NCBI RefSeq assembly: GCF_963665355.1
Contig: NZ_OY762229.1
Coordinates: 496,001-560,000 of the forward strand
Direction of reading: 5' to 3'
Origin: an uncultured Desulfobacter sp.
GTDB lineage: Bacteria; Desulfobacterota; Desulfobacteria; Desulfobacterales; Desulfobacteraceae
Length of the DNA stretch: 64,000 bases
The notes below the pieces were generated by a model. It searched no databases and had not been told where the DNA came from. It saw only the letters and a program-made list of their open reading frames with translations. The position numbers and the translations under genes are program-made. Positions 1-64,000 of this stretch are shown here, in pieces (the stretch's first letter is position 1; every line of letters begins with the position of its first letter).

Positions 1-1
1 G

Positions 2-589
2 CTCTCCGATTCATCGGGCTACATTTATGACGAGGAAGGCATTGACGAAAACCGCCTGCAGTGGATCATGTACCTTAAAAATGTAAAACGTGCCCGTATC
101 AAAGAGTATGTGGAAAAATATCCCAAGGCCCGGTACACGCCCGTTGACGGTAGCCTGGATCACAATCCCCTGTGGGATCATAAAGCTGATTGCGCGTTTC
201 CTTCCGCCACCCAGAACGAGATCAATGCCAAGGATGCCCAGAACCTGGTCAACAACGGTGTGTTCCTTGTGTGCGAAGGCGCAAATATGCCGTCAACCCC
301 GGAAGCCATTAATATTTTCCTGGATCACAAGCTGCTCTATACCCCGGGCAAGGCATCCAATGCCGGGGGCGTGGCTGTATCCGGCCTGGAGATGTCCCAG
401 AACTCCATGCGCATTAAATGGTCCAGGGATGAGGTCGAAGCCAAGCTCAAAGGCATCATGCAAAGCATTCACCACGCCTGCCTGGATGCGGCCGAAGAGT
501 ACGGGACGCCCGGCAACTACGTGAACGGCGCCAACATTGCTGGGTTTGTCAAGGTGGCCGACGCCATGATGGATCACGGCATTGTCTGA
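2..589 (+). CDS. gdhA: NADP-type glutamate dehydrogenase, C-terminal part (partial at window edge)
   Basis: The reading frame is open from base 2 and ends at a stop at 587-589, giving the last 195 residues of a protein that is normally about 450 residues. The segment reads like the C-terminal half of the hexameric NADP-dependent enzyme (EC 1.4.1.4), which interconverts 2-oxoglutarate plus ammonia and glutamate in the cytoplasm. Recognisable family blocks are VFLVCEGANMPST, GKASNAGGVAVSGLEMSQN and NYVNGANIAGFVKVADAM, which match the E. coli GdhA ending closely. The start, the catalytic lysines and the promoter are outside the window. No frame damage is seen. Confidence 0.95.
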   Translation, partial: LSDSSGYIYDEEGIDENRLQWIMYLKNVKRARIKEYVEKYPKARYTPVDGSLDHNPLWDHKADCAFPSATQNEINAKDAQNLVNNGVFLVCEGANMPSTPEAINIFLDHKLLYTPGKASNAGGVAVSGLEMSQNSMRIKWSRDEVEAKLKGIMQSIHHACLDAAEEYGTPGNYVNGANIAGFVKVADAMMDHGIV

Positions 590-598
590 TTGCGACTC

Positions 599-689
599 AA
601 AGGTCAGGCTGGTACAAAGTGAAATCAATATTGCCGGAAACAGGATATTTGAATACCTTTTATTGATTCATTGGTATAGCCTGACCTTT
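599..689. terminator. Long hairpin downstream of gdhA, possible terminator
   Basis: A perfect 12-base inverted repeat (AAAGGTCAGGCT at 599-610 and its complement at 678-689) encloses a second imperfect pairing (GAAATCAATA near 620-629 with TATTGATTC near 661-669). On the plus strand the outer stem is followed directly by TTTTGTTTT, which fits a terminator for gdhA. The loop is much longer than in a normal intrinsic terminator, so a small palindromic repeat element is an alternative. Confidence 0.5.
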
Positions 690-735
690 TGTTTTAAATC
701 AATAAACGTTGAGCCTGACGTTATTTTCTATCTTT

Positions 736-1380
736 TCAGGCAAAACGCTCCCATTCAAACCGGGTGATGTTGCGCTCGTTCCGGTCAAATTCCACGCCGA
801 CCAGGTAAATTTCGGCCACGTTTCCACGATATTTGTCTGCATAGCCCTTTTGCCGGATCTGTTCAAGGGCTGTTCCGGTGGTTTTGTCAATGTCCACAAC
901 TTTGAATTCAAAAATATAGACTTTTGTGTCCATTCGAACCGTCATATCAATACGGCCGTGACTGGTTGTGTCTTCTGGGGTTACATCAAGGCCGATGGCT
1001 GAAAAATAGCAGTAAAAAATAGAAGCATAGTATCCATCGTATTCGGCAAGCCTGTTTTTCCTGTACCAGTCATGGGGGATAGCGGAAAAAAGCGCATGAA
1101 AGACCTGCCTGATATTGTTTATGTCTGTCGTTGCAACACACTGATACAAATCAATTTTATACCGTTCATAGACAGGCCGCCTGGACAGCAGATAGGCTGA
1201 AACCGTATCGGTAAAACTTTTTTTGACTTCCAGGTTTGGAAAATCCAGGCGGTATACCGTCATATTCCCGAGTTACTCTTTTTTCTTTATGGTCAGGTAT
1301 CCGGTTTGAAACATGATGGTTTCAACCTCTATGGTCTCTATGTCAAAACTTCCGAGAAGCGTGTCTGTTGCAACCGCATC
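736..1380 (-). pseudogene. Remnant of AAA-ATPase-like / PD-(D/E)XK nuclease family protein
   Basis: The minus frame from 1380 down to 1276 reads LLGSFDIETIEVETIMFQTGYLTIKKKE (in two pieces, LLGSFDIETIEV and ETIMFQTGYLTIKKKE) and stops at a TAA (1275-1273). It then continues in the same frame as LGNMTVYRLDFPNLEVKKSF to 736. This matches the junction and C-terminal nuclease domain (DUF1703/PDDEXK_9) of the large AAA-ATPase_like family. The VYIFEFKV stretch with upstream IDMTV is the nuclease D...ExK region. The N-terminal ATPase (about 300 residues) is missing; homology ends at the inverted-repeat element at 1381. Whether the 175-residue part from ATG 1263 is still made is unknown. Such genes are often multicopy in Desulfobacterota and Bacteroidetes. 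Confidence 0.75.
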
Positions 1381-1515
1381 TTGGGCTTGATCATAACTTC
1401 GGCCACCTTGTCCCCATATTTTCAGAACATAAAAGATAATGCTGGAATTACAATCGGTTGATAGTGCCATGAATCGAATTTTTTCATGAGTGGCCGATCT
1501 TATGATCAAGCCCAA
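1381..1515. mobile_element. 135-bp element with 26-bp terminal inverted repeats, MITE-like
   Basis: Bases 1381-1406 and 1490-1515 are inverted copies of each other with two mismatches; the outer end reads TTGGGCTTGATCATAA. The 83 bases between them code for nothing recognisable. The left end lies exactly where homology to the AAA-ATPase-like gene breaks off. I see no clear target-site duplication and no transposase. From 1516 to 1713 no gene or continuation of the broken gene is apparent. Confidence 0.5.
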
Positions 1516-1713
1516 TTAAATGATTCCCACGATATGATTAAAAAGCGTATAGCGCCACGGCCATACGCCTGGACTGCAACTGGTCTTGAAGAGGAAATGA
1601 TGAAGACATATTCATCAGCAAGATCAGCACAAATAATTATAATTAAAGGGGCATCCTCGGGTATAGTAGGGGATTGCATGGCGTTTAATTTTACTCTAAC
1701 CTCACTTCTGCGT

Positions 1714-2448
1714 TTATCCTATCTTTTTTGCAAAAAGGGAACGGATTTTGACGCTATGAGACCGTTCTTCCTGATATAAGATAGTAAAAGCCTGTTTCAC
1801 TGGCTCCAACTTGCTTTTCCCCGACATTAACCGATAAAAATCAGCCATTACCAACTGGCGATCGTAAAGATCTTGAAAAAGAAGGAAATCTTTGTCACGA
1901 TAGACATACTCCTCAACCATAGGCGCAAAACGTGTTTTTTCCTCCTCTGTGAGAATCTCGTCTGTATCATTTATTCGGGAAAGACTTTTTAGGTGGTCTT
2001 TATCTTCAAGGATTATATCGTCTATAACCGACAGGCAGCCTGGCTCCCTAATTAAGCGGCGTGCAGACTGAAGCATATTAAGTTCCTGTTGTTCAAATGC
2101 TTTGGCGGCTCTTATTGCGGATTCTTCCAGAAAATTTGCTGATGCAGCCAGTTGTTTTGCCTTAGTCTTTTCCGGAACAAAAGCGTCCTTAATGTACAGT
2201 ATACCGAATACAATAAATAAAATCCCTGCCGTTAATTTTACATACTTGATAGGGAAGTTTCCCCCTATTAAGGACCCGATGGCAATTGCCAGTACAGAAG
2301 AAAATACCAGGGCCAGTGAAGCACCCAAAAGCACGGACAGCGGTTTATTACATCCTGCCGATGCTGCCAGTGCGGTAAGCTGTGTTTTATCGCCAAGTTC
2401 TGCCAAAAATATTAAAACAAAGGTTGATATAATAAGCTTTAAATCCAC
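1714..2448 (-). CDS. Gdt1/UPF0016-type cation transporter half fused to a ferritin-like domain
   Basis: The N-terminal ~95 residues hold three hydrophobic helices with the signature AELGDKTQ, the hallmark of the UPF0016/Gdt1/TMEM165/MneA family (Mn2+ or Ca2+ export). Canonical members have two such units; here only one is present. The remaining ~150 residues are soluble and helical, with Glu/His-rich stretches (EESAIRAAKAFEQQE, EERSHSVKIR) that resemble rubrerythrin-like diiron domains; this second assignment is inference. GTG at 2448 is preferred because AAGGAG lies just upstream, and it gives 244 residues. The gene follows the two ABC genes on the same strand after about 50 bases, so it is probably in the same metal-uptake operon. 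Confidence 0.75.
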   Translation of the reverse strand: MDLKLIISTFVLIFLAELGDKTQLTALAASAGCNKPLSVLLGASLALVFSSVLAIAIGSLIGGNFPIKYVKLTAGILFIVFGILYIKDAFVPEKTKAKQLAASANFLEESAIRAAKAFEQQELNMLQSARRLIREPGCLSVIDDIILEDKDHLKSLSRINDTDEILTEEEKTRFAPMVEEYVYRDKDFLLFQDLYDRQLVMADFYRLMSGKSKLEPVKQAFTILYQEERSHSVKIRSLFAKKIG

Positions 2449-2499
2449 TCTTTTCTCCTTTTGGTTTTGACTTGCCCACATTGGATTATATTAACATCA

Positions 2500-4269
2500 T
2501 CAGCCAATATTCCATTTTTTGCCGTTCAGTTGTGCCTGCCACAACGCATAATATTTACCATGCTTTTCCAGCAAAGATGTGTGCGTTCCGGTTTCAATCA
2601 ACTGCCCGTTATCAATCACAAGGATCTGGTCCGCCCCTGCAATTGTTGACAGACGATGGGCAATAACAATAACTGTTTTGTCCCGGACCAGGGTATCAAT
2701 GGCCTTTTGCACGGCAAGTTCGCTTTCCGTGTCAAGGGCGGCCGTTGGCTCATCTAAAATGATAATGGGGGCGTCTTTGAGTATGGCCCGGGCAATGCTG
2801 ATGCGCTGGCGTTCGCCGCCTGAAAGACTGCCGCCGATATCTCCCACCCGGGTATGGTAGCCGTCGGGCAGACGTTTTATGAATTCGTGGCAACAAGCGG
2901 CTGTTGCGGCCTGGATGACCTGTCCATCTGTTGCCCCGGATTTTGCCATGCGGATATTTTCGATAATGGTTTCATCAAAGAGATAAACATCCTGGAAAAC
3001 AACGGCAAAATAGCTCTCAACCTCTTTTTGACTTATCTGCCGGATATCGGTTCCACCGATCATGATCGAACCTGCCTGGGGGTCTGCATAGCGCATCATC
3101 AGCCGGGTAATTGTGGTTTTACCTGATCCTGACGGCCCCACAACAGCAGTCATGGCCTGTCCGGGGATGGTGATGGTACATTTTTTAAGGGCCTTTTCCT
3201 TTTGACCATGGTAGGTGAATTCAACATTATTAAAAACAATGTCAAAACGTTGGGCTTTTTTTGGGGGACTTACCGTTTTCAGCGGTGGTGTTTCCATAAC
3301 GGCTTTGACCCGCGCAAAGCCTGCGTTCATGATATCCAGCGCCGAACTAATAGCCAGAAACAATGACAGCGGCTCCATCAGCCGTGAAACAATGATAAGC
3401 AGTGCGGCGATGGCAGGGATACTCATTGTTCCGTTGCCCACCCAGAAACTTCCTGATATTGCGATGACAACCAGTGCAAATAAAATCAGCATGTCGGCCA
3501 TGACCATACTGACAATGGAATCTAATATTGACGCGCGTTGAAGGTCCCTGACATGGATAATGCCGTTGTAAAGGCGTCCGGCGTTTTTCCCGGTCTGGTT
3601 GGTGGTGCGCAGAACGGCAAGCCCCTGGATGTATTCTATGATGTCCGACTCCAGTGCGCTGTTGGCTTGTGCATTTTGTGTTTTTTCATGAATGCTGCTC
3701 TTTCGTTTCCTGCGATACAGGGGAATGACAAGGGGCATGATAACAACCAGAAGCACCGCCATGCGCCAGTCAATGAAGAGCATGCCGATAACAACGACCA
3801 TTGGCGTGAGAACAATTTCGATAAACATGCCTGAAACCATCCCAAGCATCATCACGCTTTCATCAACATTGCTTGACAAACCAGCGTTAAGTTCCCCGGT
3901 TTTATAATTTCCCAGTACCTCAAGGGGCATGGTGCGAAGTTTTTTCCCAAGTTTTGCGCGCATATTGTGGGTGATATCGGCTACGGCGTCCCCATAATCA
4001 AAATCATGGGCAAACCAGCGCGCAAACCCGTTGATCAGAACAAATACAGCCATTGCCCCCAACCAGATCCAGGCACGCCCGGCATCAACCGGGGTACGGA
4101 AAAGCGATGCCATGACACCGTAAATGCTCAGGTAGGTCAAGCCCTGCATCGTATACGCCAAGGCGTAAAAAAGCAGACTGCGATTGAAATTTTTTGCATG
4201 GTTGCCGGCAATTATTTTGCCGGTTTTGTAGGTTTCCTTAAACGTTGCATAATTGTTTACGCTACTCAT
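2500..4269 (-). CDS. ABC transporter, fused permease/ATPase, YbtQ/IrtB-like
   Basis: This is a 589-residue half-transporter with a six-helix exporter-type membrane domain (about residues 30-320) and a nucleotide-binding domain. Visible motifs are Walker A GPSGSGKTT (378-386), Q-loop FQD, signature LSGGERQ (482-488), Walker B IIILDEP and the H-loop IAHRLST. Its partner gene overlaps it by 8 bases, so the two likely form a heterodimer. Heterodimers of this fold (YbtP-YbtQ, IrtA-IrtB) import ferric siderophores across the inner membrane despite the exporter architecture. The neighbouring AraC gene, TonB receptors and MFS gene support that role; the substrate is not known. A multidrug exporter is the main alternative. 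Confidence 0.85.
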   Translation of the reverse strand: MSSVNNYATFKETYKTGKIIAGNHAKNFNRSLLFYALAYTMQGLTYLSIYGVMASLFRTPVDAGRAWIWLGAMAVFVLINGFARWFAHDFDYGDAVADITHNMRAKLGKKLRTMPLEVLGNYKTGELNAGLSSNVDESVMMLGMVSGMFIEIVLTPMVVVIGMLFIDWRMAVLLVVIMPLVIPLYRRKRKSSIHEKTQNAQANSALESDIIEYIQGLAVLRTTNQTGKNAGRLYNGIIHVRDLQRASILDSIVSMVMADMLILFALVVIAISGSFWVGNGTMSIPAIAALLIIVSRLMEPLSLFLAISSALDIMNAGFARVKAVMETPPLKTVSPPKKAQRFDIVFNNVEFTYHGQKEKALKKCTITIPGQAMTAVVGPSGSGKTTITRLMMRYADPQAGSIMIGGTDIRQISQKEVESYFAVVFQDVYLFDETIIENIRMAKSGATDGQVIQAATAACCHEFIKRLPDGYHTRVGDIGGSLSGGERQRISIARAILKDAPIIILDEPTAALDTESELAVQKAIDTLVRDKTVIVIAHRLSTIAGADQILVIDNGQLIETGTHTSLLEKHGKYYALWQAQLNGKKWNIG

Positions 4270-6058
4270 TTACGGCTCCTTTTGCGTGAAGGTTCCAAAG
4301 TTGTGCGGCTTCATAATTTGCCCACAGCCTTGCATACAGACCGTTATTTGATAAAAGCGCGCCATGGGTCCCCTGTTCGACAATACGGCCCTTATCAAAT
4401 ACCAGTATCTGGTCCACATGGGTTATGGTTGACAGGCGATGCGCAATGGTAATAACGGTTTTATTTTTTGTCAGGCAGGCTATTGCCTTGATAATCTCTT
4501 CTTCGCTTTCAGGATCAGCAAATGCGGTTGCTTCATCCAGAACAACAACCGGTGCATCCCGCAGGATGGCCCGTGCGATGGTGATTCGCTGCCGCTGGCC
4601 CCCGGACAGGCGCGTGCCTCTGTCCCCGGCCAGGGTGTCATATCCGTTGGGAAGGCTTGCGATAAAGTCGTGGATCTGTGCTGCTTGCGAAGCCGCAATC
4701 ACCATTTCATCCGTGGCGTCGGGTTTTGCCATTCTGATATTGTTGCCCAGGGTGTCATGAAAAAGATAGGTGTCCTGGAATACAAAGGTGACGGTGTTCA
4801 TCAGATCTTCATTGTCCATTTGACGAATGTCGATGCCGCCGATGGTAATCCTGCCGCCCGTTACATCCCAAAACCGCGGCAAAAGCTTTGCCACCGTGCT
4901 TTTTCCTGCACCGCTTGGCCCCACCAGTGCCGTTGTTGTTCCGGGTTCAACAACAAAATTTACATCAGTTAATGCATTTTCTTTACGCGTTTCATACCTG
5001 AAATCAACGTTGTCAAAACAGATGGTCATGTTTTCAGGCGTAAAGGGTTTTTCAGCAACCGGCATGGCCGGTATCGATAATAAGGCCTCTATACGATTGG
5101 CGGCTGCTTTGGATTTGCGTAAAAAATTGTTCAGCCACATCAGCTGCATAAACGCATCGACCATCCCTGTGGACAGAAAAAGAACGGCAATCAGCGAGGG
5201 AAGGGACAAGGTCCCCGCGTTGACAAAATAAATGCCCCCGGCTAAAACAGCCAGTATCGTGGGCAGGGGTGCCAGCAGCACCAGGGCGGTTCGTGCCGGG
5301 GTTCCGCTGATTTTAATCCATTCGATGTATACCTGCCGGTACCGGTCCAGGGCTTTAAGGTACCGCTTGAAAGAACTTGTCCCGTCATCAAAAGTGCGCA
5401 CCACGGGCATGGCCTGGATGAATTCGATCACAGCGGCATTGATCCGGCCCTGACTGTTCTCATACTTTTCCTGCATGGTTTTCATATCGCGCATGGCAAT
5501 ACACATGACAAACATCCCCATGAGCATCACGCCCAGTGCAATACAGGCCAGGCGCCAGTCAATAACAAACAAAAGCACCAGGGTTACCAGCGGGGCCGTA
5601 TATCCCCGGCCAAAGGTCGGGGTGCTGTCCGCAACAAAGACGTGCAGGTTCTTGACATCTTCGAGCATCACCTTTTTGAGTGCACCTGTTCCTGTGGTGA
5701 TAATAAAGCCTAAGGGCAATTGGGCCAGGTGCTTTGAAAGGCGGGTCCGAAGGTCTTCTTCCAGATAAAAAGCCCCCAGATGAGAAACCCCGAAACCGGC
5801 CATGGTCAGACAGAACGCCAGAACGCCAAAAACACCCACACCGGCCAGCGCTGTGGTGATCGTCCATGATATGCCGTAAAAAAGCAGACCCTGTGTGCCT
5901 TTGATCAGTACTGCCACTGTCAGTGAAAGCATCAAAAGGGTCACAATGGTGGCCATTGATCCAAGCGCGGCAAGTCCCATCGCGCTGTAGATATATTTGT
6001 TGACCGGCCTTATGATTCTCCATAAGACCGCGTATCCTTCAGATGTTGTGTCAGACAT
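4262..6058 (-). CDS. ABC transporter, fused permease/ATPase, YbtP/IrtA-like partner
   Basis: This is a 598-residue half-transporter with exporter-type membrane helices at about 20-320 and an ATPase domain with Walker [10 protein letters not shown] (380-388), signature LSGGQRQ (484-490), Walker [11 protein letters not shown] and H-loop IAHRLST. The acidic residue after Walker B is kept in both partners, so both ATP sites could work. It is the second gene of the minus-strand operon, starting 11 bases after the MATE gene stop and overlapping the next ABC gene by 8 bases. This tight coupling suggests equal production of the two halves. Role by analogy: inner-membrane import of an iron-chelator complex. 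Confidence 0.85.
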
Positions 6059-6069
6059 TATTTACTCCT

Positions 6070-7446
6070 TTATATGCATGCATTACTCTCAAGATCAGCC
6101 GGTGATTCTGATTTGGACAATTTACGAAATTCCCGCAGGATCATGACCAGCCCTATCAACGCGGTCAGAAAATCGGTAACAGGCATGGAAAGCCACACTC
6201 CTTTTACCTGCATCAGATAATAGAAGAGCATGATCAAGGGAACAAATAAAACCACCTGCCGTGCAATGGCCAGTTTTCCGGCCGGTTTGGGCCGCTCAAC
6301 AGCGATGAAAAAAAGCATGGTCGTGGGAATGGCACCCATGACAAACAAGGACAGGTTCAAAATCCTGAAATAGGGAACGCCCATACGGGCAAGGGCGGGG
6401 TCGGAAATAAACCAGCTGAGGATCAGGTGGGGACAGGCCATAAACAGTATCCAGAATCCCAGGGTAATGGTAACGCTCACCGCTGTAAAATATTTCCACG
6501 CGTATAAAACCCTGCCATAATTGCCGGCCCCGAAATTCATGCCCACCACAGGCTGCATGCCATAGGCAATTCCGAAAATGATAAAAAAAACCAGCGTATA
6601 ACACCGCAGTCCCGAAGTCATCAGGGCAAGGTGATCCGCGCCTCCGGCATGGGCCAGGAGCTTGTACAACACCCCCATCTGGATGACGGTCATGATCTGC
6701 ATGAGCATGGCAGGGGTCCCGGCTCTCATCACCCGGGCCGTCAACCTGGTAGATATCCTGATTTTTGCCGGAACCAGGACAAGGGTGGTGTCACCTCGCC
6801 AATGGAACAAAGCCTGCCACACAAAATAGACGACCTGGGCAACCACTGTTGCCCAGGCAGCGCCTTTGATTCCCCAGCCTGCCCATGCAATGAGAACGGA
6901 ATCCAGGATAATGTTCAAAAGAAATGAACCCGATGCGATTGTCATGGCTGTTTTCATTTTTCCTTCTCCCCGCAGCAGCATGTTCATGGCCGCACCGGTA
7001 GCCATAAAAGGCATGCCCAATACCAATATCCGAAGATAGGCAACTGCCATGGAACGTAATGTCCCGTCACCGCCTAAAAATTCGACAATACCCGGGGCAA
7101 ACAGGTACAGGCACAGGGCAAAGGCGGTGGAAGCCATAAAGGTTATGGGAATAAGATTACCCAGTAAACGTCCTGCGGTCTCGTGGTCTTTTCGCCCCAT
7201 TGCAACGGAGAGCACCGCACCGGACCCACTTCCCATGATCACCAGGATTGCCTGGTTCATGATTACCAGTACATAAAGCAGTCCCACCGCTCCCACAGCT
7301 GCCGGCCCCACAAACTGACCGAGAAAAATGGCATCCACAAAGTTATACAACCCCATGACCACGGTCCCGATGATACCGGGGATGGCCATGCGCAAAAACA
7401 ACTTGCCCATGGGCTGGGTCAGGGCCGCTTCTGTGTTCTGGTTCAC
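6070..7446 (-). CDS. MATE family efflux transporter
   Basis: The product has 458 residues and about 12 hydrophobic helices arranged as two related halves. The opening FLRMAIPGIIGTVVMGLYNF and the block FGAGNYGRVLYAWKYF are typical of MATE (MatE, PF01554) cation-coupled exporters. It is the first gene of the operon that continues into the YbtPQ-like ABC pair and the Gdt1 fusion, with AAGGAG upstream of the start. In this setting it may export the empty chelator or a toxic metal complex, but MATE substrates cannot be read from sequence. The promoter and likely AraC operator lie directly upstream. Confidence 0.88.
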   Translation of the reverse strand: MNQNTEAALTQPMGKLFLRMAIPGIIGTVVMGLYNFVDAIFLGQFVGPAAVGAVGLLYVLVIMNQAILVIMGSGSGAVLSVAMGRKDHETAGRLLGNLIPITFMASTAFALCLYLFAPGIVEFLGGDGTLRSMAVAYLRILVLGMPFMATGAAMNMLLRGEGKMKTAMTIASGSFLLNIILDSVLIAWAGWGIKGAAWATVVAQVVYFVWQALFHWRGDTTLVLVPAKIRISTRLTARVMRAGTPAMLMQIMTVIQMGVLYKLLAHAGGADHLALMTSGLRCYTLVFFIIFGIAYGMQPVVGMNFGAGNYGRVLYAWKYFTAVSVTITLGFWILFMACPHLILSWFISDPALARMGVPYFRILNLSLFVMGAIPTTMLFFIAVERPKPAGKLAIARQVVLFVPLIMLFYYLMQVKGVWLSMPVTDFLTALIGLVMILREFRKLSKSESPADLESNACI

Positions 7447-7472
7447 TGAATATCTCCTTGTTCTTTAATAAA

Positions 7473-7539
7473 ATTATACGAAGCATACTTATAATTGAAT
7501 GCACAATTTTTTCACACCGCCTAAAAACATTTTTACACC
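7473..7539 (-). promoter_or_regulatory. Promoter and AraC-type direct repeats for the MATE-ABC operon
   Basis: On the minus strand a TATAAT hexamer lies at 7478-7473, with a weak -35 region near 7495-7500. Immediately upstream are two related sites, CAATTTTTTCACACC (7504-7518) and AAACATTTTTACACC (7525-7539), which match at 11 of 15 positions with starts exactly 21 bases apart. Two helical turns between direct repeats next to a weak -35 is the usual layout for an AraC-type activator. The divergent AraC gene at 7629 is the obvious candidate. An inverted repeat AATTATA/TATAATT (7472-7496) overlaps the promoter. Confidence 0.5.
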
Positions 7540-7628
7540 TCTTCACTGCAAAAAATCGCCTTGACTAAACAACGCGGAGAAGACTAAGTTATATTTTTTT
7601 GCATAATAAATTATAAAGGTTCTTTTGC

Positions 7629-8639
7629 ATGGAAAAACGTGTTCCTGTCATTGTTTCAGCTCAAAATTATTTTGGGCCCTGCCATAACATGAATGATTTT
7701 TTGAGAAAAAAAGACGGGTATGAAATCTTTTATAACCGGTCCGGGAACCCGGACAATCCAGTTAAAGGCTTCGTATATCTGCTCAAGTGCCGGCCGGGTT
7801 TGATTTTAACCATTGCAAGGCATTATCCATCCACAGCGTTCAGCATTTCTTATGAGGAGGAAACAGATTGTGTTTCCTTTTTTTTTATTCTTGGTGATAA
7901 TTCCCATATCCAATGCAACAGCAGGGAGCAGAAAATCACTTTTTGCTCAAATCAGGGGTATTTGACCTATGCACGAAACTTCAAGAACGGACTGATCCAT
8001 TGCCCGGCAACACCTTTTTGCACCATTGGAATTTCAATGGAGCCATGGTTTATAAAACGTTTTTCCAAAGAGACGGCAGGAAACCTAACCCGGGAGATTG
8101 AAGACGTACTGACGCTCCCGGATAAGGAAGATTTTTTTTGCTGCCCCGTATCCATGGTTCCGTCCATTCATGTTCGGCTTCATGAACTTTTGGGATGTCC
8201 TTATAGTGATGCCCGCAGGCCCCTGTTTTTAGCAGGAAAAGCGCTGGACCTGATGGTTTCCGGTTTTGATCAGTTCAATTCGGATAAGGGACAGGCCGTT
8301 TCATGCTTTGACCCGGCAGCCGACGCCGGGGATTTCGTTCACAAAGCCCGGGACATCATAATTTCCGATATTAAAAATCCGCCGTCCCTAGCAGAGCTTT
8401 CCAGGATGCTGGGGGTGAACAGGACCACGTTAACCAAATGTTTTTCCAAGGTTTATGGTGTCACGGTCTTTAATTTCCTTCGCAGGTACAGGCTGGAGCA
8501 ATCCAGGCGCCTGCTGCAAGCCGGAAACCAAAGTGTGACACAAATTGCCTTTGACGTGGGGTACTCCCACCAGAAAACCTTTTCCAGGGAATTTAAAAAG
8601 TATTTTGGTAATGCGCCAAGCCACTATCTGGGAACATAA
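7629..8639 (+). CDS. AraC family regulator (YbtA/PchR-like)
   Basis: The product has 336 residues. The C-terminal ~100 residues form the two-helix-turn-helix AraC DNA-binding domain (SLAELSRMLGVNRTTLTKCF, then VTQIAFDVGYSHQKTFSREF). The N-terminal ~220 residues have no simple cupin motif, as in PchR/YbtA-type regulators that sense ferric siderophores. It is divergent from the MATE-ABC operon across a 182-base region with 21-bp-spaced direct repeats, so it is likely that operon's activator. It is the first of four AraC genes in the window, each beside a transport gene set. Confidence 0.88.
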   Translation: MEKRVPVIVSAQNYFGPCHNMNDFLRKKDGYEIFYNRSGNPDNPVKGFVYLLKCRPGLILTIARHYPSTAFSISYEEETDCVSFFFILGDNSHIQCNSREQKITFCSNQGYLTYARNFKNGLIHCPATPFCTIGISMEPWFIKRFSKETAGNLTREIEDVLTLPDKEDFFCCPVSMVPSIHVRLHELLGCPYSDARRPLFLAGKALDLMVSGFDQFNSDKGQAVSCFDPAADAGDFVHKARDIIISDIKNPPSLAELSRMLGVNRTTLTKCFSKVYGVTVFNFLRRYRLEQSRRLLQAGNQSVTQIAFDVGYSHQKTFSREFKKYFGNAPSHYLGT

Positions 8640-8705
8640 ATTACAGGACCATCCCGGGGAAAAACAAAAAATTTCGGGTTCACATCTTGATTAATGATCA
8701 TATTT

Positions 8706-10019
8706 CTACTTTCTGTTATTTCTGAATTGATCCGGTATTACCCGTCTTAAAACCGGTAGGTTAGTGCCATGGCTACTTCCCGGGACCGTTGGTCTGGCGA
8801 AAATCGGCGGTTCGAAATCGTTGTAACACAAAACCACCACAAGGCTAAGCATTCCGACTGCAACAGCGGCGGTCAACATCCCGGCATAACCAGTAGATTC
8901 GGCAAGCGTCAATGCGCCAGCACCGGCAACAAATCCTGCACCCCTGTTAAGCGAAAATTGCAGGGCATAGTCCGTACTGGCTGATGCAGGGTCACTTTTG
9001 TCCATCATAACGGTCGCACCGATGGAGCCGGCTGCACCCGTAGCCAGCATTACAAGCACGATGGAGCCGTAAATGGCAGCCATGTTGTCCACACCACGGG
9101 TCGGCAAGTACAAGCCGATAATTGACAAGGTCATAAACAGCGCTGTCCACAACATGGTCGATTTGCGGCCCAGACGCTGTACAGCAAGCCCGGTCAGGAT
9201 AGCTCCTGTAATTGAAGCAAGCATCCCGACAATGTTAAAGGCAAAGCCAATGTGGGCCAATGACCAGCCCAAATCAACAAGCATGGGATTGATAAGGCAG
9301 ACAGCCATTGATAAGGGCAACCCATAAAACAGCAATACCAGCACCCAACGCCAGCTGCCGGGCCGTATGAAAAAACGGTATAAATCCTTTATTCCGGCCT
9401 TTTCCTCTCGCAAATCTGCAGGAGCAGGCTGTTCTTTGTGCCGCAGAATATTGACCAGCGGAATCGCCGTACCTGCTGCAAGAATGAGAAGACAGGCAGA
9501 CCATCCGATCCATTCATAAGCGATTAACACCAGGCCGCCGCCAACGATATGACCGATAAATCCGCCTGATACCTGAATGCTGTTACCCAGCCCTCGCTCT
9601 TCGGGTTCCAATATTGTTATGGCAAGTGCGTCGGCGGCAATATCTTGTGTTGCTGAAAAAAGAGAGACCAAGACAAGAAATGCAGCCAAAACCGGCATCT
9701 GTTTGTTCATGTCAAGCGTTGAGGCGATGACAAGGGAAATGATGATAAGGCCCTGCATCACGAAGAGCCAACTGCGATAGTGCCCGAATCGTTTTGAGCC
9801 GAAACGGTCAACCAGAGGTGCCCACAAAATTTTGCCCACCCAGATCAGCCCCAGACTGTAAATCCAGGCAATACTTTCCAGTCCGGCTCCGGATTTGCGC
9901 ATAATGGCAGGCACAGCCGAAAGAATAAATCCGAATCCCAACATCTGGGTAATATATAACCCTGCCAAAAACAGCATCTTGTGGCTTTGTTTATATCTTT
10001 GTCCAAGATTCAAGGCCAT
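8706..10019 (-). CDS. MFS transporter, RhtX/FptX/AmpG-like, with altered C-terminus
   Basis: The product has 437 residues and about 12 transmembrane helices (TQMLGFGFILSAVPAIM, then ATQDIAADALAITILEPEERG, a motif shared by AmpG and the RhtX/FptX siderophore permeases). Such permeases carry siderophores across the inner membrane by proton symport. It is the third gene of a receptor-methyltransferase-MFS minus-strand series, 23 bases after the methyltransferase, with AGGAG upstream. The last ~20 residues (from PGSSHGTNLPVLRRV) are encoded by a fragment of a TonB-receptor 3' end read out of frame, so the native stop has been lost. Those residues follow the last helix and may not matter for function. 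Confidence 0.82.
   Translation of the reverse strand: MALNLGQRYKQSHKMLFLAGLYITQMLGFGFILSAVPAIMRKSGAGLESIAWIYSLGLIWVGKILWAPLVDRFGSKRFGHYRSWLFVMQGLIIISLVIASTLDMNKQMPVLAAFLVLVSLFSATQDIAADALAITILEPEERGLGNSIQVSGGFIGHIVGGGLVLIAYEWIGWSACLLILAAGTAIPLVNILRHKEQPAPADLREEKAGIKDLYRFFIRPGSWRWVLVLLFYGLPLSMAVCLINPMLVDLGWSLAHIGFAFNIVGMLASITGAILTGLAVQRLGRKSTMLWTALFMTLSIIGLYLPTRGVDNMAAIYGSIVLVMLATGAAGSIGATVMMDKSDPASASTDYALQFSLNRGAGFVAGAGALTLAESTGYAGMLTAAVAVGMLSLVVVLCYNDFEPPIFARPTVPGSSHGTNLPVLRRVIPDQFRNNRK
8728..8784. repeat. 57-bp copy of a TonB-receptor 3' end inside the MFS gene
   Basis: These 57 bases match 15052-15108 with a single mismatch (8764 versus 15088). In the second location they encode the last residues of the receptor (REVAMAVTYRF) plus stop and trailer. 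Here the receptor frame would read REVAMALTYRF and stop, but the MFS gene uses another frame. It is best explained as the scar of a deleted receptor gene. Confidence 0.85.
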
Positions 10020-10042
10020 TGTCTTCGATATCTCCTGTTTCG

Positions 10043-11074
10043 CTATTGTGGAACCCGGCCAATGTCCAGCAGCAATGGGCCCATGGACGTTTCAACCTTG
10101 CGGGATTCAACGGGTTCCATACCGGCCCGGGCCATTGCATCGGCGATACTGGCAGCTTCCAGGTAAAAGTCTTCTCCGGCAAGGGCCATGGGCAGAAAGC
10201 GGCGCACTGAAACGCCGGGACCCGTACCGTCAGGGGTAAGGACGTCATGGAGGCTGATGAAAATGCCGCCCGGTGAAAGGGCGTTGTATATCTTGGCCAT
10301 GACCGGCTCCAGGAGATCCTTGGAAAAATTTAAGGTGCCCCCGGCCAGGATCAGGTCATAGCCGCTGCCCAGGCCGCCTTGTGTAAAGTCTGCGCCCAGC
10401 GTGGTGATTCGATCCTCCATCCCGTAGTCCCGGATATAGTCACAGGTCTTTTTCGTCACGGCAGGAAAATCAAAAACAGTGCCTTTCAGGCAGGGATGGG
10501 CACTGACAATCGCCACGCAGTTCAGGCCGGGCCCGCCCCCAAGATCCAGCATCCGCTTCATCCCGGGGAATTCGGGTAGATCTGACACAATTGATGCGAC
10601 CAGATGGGCATAGGTCAACTGGAGTCTTGCCTGGGCATGGATGCCTTGTGCTGCCATGGCCTCCATGTCCGGTCCCTTATCATTTGTCTGGGGCGACATG
10701 TCCGCAGGACCCTGTTGAATTAATGTGCCCATGGTCTGGGGGGTCTGGAAATACATTGCAAAGCAATTCTCCAGCATATCCCCAAGATAGTTTTTTGATC
10801 CAGTCACGAGGTAGGTTCGAGATACAGCCGTGTTCTGAAACGCCCCGTCTTTTTTTTTAAGCAGCCCGACAGCGGCCAGGGCATTGAGAAAGTGCTCGGT
10901 GTTTTCAGGGTGCCAGCCGGTCCGGACCGCCAGATCCCGGGCCGGCGACGGGTGGCAAACCCTGTCGAATATTTCTAAATGAACGGCCGTGACCAGCAAC
11001 GGGGCATAAAGCGATTCGTCAATCATTTTGTAAAGGGGCCAGAATTCCGCTTCTGGTGCAGAAAATGTTGTCAT
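10043..11074 (-). CDS. SAM-dependent O-methyltransferase-like protein
   Basis: The N-terminal ~100 residues resemble the winged-helix dimerisation domain of small-molecule O-methyltransferases (LLVTAVHLEIFDRV, TGWHPENTEHFLNALAAVGLL). The C-terminal part has the SAM-binding loop MLDLGGGPGLNCVAI and an acidic second motif GTVFDFPAV. The family (Methyltransf_2) methylates phenolic or similar hydroxyls. ATG 11074 is preferred over 11080 because AAAGGA then lies 7 bases upstream. The gene sits between a TonB receptor and an MFS permease in one likely operon, so the substrate could be the imported chelator, although nothing in the sequence shows that. Confidence 0.8.
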   Translation of the reverse strand: MTTFSAPEAEFWPLYKMIDESLYAPLLVTAVHLEIFDRVCHPSPARDLAVRTGWHPENTEHFLNALAAVGLLKKKDGAFQNTAVSRTYLVTGSKNYLGDMLENCFAMYFQTPQTMGTLIQQGPADMSPQTNDKGPDMEAMAAQGIHAQARLQLTYAHLVASIVSDLPEFPGMKRMLDLGGGPGLNCVAIVSAHPCLKGTVFDFPAVTKKTCDYIRDYGMEDRITTLGADFTQGGLGSGYDLILAGGTLNFSKDLLEPVMAKIYNALSPGGIFISLHDVLTPDGTGPGVSVRRFLPMALAGEDFYLEAASIADAMARAGMEPVESRKVETSMGPLLLDIGRVPQ

Positions 11075-11160
11075 GTGCATATCCTTTGTGTGTGCATTTT
11101 TTTTGCGGCTGCATGATCGTTTTGTCTTTTGGCCTGCATCATGCTGATCATCATGCCCCT

Positions 11161-13221
11161 TTAAAACCGGCAGGTAAGTTTGAGACCCATCTCACGCGGG
11201 TCACTGTAGAGGTTCCAATACCCATTGCCTACGCCCGCCCATGTGTAGTCTTTGTCAAAGATATTTTTGCAGTAAAGGTAAATATCCCAATTATCAGCCT
11301 CATAGCCAATTTTGCCGTTGATCAGTTGGTAAGCATCTCTCATATAGGTGTTGGCAAAGTCCCCGTACGTCTTGCCATACCCCACCATATCAACGCCTGC
11401 AAAAAAACCGTTTTCCATCCGGTAGATACCACCTATGGAAAACGTATACGCCGGCGCATTTGGCGCGTTATTGCCACTATAATCATCCAGCGCATCCTTA
11501 AATTCGTCAAACTCCACATTGGTATAGCCAAGGCTCCCGGTTAAAGTGAGCCGACTGGTAATTCGTGCCTGTATCTCCAGCTCTGCGCCATAGGATACCG
11601 CCGTGGCAGCATTGCTTATCTGGGTCCACGGCACGTTTTGTACAACAACCGTCTCAGTTACCTGCATATCATCGATATCCATGTAAAAAAGAGCACCGTT
11701 GACAATTAGTTTATTGTCAAAGAACCGGGCCTTTGCCCCAACTTCATAAGACCACAATTGCTCTTTGTCATAGGTTTTGTCTAAACCTGTAAAACCACTT
11801 TGCATATTAAAACCACCCGTAAGAAATCCTTTTGCAACGGTCGCGTACCCCATCACTTCCGGGGTGAAGGAATAGTCCAGACTGAACTTGGGAGAGACAT
11901 CCTCCCAGCTGCTATCCAGGGTACCGGTATTGTCCTGAAAATCTTTATCCTGATGTTCATAACGCAGACCGCCTGTTACCCCTAATCTATCGGTTAAGGC
12001 GTAGCGTAATTGACCAAACAGGGCATAGGTTTCACCGCCGGAATCGCTTGCATTAACACCGTTCATTGTTGGATAAACCGAAGTTGTAACCGTCGTGAAC
12101 CCGTTATCGTCTTTGTCGTAATAAAATCCGGCGACCCATTTCATTGTGTCCGTGGTCGAGGAAAGCCTAAGTTCCTGGGACCACGTGGTATAATCTTCGT
12201 TAGAGCTGGTGTCCATCATTCCTATCGGATTAAAATCCCAGTCAATTGTATTACGGCCTTCATATTCGCGATGGGTGGTAGTGGATGTCAGGTTGAGTCC
12301 CTTTCCCAAGTCATAACTGATCTGTAATGACTGCGTATTGGTTCTTGACTTTCCCTCAGCGTCGAATCCGCTGTAGACCTCCCTGTCCCCGGATGCGAGC
12401 AATCCCATAGTCCCCAAAGGATCAAAAGCCGCAGCCCCGGTTTCACTTAATCCCATATTCGGACCCTTGTCATCATATTGAAGATGTGACACGATGAGCT
12501 TAATGCTCAGATCATCAACAGGTCTCCAGTTCACCAGCCCCTTGCCATACCAGTGCCCTTTGTCATTTTCGTTGTCTTTGGTATTGCCGTTCTTTATAAA
12601 TCCGTCTTTTTCATAAAACTGGCCGGCCAGGCCAAAGAAGAGTTTATCCTGGACTATGGGCCCGTTTAAGTTAACAGAGAACTCTTTGCGGTAGTCCTCT
12701 GCGCCAACAGCCGACACCTTGCCTTCAAACTCATTGGAGGGTTGCCGGGTGATAATGTTGATCACTCCGCCCAGGGCATTTTTCCCGTATAAGGTTCCTT
12801 GCGGGCCGCGCAGCACCTCTACCCGCTCGATATTCTGTAGTGTATCTTCATAGCCTGAGAACGATAATATCGGAACACCGTCTACAAAAATTGGTGTGGA
12901 AACCGAATAAGTGCCCATTTCATTATGGATGCCCCGCATAACAGGCATATATACACCGGGGGTCCCTCCGCTGATAATGGCCAGATTGGGTATAAAATCG
13001 GCCAGCTCAGTGAGAGAAGATATGTTCTTATCCTCAAGGGTGAGCGCGTCAAACGCAGTAATACCGATAGGAACATCCTGGATATCTTCTTTTTGCTTGT
13101 TTGCAGTAACTGTTATGGTATCCAGCGTTGTCTTCTGCACCTCTTTTGTCCAGGCAGGCTCAGATATAAGTGCTGTACAGACGATAAGTGCTGCAATGGT
13201 AGAATACAATTTTTTATACAT
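11161..13221 (-). CDS. TonB-dependent outer-membrane receptor, FyuA-like (receptor 1)
   Basis: The product has 686 residues with an N-terminal signal peptide ending near EPAWTKE and a TonB box-like TLDTITVTA. The plug domain includes IFVDGVP and VEVLRGPQGTLYGKNALGG, and the 22-strand barrel ends in the outer-membrane terminal Phe (LTCRF). The plug wording is that of the FyuA/yersiniabactin receptor group. AGGAGG lies 5-6 bases before the ATG. Downstream genes on the same strand (methyltransferase, MFS permease) probably belong to the operon. The AraC gene at 13611 and a 24-bp tandem repeat lie upstream, suggesting ligand-induced activation. The ligand is unknown; a siderophore is most likely. 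Confidence 0.92.
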   Translation of the reverse strand: MYKKLYSTIAALIVCTALISEPAWTKEVQKTTLDTITVTANKQKEDIQDVPIGITAFDALTLEDKNISSLTELADFIPNLAIISGGTPGVYMPVMRGIHNEMGTYSVSTPIFVDGVPILSFSGYEDTLQNIERVEVLRGPQGTLYGKNALGGVINIITRQPSNEFEGKVSAVGAEDYRKEFSVNLNGPIVQDKLFFGLAGQFYEKDGFIKNGNTKDNENDKGHWYGKGLVNWRPVDDLSIKLIVSHLQYDDKGPNMGLSETGAAAFDPLGTMGLLASGDREVYSGFDAEGKSRTNTQSLQISYDLGKGLNLTSTTTHREYEGRNTIDWDFNPIGMMDTSSNEDYTTWSQELRLSSTTDTMKWVAGFYYDKDDNGFTTVTTSVYPTMNGVNASDSGGETYALFGQLRYALTDRLGVTGGLRYEHQDKDFQDNTGTLDSSWEDVSPKFSLDYSFTPEVMGYATVAKGFLTGGFNMQSGFTGLDKTYDKEQLWSYEVGAKARFFDNKLIVNGALFYMDIDDMQVTETVVVQNVPWTQISNAATAVSYGAELEIQARITSRLTLTGSLGYTNVEFDEFKDALDDYSGNNAPNAPAYTFSIGGIYRMENGFFAGVDMVGYGKTYGDFANTYMRDAYQLINGKIGYEADNWDIYLYCKNIFDKDYTWAGVGNGYWNLYSDPREMGLKLTCRF

Positions 13222-13237
13222 GGCTTCCTCCTTTCCT

Positions 13238-13338
13238 TTTTTTATATGAAAGAGCTCGATAAGTTACTGAGTTCTTTCATTCTTTGTTGTGGGCCGAAGC
13301 CTGGCAGGTGATATGTCAGGTCGGCCCATGGCCGTTAT
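13238..13338 (-). repeat. Two-hairpin dispersed repeat, copy A
   Basis: Read on the minus strand, an outer stem TGGGCCGA/TCGGCCCA encloses CCTGACA/TGCCAGG. This is followed by CACAACAAAG and a second stem built from ATGAAAGAACTC/GAGCTCTTTCAT, then ATATAAAAAAA. Related copies occur at 41286 (plus) and 59871 (minus). The outer-stem base pair that is C-G here is T-A in the 59871 copy, which is compensatory. This copy lies 17-117 bases upstream of the receptor 1 start. Confidence 0.7.
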
Positions 13339-13411
13339 TGACGGATATTTTATGAAAATTGTCCGCATTACTATTTTGTTATCAAACAGCTAATAGCATC
13401 AGGCAATTGCG

Positions 13412-13459
13412 AATGCTTGTCCCAAATGAATTTTTAATGCTTGTCCCAAATGAATTTTT
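13412..13459. promoter_or_regulatory. Perfect 24-bp tandem direct repeat, likely AraC operator
   Basis: Two identical 24-base units (each AATGCTTGTCCCAAATGA followed by ATTTTT) lie head to tail at 13412-13435 and 13436-13459. They sit about 190 bases upstream of receptor 1 and downstream of its AraC gene. A candidate -35 (TTGATA, minus, near 13380-13385) follows. The AAATGAA core also occurs in the repeats upstream of receptor 3 (19519). Between here and 13610 there are only GC-rich inverted repeats near 13500-13575, which may end the AraC transcript. Confidence 0.55.
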
Positions 13460-13610
13460 TGTGTTTGAAATAAAAAAAAGGCAGGAAGCCGGATAATAAA
13501 CCCCAATGTCGGGGTAGACAATGACAGGAAGGGGCTATTGCCGACAGCCCCCGGGATGAAGCAGACCCGGGGAAATCAGTAACGGCCTGATCCGTTTTAC
13601 GAAAAGCCCT

Positions 13611-14600
13611 TCACAGGTGGGGTTTGAAACAAAGGGACGGTTTGATGCCGAATTGATCGGAAAATGCTTGGATGAACGAAGACAGGCTGCTGTAACCCAC
13701 GCTCAGGGCAGCCTCGGTGACATTGATCTGTTTTTCTTCAAGTAAGAACCTGGCCTGTTCAAGCCTTGCCCGGCGCAGAAAACCAAAAACCGTGGTGCCA
13801 TATACCTGCCGAAAGCACCGGTTGAGTTTGGCATGGGAAAGTCCGACACTGTCGGCCAGTTCGTACAGGGTTGGGGGGGATTCAAGGTCCCGGGTAAGTA
13901 TCTCTCTGGCATGGCACACCCGGTCAATATCGTCTGATTTAACGGCCTTATCCAAAACGCCCCCCTGGGCCGTCATCTGTTCAAGCTTATATACAATCAG
14001 CTCCAGGACCCTGCTTTCAAGATAGATCCGTTTTGTGACTCCCTGATACGGGCAGTTGAGAATCTGATGAAGCGCTCTTTTCATTGCAGCGGTATTTCGG
14101 CCTTTGTCAATATATGGTGCTTTCCTGCGGCCGCCGGAAGTCTTGGCAATGGAACCAGCCAGTCTGTCAAATTCGTCCTGGGCAATGTCGGCAAATAGAT
14201 CCGCACTGATACAGATCGTGACACCCAGCTTTTGTCCGGCAGCCTCGCTGGAGCTGCTGGCACGGGGCATATAGAGCAGGCCGTTCTCTCCTGAACCGCC
14301 GGACACCGGGTCTTTGATACCATGTATCCAGGTCCTGGTTTGCCCTGAAGCCAAAAACCCAAGCCCATAGGTCTTCCAGTAGGTTTCTCTCATATCATCA
14401 TCAATGGACAGATCTATGGGCCTGTTCAGCCGGTAATTCATAACCGACAGCTCAAGCCCCTGCTTAATACGGGTTGTCAGAACGGTCCCCTCTCCGAAGG
14501 ATGGTGATAAATGCAAGCAGGTTTCCAAACAATCCTGCGCAGCCCCATCCTCCTGGAATACATCTTGGAATGTTTGGGGGGTGGTGGTCGTGATCGACAT
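13611..14600 (-). CDS. AraC family regulator, next to receptor 1
   Basis: The product has 329 residues. The C-terminal AraC domain shows TLYELADSVGLSHAKLNRCF and NVTEAALSVGYSSLSSFIQAF, followed by FGIKPS. The middle contains the block IYLESRVLELIVYKLEQM, shared by the PchR-type regulators of this window. AAGGAT lies about 10 bases before the ATG. The gene ends 390 bases upstream of receptor 1 on the same strand, with the 24-bp tandem repeat between. It probably activates receptor 1 and the linked genes when the cognate ferric chelator is present; the effector is not known. Confidence 0.88.
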   Translation of the reverse strand: MSITTTTPQTFQDVFQEDGAAQDCLETCLHLSPSFGEGTVLTTRIKQGLELSVMNYRLNRPIDLSIDDDMRETYWKTYGLGFLASGQTRTWIHGIKDPVSGGSGENGLLYMPRASSSSEAAGQKLGVTICISADLFADIAQDEFDRLAGSIAKTSGGRRKAPYIDKGRNTAAMKRALHQILNCPYQGVTKRIYLESRVLELIVYKLEQMTAQGGVLDKAVKSDDIDRVCHAREILTRDLESPPTLYELADSVGLSHAKLNRCFRQVYGTTVFGFLRRARLEQARFLLEEKQINVTEAALSVGYSSLSSFIQAFSDQFGIKPSLCFKPHL

Positions 14601-15070
14601 TTTGCTTTGTATCCTTAGTTCTGTGTGTGCCTGAAAACTTCATGCCCTGTTTCGTTACAAGTTTTGGACCCTTACTGATACATCAGCATGTTCGGTATCT
14701 ATTTTACAGCGTTGTGTGACATTTCATTGAACACCTAACAGTGTTGAGTGTACATGTCAAGCTTTGGCTTTGAGTTATGAGAGGCAGGGTGCAGCTGGAA
14801 TTCTGATTTTTTTTGGGTGGGCAAATTTTTCAGACTACCGTTATCGGTTTTACCTGTGGATTTCACTGATGAACTGCCGGTTAAACTTTGCTCATGTGGA
14901 ACTTGCACCCACTGATCACAATATCGTTGTGTCTGGTGTCCTGGATTAACTGCCTCCTCCATCTTGAGAACTGGAAGCAAAGCATTGCTGGAAAAAGGAA
15001 AGGGTTTCCCCTGCCGGGCCATAACCCTTTCCTCGGGGATTAAAGTAGATCTGATCCGGTATTACCCGTC
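14601..15070. other. Gene-free interval between receptor 2 end and AraC 13611 start
   Basis: These 470 bases hold no supported gene; the longest minus-strand frame (14735-15022) resembles nothing I recognise. Near the receptor side there is a clear terminator (separate entry). The part next to 14600 is AT-rich and presumably contains the promoter of the AraC gene, but no convincing -35/-10 pair stands out. Confidence 0.6.
14990..15033 (-). terminator. Intrinsic terminator of receptor 2
   Basis: A perfect 11-base stem (AGGAAAGGGTT at 14996-15006 with AACCCTTTCCT at 15023-15033) encloses a 16-base loop. On the minus strand it is followed by TTTT. It lies 38 bases beyond the receptor 2 stop. 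Confidence 0.75.
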
Positions 15071-15108
15071 TTAAAACCGGTAGGTTACTGCCATGGCTAC
15101 TTCCCGGG
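15052..15108. repeat. 57-bp segment shared with the MFS gene 3' end
   Basis: This covers the last codons of receptor 2 and 19 trailer bases, and is identical to 8728-8784 apart from one base. The match stops abruptly on both sides, as expected for a recombination junction rather than shared descent of whole regions. Confidence 0.85.
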
Positions 15109-17128
15109 GCGGTGAGGGGATGCTGTAGAGCCCGTCATAGTACCCTGTACTGCCATAGGTTTCGTCAAACAGGTTTTTGGCATACACGTACACATCAAAA
15201 GACCGGGCCTCGTATCCGGCCTTGAGATCGACCAGGAAAAATGCGGCCCGTTCATATTGGTTGGCCTTGTCCAGATACATCTTGCCGTATCCGTTGACAT
15301 CAGCCCTGGCAAACCAGCCGGCTTGTGAGCGGTACTGCGCACCGACGTTGAAATTGTATTTAGGTGCAAAAGGATTGGTGTTGCCGCTGTAGTTTCCGGT
15401 TGCATCACAAAATTCGTCAAAGGTCACATCGGTAATCCCTGCCGAGGCAAACAGGCTGATTTCGTCTGTTGCCTTGAATTGAGCACTGATTTCAACACCT
15501 TTGGACGTGGCCTGGGCCGCATTCAGAATCCATGTAAAGGTGTTGTCCACAGCCGTTTCCACCTGCATGTCGCTGATATCCATGTAGAACAGGCTGAAAT
15601 CAAGGTTCAGGCGGTTATTGAAAAAAACGGCCTTGACCCCGGCCTCATAGTTCCACACCGTCTCCTTGTCAAAACTTAAATTTTCAGTGGACCCGGTATA
15701 GGTCGGGGCAAAGGAATTAAACCCTCCGGCCCGGTACCCTTTGGATACAGTGGCAAATACGCAGGCATCGGGAATGGCTTTATAACGAACGGCGATTTTA
15801 GGAGAGATCGTGGAATAGGATCGCTCATCATGCAGGTTCGTGGAAGCCTGGGAAAACTCCTTTTCATCCCGGTCATACCGCAACCCGCCGATCAAAGAGA
15901 ACTTATCGGTGACAGACCAGTCTGTATGGGCAAACACCGCTTTGTTCTCTGCCCCAAGCTCGTGGGTCACATACATGGTATACCCGCCGCCCATCATGGA
16001 GATGGTGTTATCCACAAGATTGTCGTCTTTGTCCGTATATGCCCCGATCAGCCAGGAGACCGCTCCTGTGGTGGAACCGACCCTGAATTCACCGGACAGT
16101 TTTTCAAAATCATTGAGGCTTAAAACATGATACATGGCCATGGGATTGTCGGTGAAATCAAACTCTGCCAGGGAGTCCTGTTTATAATTCCAGTAACTGA
16201 AAACAGCCTCGAACTTGATGTCATTCCAGATATAGGACGTGTTCAGGGCACTGATGGTGGATGAGGGCTTGTCATAATATCCGCCGTTGAGATCTGATGT
16301 GATCACCCTGGGATCACTTGCTGAAATATCGTTCATGTTGATATTGCCGTTGTCGTACTGGATTGTCTGGGCCAGAAGGGACACTTCCAGGTCATCTGAC
16401 GGGGTCAGGCGCAGATTGATTTTGCCGAACCGGTATTCCTGGTCATTGGCCGTGTCATTGATCGTGGCATCTTCAATATAGCCCTCCTTTTCATAGTATT
16501 TGGCGGACACGCCCATGTAAAATTTGTCTGTGACCACGGGCCCGCTCACGGATGCCGAGGCCACGTGCTTGCCGTCTTCTCCAATCTCGCCTGTGACCTT
16601 TCCCCTGAATTCGTTGGACGGTTTCATGGTAATTACATTAACCACACCGGCTTCGGCATTTTTTCCGTACAAGGTGCCCTGTGGGCCTTTTAACACCTCA
16701 ATGCGCTCGATATCCTGCAGCAGGGTATCAAACCCGAACCCGCTGGTGTAGGGAACCCCGTCCACATACATGGCCGTGGAGGTGCCAAAGGAGCGCAAAG
16801 AGGCTGTCAGTCCCCGGACATTGGGGGTGCCAAGCCCTTCGGCTCCGGCGGCAAAATAGGACATATTCGGGGTGTGGACCATAATATCGTCGATACTTTC
16901 AACATTCATGTCTTCCAGGTCAAATCCGCTGAATACCGACATGGTGATGGGTACATCTTTTACGTCCTGGGTCTGTTTCTGGGCGGTCACCATAATTTCC
17001 GGAATCTCTTCCTCGTTTTGAACAACCGCCTGAATATCTGCGGCAAATACGCATTGACCCACCGACAGCCCGGCGCAAAGCAGCAGCACGGCCAAAGCGC
17101 GGCCAATTTGTTTGGATAAGTAAACCAT
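15071..17128 (-). CDS. TonB-dependent outer-membrane receptor, FyuA-like (receptor 2)
   Basis: The product has 685 residues. A signal peptide (GRALAVLLLCAGLSVGQCVFA) is followed by EIMVTAQKQ, the plug with MYVDGVPYTS and IEVLKGPQGTLYGKNAEAG, and a barrel ending in MAVTYRF. The start is taken at ATG 17128 because AGAGG lies 5 bases upstream; a GTG at 17134 is less well placed. On the minus strand a TATAAT lies at 17153-17148. The gene is monocistronic: a terminator follows. The AraC gene upstream (17278) and AATCCGGATT direct repeats suggest its own activator. Its 3' end has been copied to 8728, so a near-identical relative once existed there. Confidence 0.92.
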   Translation of the reverse strand: MVYLSKQIGRALAVLLLCAGLSVGQCVFAADIQAVVQNEEEIPEIMVTAQKQTQDVKDVPITMSVFSGFDLEDMNVESIDDIMVHTPNMSYFAAGAEGLGTPNVRGLTASLRSFGTSTAMYVDGVPYTSGFGFDTLLQDIERIEVLKGPQGTLYGKNAEAGVVNVITMKPSNEFRGKVTGEIGEDGKHVASASVSGPVVTDKFYMGVSAKYYEKEGYIEDATINDTANDQEYRFGKINLRLTPSDDLEVSLLAQTIQYDNGNINMNDISASDPRVITSDLNGGYYDKPSSTISALNTSYIWNDIKFEAVFSYWNYKQDSLAEFDFTDNPMAMYHVLSLNDFEKLSGEFRVGSTTGAVSWLIGAYTDKDDNLVDNTISMMGGGYTMYVTHELGAENKAVFAHTDWSVTDKFSLIGGLRYDRDEKEFSQASTNLHDERSYSTISPKIAVRYKAIPDACVFATVSKGYRAGGFNSFAPTYTGSTENLSFDKETVWNYEAGVKAVFFNNRLNLDFSLFYMDISDMQVETAVDNTFTWILNAAQATSKGVEISAQFKATDEISLFASAGITDVTFDEFCDATGNYSGNTNPFAPKYNFNVGAQYRSQAGWFARADVNGYGKMYLDKANQYERAAFFLVDLKAGYEARSFDVYVYAKNLFDETYGSTGYYDGLYSIPSPPREVAMAVTYRF

Positions 17129-17226
17129 AAACACCTCTGTAGTTTTTATTATAACTATTTAACTTTTACGCGAACGACTAACTGATAATGGATTGTCTAC
17201 AGATGTGCAAGGGCGTGCAGGGTCAA

Positions 17227-17257
17227 AATCCGGATTCGATCAGGAATAATCCGGATT
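17227..17257. promoter_or_regulatory. AATCCGGATT direct repeats 21 bp apart, likely AraC operator
   Basis: The 10-base palindrome AATCCGGATT occurs at 17227-17236 and 17248-17257, so starts are exactly 21 bases apart on the same face of the helix. The pair lies between the AraC gene at 17278 and receptor 2, about 100 bases before the receptor start and well upstream of the TATAAT at 17148-17153. Confidence 0.55.
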
Positions 17258-17277
17258 GGTGTATGCGTGAGAGCCGG

Positions 17278-18294
17278 TCAGGAATCCCTGTGGCCGCATT
17301 TATGGTTGCCGGGAGTGGTGCCGAACTGCCTTTTGTAACAGGCAATGAAATGGCCGATATTGATGTAGCCCACAAAATCAGCGGCCTGGCTGACATTGGC
17401 TCCCTGGTTGATGATCATATCCCGGGCACAGGCCATGCGGTGGTGCTGAAGATATTGTAAAATCGTGGTGCCGAACACCTGCTTAAACCCTTTTTTAAGC
17501 TTGAATTCATTCAGTCCGGCTTTGCGGGCAAGAATCGATATGGTGGGCGGGGCCTGCATATCCCGGATCAAAATCCGGGCGGCATTACGGATACTCTCCT
17601 CCTCTTCAGGCATCAGGGGCCTGTCCGGGCTGACACCTGGTGTGCGGGTGAGCAGATCAATTTGCAGGGAGAGCAGCTCAACAGCTTTGGCCTCCATGAA
17701 CAGCTGCCGGGATGATCCGGAAAGATCACAGGCAAACACCTGGTGTGCCGTATTGAGCATGGCGCCTGTCATGGGAAGGCCGCAGATGGGACTTTCACCT
17801 TGCAGAATCCTGCGGCACGGTTCAAAAATGTTTTTCAGATCAACGTCAAGATAGCGGGCTAAAAGTGCGGCATCGATCTGGATGGCAATGCTGTTGAAGG
17901 TCTCTTGACCCAGCAGGCGGCTGACGCCTGAGGTGCCGGACATGCGGCAGATGGAATTGGTACCGGCCTGGTTGGTAAACTGTGCACCGGTGCTTTTCTT
18001 TTTCCCGGTATAGACCGTATGGGTGCTGCCGCTCAGGCAGTACCCGAACTGCAGTGGCGCGTGTTCTATTTCAAACTCATATTCAGCCAAATGCTTAGGA
18101 TCTATCCGGGCGGCATACATGCAAAAGCCTTGACGGACCGGCGTGATGGAAAACATCTCCGGCCCGGTCTTTTGTCCCGGTACCAGTGACTTGGAAAGTT
18201 CAACCGGATCTTTGCAGGCCAGGTCATCAGCGGAATTATAATTTATCCGAAAGGTGTTTGACGTTCCGGCATCCCGTTTTTCCGCCTGCTGCAT
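17278..18294 (-). CDS. AraC family regulator, next to receptor 2
   Basis: The product has 338 residues. The C-terminal DNA-binding domain includes TISILARKAGLNEFKLKKGF and SQAADFVGYINIGHFIACYK, ending in FGTTPG. The block LFMEAKAVELLSLQIDLL marks it as another PchR-type paralogue. It ends 149 bases upstream of receptor 2 on the same strand, with the AATCCGGATT repeats between. The N-terminal half is probably the ligand-sensing part. Its N-terminus differs strongly from the other three AraC proteins, which suggests distinct effectors. Confidence 0.88.
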   Translation of the reverse strand: MQQAEKRDAGTSNTFRINYNSADDLACKDPVELSKSLVPGQKTGPEMFSITPVRQGFCMYAARIDPKHLAEYEFEIEHAPLQFGYCLSGSTHTVYTGKKKSTGAQFTNQAGTNSICRMSGTSGVSRLLGQETFNSIAIQIDAALLARYLDVDLKNIFEPCRRILQGESPICGLPMTGAMLNTAHQVFACDLSGSSRQLFMEAKAVELLSLQIDLLTRTPGVSPDRPLMPEEEESIRNAARILIRDMQAPPTISILARKAGLNEFKLKKGFKQVFGTTILQYLQHHRMACARDMIINQGANVSQAADFVGYINIGHFIACYKRQFGTTPGNHKCGHRDS

Positions 18295-18419
18295 GGATTC
18301 GCACCCCGATAATAATTAGCAATACATAACTTTATTCACCATTAGCATAATTTTTTACAACAAATCAACACTGCGTTTGATAACGGTGAAATAATTAGGG
18401 GACAGACTACGTTTTGTGA

Positions 18420-18476
18420 AAGGCTTGCGGAAATCAACTCCAAGACCTTGCTTTCAAGAAACATTAAAAATAACAG
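18420..18476 (-). pseudogene. Fragment of a further PchR-type AraC gene
   Basis: A minus-strand stretch reads LLFLMFLESKVLELISASL, which closely matches the conserved middle block of the intact AraC paralogues here (for example LFLEAKALELVALQLKQL). No DNA-binding domain follows in any frame before 18342. The interval 18295-18510 therefore seems to hold the decayed core of a fifth AraC gene. Confidence 0.5.
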
Positions 18477-18510
18477 CCGGTCTCCGTTTTTTTTTGTTGT
18501 AAGATCCGGT

Positions 18511-19491
18511 TCAATTTGATGGTGCCCCACATGCCTTAGGATTTATCCCGTACTCTTTGCGAAAGGTCTTAGTGAAGTGGCTTAAGCTTGCGTAGCCTAC
18601 ATTGTAAGCCGCTTCCGATACGCTGCATTCACGGCTTGCGATCAGTTCCCGCGCCGTTTCAAGGCGTATGACCCGCAGGTACTCGAAGGGAGACAGGCCA
18701 AACATCTCTTTGAATCCCTGGGTCAGGTGGTTATGGTTGAGCCCTACCCTGCGGGCAAGATCCAGCACCCTGGGTGGTTCCGCCATCTCTTTTCGTAAAA
18801 TCTCACAGGCAAAGGCAATTTTTTCCGCACGGTGTTCAACGACCTGCTGTTCAGGTGTGTTGCCTGTCAAATAGGCCAGCTGTTTAAGTTGCAATGCGAC
18901 CAGTTCAAGGGCCTTGGCTTCCAGAAAAAGGGTTTCAGCGGGATTTTGCATAAAAGAGGTCACCGCTTGATACCCGCATATTTTCTGGGCAAAATCGATA
19001 TTTTTTAATCGCATCAGTGTTTTTTGTTTTTTGATACCTGTATCAAGATAATCCAGCGACGCCGTCAGTTCGTTGCTGCTTTTTCCCGTCAACCTTGTAA
19101 AAACAGCAGGTGCCATGAATACACTGACCGTTTGGACAGGGATATTGGCAGTTACATCCACAAAAAGTACAGGGTCGTGTTCAGGCAGATCAATGGAGGA
19201 AAATCCAGCCCCTAAAGGAATCCTGGGCCTGGCATAGGAAAAATGATCAATGCCTGACAAATCAATGAAAAAACCAATAAGCGGCGGCATTTGTTTTACC
19301 GGAAACAGTCGAATTTTCCCGGCCCCGTGCAGAAAAAAATTTTGAATGATTACAGCGATGCCGCTTTGAAAGGAAACAAGCCGGGTCAGGAAACCTGCGC
19401 CATAGCCGGGGCTGACTTCAATAGACTGAAGTTGTTCGCCACATTTGGAAAAATCGCCTTTGATTATTGTTTTTACATCCATTGAAATCAT
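18511..19491 (-). CDS. AraC family regulator, divergent from receptor 3
   Basis: The product has 326 residues. The C-terminal AraC domain shows RVLDLARRVGLNHNHLTQGF and SVSEAAYNVGYASLSHFTKTF, ending in YGINPKACG. The middle block LFLEAKALELVALQLKQL is typical of the PchR-like set in this window. The gene is transcribed away from receptor 3 (19640) across 148 bases that contain 21-bp-spaced direct repeats and a Fur-box-like sequence. It is probably the activator of receptor 3 and its methyltransferase, with iron repression by Fur on top. An alternative start at ATG 19482 cannot be excluded. Confidence 0.88.
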   Translation of the reverse strand: MISMDVKTIIKGDFSKCGEQLQSIEVSPGYGAGFLTRLVSFQSGIAVIIQNFFLHGAGKIRLFPVKQMPPLIGFFIDLSGIDHFSYARPRIPLGAGFSSIDLPEHDPVLFVDVTANIPVQTVSVFMAPAVFTRLTGKSSNELTASLDYLDTGIKKQKTLMRLKNIDFAQKICGYQAVTSFMQNPAETLFLEAKALELVALQLKQLAYLTGNTPEQQVVEHRAEKIAFACEILRKEMAEPPRVLDLARRVGLNHNHLTQGFKEMFGLSPFEYLRVIRLETARELIASRECSVSEAAYNVGYASLSHFTKTFRKEYGINPKACGAPSN

Positions 19492-19518
19492 AACTGTTCG
19501 ATCCCTGTCACAACCCTG

Positions 19519-19548
19519 AAAAATGAACCCAGCGCCAAAAAAAATGAA
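19519..19548. promoter_or_regulatory. AAAAATGAA direct repeats 21 bp apart, likely AraC operator
   Basis: AAAAATGAA occurs at 19519-19527 and again at 19540-19548, exactly 21 bases apart, in the divergent region between AraC 18511 and receptor 3. The AAATGAA core is shared with the 24-bp tandem repeat at 13412. Confidence 0.45.
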
Positions 19549-19571
19549 TATACCGCAAACATGCTGAATCA

Positions 19572-19590
19572 GATTATGATAAGTATTATC
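19572..19590. promoter_or_regulatory. Fur-box-like site upstream of receptor 3
   Basis: GATTATGATAAGTATTATC matches the 19-base Fur consensus GATAATGATAATCATTATC at 16 positions. It lies 50-68 bases before the receptor 3 start, within the probable promoter region (a TATAAT occurs at 19619-19624). This is the best Fur-like site I found by eye and supports iron-dependent control. Confidence 0.55.
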
Positions 19591-19639
19591 ACGCTGTCAA
19601 ATATATTTAGTCACAAGCTATAATATTAGGAATGAAATA

Positions 19640-21802
19640 ATGATACTCAAAAAAATACGACTCTCAAAGTTTGAAGCAACTGTAGTTTTACTTCTTATCG
19701 GACTGTTCTGTATTCCGTTAGTTCCACTGTGTTTTGCATCCGAAGAGGACCCAAACTCCTGGAAAAAAACATTAGAAACGGTCACGGTCACTGCCCAGAA
19801 AAGAAAAGAAGATGTCCAGGAAGTGACCAGTTCCATAACGGTTTTATCCGATGTGACAATAGAAGATGCGTCCATTGAAACCACAAAAGACATATGGCGG
19901 TATGTTCCCAACATGGCCACAACATCGACAGGTTCAAGGAGCCATTGGAGCCGGATAAAGATGAGGGGCATTACAAACGCAGCCTTTGGAGACCCGGCCG
20001 TAGCCCTATATATAGATGATGTCTCCTATGCCGGATTATATGCCTTTGATTCTCCATTGTTTGATATCCAACGCATTGAAGTATTAAAAGGCCCCCAGGG
20101 AACTTTATATGGCAAAAACACCGAAGGCGGGGCGATCAATATTATCACAAAGCCTCCGGGAAATGAGTTCGAAGCCAATGTGGGCGCAGAAATTGGAGAT
20201 TATGATAAACGCCGCATCAACGCTTGTGTCAGTGCCCCCCTGGTGGACAACAAATTTTCTTTCAGGCTGTCCGCGTTAAAGTCTGTGCGTGACGGCTACA
20301 TCGAAAATTTGTTCAACGGCGAGGATATCGATAATCAGGAGACAACTGCGGCAAATGCGCGTCTGCTCTTTACCCCCGGTGACAACTTGTCTTTCGACCT
20401 GAAATTCAGAACTTATGAACTCGACGATGATGGCGGATTTCCCACCGTTCCTCTTGATAAAAACCAGTATAAATCGGTTACCGGCCTGACAAGCCTGGAT
20501 GAATTCCAAATTTCAACAAATTACAAAGGGCAGAGCACTTCAAAAAGCAATGCCTCTTCCCTGCGGGTAAAATATGAGTGGGACCGCATTGACCTTGTCT
20601 CGATAACGGCATACAGGGACATGGACAATGAAAACTCCTTGGATGGAGATTTTTCAGCAAGTGCCCTGTATACCTCGATCAACACCGTTGAATCGGAATC
20701 TTTTACCCAGGAGTTCAGACTGCAGTCCAAGGATTCGGATGAATCCTTTAAGTGGCTTTTGGGATTGTATTACGGCGATAAACGTGAGGATTGCGGGTAT
20801 ATTTATAATATGGATCAAACCTATGCCGATATGATGGGTGTGCCGCTGTATACCCAAATGGATGCCGCATCCGGAACCAATGGGGCTGAAGATATGGCCG
20901 CCTTTGGACAGTCTACATTGAGATTTTTTAATAACGCCTTTGGACTGACGGCCGGTCTTCGTTTTGAACAATCGAAAAGAACACTGGAAGACCGGCAGCA
21001 CATATCTTATGGGGGCACAGCCATTGTAACGGATAATTTGGAACGGACAGATTCGGAGCTGCTCCCCAAGCTGGCTTTGGATTATCGACTCAACGGGAAC
21101 ATCATGACCTATGCAAGCGTGGCAAAGGGGTATAAAGCCGCAGGGTATTCGTATGCAGTGGATGACCCTGACCTGGCCGTTTTCGATCCTGAGGTCTCAA
21201 CCGCTTTTGAACTGGGTATTAAAACCGAATTTCCCGAACAGAAACTAAGGGTGAATCTGGCCGGATTTTATACCAGTGTCGATGATTATCAGGACAGGGT
21301 GATGCTTGATTATTCAACAGTTATCCAGGCAAATGTCACGGAAACGGATATTTACGGCTTTGAACTGGAGGCTTCTTATGCCTTGACCCAGACCCTTACC
21401 GTGAATGGTTTTATCGGATACACAAATGCTGAATACGGTGATTACATTGATCCCATGACCCAGGTGAATTATCAGGGGAATCGTGCCGCATTTATTCCGG
21501 AATATGATGCCGGGCTCTTTTTGGAATACCGGAATCGTTTCGGTTTATTTGCAAGAGCTGAAATGCAGTATATCGGCAGCACTTACTTTGACAGGGCAAA
21601 TACCCAAAAGCAAGGTTCTTACGCCCTTTACCATATGAGGTTGGGATATGAACAGGAAAAGTGGGATGTTTACCTGTCTGCCAACAATCTGACAGACGAA
21701 CAATATGTTGTAGATGCCTTTGATACAGGCTCCACGGCTGGGTGGATGGCTTCTATGGGAGATCCCCGAACCGTCAGCCTGATTTTCAACTACAGATTCT
21801 AA
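19640..21802 (+). CDS. TonB-dependent outer-membrane receptor, FyuA-like (receptor 3)
   Basis: The product has 720 residues. A hydrophobic signal region (VVLLLIGLFCIPLVPLCFAS) precedes ETVTVTAQKRKEDVQE, the plug with LYIDDVSYAG and IEVLKGPQGTLYGKNTEGG, and a long barrel that ends in the canonical SLIFNYRF. It is the plus-strand counterpart of receptors 1 and 2 and is about 35 residues longer. AGGA lies 9 bases before the ATG. A methyltransferase gene begins 16 bases after the stop, so the two are likely cotranscribed. The divergent AraC gene and a Fur-like site lie upstream. A ferric-chelator ligand is likely but unproven. Confidence 0.92.
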   Translation: MILKKIRLSKFEATVVLLLIGLFCIPLVPLCFASEEDPNSWKKTLETVTVTAQKRKEDVQEVTSSITVLSDVTIEDASIETTKDIWRYVPNMATTSTGSRSHWSRIKMRGITNAAFGDPAVALYIDDVSYAGLYAFDSPLFDIQRIEVLKGPQGTLYGKNTEGGAINIITKPPGNEFEANVGAEIGDYDKRRINACVSAPLVDNKFSFRLSALKSVRDGYIENLFNGEDIDNQETTAANARLLFTPGDNLSFDLKFRTYELDDDGGFPTVPLDKNQYKSVTGLTSLDEFQISTNYKGQSTSKSNASSLRVKYEWDRIDLVSITAYRDMDNENSLDGDFSASALYTSINTVESESFTQEFRLQSKDSDESFKWLLGLYYGDKREDCGYIYNMDQTYADMMGVPLYTQMDAASGTNGAEDMAAFGQSTLRFFNNAFGLTAGLRFEQSKRTLEDRQHISYGGTAIVTDNLERTDSELLPKLALDYRLNGNIMTYASVAKGYKAAGYSYAVDDPDLAVFDPEVSTAFELGIKTEFPEQKLRVNLAGFYTSVDDYQDRVMLDYSTVIQANVTETDIYGFELEASYALTQTLTVNGFIGYTNAEYGDYIDPMTQVNYQGNRAAFIPEYDAGLFLEYRNRFGLFARAEMQYIGSTYFDRANTQKQGSYALYHMRLGYEQEKWDVYLSANNLTDEQYVVDAFDTGSTAGWMASMGDPRTVSLIFNYRF

Positions 21803-21818
21803 AAAAAGATAAAAACCT

Positions 21819-22649
21819 ATGAATGATAACGCATACATAAACGCATTGGAAATGTCGGCCCGGCTTACAGAGCGCCCCATTCGCAAGGCCATTAAGTCAC
21901 TGGAACTTAGAAAGGACGCTCAAATTCTTGATGTGCCCTGTGGAATCGGCAACCATATGCTGTGGATGCTGGAAGCTTATCCGGATGTATCCATCACGGG
22001 TGTGGATATCGCACAAACGCATATTGAATATGCAAAAAGCAACCTTGGTAAAGCAGGTAAAACAGATTCATACAGATGTCTGACGGGTGACATAAACCGC
22101 CTTGAGTTTCCCGACAATACCTTTGACCTGGTCTGGTGCTGCGATGGATTGTATCCAGGGCCTAAAGAAGAAGGCTATCTTGCTGAAGAGCCCTATGAAA
22201 TTTTAAAGAATATGTTCAGAATAACGAAAACAGGAGGGACGGTGGCGCTTCTTCTTTTGTCTTCCCAAAAATTGCTTCCCGGATATCCTTTTATCGAAAC
22301 TGCGTTGAATGCGGCAGACTCGGCAATTTTACCGTTTACCCCGGCAGCAGACCCGGAACTGCATTTTATGTGTGCTCCGGCTTGGATGCGGAAAACAGGC
22401 TTTGTAAATATTGAAGCCAGGACTTTTACAGCCGATTTTCAAGGGCCTCTTACTGAACAGAACAAAACAGATCTATCATCAATAATCAATATGTTCTGGA
22501 CACCACGGGTTGAAGCCCAAGTTTCCAGAGAAACCTGGGAAAATTTCAAGCGCATAACAGATCCGGCTTCATCCAGGTGTATCCTGGACAACCAAGATTA
22601 TACGGGCATGATCACATATACGATGTATTCCGGTGTTGTGGAACATTAA
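21819..22649 (+). CDS. Class I SAM-dependent methyltransferase
   Basis: The product has 276 residues with a Rossmann-type SAM domain: motif I ILDVPCGIGNHMLWML, an acidic end to the second strand (ITGVDIAQTHIEYAK) and a motif-II-like FDLVWCCDGLYPG. It belongs to the Methyltransf_11/25 group, not the O-methyltransferase family of the gene at 10043. It follows receptor 3 by 16 bases, so a small molecule linked to that receptor's ligand is a plausible substrate. The ribosome binding site is weak, suggesting coupling to the upstream gene. Confidence 0.82.
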   Translation: MNDNAYINALEMSARLTERPIRKAIKSLELRKDAQILDVPCGIGNHMLWMLEAYPDVSITGVDIAQTHIEYAKSNLGKAGKTDSYRCLTGDINRLEFPDNTFDLVWCCDGLYPGPKEEGYLAEEPYEILKNMFRITKTGGTVALLLLSSQKLLPGYPFIETALNAADSAILPFTPAADPELHFMCAPAWMRKTGFVNIEARTFTADFQGPLTEQNKTDLSSIINMFWTPRVEAQVSRETWENFKRITDPASSRCILDNQDYTGMITYTMYSGVVEH

Positions 22650-22884
22650 GGTAGTGTTCATAGGCAATGGATACATTGCGTTTGAAAAGAGAGTAGGAGA
22701 TCTGGGTGCCAAATGTACCGAAAACGGAATCGTACTCCTGTTCAGAAAGATTGATCAGCCTTGCCCAATTTTTCGATTAAAAAATGTATGTGGCTGTAAT
22801 CCTTTAAATTATTAATTTTAGAATTTTTGTTATGGCACTACTTTTGTTAAAAATAATTTTTAATCACCGATCCTGGATATAAAC

Positions 22885-23215
22885 CTATCTCCAAAGCGTT
22901 ATAAATTTTTTGTTGTCTGGGTTCAATTGCACTCCGATTTCCCGGGGCTGTGAATAAAACACCATATATTCTTCTCTTGAATCATACTCTTTATCAAAAA
23001 GGTTATCGGCGTAAAGATAAATATCAAAAGAATCTCTTTCATATCCTAATTTTAGCATTAACCCGGGCATAGGCGTCCCGCTCATATCTATTTGTCTTTT
23101 CAAGATAGGTTTTGCCATAGCCGCTTCCTCTACTTTACCCAAAGGCCACGGAGGAGGGGGTGTAGCTACGAAAATATTCAAATCTAAATTTTTCTTTGAC
23201 TCCAAGGTTTAAAAT
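22885..23215 (-). pseudogene. Frameshifted C-terminal remnant of a fourth FyuA-like receptor
   Basis: The minus strand reads YGKTYLEKTNRYERDAYA in one frame. It then shifts frame into LGYERDSFDIYLYADNLFDKEYD and FYSQPREIGVQLN. Both pieces line up with the last 80 residues of receptor 2 (YGKMYLDKANQYERAAFF, GYEARSFDVYVYAKNLFDE). The plug and most of the barrel are absent, and the terminal YRF is lost. The 235 bases between the methyltransferase and this remnant (22650-22884) hold no recognisable gene. Confidence 0.8.
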
Positions 23216-23276
23216 CTGTATTTTCCACAAAATTATAGTAACTATTTAATTTTTTTTAAATATTGGACATATATTT

Positions 23277-24749
23277 ATGCAGAAAAGAGAACAATGGGGT
23301 ACGCGAACCGGTTTTGTTCTGGCGGCTATCGGATCGGCTATTGGCTTAGGGAATATCTGGCGATTTCCCTATGTTGCCTATGAAAACGGAGGCGGCGCCT
23401 TTTTTATCCCTTATCTTTTTGCCATGCTTACAGCTGGCATTCCTTTCCTGATTTTGGAATTCGGCGTCGGCTATAAGTTTAAAACTTCTGTTCCAAATAT
23501 TTTCAGAACCCTGTCAGGGCGATGGGAGTGGCTCGGTTGGTGGCAGATTCTGGTATCCTTCATTATTTCCATTTATTATGTGGCGGTGGTGGGCTGGACC
23601 ATCTCCTATTTTGTTCTGGCTTTTACCCAGGGCTGGGGAGCTGATCCTGCCAATTTCTTTTATAAATCCTATCTTCAGCTTTCAGATACCCCTTTTGCCT
23701 TTAACGGCATCCGGTGGCCCATACTTGGGGCGATCCTTTGCGTCTGGCTTATTGTCTGGGTGGTGCTTTTCTGTGGTGTAAAAAAAGGGATTGAAGCGGC
23801 CGGCAAAGTGTTTATGCCTGTCCTGTTTATCATGGTTCTGATCATCACGGCACGGGCTGTAACCCTGGAAGGGGCGCAAGAAGGCCTGAACTGGATGTTT
23901 AAGCCCGATTTCACGGCACTTTTAAATTTCAAGGTGTGGGTTGCGGCCTATGGGCAGCTTTTTTTCAGTCTTTCCATCGGCTTTGCCATTATGCTCACCT
24001 ATGCAAGCTACCTGCCTGAAAATTCGGATATGGCCAATAACGGTTTTATCACGGCTTTTTGCAATTGCGGATTCAGTATCATTTGCGGTGTCATGGTCTT
24101 CTCGGTTTTGGGAAACATGGCTTCCCTGCAGGGCGTAGGCGTTGATAAAGTGGTCAACTCGGGCGTGGGCCTGGCTTTTGTCACAATTCCCTCGGCCATT
24201 AACAGTCTACCCAGTCCTGTGTTTTTTGGCACCCTGTTCTTTGCGGCACTGCTTTTTGCTGGATTAAGCTCCATGGTATCCATCTGCGAAGTCTCGGTTT
24301 CAGTACTTATCGATCGTTTCCACATCAGCCGTAAGCGCGCTGCCGGTCTTTTCTGCGGCATCGGCTTTTTGTGCGGTATCGTGTTTGCCTCACATTCAGG
24401 TCTACTGGTTCTGGATATCGTAGACCGGTTCATCAACAATTTTGGTGTACTGGCCGGTGGGCTTGCGGAGATTATATTCCTGGCCTGGATCTGCGGCCTT
24501 GACGGATTTAAGGAAAAAATAAACCAGACCAGTGATTTTAAGGTTGGGATGTTATGGGGCTTTTGCCTTAAAATAATCACCCCTGCCATTCTGGGCTATA
24601 TGATCATATCCAACCTAATGGCAGATATTAAAACCCCATACGGTGGGTATCCGTCTATAGCCTTGTTCGTATTTGGCTGGTGCGTGGTGGTGGGTATCAT
24701 CATTCTCAGCGTAATTACCAGTCTTACCCTTAAAGGAGATGAAAAATGA
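23277..24749 (+). CDS. NSS (SNF) family sodium-dependent amino acid transporter
   Basis: The product has 490 residues and about 12 transmembrane helices. The first helix carries the family hallmark AIGSAIGLGNIWRFPYVAYENGG in two parts (AIGSAIGLGNIWRFPY, then VAYENGGGAF), the unwound TM1 region that binds Na+ and substrate in LeuT. The fold predicts Na+-coupled uptake of an amino acid at the inner membrane. It is followed by a 33-residue partner whose ATG overlaps this stop by four bases. This arrangement is known for MetP-MetS of Corynebacterium (methionine/alanine uptake), so those amino acids are candidate substrates. Confidence 0.9.
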   Translation: MQKREQWGTRTGFVLAAIGSAIGLGNIWRFPYVAYENGGGAFFIPYLFAMLTAGIPFLILEFGVGYKFKTSVPNIFRTLSGRWEWLGWWQILVSFIISIYYVAVVGWTISYFVLAFTQGWGADPANFFYKSYLQLSDTPFAFNGIRWPILGAILCVWLIVWVVLFCGVKKGIEAAGKVFMPVLFIMVLIITARAVTLEGAQEGLNWMFKPDFTALLNFKVWVAAYGQLFFSLSIGFAIMLTYASYLPENSDMANNGFITAFCNCGFSIICGVMVFSVLGNMASLQGVGVDKVVNSGVGLAFVTIPSAINSLPSPVFFGTLFFAALLFAGLSSMVSICEVSVSVLIDRFHISRKRAAGLFCGIGFLCGIVFASHSGLLVLDIVDRFINNFGVLAGGLAEIIFLAWICGLDGFKEKINQTSDFKVGMLWGFCLKIITPAILGYMIISNLMADIKTPYGGYPSIALFVFGWCVVVGIIILSVITSLTLKGDEK

Positions 24750-24847
24750 TGACTTCCGCGATTGTTATGATGGTTCTCGGGCTCGGCATTACCTGGATTG
24801 GGGCTGGTGTCTGCATTGCCATTGCCATCAAGAAAAAACAACTTTAA
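24746..24847 (+). CDS. Small membrane subunit of NSS transporter (MetS-like)
   Basis: This is a 33-residue single-helix protein (MMTSAIVMMVLGLGITWIG, then AGVCIAIAIKKKQL). It starts with an ATGA overlap with the transporter stop and has AAAGGAGAT just upstream, so it is surely translated with it. Short single-span proteins with a Lys-rich C-terminal tail in this position are the MetS-type subunits of NSS transporters. Confidence 0.8.
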   Translation: MMTSAIVMMVLGLGITWIGAGVCIAIAIKKKQL

Positions 24848-24889
24848 GAGGCTTGGAAGAAATAAATGACACAATATTGCGCCGGATCT

Positions 24890-25006
24890 TTGTTCCCCTG
24901 CTGCTGTGCCGGCCAGTCGTTTCCAGCTGATATGAAGGGTGCCGCCCAGGGACGGACGCATGATCACCAACACGGTAATGGATACCCACAAGGCGTGGTA
25001 AAGGGC
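24890..25006 (-). pseudogene. Remnant of a FUSC (fusaric acid resistance-like) membrane protein
   Basis: The minus strand reads ALYHALWVSITVLVIMRPSL then GGTLHISWKRLAGTAAGEQ. This matches the conserved helix of FUSC/aromatic-acid exporter proteins (typically ...WxxlTVlvvmqPSlGGTLxRalqRllGTl). No other part of such a gene is recognisable nearby. The rest of the interval 24848-25220 appears empty. Confidence 0.5.
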
Positions 25007-25220
25007 TGTCTACCATAAAATCGGGCAATTTGCCAGCCCGCTCCCGTGACCCAAATCCACCACCTAAATTTCTGAACACCTGTCCAAGGACAATTTCGGG
25101 GATTTTTTTCTCGGAGTGCGGCTATTTATGCCTGAAAAACGACGTTTGGGGTAACGTTAATCTCTCCTGCAGGACAATTCATCTTATTAAGGTGTAATGC
25201 AGTTTATTTTTATTCAGCTT

Positions 25221-26852
25221 TCAGGCCGATAGAGCATTTCTGCAGGCAAAAGCAAAGTCCTCGGGATAACACCCGGCGATAAATCGCATCTGGGCCTCGG
25301 AAAATGTGCCCGGTGCATAGGGCAGGCGCGGGACAAACGAATATACAAGATGCTGGGATGTGACCAGGCTATTGAACCGGCCTGAAAATTCCACGCTTGT
25401 AACCATCTGCACGCCCAACGTTTCCAGGGTCTGGATGGCGATGCGGATGCCGGTATCCAAGGACTTTCGTATTGCTGTATCGGCGCAAAGCACATGGGGG
25501 CACGGGGCTTTAGTCATCAGCATCAGCTCCCATTCACTGACCTGGGCCTTGGGGGCAAACAGTATCACCTCGTCATTTTCCCACACCACCAAATCCCTGG
25601 GGCCGTTGGGGTTCATGTCTGTTCGCCGGTTGTTTTTAATGGCTTTTATGAACGCGTCAAAAAAACCGATGCCGTGGGCTGCCTTGTAATCCTGGATAAA
25701 GTCCGCCACAAGGTCTCCGCAGGCAAAACAGGAATAGGGGTTGCCGTCACTGTCCGGGACGCTTTCCGGAACCATGGCGTTCTGTTGGTGGACCATCTGG
25801 TGGGAGGCATGCAGCCGGTGGCCGGACTGGGCAAACCCGAATCCGAAATTCCATCCCCATAACGACCCTGTGAAAAAGGGCGATTCACTGTCCCATGGAC
25901 TGGGGTTTCTCAATGCCGGAGAATTAATGATTTCCCGGCGCAGCGTCTCAAGTTCAGAGCTGGATAAAGACCTGCCAATTGCAGGCAGCGGAACGTTCAG
26001 CATCCGGGCCGCCCGTGTATAAATGCGCTGGTAATACAGATGCCGGATACCTTCCATATCCGAAGGGGTCAGATCATTGGCCCGGTAGCGTATTCGGTCA
26101 TTGGCCATGTTATCGGCATAATGGCCCCAGGGAATATATGAATTGGCCCGCATATATTCATAAACATGGGTGTCATCCAGACTTTCACCCACAATGGGAC
26201 TGTTTCCCTGGATACCGGGCTTCAGCACCATCACCTCTTTATATGCATCGGGCAAAGCCGGGTTATTGCCAAGCACATCATAGAGGTCATGGTCGTGAAC
26301 CACCGGAAAGGTCCTTCCCACATCGTTCTTTGTATAGGCAACCCCCGTGGGCGGTTCATCCTTGCCGTTGTCATACACAAAATCACAGGCAAGGCCGGCA
26401 AGGGCACTTAGCTCCCAAGGATCCGTGGACGCCTGGGCCAGGGCCAGTTTCAAAGGACGGGGCAGCACTTCCAGTATCTGAACAACAGAACCCCGGGACA
26501 GGTCACTCTCCTTGTGCCACTGTTTCAGGCAAGCGGTCAGGGAACAGTCCGGCCGGGGGGCAAGAGCTATGGTATCCGGCCGCTGGGCCTTGCGGTCCGC
26601 CCAGGCGGAATTGATAAAGGTACTCCCCCGGAATGGAAATGCATTGGCGATTTCATAAATCCGGTCCGCGGTGTCTGCCCGGACCTGCCCGCCGGGAAAA
26701 TTGGCCTGGTTTTCCACAGCGTCTCCGTTGGGAAGGCGGCCCAGCACATCTTTAGAGGTGTTCTGCCTGAAATTATCCACGACAAATTCAGGTTCGTGGA
26801 TTCCCACCACAAACCGTCCCCGGGGGCTGACGCAGGTCCTGGGCGCTCTCAT
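25221..26852 (-). CDS. Conserved protein with GalT/HIT-like features
   Basis: The product has 543 residues, no signal peptide and no membrane helices. I do not recognise a named family with certainty. The region GHRLHASHQMVHQQNAMVP followed by FACGDLVADF resembles the His-rich nucleotide-transfer site of the HIT/galactose-1-phosphate uridylyltransferase superfamily. The ending HLVYSFVPRLPYAPG then MRFIAGCYPEDFA resembles the FYPPLLRS...KFMVGYEML block of GalT. Its ATG follows the stop of the cupin gene directly, so the two form a transcriptional unit. A nucleotidyl- or phosphoryl-transferase role is inference; structure prediction would settle the fold. Confidence 0.6.
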   Translation of the reverse strand: MRAPRTCVSPRGRFVVGIHEPEFVVDNFRQNTSKDVLGRLPNGDAVENQANFPGGQVRADTADRIYEIANAFPFRGSTFINSAWADRKAQRPDTIALAPRPDCSLTACLKQWHKESDLSRGSVVQILEVLPRPLKLALAQASTDPWELSALAGLACDFVYDNGKDEPPTGVAYTKNDVGRTFPVVHDHDLYDVLGNNPALPDAYKEVMVLKPGIQGNSPIVGESLDDTHVYEYMRANSYIPWGHYADNMANDRIRYRANDLTPSDMEGIRHLYYQRIYTRAARMLNVPLPAIGRSLSSSELETLRREIINSPALRNPSPWDSESPFFTGSLWGWNFGFGFAQSGHRLHASHQMVHQQNAMVPESVPDSDGNPYSCFACGDLVADFIQDYKAAHGIGFFDAFIKAIKNNRRTDMNPNGPRDLVVWENDEVILFAPKAQVSEWELMLMTKAPCPHVLCADTAIRKSLDTGIRIAIQTLETLGVQMVTSVEFSGRFNSLVTSQHLVYSFVPRLPYAPGTFSEAQMRFIAGCYPEDFAFACRNALSA

Positions 26853-27203
26853 CTACATCTCCGGGGCTGCCGGCGGTACCAGACACAGAAACGCAAAATG
26901 CCCATCCGAACTGTTTTTGATCTGATGCTCAACATTGGGGGGAATATGGATGGCTGTTCCCTGGGAAATGCCATGCCACTGATCCCCGATGAGCACCTCT
27001 CCTTTGCCTTCAACCACATAAATCTCATGATCCCAGTCATGGGTATGCCGGGGAGCATGCCCGCCGGGCTCAACGTCGAATCGTCTCATGCAGAAATTAT
27101 TGGCACCGTCACCCTTGCCGATGAGCACCCGGCCCGTGACAAGCTTAACCATGTCGTTGTTCAATTCTTTACCCGGAATATCCGTATAGTGGGCTACTTT
27201 CAT
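26853..27203 (-). CDS. Small cupin-domain protein
   Basis: The product has 116 residues forming a single cupin barrel. Motif 1 reads GGHAPRHTHDWDHEIYVVEGKG, shown here as PRHTHDWDHEIYVVEGKG, with the two His, the Glu and the spacing that bind a metal. Motif 2 carries PPNVEHQIKN. AAAGGAG lies just before the start. The stop abuts the start of the GalT-like gene, so the two probably act on the same metabolite. Cupins this small are often sugar or polyol isomerases, dioxygenases or sensors; the sequence does not decide between them. Confidence 0.85.
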   Translation of the reverse strand: MKVAHYTDIPGKELNNDMVKLVTGRVLIGKGDGANNFCMRRFDVEPGGHAPRHTHDWDHEIYVVEGKGEVLIGDQWHGISQGTAIHIPPNVEHQIKNSSDGHFAFLCLVPPAAPEM

Positions 27204-27327
27204 TTTTTTCTCCTTTAAACGGCACTGTCAGGCCGGTGATTGTCAATTCTAACCCTTGAATTTAAAACCTCGGCCCTGATTGTCAATGCCTGTTTCTTAT
27301 TGCTGAATTCTGGCAACGTATAAACGA

Positions 27328-28371
27328 TCAGAAACCGATTTCATAGGCTTTGAAGCCGGATGACCGCAACGCCGTTCTTTTTTTTCCATCCTGGCGGATG
27401 ATCAGACATTCGGTATTATCAAGGCTGTTGATAAGGGCCAGGGCCTTGTCGGTATCCATAACCATGAGCGCTGTGGCAAGCCCGTCGGCCCTGGTGCAGG
27501 TATCGGAAATCACCGAGGCTGAAACCACGGCGTTTTCAACAGGATAACCGGTTTTGGGGCTGATGATGTGGGAATAAATATGTCCGTTTTTTTCGAAATA
27601 GTTTCTGTAATTGCCACTGGTGGCAATGGCCTTGTTGCTCAAACGTACCTCTTTGAACAAACCTGAATTCAAAATGCCTTGATCAGGGTTTGCGATGCCC
27701 ACGATCCACGCCTTTCGGTGTCTGTTTTCACCGCCACCGGCCAGCTCTCCGCCAATCTCCACAAGATAATTCTCAATCCCGCCCTCCCGGATCAGGCGCG
27801 CAATTTCATCCACACCATATCCCTTGGCAATGGAGCCCAAATCCAGTGTTATGCCGGGCATGGTTTTGGTCAGGACATGGTCCCCGAGTTCCAGGGCGTT
27901 AAAGCCCGTATGCATCAGTGCGGTTTTGATTTCTCCGGGTTCAGGCGGCGTTTGTCGCCGTCCTTTGGTGCCGAAGCCCCACAGATCCACCAGGGGTTTC
28001 ACGGTGCCGTCCCAGGCCCCGGAAGTCAGACGATACAGATCCCTGCACTGCTGGAGAACCTGGTAAAAATCCGCTGAAACCCGAAAAGGCTGCCCCTTGT
28101 CAGCGGCATTGAACCGGGACAGTTCACTGTCTTTCTGGTACATGGACAAACGGGTATTGACCTGTTTTAAACGCAGGTCAATTTTTTCCTGCCATAAGCT
28201 TTCGGACAGCGGTTTGGCAGAAACCAGCTTGATGGAATAACTGGTGCCCATTGTCTGTCCGGTAAACACATATTCCTGGGTTGCCAGGGACTGGTCAGGC
28301 AAAAGCAGGGCCGTTGCGGCAAGCACCATCAGTGCAAAAATAAAAGGTGTAATATATTTGGTTTCAGACAT
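27328..28371 (-). CDS. apbE: ApbE-type FAD:protein FMN transferase
   Basis: The product has 347 residues. An N-terminal hydrophobic export signal precedes the mature start near ATQEYVFTGQTMGTSYSI, a typical ApbE opening. Family blocks are DGTVKPLVDLWGFG, ITLDLGSIAKGYGVD, NYLVEIGGELAGGG, ISPKTGYPV and TRADGLATALMVM (metal and flavin-binding region). The enzyme transfers FMN from FAD onto threonine residues of exported proteins such as Rnf/Nqr subunits, outside the inner membrane. AGGAG lies 10 bases upstream of the ATG. No target flavoprotein gene is in this window. Confidence 0.92.
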   Translation of the reverse strand: MSETKYITPFIFALMVLAATALLLPDQSLATQEYVFTGQTMGTSYSIKLVSAKPLSESLWQEKIDLRLKQVNTRLSMYQKDSELSRFNAADKGQPFRVSADFYQVLQQCRDLYRLTSGAWDGTVKPLVDLWGFGTKGRRQTPPEPGEIKTALMHTGFNALELGDHVLTKTMPGITLDLGSIAKGYGVDEIARLIREGGIENYLVEIGGELAGGGENRHRKAWIVGIANPDQGILNSGLFKEVRLSNKAIATSGNYRNYFEKNGHIYSHIISPKTGYPVENAVVSASVISDTCTRADGLATALMVMDTDKALALINSLDNTECLIIRQDGKKRTALRSSGFKAYEIGF

Positions 28372-28459
28372 GAGTCATTGTCTCCTGGTTTAGGTTAATT
28401 TTACAGGCCAATGTTTATCATACGGGAATGGATACGTCTTGTAATTTATCTGATGTCTG

Positions 28460-29749
28460 TCAGGGGCCCGGCGCAATAAGATCTCCACAGGAAGTAAATG
28501 AAAGCCGGAAGGGTGTCATCTCCTTAAGGCAGGACAGCTTTTGGGTTTCAGGCCCCAAGGCTTCGCTGGCAAGAAAATCGGTCGTATGCATGGTGTCCCG
28601 GATAATGACCGCTCTCACCTTTTCAGGGGGCATGGGGCCAATGGTTTGAAATCCGGCCTGCACCGCCTTCTCCTCACTGGGCAGCCGCACCGGGATGGCT
28701 GCTTTTCTCAGGGACATGGAGGTCAGGGCATTCATGAGGGTAGATTGGTAATCCATGCCTTCAAATACTTTTTCGGTGATGATGTCGGCGTTGCCCAGGC
28801 CAATGGCGTTGCCTGCCGTATTTGCGGACAGGTCCAGGACCACCAGCCGTTTGGCGTAAAGGCTTTGGGAAAAATCGTCTTCCATGAAATCAAATGTTTT
28901 ACCGGTGACATTGGGATCCATGCCCGATCCGCTGATCTCCTTGCCGATCTGCCGGACCACAAGAAGGTCCAGTTGTTTATATGGCAGGCTGGGGAAGTGG
29001 GCTTTGGCCAGGATTAAAAGGTCCGGCTCCCGGGCGCTGATCTGGGCCGCCGGTATCACTTCAATCTTCATGACCCTGTCATAGGCGTCCTCCACCACAC
29101 CAATGCCCAGGCAAAGGTTGGTCTGTTCAATAATGGTGTCGCCCATGGCTTTGAGAAGCTTATGAAATCCATATTTCAGGGCAAAATTATGGTAGGTCAG
29201 CGCACCTGTGTGTTTACCCATGCCCACCACAAGCATTTTGTAAAGTCCGCTTTCCACATCACCTTTGAATTTGGTATGGGGCTTGATGCGGTTGATGCAG
29301 ATGCTGTGATCCGCTTCCATGGCATTTTTTGAAAAATAGACAGGCACGTCGTCAAACACGCGCCCCACTTCAACGGCATCCATTTGACAGACAATGGGAG
29401 CCCCACAGAAATCACTTGTAACGCCTAATTTTGCAAGGGTTTTTTCCTGGCCTTCGGGGGTGGCGCTGCCGTGGCTTCCCATGGCCGGGATGATAACGGG
29501 GTGAGCGCCTTTGTCTTTGATGCTCCGGCAGATTTGTGCCACAAGATGGGCAATTTCATTCATGCCCCGGCTGCCCACACCAACGGCCACGGTCTGTCCG
29601 GATTTAATGTTTGACGGCTCCAAAGCCTTTGCCAGTTGTGATCCCAGGTCACTTGCCGGATCCGGCAGCCCCATGGACGGCAAAGCCAGTTTTACCCGGT
29701 AAAACCCGGGGAAGTTAAATTTTTTTTCAAGGTATGCCGGGTAGCGCAT
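28460..29749 (-). CDS. LarA/DUF2088-like lactate racemase-domain protein
   Basis: ATG 29749 begins MRYPAYLEKKFNFPGFYRVK and gives 429 residues; the frame is open further upstream but without family similarity. The protein resembles the LarA-like (DUF2088) group, with a nucleotide-like glycine stretch VAVGVGSRGMNEIAHLV, HPVIIPAMGSHGSATPEGQ, CINRIKPHTKFKGDVESGLYK in part (NRIKPHTKFKGDVE) and MLVVGMGKHTGA. True LarA uses a nickel-pincer cofactor bound by a lysine and histidines, and acts on 2-hydroxyacids; whether this paralogue does is unclear. It is transcribed away from the phn operon with 259 bases between. Confidence 0.75.
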   Translation of the reverse strand: MRYPAYLEKKFNFPGFYRVKLALPSMGLPDPASDLGSQLAKALEPSNIKSGQTVAVGVGSRGMNEIAHLVAQICRSIKDKGAHPVIIPAMGSHGSATPEGQEKTLAKLGVTSDFCGAPIVCQMDAVEVGRVFDDVPVYFSKNAMEADHSICINRIKPHTKFKGDVESGLYKMLVVGMGKHTGALTYHNFALKYGFHKLLKAMGDTIIEQTNLCLGIGVVEDAYDRVMKIEVIPAAQISAREPDLLILAKAHFPSLPYKQLDLLVVRQIGKEISGSGMDPNVTGKTFDFMEDDFSQSLYAKRLVVLDLSANTAGNAIGLGNADIITEKVFEGMDYQSTLMNALTSMSLRKAAIPVRLPSEEKAVQAGFQTIGPMPPEKVRAVIIRDTMHTTDFLASEALGPETQKLSCLKEMTPFRLSFTSCGDLIAPGP

Positions 29750-30008
29750 TGTTGTTTTCCATATTCCTAAGGGTGACAAAACAGCCTGATGATGTCCACC
29801 GTTTTGGCCAGGTAAAGCATCCGCAGGGTTTAAAATAATAGCCCGGAAAGGTGTGTTATGGCAACAGCAGGTCCCATTGAAAAAGCAGAGCAAACCGATG
29901 CCCAACCCATTCCTAATCCAATCATAACGCCCGTATAACAAGCCCTTAATCACAACCACATACAGGCTGTGATATGGTTGGTCCAAACAAATACAGAAAG
30001 AGAAACAG
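29750..30008. other. Divergent regulatory region between the LarA-like gene and phnG
   Basis: This interval must contain the promoter of the phn operon. It has an imperfect palindrome near 29955-29985 (AACCACAT...ATATGGTT). A 26-codon frame at 29858-29938 follows GGAAAGG; it could be a leader peptide but has no family resemblance. I could not identify a convincing PhoB box. Confidence 0.4.
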
Positions 30009-30470
30009 ATGAAAGAAAACCTTGAGACAGCAGATGCCAGCCCCCGGCAAAACTGGATCCGGCTGCTTTCCAATGCAGATGTCACTGACCTGGGCACGGC
30101 ATTTACGGCCCTTGAATCCGGGGTTTCCTGGCACTGCATCACCGGACCGGAAACAGGTCTTCTGATGGTCCAGGCACGGGCTGACGGGACCGGCGGCCGT
30201 TTTTACATGGGAGAAGTCAGTGTCACCAAATGTGTGGTGGAAATTGACGCAACGTATATGGGGTACGGCATGGTCACCGGATCAGATCGCGACCACGCCA
30301 GGCTTGCGGCACTGCTTGACGCACTTTTACAACACCCCGCATATCACGATGAACTGGAAAACGGCCTTCTGGCAAGGCTTGCTGAAAAGCAAAAAAAAGC
30401 GGCCCGGGATCTTGAATCTTGCGTGGCGCCAACACGGGTTAATTTTTTCACGTTAAAGCGGGGGGAATAG
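30009..30470 (+). CDS. phnG: Phosphonate C-P lyase system protein PhnG
   Basis: The product has 153 residues, like the family (about 150). The opening RQNWIRLLSNADVTDL and the block FYMGEVSVTKCVVEIDATYMGYG (seen here as GEVSVTKCVVEIDA and GYGMVTGSDRDHA) are characteristic. PhnG is part of the PhnGHIJ core complex and, with PhnI and PhnL, places the phosphonate on ATP to give ribose-triphosphate alkylphosphonate. It is the first gene of a collinear operon running to 40137, with phnH starting 10 bases after its stop. Confidence 0.95.
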   Translation: MKENLETADASPRQNWIRLLSNADVTDLGTAFTALESGVSWHCITGPETGLLMVQARADGTGGRFYMGEVSVTKCVVEIDATYMGYGMVTGSDRDHARLAALLDALLQHPAYHDELENGLLARLAEKQKKAARDLESCVAPTRVNFFTLKRGE

Positions 30471-30479
30471 TTCTTAAAG

Positions 30480-31058
30480 ATGCACAACGGATTCATATCG
30501 GAAACAGGCGACAGCCAGCAGATCTTCCGCAAACTGCTCACCGCCATGGCCCATCCCGGTACCATCCTTGACACGGACCTGAACCTGGAATGTCCCGGCA
30601 GCCTGAATCCGGCCACAGGGGCCATCCTTCTGACCTTTCTGGACTTTGAGACAACCCTCTGGTCTGACCTTGACAGCGGCACACCGGAAATCCGGTGGAT
30701 CTGTTTTCATACCGGAGCACCGGTAACGCCGCTGGAAAATTGTGCTGCGTTTGCCCTGGTTACCGATTCCGGCGACCTGGAAGACCACAGCCGCTTTAAC
30801 CCCGGCACCCTCGAAGCACCGGATCACTCCACAACACTGGTGATTCAGGTTCAGGAACTGACCGACAGGGGTCGGATCAAACTGTGCGGACCCGGCATCG
30901 AAACAGAAAACCACTTGAAGCTGACCGGCATCCGGTCCGGGTTTCTCAGTCAGCGGACCCGCATGAACGAAAACTATCCCCTTGGCATTGATATGATTTT
31001 CACCTGCGGCAGCCGCTTCACCTGCCTGCCGAGAACCACCCTTGTGGAGGTGCTCTGA
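30480..31058 (+). CDS. phnH: Phosphonate C-P lyase system protein PhnH
   Basis: The product has 192 residues. The start region ETGDSQQIFRKLLTAMAHPG and the end KLTGIRSGFLSQRTRMNENYPLGIDMIF (seen as PLGIDMIFTCG) are family hallmarks. PhnH is a structural subunit of the C-P lyase core, where its dimer bridges the two halves of the PhnG2H2I2J2 complex. The stop overlaps the phnI start (TGATG), so translation is coupled. Confidence 0.95.
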   Translation: MHNGFISETGDSQQIFRKLLTAMAHPGTILDTDLNLECPGSLNPATGAILLTFLDFETTLWSDLDSGTPEIRWICFHTGAPVTPLENCAAFALVTDSGDLEDHSRFNPGTLEAPDHSTTLVIQVQELTDRGRIKLCGPGIETENHLKLTGIRSGFLSQRTRMNENYPLGIDMIFTCGSRFTCLPRTTLVEVL

Positions 31059-32194
31059 TGTACGTTGCCGTCAAGGGAGGAGAAAAGGCTGTTGCCGGTT
31101 CAAAGAAGCTGGTGGCAAAGACCCGCCGGGGTCCACTTGACATCCCTGAAATTTCCACCCGGCAGATTGAAAGCCAGCTCGGGCTCGCCGTGGACCGGGT
31201 CATGGCCGAGGGATCACTGTATGATCCCCATGCCGCAGCCACGGCATTGCGCCAGGCCCAGGGAGATGCCGTGGAGGCCATCTTTCTTCTGCGGGCCTAT
31301 CGTTCCACGTTAAAACGGTTCGGCAACACCCGGCCCATTGATACCCAAGACATAGAGATCCTGCGCCGGGTATCCGGTATTTATAAAGATATTCCAGGGG
31401 GGCAGATTCTGGGGCCCACCTATGATTACACCCATCGCCTGATTGATTTTGATTCGGAGCAGCCCTTGCCCGCAAGTGCCCCCACAGATCCTTCGGAAGA
31501 TGCATCACCCCCAGCAAACAATGATCCCACCCGGTATATCCGGGTAGTCGAACTGCTCCGGCAACAAAAACTGATGAACGAACCGGATGAGGATCAAAGC
31601 GGAGAAAAGATTCCGGACCTGACCCGTGAACCCATGAAACTGCCTTCAGACAGGAGTATGCGGCTGCAGAACCTGGCCCGGGGGGACGAAGGGTTCCTGT
31701 TGGGGGCGGCCTACTCTCTCCAGCGGGGGTTCGGCCTGGACCGCCACCCATTTCTCGGAGAACTGCGGGTGGGTTATGTGGAACTCTCCTATACCCCGCC
31801 GGAACTGGGATTCGAGATCCGGATCGGAAAAATCAAGCTTACGGAATGCTTTATGGTGAACCGGTTCGACGGATCCGACACCCAGACGCCGGGATTTGAA
31901 AACGGATACGGCCTGACTTTCGGGCAATGTGAACGAAAGGCAATGTCCATGGCGCTGATTGACCGGGCTCTTCAGAACAGTGAACGCAGCGGCAAGGTGG
32001 ATTATCCGGCCCAGGATCAGGAATTCATCCTCTCCCACAGCGACAACGTGGAGTCCGGCGGCTTTGTGCAGCATCTCAAACTGCCCCACTATGTGGATTT
32101 CCAGTCCGAACTGGTGTTTGTCAGAACCCGAAAGAAGAACCATCAACTGAACCCGTCACCGGTAAACGGAGCCCCCCTTGAAACAGAAATATAA
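31058..32194 (+). CDS. phnI: Phosphonate C-P lyase core subunit PhnI
   Basis: The product has 378 residues, close to the usual ~355. The opening MYVAVKGGEKAVAGSKKLV is nearly invariant in PhnI, as are LLRAYRSTLKRF and SDRSMRLQNLARGDEGFLLG (in part). PhnI carries the nucleosidase activity that removes adenine from ATP so that the phosphonate can be joined to ribose C1, with PhnG, PhnH and PhnL. The 3' end overlaps phnJ by 17 bases. Confidence 0.95.
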   Translation: MYVAVKGGEKAVAGSKKLVAKTRRGPLDIPEISTRQIESQLGLAVDRVMAEGSLYDPHAAATALRQAQGDAVEAIFLLRAYRSTLKRFGNTRPIDTQDIEILRRVSGIYKDIPGGQILGPTYDYTHRLIDFDSEQPLPASAPTDPSEDASPPANNDPTRYIRVVELLRQQKLMNEPDEDQSGEKIPDLTREPMKLPSDRSMRLQNLARGDEGFLLGAAYSLQRGFGLDRHPFLGELRVGYVELSYTPPELGFEIRIGKIKLTECFMVNRFDGSDTQTPGFENGYGLTFGQCERKAMSMALIDRALQNSERSGKVDYPAQDQEFILSHSDNVESGGFVQHLKLPHYVDFQSELVFVRTRKKNHQLNPSPVNGAPLETEI

Positions 32195-33020
32195 CTTTGC
32201 CTACCTGGATGAACAGTCCAAGAAAATGATCCGGCGGACCATCCTGAAAGCCGTGGCCATTCCGGGATTCCAGGTGCCCTTTGGGGGACGCGAGATGCCC
32301 CTGCCCTACGGATGGGGAACCGGCGGCATCCAGATCACGGCATCGCTGTTGGGCAGATCCGACACCCTGAAGGTGATCGACCAGGGATCCGATGACACGG
32401 TGAATGCCATCAACATCAAACATTTTTTCAAAACCACGGCGTCCATAGACGTGACGGAGAGTACGGCCCGGGCCAGCATTATCCAGACCCGCCACCGCAT
32501 TCCCGAAACCCCGCTGGCTCAAGGCCAGATCATGGTCTATCAGGTTCCCATTCCCGAACCTTTGCAGTTCATCGAACCCCAGCGGGCACAAACGGCAAAA
32601 ATGCACGCCTACCGGGAATATGGCGCCATGTATGTCCGGCTTTACGAAGACATTGCCAGATATCATAAAATCGCCACCGCCTTTGATTATCCGGTTCAGG
32701 TACACCAGCACCACATCATGAGCCCCTCGCCCATTCCCAAATACGACAACCCCAAACTGCACCGCTCCCCGGCCCTGCACCTGTTCGGAGCGGGAAGGGA
32801 GAAACGCATCTATGCGGTGCCGCCGTATACCGATGTGAAGAGCCTTGATTTTGAAGACTATCCCTTTGAGCTGGAAAAATGGGACACCCCCTGTGCCATC
32901 TGCGGGGCCACGGACTCCTTTCTGGACGAGATCATTACAGATGACCTGGGAAACCGCATGTTTATCTGCTCTGACACTGAATACTGCCGCCGCAACACCG
33001 GGAAAGAGACCCTGTCATGA
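32178..33020 (+). CDS. phnJ: C-P lyase radical SAM enzyme PhnJ
   Basis: The product has 280 residues. PhnJ cuts the C-P bond of ribose-1-phosphonate-5-phosphate, releasing the alkane. The C-terminal cysteines are all kept: C239 and C242 in CAIC, C264 in ICSDT and C270 in EYCRR. They match E. coli C241, C244 and C266 (4Fe-4S ligands) and C272 (thiyl radical). The start is a TTG at 32178 with GGAG six bases upstream; no ATG precedes the conserved YNFAYLDEQ block, so the rare start is well supported. It overlaps phnI by 17 bases and phnK by 4. Confidence 0.96.
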   Translation: MKQKYNFAYLDEQSKKMIRRTILKAVAIPGFQVPFGGREMPLPYGWGTGGIQITASLLGRSDTLKVIDQGSDDTVNAINIKHFFKTTASIDVTESTARASIIQTRHRIPETPLAQGQIMVYQVPIPEPLQFIEPQRAQTAKMHAYREYGAMYVRLYEDIARYHKIATAFDYPVQVHQHHIMSPSPIPKYDNPKLHRSPALHLFGAGREKRIYAVPPYTDVKSLDFEDYPFELEKWDTPCAICGATDSFLDEIITDDLGNRMFICSDTEYCRRNTGKETLS

Positions 33021-33808
33021 CCATGATGCCGGAAAAAGAACGCGTTCCTTTGCTGCGGGTTCAAAACCTTTCCAAACTATACGGACGGCAGTTGGGATGC
33101 CGTGACATCAATTTTGAACTGTCCCAGGGAGAGGTAATCGGCATTGTGGGAGAGTCCGGCTCCGGAAAATCCACGGTGCTCAACTGCATTGCCGGAAAAC
33201 TTCCTGCCTCCACAGGTTTTGTGTTCTTTAACAGTGATGAAGGACTGGTGGACCTGTGCCGCTCAGATGAAGCCCGGCTTCGCAGACTTACCCGCACCCA
33301 GACCGGATTTGTCTGCCAGAACGCCAGGGACGGCCTTCGCCTGAGGATCAGTGCCGGCGGCAACATCGGCGAGCGGCTCATGGCTAACGGTATGCGCAAC
33401 TATGGCCAGATCCGGCGGATCGCCCTGGAGTGGCTGGCAAAAGTGGAGATTGATCCGGCCCGCATCGACGATCCGGCACTCACCTTTTCAGGCGGCATGC
33501 AGCAGCGGCTTCAGATTGCGGTCAATCTTGTCACCGGTCCCAAGATCATCCTGATGGATGAGCCCACCTCCGGCCTGGATGTATCGGTCCAGGCCAGGGT
33601 GATCGATATCCTGCGCAAACTGGTGATACGCATGAAGCTGTCCATGATCCTGGTGACCCACGACCTTGCCGTGGCCCGGCTGATGTGCCACAGGCTTTAT
33701 GTGATGAAAAACGGCCGGATCATTGAGGACGGTCTCAGCGACCAGATACTGGATGATCCCAGAGAGCCCTATACCCAGCTTCTGGTCTCTTCCATCCTGA
33801 GACCTTGA
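33017..33808 (+). CDS. phnK: C-P lyase ABC-type ATPase PhnK
   Basis: The product has 263 residues and resembles ABC ATPases of the oligopeptide type: Walker A GESGSGKST (45-53), signature LTFSGGMQQRLQIA, Walker B IILMDEPTSGLD and H-loop LVTHDLAVARL. In C-P lyase it docks on PhnJ of the core complex and its ATPase drives opening of the active site; it is not a membrane importer. The ATG overlaps the phnJ stop. Confidence 0.94.
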   Translation: MTMMPEKERVPLLRVQNLSKLYGRQLGCRDINFELSQGEVIGIVGESGSGKSTVLNCIAGKLPASTGFVFFNSDEGLVDLCRSDEARLRRLTRTQTGFVCQNARDGLRLRISAGGNIGERLMANGMRNYGQIRRIALEWLAKVEIDPARIDDPALTFSGGMQQRLQIAVNLVTGPKIILMDEPTSGLDVSVQARVIDILRKLVIRMKLSMILVTHDLAVARLMCHRLYVMKNGRIIEDGLSDQILDDPREPYTQLLVSSILRP

Positions 33809-33829
33809 ACAAAAGACCGGGGCAAAGAT

Positions 33830-34543
33830 ATGGACAAAAACAACAATAAAAACTGGATCCTGAAACTGAGCCATGTCCGGAAAGATTTTGTTTTTCACCA
33901 CCAGCAGGCCACCTGCCTGAAGGTGCTGGACGATTTCTCCATGGAATTTTATCCCGGAGAGGCGGCGGTGCTGTCCGGTCCATCCGGTGCGGGAAAAAGC
34001 ACCCTGTTGCGGATGATCTATGCCGGCTATAAAACCGGCCGCGGCGAAATTCTGGTGAAACACCGGGGCAGGCCGGTGGATATTGCCACGGCCGAACCTG
34101 CCGCCATATACGAGATCCGCAGGGAAACCATCGGCTATGTAAGCCAGTTCCTCAGGGTGGTGCCCCGGGTGTCGGCACTGGATACGGTGATCGAGCCCCT
34201 CACCAGCCGGGGCATGGACGAGGAGATGGCCCGGGAAAAAGGCCGACGCATCCTTGCCCGTCTTCACATTCCCAAAGAGCTCTGGCACCTGTCCGCCACC
34301 ACCTTTTCCGGTGGAGAGCAGCAGCGGATCAATATCGCCAGGGGATTCATCGCCCATTATCCTGTGATGCTGCTGGACGAGCCCACGGCATCTCTGGATG
34401 AAAAAAACCGCAGGGTAGTGCTGGAACTGATTTCAGAGGTGCTTTGCGCCGGAGCCAGCATCATTGCCATATCCCATGACCTTTCAGATCAAAAGGCCAT
34501 TGCGGACCGGATCATTCCCATGGCTGCATTGGCGGAGTCGTAA
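33830..34543 (+). CDS. phnL: C-P lyase ABC-type ATPase PhnL
   Basis: The product has 237 residues with Walker [10 protein letters not shown] (50-58), signature TFSGGEQQRINIA, Walker B VMLLDEPTASLD and H-loop AISHD. PhnL is the second ABC protein of the system, needed with PhnG, PhnH and PhnI for the first step and able to bind on top of PhnK. It starts 21 bases after phnK and ends 4 bases before the phnM ATG. Confidence 0.94.
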   Translation: MDKNNNKNWILKLSHVRKDFVFHHQQATCLKVLDDFSMEFYPGEAAVLSGPSGAGKSTLLRMIYAGYKTGRGEILVKHRGRPVDIATAEPAAIYEIRRETIGYVSQFLRVVPRVSALDTVIEPLTSRGMDEEMAREKGRRILARLHIPKELWHLSATTFSGGEQQRINIARGFIAHYPVMLLDEPTASLDEKNRRVVLELISEVLCAGASIIAISHDLSDQKAIADRIIPMAALAES

Positions 34544-34547
34544 CCCC

Positions 34548-35711
34548 ATGACCTTTAAAAAAGTGATATGCAACGGACCGGTGTTTGACGGCCGGCATCT
34601 GTTTCACAGTGGTGCGGTCCTCATGGACGGGGACAAAATCAGCAGCGTATTCGACGCGCCGGTGCAGATTCCGGATGCCCGGATCATCGATGCCCGGGGG
34701 CATCTGATCATGCCGGGTATTGTGGACCTGCATTCCGACAGCCTTGAGCGCAGCATTGAAAAAAGAAAAGGGGTGTTCTTCGACATTGATTTTGCCATCC
34801 TGAACCTGGACCGGAGCCTGGCGGCCTGCGGCATCACCAGCTTTTTTCACGCCATCAGCTTTGCAGACAACGAACTGGGACTGCGCTCCCCAAAGGCGGC
34901 ACTCCAGTGCCTGCGGCAGATCAAGGATTACAACGACTCGGGCCAGGCCCTGGTCAAACATTTCACCCACGTGCGGTATGAAGTGGGATCCGAAGAGAGT
35001 TTTGCCATCATCAAGGAGCTGGTTCAGGAAGGACTGATCGACCTGCTTTCCATCATGGACCACACACCGGGCCAGGGCCAGTTCACCTCCATGGCATCAT
35101 ATATCAAGTTCCACGCCTGCGAATATGCCATCCCCCATGAAGAGATCCAGGCCAAGGCCGTGGAAAAACAGTCCAGGAACATACGTGCGTGGCAAATGGT
35201 ATCGGAGCTGACACAGCTGGTGGCCCAAGCCAATATCCCCATGCTGAGCCACGATGACGACACCTTGAGCAAAATTGACCTGATTCACCGTCTCGGGATC
35301 CGGGCCTGCGAATTTCCCGTCACCGCCGAAGCGGCCGAGGCGGCCCACTGTGCCGGCATGAAGATCTTCATGGGCGCTCCCAACCTGCTGAGAAATCAGT
35401 CCACCAACGGCAACCTGAAAGCATCCCAGGCGCTATCTTCCGGCCACTGCAACGGCCTTGTATCGGACTACTATCCGGAATCCCTGGTTCAGGCGGCCTT
35501 TGTGGCCGCAGAATACACCGGGGATCTTCCCTGCGCCCTCGGTCAGGTCACATCCGGCCCCGGATCCTTCATGGGCCACCGGAACGGTGCGGGCACGCTG
35601 GAACCAGGCAAGGACGCCGACATCATCATCGTCAACCGGCAGAACCGGTGGGCCCATGTGACCCGGGCCTTTGTCCGGGGCAGATCTGTTTATGACATCC
35701 AAACCCCGTGA
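34548..35711 (+). CDS. phnM: RPnTP hydrolase PhnM
   Basis: The product has 387 residues and is an amidohydrolase-type TIM barrel. The opening metal motif is GIVDLHSDSLERSIEKRKG (shown as VDLHSDSLERS), and SHDDDT and NGLVSDYYPESLV are other family blocks. PhnM releases pyrophosphate from the ribose-triphosphate phosphonate, giving the PhnJ substrate. ATG 34548 gives the normal family N-terminus; the frame is open upstream over phnL but without similarity. The stop overlaps a GTG in front of phnC, but phnC has its own better start. Confidence 0.94.
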   Translation: MTFKKVICNGPVFDGRHLFHSGAVLMDGDKISSVFDAPVQIPDARIIDARGHLIMPGIVDLHSDSLERSIEKRKGVFFDIDFAILNLDRSLAACGITSFFHAISFADNELGLRSPKAALQCLRQIKDYNDSGQALVKHFTHVRYEVGSEESFAIIKELVQEGLIDLLSIMDHTPGQGQFTSMASYIKFHACEYAIPHEEIQAKAVEKQSRNIRAWQMVSELTQLVAQANIPMLSHDDDTLSKIDLIHRLGIRACEFPVTAEAAEAAHCAGMKIFMGAPNLLRNQSTNGNLKASQALSSGHCNGLVSDYYPESLVQAAFVAAEYTGDLPCALGQVTSGPGSFMGHRNGAGTLEPGKDADIIIVNRQNRWAHVTRAFVRGRSVYDIQTP

Positions 35712-35731
35712 AACTTTTAAGGAGATTATCC

Positions 35732-36550
35732 ATGGCGTACTCCCATGAAACCGTTATGCAGGTGGAAGCATTGACCAAAGTCTATCCCGGCGATGTCACG
35801 GCGGTCAACAACGTCTCATTCACCATCCAAAAAGGCCAGATGACTGCCGTGCTGGGGCCCTCCGGTGCAGGTAAATCCACCCTGCTGCGCTGCATGAACC
35901 GGCTGATCAGCCGGACCAGCGGACGGGTGGTGATCAACGGAAGGGATATCACCCTGTGCCGGGGCAAGGCACTCAGGCAACTCAGAGGTGATGTGGGCAT
36001 GGTGTTCCAGCAGTTCAATCTGGCCCCCCGCCTCACGGTGTTTGAAAATGTGCTGGCCGGCCGCCTGGGCCACATAACCCATCCGGTCTGGTTTTTTGCC
36101 TCCATTTTTCGCAAATTTAATGAAAGGGAGAAGGAAAAGGCGTTCCAGGCCCTTCGCCGGGTGGGCATTGAGCATCTGGCCGCCAAGCGGGCCGACTCTC
36201 TTTCCGGAGGCCAGCAGCAGCGGGTGGCCATTGCCCGAACCTTGGCCCAGGAGCCCTCGGTCATTCTTGCCGACGAGCCGGTGGCCAGCCTGGATCCTGC
36301 CAGCTCCCAAAGGGTGCTGGGAATTTTGAAAAAAATCTGCGATTCCCGGGACATCCCGGTGATTGTGAACCTGCATCAGGTGGACCTTGCCCAGCAGTAT
36401 GCCAACCGGATCCTAGGCATCCAGGGCGGGTCCTTAGTGTTTGACGGACCTGTGACCGATTTCAGCATGGATATTGCCCGCAGGATTTACGGCACCCAGT
36501 TTGAGTCGGCCATTTTTCATCAGGACCACAGGAAGACTGCCGCAGCCTGA
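35732..36550 (+). CDS. phnC: Phosphonate ABC importer ATPase PhnC
   Basis: The product has 272 residues with Walker [10 protein letters not shown] (42-50), signature [15 protein letters not shown], Walker [13 protein letters not shown] and H-loop VNLHQVDLA. The run [23 protein letters not shown] (in part, [18 protein letters not shown]) is typical of PhnC. ATG 35732 is chosen because AAGGAG lies 7 bases upstream; the upstream GTG at 35708 would overlap phnM. It energises the PhnD-PhnE importer. Its position after phnM, rather than before phnG, differs from E. coli. Confidence 0.93.
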
Positions 36551-36633
36551 TCCGTTACCCTGTTTTTTACCCGGGCAGCTGAATTTCTCGGCTGTCTGAA
36601 CTTGAATCATATTGACATTCCCAGGAGAAAAAA

Positions 36634-37524
36634 ATGAAAACCGTTTTAAAACTGTGCCTTGCTCTTTTGTGCGTCCTGCTCTTTTCTGCCGCAAGCAGTT
36701 CCGCCACCCCCGCCAGCTGGCCCGACACAATCCGGGTGGGTCTGATTCCCACCGAAGGCGGCGCCGATATCCAGGTCCGTTTCAAGCCGCTGATGGATCA
36801 CCTTGAAGCCAAACTGGGCATCAAAGTGGAACCCTTTTCGGCTTCCGATTATGCCGGAATTATCACTGCCATGGCCCACAAACATATCGATTTTGCCTAT
36901 TTCGGACCCAAAAGCTACGTGGAAGCTTCCGCCCGGGCCGGTGCCGAAGCCGTGGCCCTGGAACTGGACAAAACCGGAGCCCAGGGGTATTACGGCATCA
37001 TCATCACCAACAAAGCCTCGGGTATCACCACCCTGGATCAGGCCATTGACAAGACCAGAACCTTTGCCTTCACCGATCCCAACTCCACTTCCGGCTGTCT
37101 TGTACCCAGCGTTCTGTTTTACAGAGACCTGAAAACCCCGCCCGAATCCCTGTTCAGGGAAGTCTCCTTTTCCGGCTCCCATGGGGCCAGCATTCTGGCT
37201 GTCAAAAACAGCAAAGTGGACGTGGCCTCCACCAACAATATCGACTTGGACCGCATGATCGAGAAAGGCGCTGCCAGCATGGATGATTTCAACATCATCT
37301 GGAAATCCGAACTGATCCCCGGTGCCCCCATGTGTGCCAGAAAAGATCTGCCGGAAAGCCTGAAAGCCGCCTTTACCGGCGCACTGATGTCCTTCAACTT
37401 TGACAAAGCCGGCATTGAAAAACTCCAGAACGGCGGATATGCGCCCGTGGATGACGCCACCTATGATGTAGTCCGCTACATGCAGCAGCTCAAGGCCAAA
37501 CTCCAGGAAAAGAAAGGCAACTAA
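36634..37524 (+). CDS. phnD: Phosphonate ABC importer periplasmic binding protein PhnD
   Basis: The product has 296 residues. A signal peptide (LCLALLCVLLFSAASSSATP) is followed by a type II periplasmic binding fold: VGLIPTEGG, FAYFGPKSYVEA, FTDPNSTSGCLVP and VASTNNIDLDRM. The YFGP and DPNSTSG blocks contact the phosphonate in known PhnD structures. It is preceded by AGGAGAAAAAA and followed 2 bases later by phnE. Confidence 0.94.
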   Translation: MKTVLKLCLALLCVLLFSAASSSATPASWPDTIRVGLIPTEGGADIQVRFKPLMDHLEAKLGIKVEPFSASDYAGIITAMAHKHIDFAYFGPKSYVEASARAGAEAVALELDKTGAQGYYGIIITNKASGITTLDQAIDKTRTFAFTDPNSTSGCLVPSVLFYRDLKTPPESLFREVSFSGSHGASILAVKNSKVDVASTNNIDLDRMIEKGAASMDDFNIIWKSELIPGAPMCARKDLPESLKAAFTGALMSFNFDKAGIEKLQNGGYAPVDDATYDVVRYMQQLKAKLQEKKGN

Positions 37525-37526
37525 CC

Positions 37527-39095
37527 ATGAAAAAGGGATACAGACTCTGGAGCGCCGGTGCGGCGACCCTGATTCTGCTGGGATTCTTCCTTCCCTGGAT
37601 TGGGAAAACACCCGTGAGCTGTTCCGGTTTCTCCCTGTCCATGATGGGTTTTGCGTTCCTGTGGCTGCTCCCCCTCTCCAGTGTGGGTGTTGCCCTGCCC
37701 ATGGTTCTCAAAAAAAAGCCCCGGCCCTTCCATCTGCTGTATCCGGCAATCATCTCTGCCCTGCCCCTCGTGATTCTTATTTGCACGATGATTGTCCAAG
37801 ATACCGGAACCCTGACACTGGCCTGGCCGTCCGACACCATGGAAATACTCAGGCTGAGCACCAGGGGGGAAACGCACCTGCTGAACCCGGTCACAGATCT
37901 GGGTATCGGGCTGATCCTGAGTCTTGGCGGCATCGCTCTCCAGAGTCTGATCCCTTTCTTTTTTAAATCCATTTACAGTTTGGCAGGATCAGAAGAACCC
38001 ACCTACCGGACTGTGATCAAGCCTTCCGGAATTTCAGCGGAATACAAAAGAAGCACTGTCATTTTTCTATGTGCCGCCATCCTTGCGGTCACCTATGTGT
38101 GGTGCGGAATGAGCCCCTTGAAGCTGTGGGAAAACCGGGGCCATGCCAGAGAGTACCTGTTTGGCCGGGTGCTTTCCGCCCAGGATCTGGCCGAGGTGGA
38201 GGCCCGGGCCCGGCGTGCGCCCAATATCGAGGCCGAAGGGCTGGCCCGGGAGTACATGTCCAACAAATACCGGGATGTGCCGTTTCAGGAACAACCCGAT
38301 GCAGCCCGCAAGAGGGAGGAACGTGAAGAGGTCAAGCAGCAGATTCTTTCCCGGATGGCCCCCCGGAAGATTGAAAACCTGATAAAGGAGGCACGGCGCA
38401 CTGCCCTGAAAAACAAGAAAGGCGGATATTTCCCGCCGGAAACCGCATGGCCAAAGATCAAGGGATATCTTGTCGCCCTGCTTGAAACCGTGGCCATTGC
38501 CATATGGGGAACGCTTCTGGCACTGATATGCGCCATTCCGATCTCTTTTTTTGCAGCCCAAAACACCCTGGGCCTGATCTTTCCGTCCGATGATCTGCGT
38601 TCAAGATCCCTGAAAAACAGCATCTCCTTTTTTGTGCGACGATTTCTGGATTCCTGCCGGGGCTTTAACGAATTTGTCATGGCCCTGATTTTCGTTGCCG
38701 TGATCGGGCTTGGGCCCTACGCCGGAATCTTAGCCCTGTGGATCCATACCTTCGGGATCCTGGGCAAAGTATTTTCAGAACAAATTGAGGCCATTGAGTC
38801 CGGCCAGGTGGAAGCATTGACCAGCACAGGTGCCAGCGCGACACAGGCCATTGCTTTTTCCGTCATGCCCCAGGTTTTGCCGACGTTTGTCTCCTACACC
38901 CTTCTGCGGTTTGAATCCAATGTCAGAAGCGCCGCCATCCTGGGGTTTGTGGGTGCCGGAGGCATCGGATTTCTGATTTTTGACAAACTCAACGGGTACC
39001 TGTTCCGGGAAGTATGCACCATGATGATCATCATTATCATCACCGTGGGCATCATTGACCATCTGTGCAGCAGAATCCGCATGAGATTCATATGA
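37527..39095 (+). CDS. phnE: Phosphonate ABC importer permease PhnE with long N-terminal extension
   Basis: The product has 522 residues; PhnE is usually about 260-290. The C-terminal half is an ordinary permease with the EAA-type loop EALTSTGASATQAIAFSVMP and GFVGAGGIGFLI. The extra N-terminal ~300 residues contain about four hydrophobic helices (for example LWLLPLSSVGVALPMVL) and a charged stretch at roughly 210-290 rich in Arg and Glu that is probably cytoplasmic. There is no sign that two genes were joined by a frameshift; the frame is clean and the start follows phnD by 2 bases. It moves the PhnD-delivered phosphonate inward with PhnC. Confidence 0.9.
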   Translation: MKKGYRLWSAGAATLILLGFFLPWIGKTPVSCSGFSLSMMGFAFLWLLPLSSVGVALPMVLKKKPRPFHLLYPAIISALPLVILICTMIVQDTGTLTLAWPSDTMEILRLSTRGETHLLNPVTDLGIGLILSLGGIALQSLIPFFFKSIYSLAGSEEPTYRTVIKPSGISAEYKRSTVIFLCAAILAVTYVWCGMSPLKLWENRGHAREYLFGRVLSAQDLAEVEARARRAPNIEAEGLAREYMSNKYRDVPFQEQPDAARKREEREEVKQQILSRMAPRKIENLIKEARRTALKNKKGGYFPPETAWPKIKGYLVALLETVAIAIWGTLLALICAIPISFFAAQNTLGLIFPSDDLRSRSLKNSISFFVRRFLDSCRGFNEFVMALIFVAVIGLGPYAGILALWIHTFGILGKVFSEQIEAIESGQVEALTSTGASATQAIAFSVMPQVLPTFVSYTLLRFESNVRSAAILGFVGAGGIGFLIFDKLNGYLFREVCTMMIIIIITVGIIDHLCSRIRMRFI

Positions 39096-39132
39096 CCCCA
39101 ACCCTGACTATTCCGCTTAAAGGAGAAATATA

Positions 39133-40137
39133 ATGCATCTGATCGGCATGAAAATCGATGAGGTCCGGATCGACGGCCGGATGGACTGTTTCCAGAAAGA
39201 TCTGGAAGAACTGAACTACATGGGTATTAAGGCCGTGGAACTGCCGGTGCATGGGATGGACGTCATCCTGAACGGACAGATCAACCACCGCCGGATGGAT
39301 CAGGTGACCGAAATTCTTAAACCCTTTAAATTCCGCTATTCCGTACATTCTCCCAATCCTTTGAATCTGATGGACAAAGAGGAGCCCAAACTGCACGCCG
39401 ATATTCTGGCAGCCTCACTGGAATTTGCCAGACAGGTGGGGGCAAAGGCCGTTGTGGTGCACAGCGGCCGCTTTATTCCCGAGGAGCTCTTTACCCTCTG
39501 CCCTGCCCGGGATATTCCGGAACGGGAAAAAGCGCGACTGCTGGCCCAGGAGGCCCGGATCCTGCAGGAGGTCTGTGCCCTGTACCCGGATGTGACCGTG
39601 GCCCTGGAAAACGCACGCCCCTATCTCAGCCAGAGCCCGTACTGTTACGCCGAGCGCCTTGGAAATCTCAAAACACAGGTGCTGGACGTCAATCGGGACA
39701 ATGTCCGAATTAATCTGGATTTCGGCCATCTTTTCATGTGCGCCACCTTCTATGATTTTGACCCCATGGCAGAAGTCTCCCAGATCAGGGGACTTGTAGC
39801 CCACACCCACATCCACGACAACTTCGGGGGTGCGGTCCATCATTTCCAGAAACAGCAGACCCACCAGCTGCCCCTGGGCAAAGGCGATTCCCATATGCCC
39901 GTGGGCTGGGGCAGTGTTCCCGTTGCCGGAATGCTCCAGCAGATCCTGCCGGAATATGAGGGGCTTTTCATGATGGAGCTCCGGAGCCGGTACTTCAACG
40001 ATATCCAGGAATCCAAGCTCAATCTGAGAAAGATCATCATGCAAATAAACCAAGGTGAAAACGGTGTGAATCTTTCAAGAGATCTCCATCCTGACCGGTC
40101 AACCACCCAGAAAACTCATCATCGGCATCAAATATAA
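39133..40137 (+). CDS. Xylose isomerase-like TIM-barrel protein, phn-linked
   Basis: The product has 334 residues and resembles the sugar phosphate isomerase/epimerase (AP endonuclease 2) superfamily. Likely metal ligands are in VVVHSGRF, VALENARP, NLDFGHLF, HTHIHDNFG and FMMELRSRY. AGGAGA precedes the ATG. As the last gene of the phn operon it may process the ribose-derived product of C-P cleavage or a particular phosphonate side chain; phnN, phnO and phnP are not present. The last ~20 residues (from about LSRDLHPDRS) are encoded by DNA that matches a TonB-receptor fragment, so the native C-terminus has been replaced. Confidence 0.75.
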   Translation: MHLIGMKIDEVRIDGRMDCFQKDLEELNYMGIKAVELPVHGMDVILNGQINHRRMDQVTEILKPFKFRYSVHSPNPLNLMDKEEPKLHADILAASLEFARQVGAKAVVVHSGRFIPEELFTLCPARDIPEREKARLLAQEARILQEVCALYPDVTVALENARPYLSQSPYCYAERLGNLKTQVLDVNRDNVRINLDFGHLFMCATFYDFDPMAEVSQIRGLVAHTHIHDNFGGAVHHFQKQQTHQLPLGKGDSHMPVGWGSVPVAGMLQQILPEYEGLFMMELRSRYFNDIQESKLNLRKIIMQINQGENGVNLSRDLHPDRSTTQKTHHRHQI

Positions 40138-40170
40138 AGAGCAGCAAATCAGCTATCAAACAGCTCTCCT
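40074..40170. repeat. Degenerate fragment of a BtuB-like receptor gene
   Basis: This stretch aligns with 42085-42185 inside the receptor gene at 41641. It has exact blocks CTGACCGGTCAACCA, CTCATCATCGGCATCAAAT and GCAAATCAGCTATCA, and one 8-base deletion between short CCA repeats. On the minus strand it would encode IADL.LFIFDADDE-like residues. The rest of the interval to 40340 shows no gene. Confidence 0.8.
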
Positions 40171-40340
40171 GATCATTTTTTAGCAGTACCTGCTCTAAGA
40201 TCGTCTAAAATAGATAAAACCGTTCTTGATATTTCGGTCTTTTAAGCACGGCTTTTCGTTCTGCACAGAACCCTTATCCGCAACTCCGACAGTAGATCTT
40301 TTTGGGAGACTCTATTTTCTATAGCCACCACCATTTCTAT

Positions 40341-41192
40341 TTATTTATTCATACAGTCAGTTACCAACTCTTTATTTTTTGCCGGATCAACGAGTTCTAA
40401 TTTTAATTTTGGATATGCCCAACCCATTGTGGGTGTCACAGTGATGAAATAATCCTTATTTTTCTCAATAACAAGCTCCAGATTTCGCTGCCCTTCAAAT
40501 TTACCTATCGCAGAAAATATGTGTGCTCCCGGGACGGCAGAAGACCTAATACAACGACTCATTTCTATACATCCAACAACCCTTGAATCCACCGTGGGGC
40601 ATACCTTGTTATTGCTGGCAGCACCATGAAAAGTTCTGGGCCTCATGAAATAAAGATCTCCGTAATCTTCCTTCGGGGGATTGGTGGTGTAGTCCTCATA
40701 TACTACAGAATTAAATCGCTTAAGCCCCATTACAATCTCTTTTGCATCGTTTGGATCAAGTCTTTCAATCTGCAAACCCGGTGAAAGAGCGATGATGACA
40801 CTAATTTTTACTTTAGGGTACATCTGGATAAAATAAAGCTGTCCGGCCTTGGCATCAATCTGAATAGCTCCAGGATCTTGCAAATTTCCAGCGGCTGAGA
40901 CTGAATATTCTCCGGGATCCAGTTCAATCAACATATAGGAACCGGATGCCAGTGTGCCGGAAGCGTATTGATTCACTGTTGGAAAAATTTCCACACCGGC
41001 CCCGCCGAATTTTGACGGCCGGACAATATAGAGTTTGGCTTTAGAAGGAGAAGTCTCAAAATTTTTAGCCAACTGGTCCAGATCATTTGATGCCATATCC
41101 GGATGTTTAAACCCACAGGAAGCCACCATAAGAAGCAAAACGATCAAAACCATGTAACTGCCTTTTTTTATAGATCTATTTTCATTAAACAT
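40341..41192 (-). CDS. Lipoprotein with two DUF2846-like units
   Basis: The product has 283 residues. The N-terminus ends in a lipobox LMVASC, with C26 as the lipidated residue. Two related segments follow: AKLYIVRPSKFGGAGVEIFP (about 50-70), then GDLYFMRPRTFHGAASNN (about 175-192). Each is followed by a strand-rich section with an ELDPGEYSVSAAG-like block, as in DUF2846 proteins. The function of the family is unknown. The protein probably sits at the periplasmic face of a membrane. The gene stands alone between the phn operon end and the B12 locus, with AGGAGG before the start. Confidence 0.75.
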   Translation of the reverse strand: MFNENRSIKKGSYMVLIVLLLMVASCGFKHPDMASNDLDQLAKNFETSPSKAKLYIVRPSKFGGAGVEIFPTVNQYASGTLASGSYMLIELDPGEYSVSAAGNLQDPGAIQIDAKAGQLYFIQMYPKVKISVIIALSPGLQIERLDPNDAKEIVMGLKRFNSVVYEDYTTNPPKEDYGDLYFMRPRTFHGAASNNKVCPTVDSRVVGCIEMSRCIRSSAVPGAHIFSAIGKFEGQRNLELVIEKNKDYFITVTPTMGWAYPKLKLELVDPAKNKELVTDCMNK

Positions 41193-41640
41193 GATTCATT
41201 CCTCCTGTTTTATAGTTTGCTTTCCCCATCGCTTACTCTTTATCAATAACCTGAATAAAAATATATCAGAATAGTCTTTAATTTCTTATAACAGCCATGG
41301 GTTGATCTGGCATATTACCTGCCAAACTTAGCCCACAAAGAAGGTTGAAAGACCTTGTGCTGGTTACACAGACTTTCTTATCAAACGTCTTATGATAAAG
41401 GATCGTTTCAAATTCTCATTGAGAATTACATCAATAATCAAACCTTATCAATGCCTAATTTAAAACCCCATAAGCACTGGTATCTCTAATGTTGTGGCGA
41501 GGGCGCAGTCCACTCTTCTGAAATTTCACCGATAAATATTTTCGTTCCAACACACAATCTTAAAACGAAATACTAACGCAGGCTTAGTACCCGCGTTAGA
41601 TGTTTTTCGCGGGTCAAAATCAGCGGGTTGCCAGATTCAC
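41193..41640. other. 448-bp gene-free interval downstream of the BtuB-like receptor
   Basis: No coding frame of interest occurs. The interval holds copy C of the two-hairpin repeat (41286-41385) and otherwise AT-rich sequence. The lipoprotein promoter is presumably near 41200-41270. The end next to 41640 is where the receptor transcript must stop, but no clean terminator hairpin is visible. Confidence 0.6.
41286..41385 (+). repeat. Two-hairpin dispersed repeat, copy C
   Basis: On the plus strand, ATAACAGCCATGGG opens an outer stem TGGGTTGA/TTAGCCCA (with G-T pairs) around TCTGGCA...TGCCAAA. Then CACAAAG leads into a second stem GAAAG...TGTG-loop-CACA...CTTTC followed by TTAT. It shares the layout and core bases with copies A (13238) and B (59871) but is in the opposite orientation. 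Confidence 0.65.
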
Positions 41641-43608
41641 TTAGAATTTGACCCGAATACCGCCGTAATAAACAGCTTCTGCCGCAGGATAGTAAGATCC
41701 GCTGTAGCCGTCACAGTATTCCTCATTAAAGATATTGGTTGCATTGGCAAAGAACTCCACCTGCTTGTAGGGGTAAGCCAGGTATACATCAACGGTATGG
41801 GCCTGGTCGAGCTTTTCATCGGAATTATTAAAATCACTTCCCGCGTACCTGTCATCCAGATAATTATACTGGCACCTGAATGTCAGGCCAAAGTCAAAGT
41901 TCAAGGCAAATCCAAGCGTTGCCTTGAACTCAGGGACCAGAGGAATTTTGTTTCCGCTGATATCAACACCATAATACTGGCCGCTGACGACTTCGGCATC
42001 GGTGTATCCGGCACCTGCGAACAAAGTAATCAGCCGGTTTGCTTTATAATCAACATTCAGCTCGCCACCCCGGTGCCGGGTTTTGTTCAAATTCTCATTC
42101 TGACCGGTCAACCAGCTCCCCACCCAGGTAATCTCATCATCGGCATCAAATGTAAAAAGCCGCAAATCAGCTATCAGACGGCTTCCCATCCCCACAAACC
42201 GGACACCAGCCTCATAGCCCTTTGAGATTTCATGGCTCAGTTCCTTATTTATGGCTCCTGTGGAAACATTCATGAATTCATCAACCCTGGGGAATCTGTA
42301 TGCCTGGTAAGCCCGCACATAAACTTTTGACCGATGTGAAAAAATATATGCCAGACCGACATTCCAGGCCCATTCATCCTCATCCACATCCTTGTTCGTA
42401 CCCAACATGACATATTTCAGGCTGGTGTTGCACTCTTCATACCGGGCACCAAGATTTAAAATTAAATTTTCCAGTATGCCGAACTCGTCCTGTAGATAAA
42501 ACCCGGCTGTATCCTGGCTGTGGTCATAGTCTGAATAGTGATAAAACAAGGCATCATAGTCTGTATCGTAATATTCAAACCCAAGGGTCAAACGATTCTC
42601 TTTTCCGAAGATGGAATGGTCCAGGACATACTGGGGAGTGACGCCAACGGTGTCCAAATCATAATCAAAGGACGAGCCCCAGGAGATATCGTGCCGCTCA
42701 TAGGTTCGATAGCTGAAATCAACATTGAAGCGGCCAAACGTCCCCCAGTCAGATTTAACCGACAGGATATACGCGTCATCCTGGCTCTCTCCTTTATCAT
42801 CGGGGAAATCGGGATCAGCCTGTTTTCTGTCCGTCTCCATCTCGGCTTTGGTCAGGCCGCCGGGGTATTCATAATCGGCTTTGGTGGTTGACGCCTTAAA
42901 GGAGAGCCCCAAGGCATCTGACGGATCATAGTTAAACGTTGCCTCAGCATTTTGCCGGCTGGCATCGGAATGGTCTCTATACCCGTCGGTATCATAAAAC
43001 CCTCCGCCGATACTTCCTGCAAATTTTCCGGAGGAAAAACTGACCCCGGCAAGTCCCTTGGCTGTACCATGGGAGCCGATACCTTCCTCCAGCCATCCGT
43101 GCACACCGTCCCGGGCCTCTTTGGTGATAATATTAATGACACCGCCCATGGCATCCCCACCGTACAGCACAGAGTTACCGCCGTGAACCAATTCAATTTT
43201 TTCAACATTTTCGATGGGGATGGAAAGGAAATTGACCGGCGACTGGTCAATGGGGTTGATTTTTCTCCCATTGACCAGAACCGCCACATGACGGTCGCAA
43301 GATTCACCAAACCCGCCCATATCAACTTTTTGATACATTGAGTTTCCGTTGAGATCTGAAACAACAACCCCGCCAAGGTGTTTAAGCGCATCGGGCACGG
43401 ACTGGGCTCCGCTGGACTTAATCTCCTCGGCCGTGATCACCGTAATCTGGGCCGGAACCTTTTCATTGGCCTGTTCGGACCTGCTGGCCGTAACAATCAT
43501 ATCGTCCACCAGCACCACATCATCCTCAGTTTTCGTCTCGTCTGCCATACCCGGACAGGGCAGTGCCAGAAAAACAGACATCAAAACCAACCACAACTCT
43601 TTTTTCAC
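41641..43608 (-). CDS. TonB-dependent receptor, BtuB-like (cobalamin)
   Basis: GTG 43608 has AGGAGG five bases upstream and gives 655 residues with a signal peptide (LVLMSVFLALPCPGMA). The TonB box region is DDMIVTASRSEQ. The plug contains ITAEEIKSSGAQSVPDALKH and IELVHGGNSVLYGGDAMGG, the wording of the BtuB/FepA group, unlike the FyuA-like receptors of this window. The barrel ends YYGGIRVKF. A cobalamin riboswitch and terminator precede it, and the divergent operon encodes B12 transport and salvage, so uptake of cobalamin or cobinamide across the outer membrane is well supported. Confidence 0.92.
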   Translation of the reverse strand: MKKELWLVLMSVFLALPCPGMADETKTEDDVVLVDDMIVTASRSEQANEKVPAQITVITAEEIKSSGAQSVPDALKHLGGVVVSDLNGNSMYQKVDMGGFGESCDRHVAVLVNGRKINPIDQSPVNFLSIPIENVEKIELVHGGNSVLYGGDAMGGVINIITKEARDGVHGWLEEGIGSHGTAKGLAGVSFSSGKFAGSIGGGFYDTDGYRDHSDASRQNAEATFNYDPSDALGLSFKASTTKADYEYPGGLTKAEMETDRKQADPDFPDDKGESQDDAYILSVKSDWGTFGRFNVDFSYRTYERHDISWGSSFDYDLDTVGVTPQYVLDHSIFGKENRLTLGFEYYDTDYDALFYHYSDYDHSQDTAGFYLQDEFGILENLILNLGARYEECNTSLKYVMLGTNKDVDEDEWAWNVGLAYIFSHRSKVYVRAYQAYRFPRVDEFMNVSTGAINKELSHEISKGYEAGVRFVGMGSRLIADLRLFTFDADDEITWVGSWLTGQNENLNKTRHRGGELNVDYKANRLITLFAGAGYTDAEVVSGQYYGVDISGNKIPLVPEFKATLGFALNFDFGLTFRCQYNYLDDRYAGSDFNNSDEKLDQAHTVDVYLAYPYKQVEFFANATNIFNEEYCDGYSGSYYPAAEAVYYGGIRVKF

Positions 43609-43639
43609 TTTTTCCTCCTGAAGGTAATGGTCCGGGCAT

Positions 43640-43670
43640 AAAAAAACCGGACCGATAAAATTCAATCCGG
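43640..43670 (-). terminator. Intrinsic terminator of the cobalamin riboswitch
   Basis: On the minus strand CCGGATTG pairs with CGGTCCGG (8 pairs including two G-U) around an 8-base loop, followed by seven Ts. It lies between the aptamer and the receptor GTG, so it is the expected expression platform: B12 binding would allow this hairpin and stop transcription. Confidence 0.8.
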
Positions 43671-43699
43671 GATGTCCCAAACTATCTCAGGATTCTTCC

Positions 43700-43895
43700 G
43701 CGCCAGCCCTCTCCTCGAGGCTATAGGCACCTTGTCCAGGCAGGTCTTCTGACTTCCGGATCTTGCTCTCCCTGCCCCTTCCCGGCAAAGTGCGCCAGTG
43801 GTTTAATGCAGAGACCTCTTTTTTCCGGTTACAGCGGCGGGCCCGTTCCTGACTTTCACAGGATTCCCTTCCAGCAGTTTCTTTCTGAAACGGCC
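43700..43895 (-). promoter_or_regulatory. Cobalamin riboswitch
   Basis: The minus strand shows the aptamer core in order: GGAAGGGAATCCTGTGAAAG, CAGGAACGGGCCCGCCGCTG, TAACCGG, CCACTGG, GCCGGGAAGG, then the AGAGCAAG and CGGAAGTCAGAAGACCTGCC end. This is the standard B12-box architecture of the adenosylcobalamin riboswitch. It leads into a terminator and the BtuB-like receptor. The divergent BtuF-CbiZ operon has no such element on its own strand as far as I can see. Confidence 0.93.
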
Positions 43896-44141
43896 ATTGT
43901 GATGTTACACACACCTAAACAAATTTTTTTTGTACTTTTAAACTGATGTATAACACTTGTCAAACAGTATGAATATTGAGTCAGCTGTTCTGGAATTCGG
44001 CAAAAAGTATGATATAAAATCCATATGTCCAAAAGCCCTGCCCAGACGATTTATCCTTGACAATTGGTCCGGGGTCTTGAATATGAAAAGATCTGGGGGC
44101 CAGGCAAAACAATTTTTTTACCGGGTGAAAGGAAAAAGAGG

Positions 44142-46220
44142 GTGCACCTGCATTTAAAATATTTACTTCGGAACCGTTATCTTCCTTTTTTTTATATTGT
44201 TGTGTTTCTGCTCACAGCGGTTTGCCACGGGCCTTTTACAGTGTTTGCCGCCCCGATTCAGGTCCGGGACAGTACCGGGGCACTCCTTGTTTTTGAGCAG
44301 TATCCCCAACGAATTGTCAGCCTTGTGCCCACGGCATCGGAAATACTTGTGGCCTTAGGTGCCGGAGACCGGCTAAAAGGGGCCACCTACCATGATGTGA
44401 CGCTTTTAGGATCAGGCACCCGCCAGGTTGTGGGCGGTTTTTTCAACCCCTCCTGTGCCCATATCAAAAAAGTGCATCCGGACCTGCTCATCGCCGCCTC
44501 TTTTCACGACCGGATCATTGGGGATGCAAAGGCATCCGGACTGAACGTATTTGTCTATGAGACAAAATCCCTGGACCAGGCCTGGGCCGGGATGAAAGCC
44601 CTTGGCCGGATCACAGGCCATGATGCCCGGGCCTTGACCCTTGTAGAAAAAAATATGGACAATATAGCCCATGTCAGAGCAAAGCTGGACAAGGCCAAGG
44701 TAAAACATAAGCGGGTGATGCGGATTATGGGCCGAAAGAGCATCATGACACCGGGAGCTGATACATTCCAGGCTGAAATGATTCGGGCCGCAGGCGGTCA
44801 GCCACCGGATTTCGGCAAGAGCGGAGAGATTGTACCTGTAACCATGGAAGAGTGGACCCGTTTTAACCCCCAGGTGATTTACGGCTGCGGAGATGACAAA
44901 CTGGTGGCGGAGAAATTTTTCCCATGCCCGGGGTACAGGGATGTGGATGCGGTGAAAAATCACCAGATTTATTACCTGCCCTGTGACCTGACCTGCAGGG
45001 CGTCGGTTCACACATCCGATTTTGTGGGTTATCTGTCTTCATTGATTTACACCCGGGAATTTGCCGATGCGAAAAACGATGTCCGCTCGCCCGGGATTAT
45101 TGATGAAACGCCCCTTGAACACGATATTTCAAAGGATCTGCCCTATGTGAAAAACGCATCCATTGTCAGTGCATATGTATTTGACTATCCCAATAAAACC
45201 CTGGAGGTGAATTTCAAGGCGCCCATGACTGTTTTGTCCACCCTGGAAGGGTGGCGGGATAATATTACAACCGTGGGCAACCACTACACCCCGCCGCCCA
45301 CCTGGATGCCGGGACATTTTTCGGGCATGGATCATCTTTACACCAGCATCCTTGGCGCCATCGGTAAAAAAGCCGAAACCACAGCCCTGCTCATGACAGG
45401 GGCGGATATGGACAATCTGGCCATCCGGACCGAAAAATTTAAAGATATGAGCGTCACGGTGCTTGCCACGGCGGGCGTGATGTCCAATGCCCTGCGCATG
45501 GGCGCAGACCAGGGAACGTTTTATGAACCGGGCACCATTAATATATTGATATTCACCAATACACACCTGACTCCCAGGGCCATGTCCCGGGCAATCATTT
45601 CAGCCACGGAAGCCAAAACCGCCCTGCTTGAAGACCTGGACATCCGGTCAAGCAGTTCCGGGGCAAAACATCCGGCCACGGGCACGGGCACGGACAATAT
45701 CCTGGTGATGCAAGGAGAAGGGCCGGCCATTGATAATGCCGGGGGCCATTCAAAAATGGGAGAACTCATTGCAAAGGCGGTATACGCAAGCGTAAAAACC
45801 GCTGTGGAAAAACAGAACAGAATTCTACCCGGCCGCCATATTTTTCAACGTTTGAAAGAACGTAATATCAGTATTTATGAAATCACCTCCAATGCCCTTT
45901 GTAACTGCCAGAAAACAAAGAGTGAATTCAACGCCATGGTTGAGCATCTGCTGCTGAACAAAGAAATTGCAGGGTTCATGGAATCTGCCCTGGCCTTAAG
46001 TGACGCCCATGAACGCGGGCAGGTGAAAAATCTTGATGCCTTTGACCTGTGGTGCGGACAGATCGTGGAAAAAATCACAGGGCAGCCCGTTGAAAGACCC
46101 ATTGATACGATGGATATAACGGATATGATCCATGATGACCGCATTCCCATTGTGATCATAAAAGCGCTGAATGCCGTGATGACCGGAGCCAGAGCCAGGG
46201 TTGGAGAGGAAAACGAATAA
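44142..46220 (+). CDS. BtuF-type binding protein fused to CbiZ amidohydrolase
   Basis: The GTG at 44142, with AAAGGA upstream, gives 692 residues and an N-terminal signal/anchor (FFYIVVFLLTAVCHGPFTVF). A TTG further up (44064) is less likely. Residues ~40-310 form a periplasmic binding protein of the BtuF/FecB type (PQRIVSLVPTASEILVALGAG). Residues ~360-560 are a CbiZ domain (TVGNHYTPPPTWMPGH, LLMTGADMDNLAI, ATAGVMSNALRMG, GTINILIFTNTHLT, GTGTDNILV), which cleaves the nucleotide-loop amide of cobinamides and pseudocobalamins. A further ~120 residues follow without clear similarity. The signal peptide places the CbiZ part outside the cytoplasm. Confidence 0.85.
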   Translation: MHLHLKYLLRNRYLPFFYIVVFLLTAVCHGPFTVFAAPIQVRDSTGALLVFEQYPQRIVSLVPTASEILVALGAGDRLKGATYHDVTLLGSGTRQVVGGFFNPSCAHIKKVHPDLLIAASFHDRIIGDAKASGLNVFVYETKSLDQAWAGMKALGRITGHDARALTLVEKNMDNIAHVRAKLDKAKVKHKRVMRIMGRKSIMTPGADTFQAEMIRAAGGQPPDFGKSGEIVPVTMEEWTRFNPQVIYGCGDDKLVAEKFFPCPGYRDVDAVKNHQIYYLPCDLTCRASVHTSDFVGYLSSLIYTREFADAKNDVRSPGIIDETPLEHDISKDLPYVKNASIVSAYVFDYPNKTLEVNFKAPMTVLSTLEGWRDNITTVGNHYTPPPTWMPGHFSGMDHLYTSILGAIGKKAETTALLMTGADMDNLAIRTEKFKDMSVTVLATAGVMSNALRMGADQGTFYEPGTINILIFTNTHLTPRAMSRAIISATEAKTALLEDLDIRSSSSGAKHPATGTGTDNILVMQGEGPAIDNAGGHSKMGELIAKAVYASVKTAVEKQNRILPGRHIFQRLKERNISIYEITSNALCNCQKTKSEFNAMVEHLLLNKEIAGFMESALALSDAHERGQVKNLDAFDLWCGQIVEKITGQPVERPIDTMDITDMIHDDRIPIVIIKALNAVMTGARARVGEENE

Positions 46221-47098
46221 TGGTCAGATCCAGGACGGTTAAAATACTTCTGCCATGGGTGTCGATACTAATCTGCATTCCGGCTTGGGCTATAGCCCAG
46301 GCCTCTTCACCCGCTGTACGGGTGATCTCTTTATCTCCTTTTATCACGGAAACCATTTATCTTTTGGGTGCCCAGGATCAGCTGCTGGCCGACACCTCTT
46401 ATTGTACGGTGCCCCCCGAGGCTGCCCAGAAAGAGAAGATCGGGTCCGTAACCCGGGTGAATGTGGAAAAGATCATCAGCATGCAGCCGGATCTGGTGAT
46501 CGCCTCTCCTTTGAGCCAGGAAAAACAGCTTAAAATTCTTCGATCCCATGGCCTTTGGATCATGGAGATCCCCAATCCCAAAACATTTGACCAGATCTGC
46601 GCCACGACCCTGAAAATCGCGGACGCCCTTGGCAAAACAGCCCAGGCCCAAGCCCTTGTGCAACAGTCCAGGGCTGATGTTGACAAAATTTGCGGCCTGG
46701 TCACAGGTTTGAACCCGAGACGGGTATTTATCCAGATTGGCATAAAGCCCCTGCACACGGTGAACAAGGATCTGTTCATCAACGAATATCTTATCCGGGC
46801 CAATGCCGTTAATATCGCCGAAAACCTCCCTTCGGGCGTCTATTCCCGGGAAGAGGTGATTAAACAGGATCCGGATGTCATTCTCGTGGCCACCATGGGG
46901 TCGGATAAAAAAGCGGCAGCGTTTGAAAAAAAACGGTGGATGTCCTTTGCGTCCCTGACAGCTGCCAGGAACAACGAAATTCACGTGCTCGACCCGGAGG
47001 TGATCTGTCACCCCACACCTGTCAGCTTTGCCTCCGGCCTGGAGCAGGTGGCCGGCCTGATTCATCCTCAGATCGGTAATACAGGAGGGATCAATTGA
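46220..47098 (+). CDS. btuF: Cobalamin-type ABC importer substrate-binding protein
   Basis: The product has 292 residues with a signal peptide (ILLPWVSILICIPAWAIAQA) and a type III periplasmic binding fold (VISLSPFITETIYLLGAQDQ, IGSVTRVNVEKIISMQPDLV). It is a second binding protein in the same operon; the first is fused to CbiZ. The ATG overlaps the stop of the fusion gene by one base, and the btuC start overlaps its own end. Context favours corrinoid over heme or siderophore. Confidence 0.85.
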   Translation: MVRSRTVKILLPWVSILICIPAWAIAQASSPAVRVISLSPFITETIYLLGAQDQLLADTSYCTVPPEAAQKEKIGSVTRVNVEKIISMQPDLVIASPLSQEKQLKILRSHGLWIMEIPNPKTFDQICATTLKIADALGKTAQAQALVQQSRADVDKICGLVTGLNPRRVFIQIGIKPLHTVNKDLFINEYLIRANAVNIAENLPSGVYSREEVIKQDPDVILVATMGSDKKAAAFEKKRWMSFASLTAARNNEIHVLDPEVICHPTPVSFASGLEQVAGLIHPQIGNTGGIN

Positions 47099-48102
47099 AA
47101 TCCACTGCCGGGTCCTGGGGCCTGTTTGCCTTCAGCCTGCTTGTGCTCCTGGTGTTCACCGCAGGCCTGTCCCTGTCCGTGGGCAGTGCCGATATCCGCT
47201 TTTTTGACATCCCAGGGATTATTGCCGCAGGACCGGGCACCCCCGAATACGGTATCCTCATGGGTATCCGGCTGCCGAGAACCCTGCTTGGCATTGCCAC
47301 GGGCGGAGCCTTGAGCCTTGCGGGCACCCTGCTCCAGGGCATGTTTAAAAATCCTCTGGTGGAACCATATACCCTTGGTATCTCGGGCGGGGCGTCCCTG
47401 GGCGTCTGCATGAATATCCTGTTCAGGCTTTATGCGGTCATGGGCATGATTGCCTATCCCCTATCCGGATTTGCCGGTGCAAGCCTTGTTATTTTTCTGG
47501 TGTACGGACTGAACCGCAGCACCCGCCACATCCGCTCCAACCGGATGCTGCTTACCGGGGTCATGATATCCTATGTGGCGTCCTCCCTTGTCATGCTGCT
47601 CATGGCCCTGGCCCGTTCCGACGATCTTCAGACTATAGTGCTGTGGATCATGGGGTCTTTGGACGAACCGGACATGACCCTGATCTGTATGGCTGTGACC
47701 GGTTCCCTGGCCGGACTTTTTCTCTCCTATTTTTTCTGTCTTGACCTCAACGGCCTGGCCCTGGGCGAAGAAGAGGCTGAAAACCTGGGCGTGAATACGT
47801 CCCGGGCCAGGAAGGGCATTTTCTTTATTGCATCGTTTCTCACCGGTCTGTCCGTATCCATGACGGGCGTGATCATGTTTGTGGGGCTTGTTGTCCCCCA
47901 TTTCATGCGCCTGGTCACAGGACCGGACCACAGAATCCTTTTGCCGGCCACCTATCTGGCCGGCGGAATATTCCTGCTGGTGTGCGATGTGGTGGCAAGG
48001 ACCGTGATCGCACCCATGGAACTGCCCGTGGGCGTGATCACCGGAATCATTGGCGGCGTTGTGTTCATCCGGTCCATTGCCGGTAAAAAGGAGGCGTTGT
48101 GA
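47095..48102 (+). CDS. btuC: BtuC/FecCD-type ABC importer permease
   Basis: The product has 335 residues and about ten helices. Family blocks are GIRLPRTLLGIATGGALSLA, GTLLQGMFKNPLVEPYTLGI and GVIMFVGLVVPHFMRLVTGP. It starts at TTG 47095 with AGGAGG about 7 bases upstream, inside the end of the btuF frame. It forms the membrane channel that works with the following ATPase and the two binding proteins. Confidence 0.9.
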   Translation: MKSTAGSWGLFAFSLLVLLVFTAGLSLSVGSADIRFFDIPGIIAAGPGTPEYGILMGIRLPRTLLGIATGGALSLAGTLLQGMFKNPLVEPYTLGISGGASLGVCMNILFRLYAVMGMIAYPLSGFAGASLVIFLVYGLNRSTRHIRSNRMLLTGVMISYVASSLVMLLMALARSDDLQTIVLWIMGSLDEPDMTLICMAVTGSLAGLFLSYFFCLDLNGLALGEEEAENLGVNTSRARKGIFFIASFLTGLSVSMTGVIMFVGLVVPHFMRLVTGPDHRILLPATYLAGGIFLLVCDVVARTVIAPMELPVGVITGIIGGVVFIRSIAGKKEAL

Positions 48103-48908
48103 CCGCCTCTGCACTGGTGAACATTGAGGATGTCGCACTGGGCTTTGGCAGGCGCCGGATATTGTCGGATATCCGTTTTGATGTGCCGGCCGGCCGGATT
48201 GTTTCCATCATTGGTCCCAACGGTGCCGGAAAAACCAGCCTGTTGCGCGCGATTTGCGGCAACCTGAAACCGGTGACGGGAAGAATCATGCTCAACGGGA
48301 GCGACATTGCCACCCGCCCACGGGACCATATTGCCCGGCAGATGGCTGTTGTACTGCAAAGCCAGGTGCCTTTATCCATGAGGGTTCAAGCATATGTGCT
48401 GCTGGGCCGCCTGCCATTTTTCAAGCCGTTTCAATTTTTTGAAACCGGCCGGGACAGGGAAATGGCCCGCCACTTTATGACGCTCACCGGAATCGCGGAC
48501 CTTGCCGATGCCGCCATGGATCAAATTTCCGGCGGACAGCGGCAACTGGCAGCCATTGCAAGGGCCTTGACCCAGGAGCCCCAGCTCCTTGTCCTGGATG
48601 AACCCACAGCACATCTGGACATTACCCACCAGGCCCGGATTCTGGATCTGATTACCGCATTGCGCAAGGCCCTTGGCCTCACGGTGATCATGGTGATCCA
48701 TGATTTAAATCTGGCCTCTGAATATTGCGATGATCTGGTGCTGCTGGACAAGAACAAAGGACGGATTCATACTCTGGGCACCCCGGAACAGGTCCTGACC
48801 CGGGAAAATATCCAGGCCGTGTATCACACCCCTGTCCGGGTGGGAAAAAGTCCCGCATCCGGGCGGCCCTGGGTGTTCCTGGACCGCCCGGTACCTTCCG
48901 GGCCTTAA
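48099..48908 (+). CDS. btuD: BtuD/FepC-type ABC importer ATPase
   Basis: The product has 269 residues with Walker A GPNGAGKTS (39-47), signature QISGGQRQLAAIARAL, Walker B LLVLDEPTAHLD and H-loop MVIHDLNLA. The GTG start at 48099 overlaps the btuC stop (GTGA) and has AAGGAGG upstream. It ends the four-gene corrinoid operon. No terminator is obvious in the 147 bases that follow. Confidence 0.9.
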   Translation: MTASALVNIEDVALGFGRRRILSDIRFDVPAGRIVSIIGPNGAGKTSLLRAICGNLKPVTGRIMLNGSDIATRPRDHIARQMAVVLQSQVPLSMRVQAYVLLGRLPFFKPFQFFETGRDREMARHFMTLTGIADLADAAMDQISGGQRQLAAIARALTQEPQLLVLDEPTAHLDITHQARILDLITALRKALGLTVIMVIHDLNLASEYCDDLVLLDKNKGRIHTLGTPEQVLTRENIQAVYHTPVRVGKSPASGRPWVFLDRPVPSGP

Positions 48909-49055
48909 CTTCCGGACTATAACTTGATGAAATTCCTCTTTCGGGTTAAAAATATGGTGACGGATATAAACCCGAACAATTGGAATTGTTAATTTACCCG
49001 GACGTATATCAATTCAACTCATGGATAATTTTGATCGACAATAGGAGACTGCAGC

Positions 49056-49598
49056 GTGGTTTTCACAGGGATTCACCATCTTGCTCTGATCACCGATGAC
49101 ATGGACAAAACCATTCGTTTCTGGAGAGATCTTCTGGGAATGAGGATGCTTGCCGCCACAGGTGACGGGAGAAACAAACAATACTTTTTTGAGATTTGTG
49201 AAAATGCCATCGTCTCCTTTTTTGAATGGCCGGAAGCCGTGAATCCCGAGGAAAAGCTTCATGGAGAACCGACGGAACATCCCCAGGCTTTTGACCATGT
49301 GGCCATCGGCGTGGAAAACCACAAGGCCCTTGAAGAGATGAAGGTTCGGCTGGAATCCGCAGGGTTCTGGGTCTCTCCTGTAGTGGACCACGAATTTATC
49401 CATTCCATCTACTCCTTTGATCCCAACAACATCCCCATTGAATTTACCACGGAGGTCAAAGGACGAAGCTTAAGGGAGGTTCTGCGCATGAGTGACCGGA
49501 ATATCACGGACATTGCACGGGAAGGCCAGGAGCCGCAACCAGGGAAAAAACCGGCACCCAAACCGGGAAAGCCCCAGACAGGGCAGCCCACAGGGTAG
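49056..49598 (+). CDS. VOC (glyoxalase/dioxygenase fold) family protein
   Basis: The product has 180 residues. Two beta-alpha-beta-beta-beta units carry the expected metal ligands: GIHHLALITDD near the start, FDHVAIGV in the middle and IPIEFTTEV near residue 133. The last ~25 residues are a Pro/Lys/Gly-rich tail (PGKKPAPKPGKPQTGQPTG) outside the domain. The start is GTG with AGGAG about 11 bases upstream. The family includes glyoxalase I, methylmalonyl-CoA epimerase and dioxygenases; the substrate cannot be named. Confidence 0.8.
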   Translation: MVFTGIHHLALITDDMDKTIRFWRDLLGMRMLAATGDGRNKQYFFEICENAIVSFFEWPEAVNPEEKLHGEPTEHPQAFDHVAIGVENHKALEEMKVRLESAGFWVSPVVDHEFIHSIYSFDPNNIPIEFTTEVKGRSLREVLRMSDRNITDIAREGQEPQPGKKPAPKPGKPQTGQPTG

Positions 49599-49612
49599 GC
49601 CGTCCTTTTTCC

Positions 49613-50737
49613 TTATTGGGGCAAGAAGACGGTTATGGTGGTGGTGCCGGCCTCCTCGGATAACGAAAAGCTTATGCTTCCGTTATGCAGTTTTGCCGTC
49701 AGCATGGCGGAATATGTGCCGATACCGGTTCCCTGGGATTTGCCATAGGTCACAAATTTATCAAAGAATTTATCCCGGATGGGCTCCGGAATAAGACCTT
49801 TATTTTCGATCTCTATTGTTACCCTGCCCTGCTCTGGGCCATGAATACGAACAGCAATGGTTCCCCCATCCGGGGATGCATCCAGGGCATTGGCGAACAA
49901 ATTGTTCATCATAATGTAAAAAAGCATCTCATCGCATGAAATCACACAGGGACAGCCGATATCGGCAGGGACTCCGTTAATGAACAACTTGAACAGAATC
50001 TGCCTTTTGGCCATCTTTTTGGCAAAGGCCATTGTGATGCGCTCAAAAAGAGGCATGACATCCACCCGGGTTATATTGACCGGACAGATCTCCTGTTCCA
50101 TTTTATACAGCACCATGGTCCTGTTGAGCATGTCAATCATGGTAAAACAGGCATTGATCTGCTCCTGCAACAGGTTTCGCCGGTTGGTTTCATTCAGGTC
50201 CCCAGGCAGGCTCATGAGCTGTGCCGCTCCGAGAACCACCTGAATCGGGGTCTTCAGGTCATGGCGATAAATCTGTTCCATCTGTTCCCGCAATTCAATA
50301 TTCTCTTTAAGAATCCTGTTCTGGCGATCAAGTTCCTTTTTTGCCAGGGCCAGTTCGAGATGGGTTTTTATCTTGGCGCGAATAACCGCAAAGTTAAAGG
50401 GTTTGGTTATATAGTCCACAGCCCCCATCTCCAGGCCTTTGGTTTCATCCACCACTTCGGTCAGACTGGTGACAAAGATGACCAGTACATCCTTTAATTC
50501 GGGGTCATTTTTAATTTGACGGCATACCTCAAAACCATCAAGTCCCGGCATCAAAATATCCAGAAGCACGATATCAGGCACATCCTGCCTGATACATTTG
50601 AGGGCGCTGTCCCCGTCAGTTGCCACCCGGACCTGGTAGTTGCCGCTTAAACAGGCCACCAGTGCGTCAATATCCGATTCGCAATCTTCAACCACCAGCA
50701 CCGACTGCTCATGTATGACCGTCTCTTCCGAGTTCAT
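49613..50737 (-). CDS. Receiver-histidine kinase protein
   Basis: The product has 374 residues. The receiver domain at ~12-125 carries the phospho-acceptor region VLLDILMPGLDGFEV and the lysine block DYITKPFNFAVIRAKI. A coiled segment leads to the dimerisation helix IYRHDLKTPIQVVLGAAQLM, with the His at about 158, and an ATPase domain (NNLFANALDAS, SQGTGIGTYSAML). The receiver comes first, so it may be controlled by phosphate from the large hybrid kinase upstream. AGGTGG lies just before the ATG. It is the last gene of a three-gene minus-strand signalling operon. Confidence 0.9.
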   Translation of the reverse strand: MNSEETVIHEQSVLVVEDCESDIDALVACLSGNYQVRVATDGDSALKCIRQDVPDIVLLDILMPGLDGFEVCRQIKNDPELKDVLVIFVTSLTEVVDETKGLEMGAVDYITKPFNFAVIRAKIKTHLELALAKKELDRQNRILKENIELREQMEQIYRHDLKTPIQVVLGAAQLMSLPGDLNETNRRNLLQEQINACFTMIDMLNRTMVLYKMEQEICPVNITRVDVMPLFERITMAFAKKMAKRQILFKLFINGVPADIGCPCVISCDEMLFYIMMNNLFANALDASPDGGTIAVRIHGPEQGRVTIEIENKGLIPEPIRDKFFDKFVTYGKSQGTGIGTYSAMLTAKLHNGSISFSLSEEAGTTTITVFLPQ

Positions 50738-50794
50738 TTTTCCACCTCATATCCAATTAGCGTCTGCACGGTATCGTGTTTGGACGTAAGATCC

Positions 50795-51886
50795 TTAACA
50801 CTGTAATGTTTTAATTTCATCCTCATGGTCTGCAAACTCCAGGGCAATGGATCTGAACACGTCGGCGTGCTGTTCAAACACATCCACCATGTCAGGATCA
50901 AAATGTTGTCCCTGTCCCTCAAGGATAATGGCTACGGCCTGGGAATGGGGAAATGGCGGCTTATAAACCCGCCTGGAAACCAGGGCATCATAGACATCTG
51001 CGATGGCCATCAACCGTCCCGCCACAGGGATATTCTCTCCTGAAAGCTTCCGGGGATAGCCGGAACCGTCCCATTTTTCATGGTGGGTCAGGGCGATGGT
51101 GGCTGCGCATTTCAGATACGTGCCGGTATCCAGACGCGTTTTGCCGGACAGCAACACCTTATATCCATGTAAGGTGTGAGTTTTCATCTCATCGAATTCT
51201 TCTTTGGTCAGTTTACCCGGCTTCTTAAGGATGGCATCCGGTATGGCTACTTTTCCGATATCATGCAATGGTGCGCTCTTATAAATCAGGTCAATGACCT
51301 CTTCATTGAGTACACAACTGAATTTAGGCAAAATCTTCAGCTCATTGGCCAGCGCTTTGATATAATGCTGGGTGCGCTTGATATGCCCGCCGGTCTCCGG
51401 GTCCCGAAATTCGGCCAGGGTACCGATGCTTTCCATACTGATTTCCTGGGCCAGCAAGACTTCCCGGGTTCTCCTGGCCACAAGGTTTTCCAAATGGTCC
51501 TTGTGCTGTTTCAACTCCAGATGATTTTTGACACGGGCCTTGACCAGTGCCGCTCTAAAAGGCTTTGTAATATAATCCACCGCCCCCAGGGCAAGCCCCT
51601 TGGCCTCATTTTCCTCTTCGGACAAAGCCGTCAGAAACACCACCGGGATATCCCGGGTTGCGGTTTTGGACTTAAGCCGTTCGCACACTTCGTACCCGTC
51701 TATGCCGGGCATCATAATATCCATAAGAATAATATCCGGAGGCTCCTCCTCAATAATCTCCAGGGCGGACTCGCCATCCATGGCCACACTGACCCGGTAA
51801 TCATCGCCCAGAGCATCCACCAGGATATCTACATTGGTTTCCACATCATCCACAACAAGAACACGCATTTGAGATAAGTCGGTCAT
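50795..51886 (-). CDS. Receiver-HD-GYP response regulator (c-di-GMP phosphodiesterase, RpfG-like)
   Basis: The product has 363 residues. The receiver (~8-125) has IILMDIMMPGIDGYEV and DYITKPFRAALVKARV. The output is an HD-GYP domain with all key motifs: HIKRTQHYI, PLHDIGKVAIPDAIL, THTLHGYKVL, HHEKWDGSGYPRKL and MAIADVYDALVSRRVYK. Such domains degrade cyclic di-GMP. It starts 3 bases after the hybrid kinase stop, so phosphorelay from that kinase to this enzyme is the simplest reading, linking an extracellular signal to c-di-GMP level. Confidence 0.93.
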   Translation of the reverse strand: MTDLSQMRVLVVDDVETNVDILVDALGDDYRVSVAMDGESALEIIEEEPPDIILMDIMMPGIDGYEVCERLKSKTATRDIPVVFLTALSEEENEAKGLALGAVDYITKPFRAALVKARVKNHLELKQHKDHLENLVARRTREVLLAQEISMESIGTLAEFRDPETGGHIKRTQHYIKALANELKILPKFSCVLNEEVIDLIYKSAPLHDIGKVAIPDAILKKPGKLTKEEFDEMKTHTLHGYKVLLSGKTRLDTGTYLKCAATIALTHHEKWDGSGYPRKLSGENIPVAGRLMAIADVYDALVSRRVYKPPFPHSQAVAIILEGQGQHFDPDMVDVFEQHADVFRSIALEFADHEDEIKTLQC

Positions 51887-51889
51887 AAT

Positions 51890-54800
51890 CTATCCTAAAA
51901 CGTTGAGTTCCACCAACACCTTTTCAATAATTTCTGCCGCCGGCTTGAATTGATACCCCGCAATGAGGCGGCCTAATTCCGTCACATCAGGCTCAAAATT
52001 TTTGGGCCATGCCAGGGCTGTAATTTCTTTCATCCGATCCTTTGCAGGTTTTGCCTCCCGTTTTTTAACAAACGGGACAAGCTCGTTCAGCATCACAGCC
52101 AGCTCTTTTTCAGATTTGATCTCCATACCCTCCGGCAACGGCGCATCTTTAACAACGGATCCTGTAAGTTGATCCACTGAAGACAAAACAACAGGCAACT
52201 CCTGAGAAAACAGTGTCATCAGGGCATTATATTCAGCTTTAATTTTGTCACGAAAAGCGGTTTCCAGATTGCCTGCCGCCCGTTGAAGGCCAGTCATGCC
52301 GATATTTCCGGCAACACCTTTGATGGAATGGGCCATGCGCCGGGCCTCTTCATCCTGTCCCTTTTCAATGAGAGCCCTTAAATCCCGGTCGGCAAGGGCA
52401 TAATTTCGCCTGAATTTATCCAGCAGATCCAGATAGAGCGCCTCATTTTTATCCAGCCGGGAGAGAGCCTGTTGAACGGATATCCCCGGAACGTCGCCAA
52501 GAGTGATGTGTGTATCTGATTTTTTTTCAAATTTCTCCGGCAGGGGCCTGTTTCCGGGTTTGATCCACCGGGAAAGGGCCTGGAACAGCTCTTTTAAATC
52601 AATGGGCTTGCTCACATGGGAATTCATGCCCACAGCCATGGCCTTTTCCCGGTCCCGGGGCATGGCAGAGGCCGTCATGGCCACAATGGGCAGCTCCTGG
52701 GCTGTTTTATGCCGCCGTATTTCACGGGTGGCCTGGTACCCGTCCATCACCGGCATTTGAAGGTCCATGAAAACCAGATCAAAATCCCGGGACAGTGACA
52801 TGGAGAGGGCTTGTTCTCCATTATTTGCAATTTGCACCACAAAACCGGCACCTTCCAGAATTTCCCTGGCAACCTGCTGGTTGATGTCATGGTCCTCGGC
52901 CAGAAGGATATTGGCCCCCAGAATGGTTCTGGGCAGCTTTTGCTCGTCTCTTTCCTGGCTATATACCAATTTCTGATGGCCAAAGGCCCTGAGCAGGCTG
53001 TTAAACAGCTGGGAGGAGGTGGTGGGTTTTACAATAATACATTCAATTCCCATATCTCTTGCCCGGGAACGAACCTGCTCATCTTCTCCGGTGCAGGCCA
53101 GAATCATTTTGGGCCGGCTGTGGGCCTGGGTAACCCCGTGAATCTTGCGGACAGTTTCAAACCCGTCCATGTCAGGCATCTGAAGATCAACCAGCACAAG
53201 GTCATAGGGCTGCTGGGCCTCAGTAATTATGGAAAGCCCTTCTTCTCCGGACCCTGCACCCTGGGCGGTTATGGAAAAATTGTTAAGCATCTGGATAAAG
53301 ATCTGGCGGGATGCGGGATTATCATCAATGACCAGCACCGTGATTCCGGCCATGACCTCATCCAGCTTGGGCAGCTCAGGTGCCTCATTAGGCCCGATAT
53401 CCATGGGAATGGTAAAGGAGAAGGTACTGCCTTTCCCGGCCGTGCTTTCAAGAAATATTTCACCGCCCATCATTTCAACAATTCGTTTTGAAATGGCAAG
53501 TCCCAGGCCTGTGCCTCCATATTTTCGTGTTGTGGAGGAATCGGCCTGGCTGAATGCTTTGAACAGCTTGTTCTGCTGTTCCGGCGTCATACCGATACCG
53601 CTGTCCGTGACACAGAATTTTAGCACAGCCTGATCTTTTTCCATCTCCAGCATATCCACAGACACAATGATGTGACCTTTATCGGTAAATTTCACGGCAT
53701 TGTTGCCAAGATTGACCAGGACCTGATTCAACCTTAGCGGGTCGCCTTTCAGGATATTGGGAATCCGGGGATCTATCCTGAACAGCACCTCCAGGTCTTT
53801 TTTGGCAGCCGCTTTGACTGTAATCAGATCCGCAAATTTTCCCATGGTGTCATCCAGGCTGAAATCCACAATTTCCATGTCCATCTTACCGGCTTCTATC
53901 TTGGAGAAATCCAGGATATCGTTGATCAGGTTCAGCAAGGACTTGGCAGAGGAATCAATTTTGGCCGCATAATCCATCTGTCTTGTATCCAGACTGGTCT
54001 GCATGATCAGATGAGTCATGCCGGTGATGGCATTCATAGGGGTCCGGATTTCATGGCTCATATTGGCCAGAAATTCGCTTTTTGCCTTGTCTGCGGCCAG
54101 CGCATTCTGCTTTTCCTCCCTGGCAACGGCCACGGCCTGGGCCAATTTTTCATGGCTTTCCATCAAAGAGGCTTCCGCCTGTTTCCTCAAGGTGATATCC
54201 CTGAAAACAATCACCGAACCTTTGGCCTGACCATCCTTTTCTATCCGGGTGCTGGAATAACGAACCGGAAAAAAGGTGCCGTCCTTCTGCCAGAGCACCT
54301 CCTCCTGGGCACTGTGCGGGTCCGTGATATGCGCACGACACATAGAACACTCTTCATAGGGATAAGGGGTATGATCCGACCTGGTGTGGTGGATGGTGTG
54401 GTGGACAGACCGGTTTAAAATCTGACCCTCTTCAAGGTTGAGCATATCCAACGCCGCCCGGTTTATAAAGGTGCAGTTTCCTTTATCGTCCTGGCCGATA
54501 ATCCCCTCCCCCGCAGAATCCAGAATCAGCCGCTCATGTTCCTCGGCAATCCGAAGCGCCTGTTCGGCCTGTGTTCTGTGTTCCACCTCTTTTTTAAGCT
54601 TAGCGTTGGAAAAAAGAATAATGCCCAGAATGGTGCATGAAACAAGAGCCATCCCGGAAATCCATTTCCACAGAAGGGTCCAGTTCATTTTGTGCTCAAA
54701 CTGCATGCGGACCCAGTCATCCTTGATCCTGTTTTTTTCAGATTCCGGCATGTTTGCCAGAATTTTGTCCAGGATGGAGACCAGTTGGGGCCAATCCTTT

Positions 54801-57619
54801 CGCACCCCCATGGAGAGTTCAAACTTGTAGGGGGTCACAGCGGATATTTTGATATTGGCCAGCCCGGTCTGTCTTGAACAATAGGTAATGGAGGCAAGGT
54901 TTCCCACAAAGACATCCGCTCTGTTTCGGCTGATCTGCCTGAGCCCCTCGGTCACCGACTCAACGGGTGAAAGTTTAAGTCCAGGAAAATCTTTGTTAAG
55001 AATTTCCTGGGACACATACCCATCCACCACGACAATTGTTTTGCCCTTCAGGTCTTCAAGGCCACTGATAAACGGGAAGTCCGTTCTTGCGGCAATGACC
55101 ATGGGGAAAGACAGATACGGATTGGTAAAATTAAGAAACTTTGCCCGGTTGGGGCTGGGGGTAATGCAGGGAAACAGGTCAATTTCTTTTTGCAGCCCTT
55201 TGTCCAGGGCCTGTTGCCAGGTTAGACCGGTCTGAGGTTCCATGGAGATATTGAGTCTTTTTTCCACGTTTTTAATATATTCGGACGCCAGGCCGGAATA
55301 TCCGTATTCCCTGGAGTAGAATTCAAACGGCGGCCAGGCGGGATCAATTCCCAGCCTTAAGACCGGGCGGGATTTCAGAAAATCCTTTTCTTCGGGTGAG
55401 AGCAGAAGCATGGTGTCCTGGCCCATATTCTCCAGATCTTCCATCCAATGCTCGTTGATCAGCCGGTGGGATTCCTGGGAGATATTTTCAATGGCTTTAT
55501 TGACGGATGACACCAAAAGGGGCCAGTCCTTCCGGATTCCAAGGCAGAGTCGGGATTCCGGCCAGGGCGCCGGAGCGGCAATTTTGAGCGTATCAACACC
55601 CTTTTCATTCAACAGATATTTGATGACCATGAGATTGCCGACATAGGCATCGGCTGTACCGTTGGCTACACTATCAAGGGCATTGACCGTATTATTGACC
55701 GTTTGAAGTATGACTTCAGGATATTGTTCCTTCAATCTGGACTGTAAAAAGTACCCGTCCTCAATGGCCAGGGTTTTCCCGAACAGATCTTCAATCCCGG
55801 TAATGGCAGGCGTCTGTTTTTGGGTTACAATCACATAGGGACTGACAAAATAGGGGGCGCTGAAAGAGAGCCATTGCTCACGCTCCTTGTTTTTGACAAT
55901 GCAGGTCATGCCGTTTGCTTTACCCGCTTTGATCAACTGGATCATCTGATTCCAGGGATAGTCGCAGATGACTTCAAACCGGATTCCCAGGCGGCGTCCG
56001 ATCAGGTTTATATAGTCCGCAGCCACCCCTTTATACCGGCCGGTGGGATCTGAAAAGCCAATGGGCGGCCATCCGGCATCCCCCAACAGCGGAATCACCT
56101 GGTGGGTTCTCAGCCAGGCTTTTTCTTCCGGGGTCAGGATATTGGCCATGGTGTTGTTTCCATACTGTCTCAGGGAGGGATCTTTGATCCAGCGCGCTTC
56201 GATATCGGCCAGTTCAACATCGGACATGGCGGCAAGGCCTTTGTTCACCGTCTCTAATAAAGCCGGATTATTTTTGGCCACACCCGCATAAATGGGCTGG
56301 GTCATTTTGCCCTGGGACAGAAGACCGTACCCCCCTTGCTCTCCCCGTCGTTCAAGCTGGGCCGAGACATAGGGCAGTTCTGCGAAAAAGATGTCAAAGG
56401 CCCCCTGGGAAGCCTCCTGGAGAAGGTCCTGATCCGTGGGCTGCACCAGAAAGGACGTTTCGCTTGCCCGTATATGATTTAATTGAATGGTACCGGCATC
56501 TGTCCCGATAATCTTTCCCTGTAAGTCGGCCAGTGTTTTGGGGGCATCCGGTCCAAGTTTGTAAAAAAAACCGCTTTCCATCCTGTAGAAGGCTTGGGAG
56601 AATGCAATTGTTTTTTCCCGGTCTCTGGTCTTGCTCAGGCCGGAATGGATATCTGCCCGTCCATCCTTGATGGCCTTTAATGAATCTTCCCAGCTGAAAA
56701 ATTTAATATTTATTTTGCAGCCGGTTTTGGCGGCCCACAGCCGCCATACATCCACCAGCATACCGGACGGATGCCCCCCGGCACTGATCATGGACATGGG
56801 CGGGTACTCATTGGAGCAGGCAATGGTCAGTGCATTGACTGCAAGATCCTGGGATCTGCCGGTCCATTTGCGGAAAACAGCGGCCTTGTCAGCCTGTGGT
56901 ATCTTTTGCATACCGTTTCGCACAACCTGAGCCAGGGCGTCATTACCTTTGCGTACGGCGCAAAGCCAGTCCGCTTCGTAAAGGGGTTCCTGATCAAAAT
57001 ACCGATACTCGTTCAGTATCCCCTTTTGTTTGAGCATGGCCAAAGCGATATTGGTGTCTTTGACAAAGGCTATAACATCACCGGATTTTACAGCATTAAA
57101 CAAAGATTGGTTGTCCGGATATACAGCCAGGGTGGCATCGGGTATTTTCTGTTTAACATAATCAATGGCCGCATCGCCTCGGATAATGCCGATGCGAAAA
57201 CCACGCAGATCATTAAGACGCTTGATGCCCAGGATATTTTTTTTCACAAAAAAATGGGTTCTGACCTTCACCACAGGTGTCACGAAATCAAGGGTTTTAC
57301 TCCGTTCCTGGCTGAAAAAACACCCGGCGTGGACATCGGCATCTCCATTTTGAACGGCTATGAGGGTCTGATAAAAGGGAACAGGTTTGAAAACAACTTT
57401 TATTCCGGTCTGTGCGGACCAGATATTCCAGATATCCACCACCAGGCCTGCGGGGTGATTTTCCTGATCCAGGAAATAATAGGGGATGCTGTCCGTGCCC
57501 ACAGCAACGGCAACCTGTTTGGGCGGACTGTTTGCCAGACAGGTGTTTGCCGCAAAATCAAATACAAAAAAAATGGCTAAAATATAGAGTACTGCCGTAA
57601 TGGATCTATTTGAGTTCAT
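51890..57619 (-). CDS. Hybrid histidine kinase with four periplasmic SBP_bac_3 domains
   Basis: ATG 57619 gives 1909 residues with a signal helix ([20 protein letters not shown]). Four tandem type-3 solute-binding modules follow at roughly 30-255, 260-490, 490-740 and 745-975. A transmembrane helix ([18 protein letters not shown]) lies near 990. In the cytoplasm come a PAS domain (~1025-1140), HisKA ([15 protein letters not shown], His near 1187), ATPase ([28 protein letters not shown]), two receivers ([12 protein letters not shown] near 1480; [12 protein letters not shown] near 1618) and an Hpt domain ([12 protein letters not shown] near 1766). It is a BvgS/EvgS-like phosphorelay protein; two binding modules are usual, four are not. 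The ligands are probably amino acids or similar. Confidence 0.93.
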
Positions 57620-57879
57620 TTTGTTTTTCCAGCAGAAACTTAATTTTCGAAATATTGAAAAGAATCTTATTACGTTAAGTTGGAAAAAGCAACTGTGGGG
57701 TTCGCACCGCACGAAAAGTGAAGCGTCCCAAGGTTAACGCCAATCTTTGCCTGCAGTCTGAATTTGCACACGGATATTTATCGGATTCTTCCCATTGGGG
57801 CTTTGAATGTTGAAAAAAATTTTGTAAGCTGTTTTCGGATGTTAACCGTGTTTGGAAACATAACAGGACTGGGATTGCC

Positions 57880-58077
57880 ATGCCGCTGGACATTGATTTT
57901 GATTCCATTGAACAGATTTTCTCCAATACCTGGGACCAGGACTGGGATTTTCTCTTTGAATTTGAAGTATACGAACTTCTGGCGAAATCCGGGTCGGAGA
58001 CGCCGCCCCGGGTCCGGGTGATTGGCAATGCGCCCAATAAGATCCGCTCCGCCGGACAGTTCAGGAGTTACCCATGA
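57880..58077 (+). CDS. Small protein, possibly the N-terminal stub of an ATP-grasp acyl-CoA ligase
   Basis: The product has 65 residues, starting MPLDIDFDSIEQIFSNTW. Its end LFEFEVYELLAKSGSETPPRV resembles the beginning of the ATP-grasp subunit of ADP-forming acyl-CoA synthetases (EYEVYxLL...G..tPp); nothing of the rest follows. It may be a decayed stub or a real small protein. The stop overlaps the S4 gene start by four bases (ATGA), which suggests translation is coupled. Confidence 0.4.
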   Translation: MPLDIDFDSIEQIFSNTWDQDWDFLFEFEVYELLAKSGSETPPRVRVIGNAPNKIRSAGQFRSYP

Positions 58078-58298
58078 CTGAAAAAAGAACTGTTTATATT
58101 ACCCGCGCCACTGTGGAATTATATAAAGTGCTCAAATTCGAAAATCTTGCGTCCAGCGGCGGCGAAGCCAAGCACATGATTGCCGACGGGCTGGTCCGGG
58201 TTAACGGGCAGATTGAGACAAGAAAAAGAAAACAAATTTTCCCCGGCGATGTTATAGAATTTTACGATATCACCCTTGATGTCTGCATGGAGAAATGA
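58074..58298 (+). CDS. Small S4-domain RNA-binding protein (YbcJ-like)
   Basis: The product has 74 residues and is almost entirely one S4 domain: VLKFENLASSGGEAKHMI, then DGLVRVNGQIETRKRKQI and FPGDVIEF. This is the YaaA/YbcJ family of stand-alone S4 proteins, which are thought to bind structured RNA such as rRNA. The 3' end overlaps the 3' end of the convergent KamA-like gene by 29 bases. Confidence 0.88.
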   Translation: MTEKRTVYITRATVELYKVLKFENLASSGGEAKHMIADGLVRVNGQIETRKRKQIFPGDVIEFYDITLDVCMEK

Positions 58299-59283
58299 GG
58301 GACGCATTGCCTTGCCCCTGAGCTATAGGATCTTCCGGTTCTTCAGGATAAAATCCGGTGTGGCCGTCGGGGTGGGTCAAAGGCCACCCTTTTTTGCCGG
58401 GGGCACCAAGCCAGGGGGCAGCCAGGGGCACCTTTCCGCCCCCCCCGGGGATATCAACGGCAAAAACAGGCATGGCCAGACCGGACACATGCCTTCGAAG
58501 TTCATTGACAATGGCAAGGGAGCGGCTCAAAGGGACCCTGAAATGGGCGGTGCCCATTGCCAGATCCCCCTGGAAAAGATAATACGGCTTTACGCCCAGA
58601 CCCACAAGGCTGGTGAACAGCCCGGCTAAAACATGAACCTCATCATTCACCCCTTTGAGAAGGACCGTCTGGTTGGCAAGGCTTAAACCGTTTTTTCGCA
58701 AGCGTTCCAGGCATGCCCTTGTTTCAGCGGTCAATTCATCTGGATGGTTGATGTGAGTCATGATCCAGGCCCCGCCATGATCTGCCAGCAGGTCCATCAG
58801 CCGACCGTCCTCAAACCGGGCCGGGTCTGACACCGGCATGCGGGTTCCGATCCTCAGGGTGATATGGGAACGGGTCTGCCTGATTCCGTTGAGCAGGTAT
58901 TTCCACTGGTCAGTCCCCATGGTGAACGGATCACCCCCGGATAAAAGAACCTCTTTAATCTGACCATTCCCTTTCAGATAGTCCAGAATCAGCCCTGTCT
59001 CCCGTTTATCAAGGGGGCCGCATGCCCGGTGGGTTCCGGTGCGCCTGAAACAGTAACGGCAGTGGGCCGCACACTGGCCAGTCACATGCACCAGCAGCCG
59101 GTCTGGATACTGGTGAACCGCCCTCCCGGCTACAGTATAGCGGCCCTCCCCGAGGGGATCGGCCAGTTCATAATCCAATGTTGCCTCTTCCCGCTCATCA
59201 TACCTGAACATGGCGGCAACCGCACGGCTGTCAAGGGTTAGGGCCTCAAGGTGGGGTGTCATTTTTTCCGGGTACATCATCAA
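58270..59283 (-). CDS. KamA-family radical SAM aminomutase-like protein
   Basis: The product has 337 residues. The radical SAM cluster motif is CAAHCRYC (C71, C75, C78). The PLP lysine is K284 in DIPGGGGKVPL. D240 (FQGDLAMGTAHFR) and D277 correspond to the lysine-binding aspartates of lysine 2,3-aminomutase, which suggests an amino acid substrate rather than EpmB-type specificity. The protein is about 80 residues shorter than classical KamA and lacks most of its C-terminal extension. No lysine fermentation or ablB gene is next to it, so beta-lysine osmolyte synthesis or modification of EF-P are both open. Confidence 0.85.
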   Translation of the reverse strand: MMMYPEKMTPHLEALTLDSRAVAAMFRYDEREEATLDYELADPLGEGRYTVAGRAVHQYPDRLLVHVTGQCAAHCRYCFRRTGTHRACGPLDKRETGLILDYLKGNGQIKEVLLSGGDPFTMGTDQWKYLLNGIRQTRSHITLRIGTRMPVSDPARFEDGRLMDLLADHGGAWIMTHINHPDELTAETRACLERLRKNGLSLANQTVLLKGVNDEVHVLAGLFTSLVGLGVKPYYLFQGDLAMGTAHFRVPLSRSLAIVNELRRHVSGLAMPVFAVDIPGGGGKVPLAAPWLGAPGKKGWPLTHPDGHTGFYPEEPEDPIAQGQGNASLISPCRHQG

Positions 59284-59387
59284 TCCTTCTTTAAAATCCG
59301 GATATCATAACACACCGCCACCTTGACGGCCATTTCAAATTCGGCTGAAATCAAGGAGGGGGGGCATCTATTTTCCGATCTTACCGA

Positions 59388-59828
59388 CTAAATATTGCCA
59401 GAGCGCCTCAGAAGCAGCCGAGCTTCAGCCTTGCGGATACGTTCTTCCTGTTCTTCCTTGCGCTTCCAGGCGTTGGCCAGTTTTTCACTGATATCCTCAA
59501 AATCCGCCGGTTTCATCAGGTAATCAAAAGCGCCTTCCTTCATGCCTTCCACAGCGGTCTCCGTGGAGCCGTGGCCGGTGAGAAGGATGACTTCCGCCAG
59601 GGGATGACCAGCCTTGATTTTTTTCAATGTCTCTATACCGTCCATGCCGGGCATGCGGATATCCAGGATCACTACGTCGATGGCTGTTTTTGCGAGCATG
59701 TCAAGGGCCTCTTGGCCTGAATTGGCGACAGATACCTTTTCCCCCTGCCCGGTCAGGCGCAGGGCAAACATCTCTGCAAAATCTTTTTCATCATCAACGA
59801 TCAAAATTTTTACCGGTATTTTTATCAT
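59388..59828 (-). CDS. Stand-alone receiver protein linked to DASS transporter
   Basis: The product has 146 residues. A CheY-like receiver (VKILIVDDEKDFAEMF, VVILDIRMPGMDGIE, VILLTGHGSTETAVEG, FDYLMKPADFEDI) is followed by a short charged helix (NAWKRKEEQEERIRKAEARL). It has no DNA-binding output. The receiver resembles that of NtrC-type regulators. AAGGAG lies before the start. It lies downstream of the DASS gene, separated by a copy of the two-hairpin repeat, and may be a phosphate partner for the kinase at the window end. Confidence 0.9.
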   Translation of the reverse strand: MIKIPVKILIVDDEKDFAEMFALRLTGQGEKVSVANSGQEALDMLAKTAIDVVILDIRMPGMDGIETLKKIKAGHPLAEVILLTGHGSTETAVEGMKEGAFDYLMKPADFEDISEKLANAWKRKEEQEERIRKAEARLLLRRSGNI

Positions 59829-59870
59829 GGGTTTTTCTCCTTAAAAAATTTATGAGAGCGCTCGTCATTG

Positions 59871-59973
59871 TTTTTTTATATGAAAGATTGGGTAAGCCAC
59901 CAAAATCAAAATTTCAAACTTTGTTGTGGGCTGAGCCTGGCAGCTGATATGTCAGGTCAGCCCATGGCTGTTA
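59871..59973 (-). repeat. Two-hairpin dispersed repeat, copy B
   Basis: On the minus strand it begins at the TAA of the DASS gene: outer stem TGGGCTGA/TCAGCCCA around CCTGACA...TGCCAGG, then CACAACAAAG and a weaker second stem (TTTGAAATTTTGATT...AATCTTTCA), ending ATATAAAAAAA. The outer-stem T-A pair here replaces C-G in copy A. It could act as a processing or termination hairpin between the two genes. Confidence 0.7.
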
Positions 59974-61545
59974 TATCAGGCCCAGAAACTTCCACCAGGT
60001 GCAGACCACACCCACCAGTATCAGAAGCAGGATTGGAGTGGTTACAAGACCCAACTTGGTCAGGTCCGAGGACTTGAAGTATTTGTATGAATAGGCAATG
60101 GCATTGGGCGGACAGCCGATGACCAGCAGCATGGCAAAGGATGTGGCCATACCAAGGCACAGGGCCAGGATGGTGGGATTGACTCCTTCGAGCTGGGCCA
60201 TGGGAATAACAATGGGCAGAATTAAGGCGGCTGCCGCCACATTGGCCATGGCATTGGTCACAAGGGCGCCGAACACGCCTACGCCCACAAAGAGTACCAG
60301 CCATCCTTTGCCCTCAATCAGCGGGAAGAACAGGTTGGCAAAATAGTCTGCGGCACCGGAATATCCCATGGCAAGACCTAAAGAGATGCCGCCGCCAAAG
60401 ATAAACAGGGCTGTGCCCCACTCCAGGTTATCGTTGATGTCCCGCCATTTAAGCACGCCGAACAAAACCAGTAAGGCCACCCCCACCATACCGGTGACGG
60501 AGTAATCAATACCGTGGATGCCTTTGGTGAGCCATGATACAAAGGAGATACCGATAATAATCAATGCTTTCTTTTCGTCTGCGGTCATGGGCCCCAGATC
60601 CTCATCAAAAGCCGGCATCTTGATATTTGGATCGGGCCGGTAAATCAGATAGGTGATGAACACAGCAGCAGGGACGCAAAACATGGCTGCCGGCATACAA
60701 TATTTGATCCAGTCCAGAAAGGTAATTTCAATACCGGTGAACTCCTTTAAAAATGCAGCAGACACCATGCACCGGCCACCACCTATGAGAGAACCCATGC
60801 CGCCGCAGGAGCAGGCAAAGGGAAGAGAGAGCATCATGAATTTTGCCGTATTGGAGTGGGGTTCAATGCCCACGGCCCTCATCATGGGCAGCATGGTGAC
60901 AATACCGATGGCGCAGGCTGCGGCGTCGTGCATGAACGCAGACGCAAAGCCCAAGCCCAGAGCAATGATAAAGGTGAACCGGGTCACGGAATTGCCTGCT
61001 TTTTTGATAATAAAATACCCCAGGCGTTTTGTCAGCCCCACCTTGTCCAGAGCAATGGCAAAGATCAGGCAGCACATGATGAAGATAACAACCGGATGCA
61101 TATAGGGCGCCCATGCCCCTTTCACATCGGTAAGGCCCAGAATAACCAGGGAGGCACCGATGAGCACCGCTGTAATTTCAAGGGGTATGGGCTCCACCAC
61201 AAACAGGATTACCAGCACGGCCAGCACAGCTAAAAACCGTTTGGCTTTGGGGCTCATCCCGTCCACATAATCCACATTAACTTTAGAAAGCCCCATTTTC
61301 TTGGCCTGATCGGCAAGATACTGTGCCCGGGCCTGCTCAACGCCAGGGGCCTTGGCCGTTAAAATAACGGGCTTTCCGGGTGCTGTTTCCTTGGCTGAAA
61401 AATACTCTGAAACTGACTGGCTTAACTGGTCTGCACCGGTACCGGAAACTTTAAATTTTGTTCCTTCCGGCCTGGGCAGAATAAACACGATTACACCGAT
61501 AAACACCGCTACCGCTAGTTTGAATCCGCTCGATTTAAGTATCAT
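59971..61545 (-). CDS. DASS (SLC13-like) sodium-coupled anion symporter
   Basis: ATG 61545, with GGAG upstream, gives 524 residues and 11-12 helices. Family blocks are HPVIIFIMCCLIFAIALDKV, DAAACAIGIVTMLPMMRAVG, FGGGISLGLAMGYSGAADYF and VTNAMANVAAAALILPIVIP. A periplasmic loop near residues 25-105 (SVSEYFSAKETAPGKPVILT) is longer than usual. Substrates of the family are dicarboxylates or sulfate, both plausible for a sulfate reducer. The start overlaps the preceding decayed receiver gene by four bases (ATGA). Nearby two-component genes suggest substrate-induced, sigma-54-dependent expression. Confidence 0.88.
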   Translation of the reverse strand: MILKSSGFKLAVAVFIGVIVFILPRPEGTKFKVSGTGADQLSQSVSEYFSAKETAPGKPVILTAKAPGVEQARAQYLADQAKKMGLSKVNVDYVDGMSPKAKRFLAVLAVLVILFVVEPIPLEITAVLIGASLVILGLTDVKGAWAPYMHPVVIFIMCCLIFAIALDKVGLTKRLGYFIIKKAGNSVTRFTFIIALGLGFASAFMHDAAACAIGIVTMLPMMRAVGIEPHSNTAKFMMLSLPFACSCGGMGSLIGGGRCMVSAAFLKEFTGIEITFLDWIKYCMPAAMFCVPAAVFITYLIYRPDPNIKMPAFDEDLGPMTADEKKALIIIGISFVSWLTKGIHGIDYSVTGMVGVALLVLFGVLKWRDINDNLEWGTALFIFGGGISLGLAMGYSGAADYFANLFFPLIEGKGWLVLFVGVGVFGALVTNAMANVAAAALILPIVIPMAQLEGVNPTILALCLGMATSFAMLLVIGCPPNAIAYSYKYFKSSDLTKLGLVTTPILLLILVGVVCTWWKFLGLI

Positions 61546-61904
61546 TGGTTTATTTCTCCGTTCTGTTTGTTTTTGGCCTGCCATACAGGCTTATTTTCCA
61601 TTAATTCTTTAAATTCAAATGGTTTTGTTAAACCATCAAAAGCACCTAAATCATGTTCAAGCTTGGTGATAAACTCTTCAATATTGCAGGGCCTCATCAG
61701 ACCGCCCAATGCACCGCGTTTCATCTTTTCAATGGCATTGTCCACTGTGGCATGGACTGTGGGCATGATCACTTCCAGCAGCGGGTTTTCGTTTTTAATA
61801 GGGGTATATTTGTCTTTGAAAATGGAAAGCGGCAGGATACTGATACTGATATTGGGAATCAGTACCTGATAATACTCTGTTCTTTCATCTATGGGGGCGT
61901 GCAT
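61542..61904 (-). pseudogene. Decayed double-receiver fragment upstream of DASS gene
   Basis: The frame encodes 120 residues. The part VHATVDNAIEKMKRGALGGL plus MRPCNIEEFITKLEHD looks like the second half of a CheY-like receiver (usually GHATVDNAIEGMKRGALDYLMKPCDIEEL). The part LGAFDGLTKPFEFKELMEN looks like the same region of a second receiver. The phospho-acceptor strand is missing and the N-terminal third is unlike a receiver. The end overlaps the DASS start (ATGA), so it may survive as a translated leader for the transporter. Confidence 0.6.
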
Positions 61905-61952
61905 AATATCAATGGCTCTTGTGGAACCGGTTTATCCGGCTTGAGCTCATCT

Positions 61953-61968
61953 ATCAAAATATATGCCA
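61953..61968 (-). promoter_or_regulatory. Candidate sigma-54 promoter for the DASS operon
   Basis: The minus strand reads TGGCATATATTTTGAT, with the GG of the -24 element and the TTG of the -12 element at the correct 16-base layout (consensus TGGCACGNNNNTTGCW). The C of the -12 GC is an A, the only serious mismatch. It lies about 50 bases before the frame at 61904 and next to an NtrC-type activator gene. Confidence 0.45.
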
Positions 61969-62168
61969 GACGAGAAAAGGCTTAACGAACGATACAACAT
62001 CTTGAAATAATACACAATTCAAAGACGTAACGGGTCACTCAAACGGTGATCGCCTGTCACGTTTTTTTACGACTTGTAAAGATCCGATTTTCCGATGGGA
62101 AATAATTTTACACGCCCCGGGACAGGGGGAGGACCGTTTTAAACCCCGAGCCTGCCGACAAACGGGAC

Positions 62169-63605
62169 TTACCGGATAACCTGGGTGGACGAAATGGTGT
62201 TGATTCCGTATTTGTCTATTTTGGCATGCAGGGTGGGCCGGGAAACATCCAACAGCCGGGCAGCCTGGGAGCGGTTACCGTTGGAAATTTTCAAAGCTTC
62301 TTCCACAGCCATGGCACAGATGGTATCTGTGAAAAATTCAAAGCTGTGCTCGCCGGACGGATCGGCCAGACAAGTGTGGACCCATTGGCGAATGGCCTCT
62401 TCCTGATTTGAATTCTGAGGGAGGTCCCCGGCTGTTTCCTGTTTCCGGATGATCTGACTTAAATCACTCACCGATAGAGGATTTCCGCGGTTAAAGATCA
62501 GGGCTTTGTGGATCAGATTGGCAAGTTCCCTGACATTGCCCGGCCATTCATATTTTTTCAAAAGGTCCAGGGCATCGTCCCGGATACCGGGATTATCGAT
62601 TTTCAACTCATGGGAAAAACGTTCCAGATAATGGGAGGTCAGGGGTTTGATATCTCCTGTGCGATTCCTTAAAGGTGGCAGTTCAATGGTGACGACCTTG
62701 AGACGAAAATAAAGATCCTCCCGGAAAAGCCCCTGGGCAATGGCGGCTTTAAGATCCCTGTTGGTTGCGGCAATAATGCGCACATCCACAGGGATGGTCT
62801 CATCGCCCCCCAGCCGTTCAATGCATCGTTCCTGGAGCAGGCGCAGAATTTTGGCCTGGATGGAGATGGGCATATCCCCGATTTCATCAAGAAACACCGT
62901 GCCGCCGTTGGCCTGCTCAATTTTGCCGATATGCCGCCGAGCCGCTCCTGTGAACGCTCCTTTTTCAAATCCGAACAGTTCGCTTTCCAGAAGATTTTCG
63001 GGAATCGCCACACAATTGATGATGGACAAATTTTTAGCTGACCGGATGCCGTGCTGATACACGGCCCGGGCCACCAGTTCTTTGCCTGTACCCGATTCGC
63101 CCTGGATCAGAACCGTGGCATCTGTCTGGGCCACACGCCCTATGGTTTTATACACCTTCTGCATACCCGGGCTCTGGCCCACAATGGCGTCCGGGGAATA
63201 GGTCGCCGGTTCGGCATCCACATGCACCGGTGTACGCATGCAATAGCCGGCGTCAATGGCCTGGGTGATCAGGTTCAGCATCTCGGGGATGTCAAAGGGT
63301 TTGAGCAGGTAGTCAAAGGCCCCGGCCTTGGTGGCCTCAATGGCTGTCTCCGTTGTACCGAATGCCGTGACAATGATGGCAGGAAGTGTTCCGTCAATCT
63401 TTTTTATCTCTTTGAATGTTTCAAGCCCGTTCATGCCGGGCAGGCGTACATCCAGGATCACCAGATCAAGGGGGGTGGTTTTGACAATGTCAATGCCGGC
63501 TTCTCCCGAGGCGGCAGAGACCACATCATAATGCTCTTCGGTGAGCAATTTGGAAAAACTGATTCTCAGCTGGTCGTCGTCATCAATGATCAGAATCTTT
63601 GCCAT
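62169..63605 (-). CDS. NtrC-family sigma-54-dependent response regulator
   Basis: The product has 478 residues. The N-terminal receiver (ILIIDDDDQLRISF, LVILDVRLPGMNGLE, DYLLKPFDIPEM) is followed by an AAA+ domain at ~135-375 with Walker A GESGTGKE, the sigma-54 contact loop GAFTGA and Walker B VFLDEIGDMP. A Fis-type helix-turn-helix (NGNRSQAARLLDVSRPTLHA) lies near the C-terminus. It overlaps the kinase gene by 23 bases. It most likely activates the DASS transporter operon, as DctD does for C4-dicarboxylate uptake. Confidence 0.95.
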   Translation of the reverse strand: MAKILIIDDDDQLRISFSKLLTEEHYDVVSAASGEAGIDIVKTTPLDLVILDVRLPGMNGLETFKEIKKIDGTLPAIIVTAFGTTETAIEATKAGAFDYLLKPFDIPEMLNLITQAIDAGYCMRTPVHVDAEPATYSPDAIVGQSPGMQKVYKTIGRVAQTDATVLIQGESGTGKELVARAVYQHGIRSAKNLSIINCVAIPENLLESELFGFEKGAFTGAARRHIGKIEQANGGTVFLDEIGDMPISIQAKILRLLQERCIERLGGDETIPVDVRIIAATNRDLKAAIAQGLFREDLYFRLKVVTIELPPLRNRTGDIKPLTSHYLERFSHELKIDNPGIRDDALDLLKKYEWPGNVRELANLIHKALIFNRGNPLSVSDLSQIIRKQETAGDLPQNSNQEEAIRQWVHTCLADPSGEHSFEFFTDTICAMAVEEALKISNGNRSQAARLLDVSRPTLHAKIDKYGINTISSTQVIR

Positions 63606-63999
63606 GAACTTCCTCTCCTGCCGGCAGTGTGATGGTGAAACAGGTCCCCTGGCCTTCCTGGCTGTCCAGCATCAGACATCCGCCATGTTCACTGATAATA
63701 TTAAAGCAGATACTTAACCCCAGACCCGTACCTTGTTCCTTTGTCGTGAAAAACGGGTTAAAAACCTCTGCCTGGATTGATGCGGGAATACCGGGCCCGG
63801 AATCCTGGATTCGTATCACCGCAGTATCCCTGTTTTTGTTAATATTGTCCATGGTTTCTGTAATGGTGATACAGCCACCTTTTTCCATGGCTTCGCAGGC
63901 ATTGATGATAATGTTGGCAATGGCCTCCTTGAACTGGCCTGCATCCAGCCGCACCGCGTCCAAAGGTTCACTGCGTGCCACATGGACCTTTACCCCATA
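63583..63999 (-). CDS. Sensor histidine kinase, C-terminal ATPase part (partial at window edge)
   Basis: The frame is open to the window end and encodes at least 138 residues, starting YGVKVHVARSEPLDAVRLD. It is a HATPase domain with N box NIIINACEAM, G1 box DSGPGIP and G2 box GTGLGLSICFNIISEHGG. The sensor part and phospho-acceptor His lie beyond base 64000. The overlap with the NtrC-type gene shows that they form a cognate pair. Confidence 0.93.
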   Translation of the reverse strand, partial: YGVKVHVARSEPLDAVRLDAGQFKEAIANIIINACEAMEKGGCITITETMDNINKNRDTAVIRIQDSGPGIPASIQAEVFNPFFTTKEQGTGLGLSICFNIISEHGGCLMLDSQEGQGTCFTITLPAGEEVHGKDSDH

Positions 64000-64000
64000 G

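Follow-up and report, generated by a model that had tools for sequence, protein, structure and literature searches.

In the GTAG REP/RAYT system, as described in PMC3733652 and PMC6006769, the repeats are palindromic, intergenic and high in copy number, carry a short tag at the hairpin foot and occur in clusters and tandem units. A REP measures 20–40 nt there, and its tag often supplies a stop codon, TAG. CGTC-tagged REPs, which PMC3733652 places among the short REPs, are a palindromic family without a known dedicated transposase. In the IS200/IS605 ends-only elements (PATEs), according to PMC7290912, the end structures are kept without the transposase gene, there is no target duplication, the 3′ end resembles the target, and insertion takes place behind a fixed short target. 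In Bacillus cereus, the bcr repeats, bcr1 among them, are interspersed and often found in UTRs or operon gaps, and bcr1–3 are described as MITE-like (PMC3446304). The ~98-nt repeat of a Desulfobacter sp. reported here shares these GTAG REP traits apart from the length, with TAA instead of TAG supplying the stop. Unlike GTAG REPs, it has the tag TAA(C), not GTAG or GTGG, and a unit of ~91 nt with two further hairpins; its tag also differs from that of CGTC REPs, which it resembles in being palindromic and without a known mover. It is like PATEs in having end structures without a transposase gene, no visible target duplication and a 3′ end that resembles the target, and like bcr repeats in its interspersed position.

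The repeat was noticed in a window of 64,000 nt, the whole stretch of DNA analysed, by a sequence-only reading that described three copies with the common cores GCCATGGG, CATAT, CTGCCA and GCCCACAA. All three copies contain these cores and were recovered by a model of 98 positions, which was built from 63 own-genome copies including these three (E of 1e-17 to 8e-21 for the three). Copy 1 occupies 13242–13341 on the minus strand (99.4 bits, E 5.3e-19), and 21 nt separate its 3′ end from the downstream ATG, that of a gene assigned by family match to a TonB-dependent receptor (11161–13221, minus). Copy 2, at 41285–41383 on the plus strand (93.6 bits), is diverged and has the 3′ end TTATCA; it is intergenic, and the next open reading frame (41641–43680) is on the minus strand. 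Copy 3, at 59876–59977 on the minus strand (107.7 bits), lies between a sodium:sulfate symporter-like gene (59971–61584, minus) and a response-regulator gene (59388–59828, minus), both named by family matches, and the TAA stop of the former (59971–59973, minus) sits at its 5′ boundary. The start-codon distances given earlier, 17 nt for copy 1 and 43 nt for copy 3, were correct from the ends then chosen; from the 3′ ends of the model they become 21 and 48 nt.

The family is not confined to these three copies. With as many as 3 mismatches allowed, a 42-nt pattern was found at 65 places in the genome, against 0 for the reversed pattern, and the model gave at least 150 matches in 5.64 Mb. Matches were present in 20 of 39 relatives, among them 17 of the 18 other genomes of the genus, and diverged matches were found in other genera and in five other families of the same order. 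No Rfam match was obtained for the three window copies at the gathering threshold, and at a relaxed threshold copy 1 gave chance-level matches only. Searches of plasmids and phages with one copy as query, and of IMG/VR with one exact degenerate pattern, gave no match, and the open-licence literature searched yielded no paper that seems to describe the repeat. A 951-bp query spanning copy 1 and its flanks matched other genomes of the genus in the element alone, so that site occupancy could not be judged, and the 571-bp flank of copy 2 had no match in the other 18 genomes.

Paired changes backed three short stems, mainly visible when diverged relatives were included. The strongest is a 5′-terminal mini-hairpin, CNGCC-AYG-GGCNG, which the sequence-only reading had missed. 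It reads CGGCC-ATG-GGCCG in copy 1 (13322–13334, minus), CAGCC-ATG-GGTTG with one G-T pair in copy 2 (41292–41304, plus) and CAGCC-ATG-GGCTG in copy 3 (59958–59970, minus). Its pair 9–19, counted in 51 sequences, was A-T in 22, G-C in 19, T-A in 4, C-G in 2 and other in 4, so that all four Watson-Crick pairs occur. The outer stem proposed earlier, here hairpin 1 (copy 1, 13290–13328, minus; copy 2, 41298–41335, plus; copy 3, 59927–59964, minus), has bases in common with the mini-hairpin, and the two are mutually exclusive. The C-G to T-A swap on which that stem had been based is real (TGGGCCGA/TCGGCCCA in copy 1 against TGGGCTGA/TCAGCCCA in copy 3), but the swapped base also changes at a third place just upstream (CGGCC in copy 1, CAGCC in copy 3), and pairing with this upstream segment fits all copies better. 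Hairpin 2 is TGAAAG...CTTTCA in copy 1 (13247–13279, minus), followed by TATAA and an A-run, and lies at 41347–41377 (plus) in copy 2. The GAAAG said to be kept there is GAAAT in copy 3, where the region (59881–59916, minus; TGAAAT...TTTCA) carries a 4-nt insertion and is absent from the minimum-energy fold. The minimum-energy structure of copy 3 is not the two-stem fold. All three copies fold better than shuffles (z of −5.3, −2.5 and −3.4 for copies 1, 2 and 3). At hairpin 2 pair 73–102, both sides were changed in 9. In none of the three stems were pair types or both-side changes clearly more numerous than in shuffles; only cell counts and scores exceeded the shuffled values.

The ends of the element are sharp and unlike each other, with flanks dropping toward background within ~10 bases on the 5′ side and ~6 bases on the 3′ side. 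No terminal inverted repeats were found (5′ AACAGCCATGGG; TTATATGAAAG at the 3′ end when this is read backwards), nor was any target duplication visible in 141 scored copies or in two occupied/empty comparisons. The bcr1 repeat makes a target duplication, and its host is unrelated; the present repeat differs from it on both counts. At the 5′ edge, AAC was conserved at 95–97% per position of the 150 matches listed, with a preceding T in 81%, and a WMTAA-like sequence precedes most copies. In the 141 scored copies, the triplet in front of AC was ATA in 87, CTA in 20, CGA in 15 and a different one in 19. TATAA, the sequence found before most copies, also forms the 3′ end, in 60 of the 87 ATA copies and 35 of the 54 others; being frequent with or without ATA before AC, it indicates that the 3′ end is not copied from the target. 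An A-rich stretch follows directly (A of 0.87, 0.63, 0.47 and 0.45 at the first four positions). Nine close pairs lay within 140 bp, all 9 head to tail and 8 of them at 91–92 bp. At two places the element is the sole difference between the Desulfobacter sp. genome and the relative G005: at one, the element-free site of G005 reads GGACGAA followed by AACCCC, and at the other a G005 element was absent from an otherwise aligned place in the Desulfobacter sp. genome. Three more sites were element-free in G005 with less clean flanks. The copy 3 site was empty at 25 of the 29 other loci listed.

It was concluded that the repeat is very probably mobile. Of the two natures offered by the sequence-only reading, that of a mobile palindromic repeat under selection for its structure is supported by copy number, sharp ends, occupied and empty sites, head-to-tail pairs and paired changes. 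What that reading had named as evidence against itself, namely three copies only without further covariation, or pairing at shuffle level, was looked for and not observed. The explanation that we consider probable overall is a mobile palindromic repeat of the REP-like kind that is non-autonomous and may be moved, in single-stranded form, by a trans-acting transposase; whether an HUH-type enzyme moves it in this form is evenly balanced. The miniature element would consist of ~91 nt with flanking TATAA, (T)A-ACNGCC-AYG-GGCNG...GCCCACAAC[A/G]AA..TGAAA...TTTCA-TATAA. It would move as folded single-stranded DNA, a putative HUH/Y1-like transposase recognising the hairpins and joining the 5′ end behind TA(A), and the TATAA of the 3′ end may provide a landing site for new copies immediately behind old ones. 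Copies would then survive purifying selection mostly at the ends of genes.

No mobilising gene linked to the repeat, including the proposed transposase, was found in this search. Unlike in the GTAG REP/REPtron case, no RAYT above the family cut-off was present in the Desulfobacter sp. genome, and RAYT was rejected as the mover. RAYT above the cut-off occurred in 7 of the 15 other genus members searched (G016–G018 were outside the search); one of 10 RAYT loci, in a genome rich in copies, had the repeat at a distance of 1.1 kb, and RAYT genes of relatives had flanking palindromes starting GTAGGTTGGG at 3 of 6 loci inspected. IS200 was also rejected, as no shared ends were found and, unlike for PATEs, 4 of 5 resident Y1 loci had no model match; an autonomous parent may exist elsewhere. 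At the fifth, copies lay ~0.6 kb from a Y1 fragment. Y1 gene counts tracked copy number loosely: several copy-rich genomes have many Y1, G001 has 32 copies and no Y1, and G012 has three Y1 and no copy. A guide tetranucleotide of the PATE kind, which would pair with the cleavage site, was not recognised by eye: with canonical pairing considered, the stretch before hairpin 2 showed nothing conserved that complements TATAA. Insertion of the IS200/IS605 type is expected to be biased to the lagging-strand template. Here this bias was weak and did not reach significance (84 of the 150 matches listed, p = 0.16; the positions of origin and terminus are estimates from sampled skew).

A site-specific recombinase (tyrosine, serine or IS110-like), acting through a double-stranded circle whose junction TTTCATATAA-CAGCC recombines with a target like its left half, is a minor possibility. 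It would account for the likeness of the target to the 3′ end, the absence of target duplication and the head-to-tail pairs, and the conserved CNGCC-AYG-GGCNG forms a dyad in duplex DNA as well; however, the dyad begins just inside the crossover and is not centred on it, and no recombinase of these types is known to be linked to the repeat.

Among the matches listed, 142 of 150 were intergenic. These 142 copies had their downstream neighbour on the same strand in 76 cases and on the opposite one in 53; in the other 13 it was not called. The 5′ edge is entered by 32 genes, and 28 of these stop exactly at the TAA there. Stop codons make up 32 of 882 noncoding WMTAA sites. In 28 of the 150 matches listed, the WMTAA-like sequence before the copy is the stop codon of a same-orientation gene. 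At the 25 empty loci homologous to the copy 3 site (paralogues included), the stop codon was TAG in 19 and TAA in 6. It is speculative that these are TAA-tagged miniature mobile elements that target stop codons, with two mutually exclusive hairpins switching during transposition and a transposase of a type not yet tied to repeats. The other proposal of the sequence-only reading, a structured regulatory RNA, is unlikely as the main nature. Such a cis-acting family (riboswitch, attenuator, or mRNA processing or stability element), with the two exclusive stems as a switch, would fit pairings among the 5′, middle and third segments that exclude one another, the 22 of 76 same-strand-downstream copies ending within 30 nt of a predicted start, and the sense bias in co-directional gene pairs (47 sense against 25 antisense, p = 0.013), which an RNA role could also produce. 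Nevertheless, it is improbable, since copies are not consistently upstream and sense as riboswitches and leader RNAs are, sites are empty in relatives, the 5′ edge often merges with the stop codon of a gene, Rfam gave no match, and no T-run follows hairpin 2. The mobile repeat may still have a secondary effect on mRNA.

A classical MITE, with a DDE transposase as its mover, which size, copy number and intergenic place would suit (MITEs as described in PMC3733652), is highly improbable, as both defining features, terminal inverted repeats and target duplication, are contradicted. Equally remote is an RNA-copied element primed at A-rich targets, a bacterial SINE analogue, which the A-rich stretch behind the 3′ end and, at one occupied site, an A-run longer than in the unoccupied genome would favour: many of 13 extra 5′-end matches keep the 5′ part without the 3′ part, the opposite of what truncation during reverse transcription would give, with the reservation that the 5′ end was the basis of their detection. 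These 13, inspected from the matches listed (of 180), included no autonomous version; they looked like copies that had been truncated, had decayed or had diverged, and not like the left ends of some longer element.

The repeat adds a large structured family that bears a new tag and has no known mover. Its sharp ends, its occupied and empty sites and a position with four Watson-Crick pairs make movement testable. Repeats of this kind also interfere with genome annotation and with searches for RNAs. The stop-codon position lets a mobile element enter packed operons while leaving the preceding gene undamaged. GTAG REPs are also reported to do this, and two families with different tags, both at stop codons, would suggest a general route.

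The three copies of the ~98-nt repeat claimed by the sequence-only reading were found in the window with the expected sequence, at 13242–13341 on the minus strand (copy 1), 41285–41383 on the plus strand (copy 2) and 59876–59977 on the minus strand (copy 3), and each was matched by a covariance model. When the whole 5.64 Mb genome was searched with a 42-nt pattern allowing up to 3 mismatches, 65 places were obtained, and none with the reversed pattern. Of the 70 copies read at these loci, 63 were aligned to build the model (8 pairs); the other 7 were left out because their 3′ end was damaged or could not be recognised. The model search, which the sequence-only reading had proposed as a check, gave at least 150 matches, showing that the three copies make up only a small part of a large family. 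All 150 scored matches spanned the model, although a few measured just 80–90 nt and had lost part of the sequence. At five further loci of this genome (L235, L237, L239, L243 and L244), the 5′ part of the repeat stood alone, followed by unrelated sequence. A rough cross table showed that 5′ modules are joined in various combinations to 3′ modules from other subfamilies (for example at loci L009, L012, L136 and L138), as if repeat copies recombined. Upstream of copy 1, a 24-nt unit, AAAAATTCATTTGGGACAAGCATT, was duplicated in tandem at 13412–13459 (minus strand).

The model was run on 40 genomes, the present one included, and matched 21: this genome, 17 of the genus's other 18, 3 of 6 that represent other genera of the family, and none of the 15 outside the family. 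When the search was widened to 389 genomes of the class under stricter filters, 43 matched: 18 within the genus (the present genome included), 20 elsewhere in the family and 5 in other families of the order. An exact 28-nt match was obtained in three named contigs, all of one Desulfobacterales MAG. Searches of an open-licence library turned up no description of this repeat.

Copies 1, 2 and 3 folded better than dinucleotide shuffles (z = –5.3, –2.5 and –3.4, respectively), but the minimum-energy fold of copy 3 differed from the proposed two stems; the GAAAG claimed for the second stem was GAAAT in copy 3. Covariation was evaluated on 51 non-redundant copies from this genome and its relatives, against shuffles that leave kinship among the sequences in place. 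A 5′ mini-hairpin, CNGCC-AYG-GGCNG, was paired in 96.1% of cells compared with 88.6% in shuffles. Its pair 9–19 was A-T in 22 sequences, G-C in 19, T-A in 4, C-G in 2 and other in 4; both sides were changed in 25 cells compared with 7.7 in shuffles, and none of 500 shuffles reached 25. This was the sole mini-hairpin pair with such variation, and the number of pair types (4) was no higher than in shuffles (3.6). Across the 150 copies of the genome, pair 9–19 was Watson-Crick in 137, G-T in 3 and neither in 10. The outer stem, for which a compensatory C-G to T-A swap had been described, was also paired more often than in shuffles (84.1% versus 79.9%), but the swapped position was unpaired in 17 of the 51 sequences; in the genome it was Watson-Crick in 81 of 116 scorable copies (34 were not scorable). 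The mini-hairpin and the outer stem use the same strand, GGGCNG, and are mutually exclusive. For the second stem (hairpin 2), pairing was 85.6% versus 82.4% in shuffles, counting in one inner pair that failed in 26 of 50, and in 9 sequences both bases of pair 73–102 had changed. RNAalifold on the 63 genome copies alone gave just 8 pairs with a weak covariation term. The structure is therefore backed, most clearly by the 5′ mini-hairpin, though short of proof.

According to simple coding-score gene calls, 142 of the 150 copies were intergenic and 8 overlapped a predicted gene; between co-directional neighbours, sense orientation prevailed over antisense (47 versus 25, p = 0.013). It was found that 28 of the 32 same-strand genes running into the 5′ edge ended at the TAA at element positions 5–7 (p about 3e-10 against equal frames); of the remaining four, two shared that frame but stopped at another position and two ended in other frames. 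A reading-frame artefact was ruled out, because other frames also hit stops inside the element. Only 32 of 882 noncoding WMTAA sites in sampled loci (3.6%) were stop codons, compared with 28 of 150 copies. These results showed that the repeat strongly prefers gene ends, which may reflect either targeting or selection against other insertions. One report describes GTAG REP elements using TAG likewise at gene ends (PMC3733652); the habit is the same, but the stop is TAG there and TAA here. A cobalamin riboswitch (Rfam RF00174, 103.6 bits) was located at 43722–43933 (minus strand), upstream of a TonB-dependent receptor gene at 41641–43680 (minus strand).

In the 150 copies, the conserved span ran approximately from TAAC-R-GCC to TTTC-A-TATAA; beyond it, conservation decayed toward background over about ten bases 5′, with T and C favoured, and about six bases 3′, with A favoured. 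Among 141 scored copies (9 were unscored), AC was preceded by ATA in 87, CTA in 20 and CGA in 15. The 3′ TATAA could be taken for a duplicate of the target; however, it was similarly frequent in ATA copies (60/87) and in the others (35/54), so it is part of the element. All nine close pairs (≤140 bp) were head to tail, eight with a spacing of 91–92 bp, and those read had a TATA at the junction common to both units.

Unoccupied sites were observed in a relative, G005: where the present genome has one of its copies, the G005 sequence is GGACGAA-AACCCC, with no element. Conversely, a G005 element lay inside a stretch aligning on both sides to the present genome, which is without it there; the A-run behind that element exceeded that of the unoccupied sequence by a few bases. 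The element was also absent from G005 at two further sites and at the copy 3 site, where the flanks were less clean, and another G005 site retained a decayed 5′ remnant. One copy was common to the present genome and relative G016, and one to it and G015. Of 29 other loci compared with the copy 3 site, 25 (paralogues included) aligned and were unoccupied, with the stop codon TAG in 19 and TAA in 6; two did not align, and two rows represented one locus (L108/L126) of relative G009. This locus carried two tandem copies, either inherited or independent, at the stop codon that copy 3 occupies.

Y1 and RAYT transposases were considered as the mover. Five Y1 matches were found in the genome, and the three longest loci were read as IS200-like by size and layout; the model detected no copy of the repeat at these three. 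Copies did occur ~0.6 kb from a Y1 fragment. Y1 counts tracked repeat number just loosely, and the lagging-strand bias of copies was not significant. A RAYT search of 15 other members of the genus gave genes above the cut-off in 7, whereas the present genome had none. At three of six inspected RAYT loci of relatives, GTAGGTTGGG-type palindromes were present instead of the repeat. RAYT genes at L223, L224 and L225 (genomes G006, G002 and G010) lay between GTAG-tagged GTAGGTTGGG palindromes, which make up a distinct REP family of this genus.

The repeat is best read as a non-autonomous mobile palindromic repeat. On this reading it works like REP elements, yet lacks the REP features tested (tag and transposase association), and like IS200/IS605 ends-only elements, yet lacks their matching ends. 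Once inserted, it may affect the stability or processing of mRNA.
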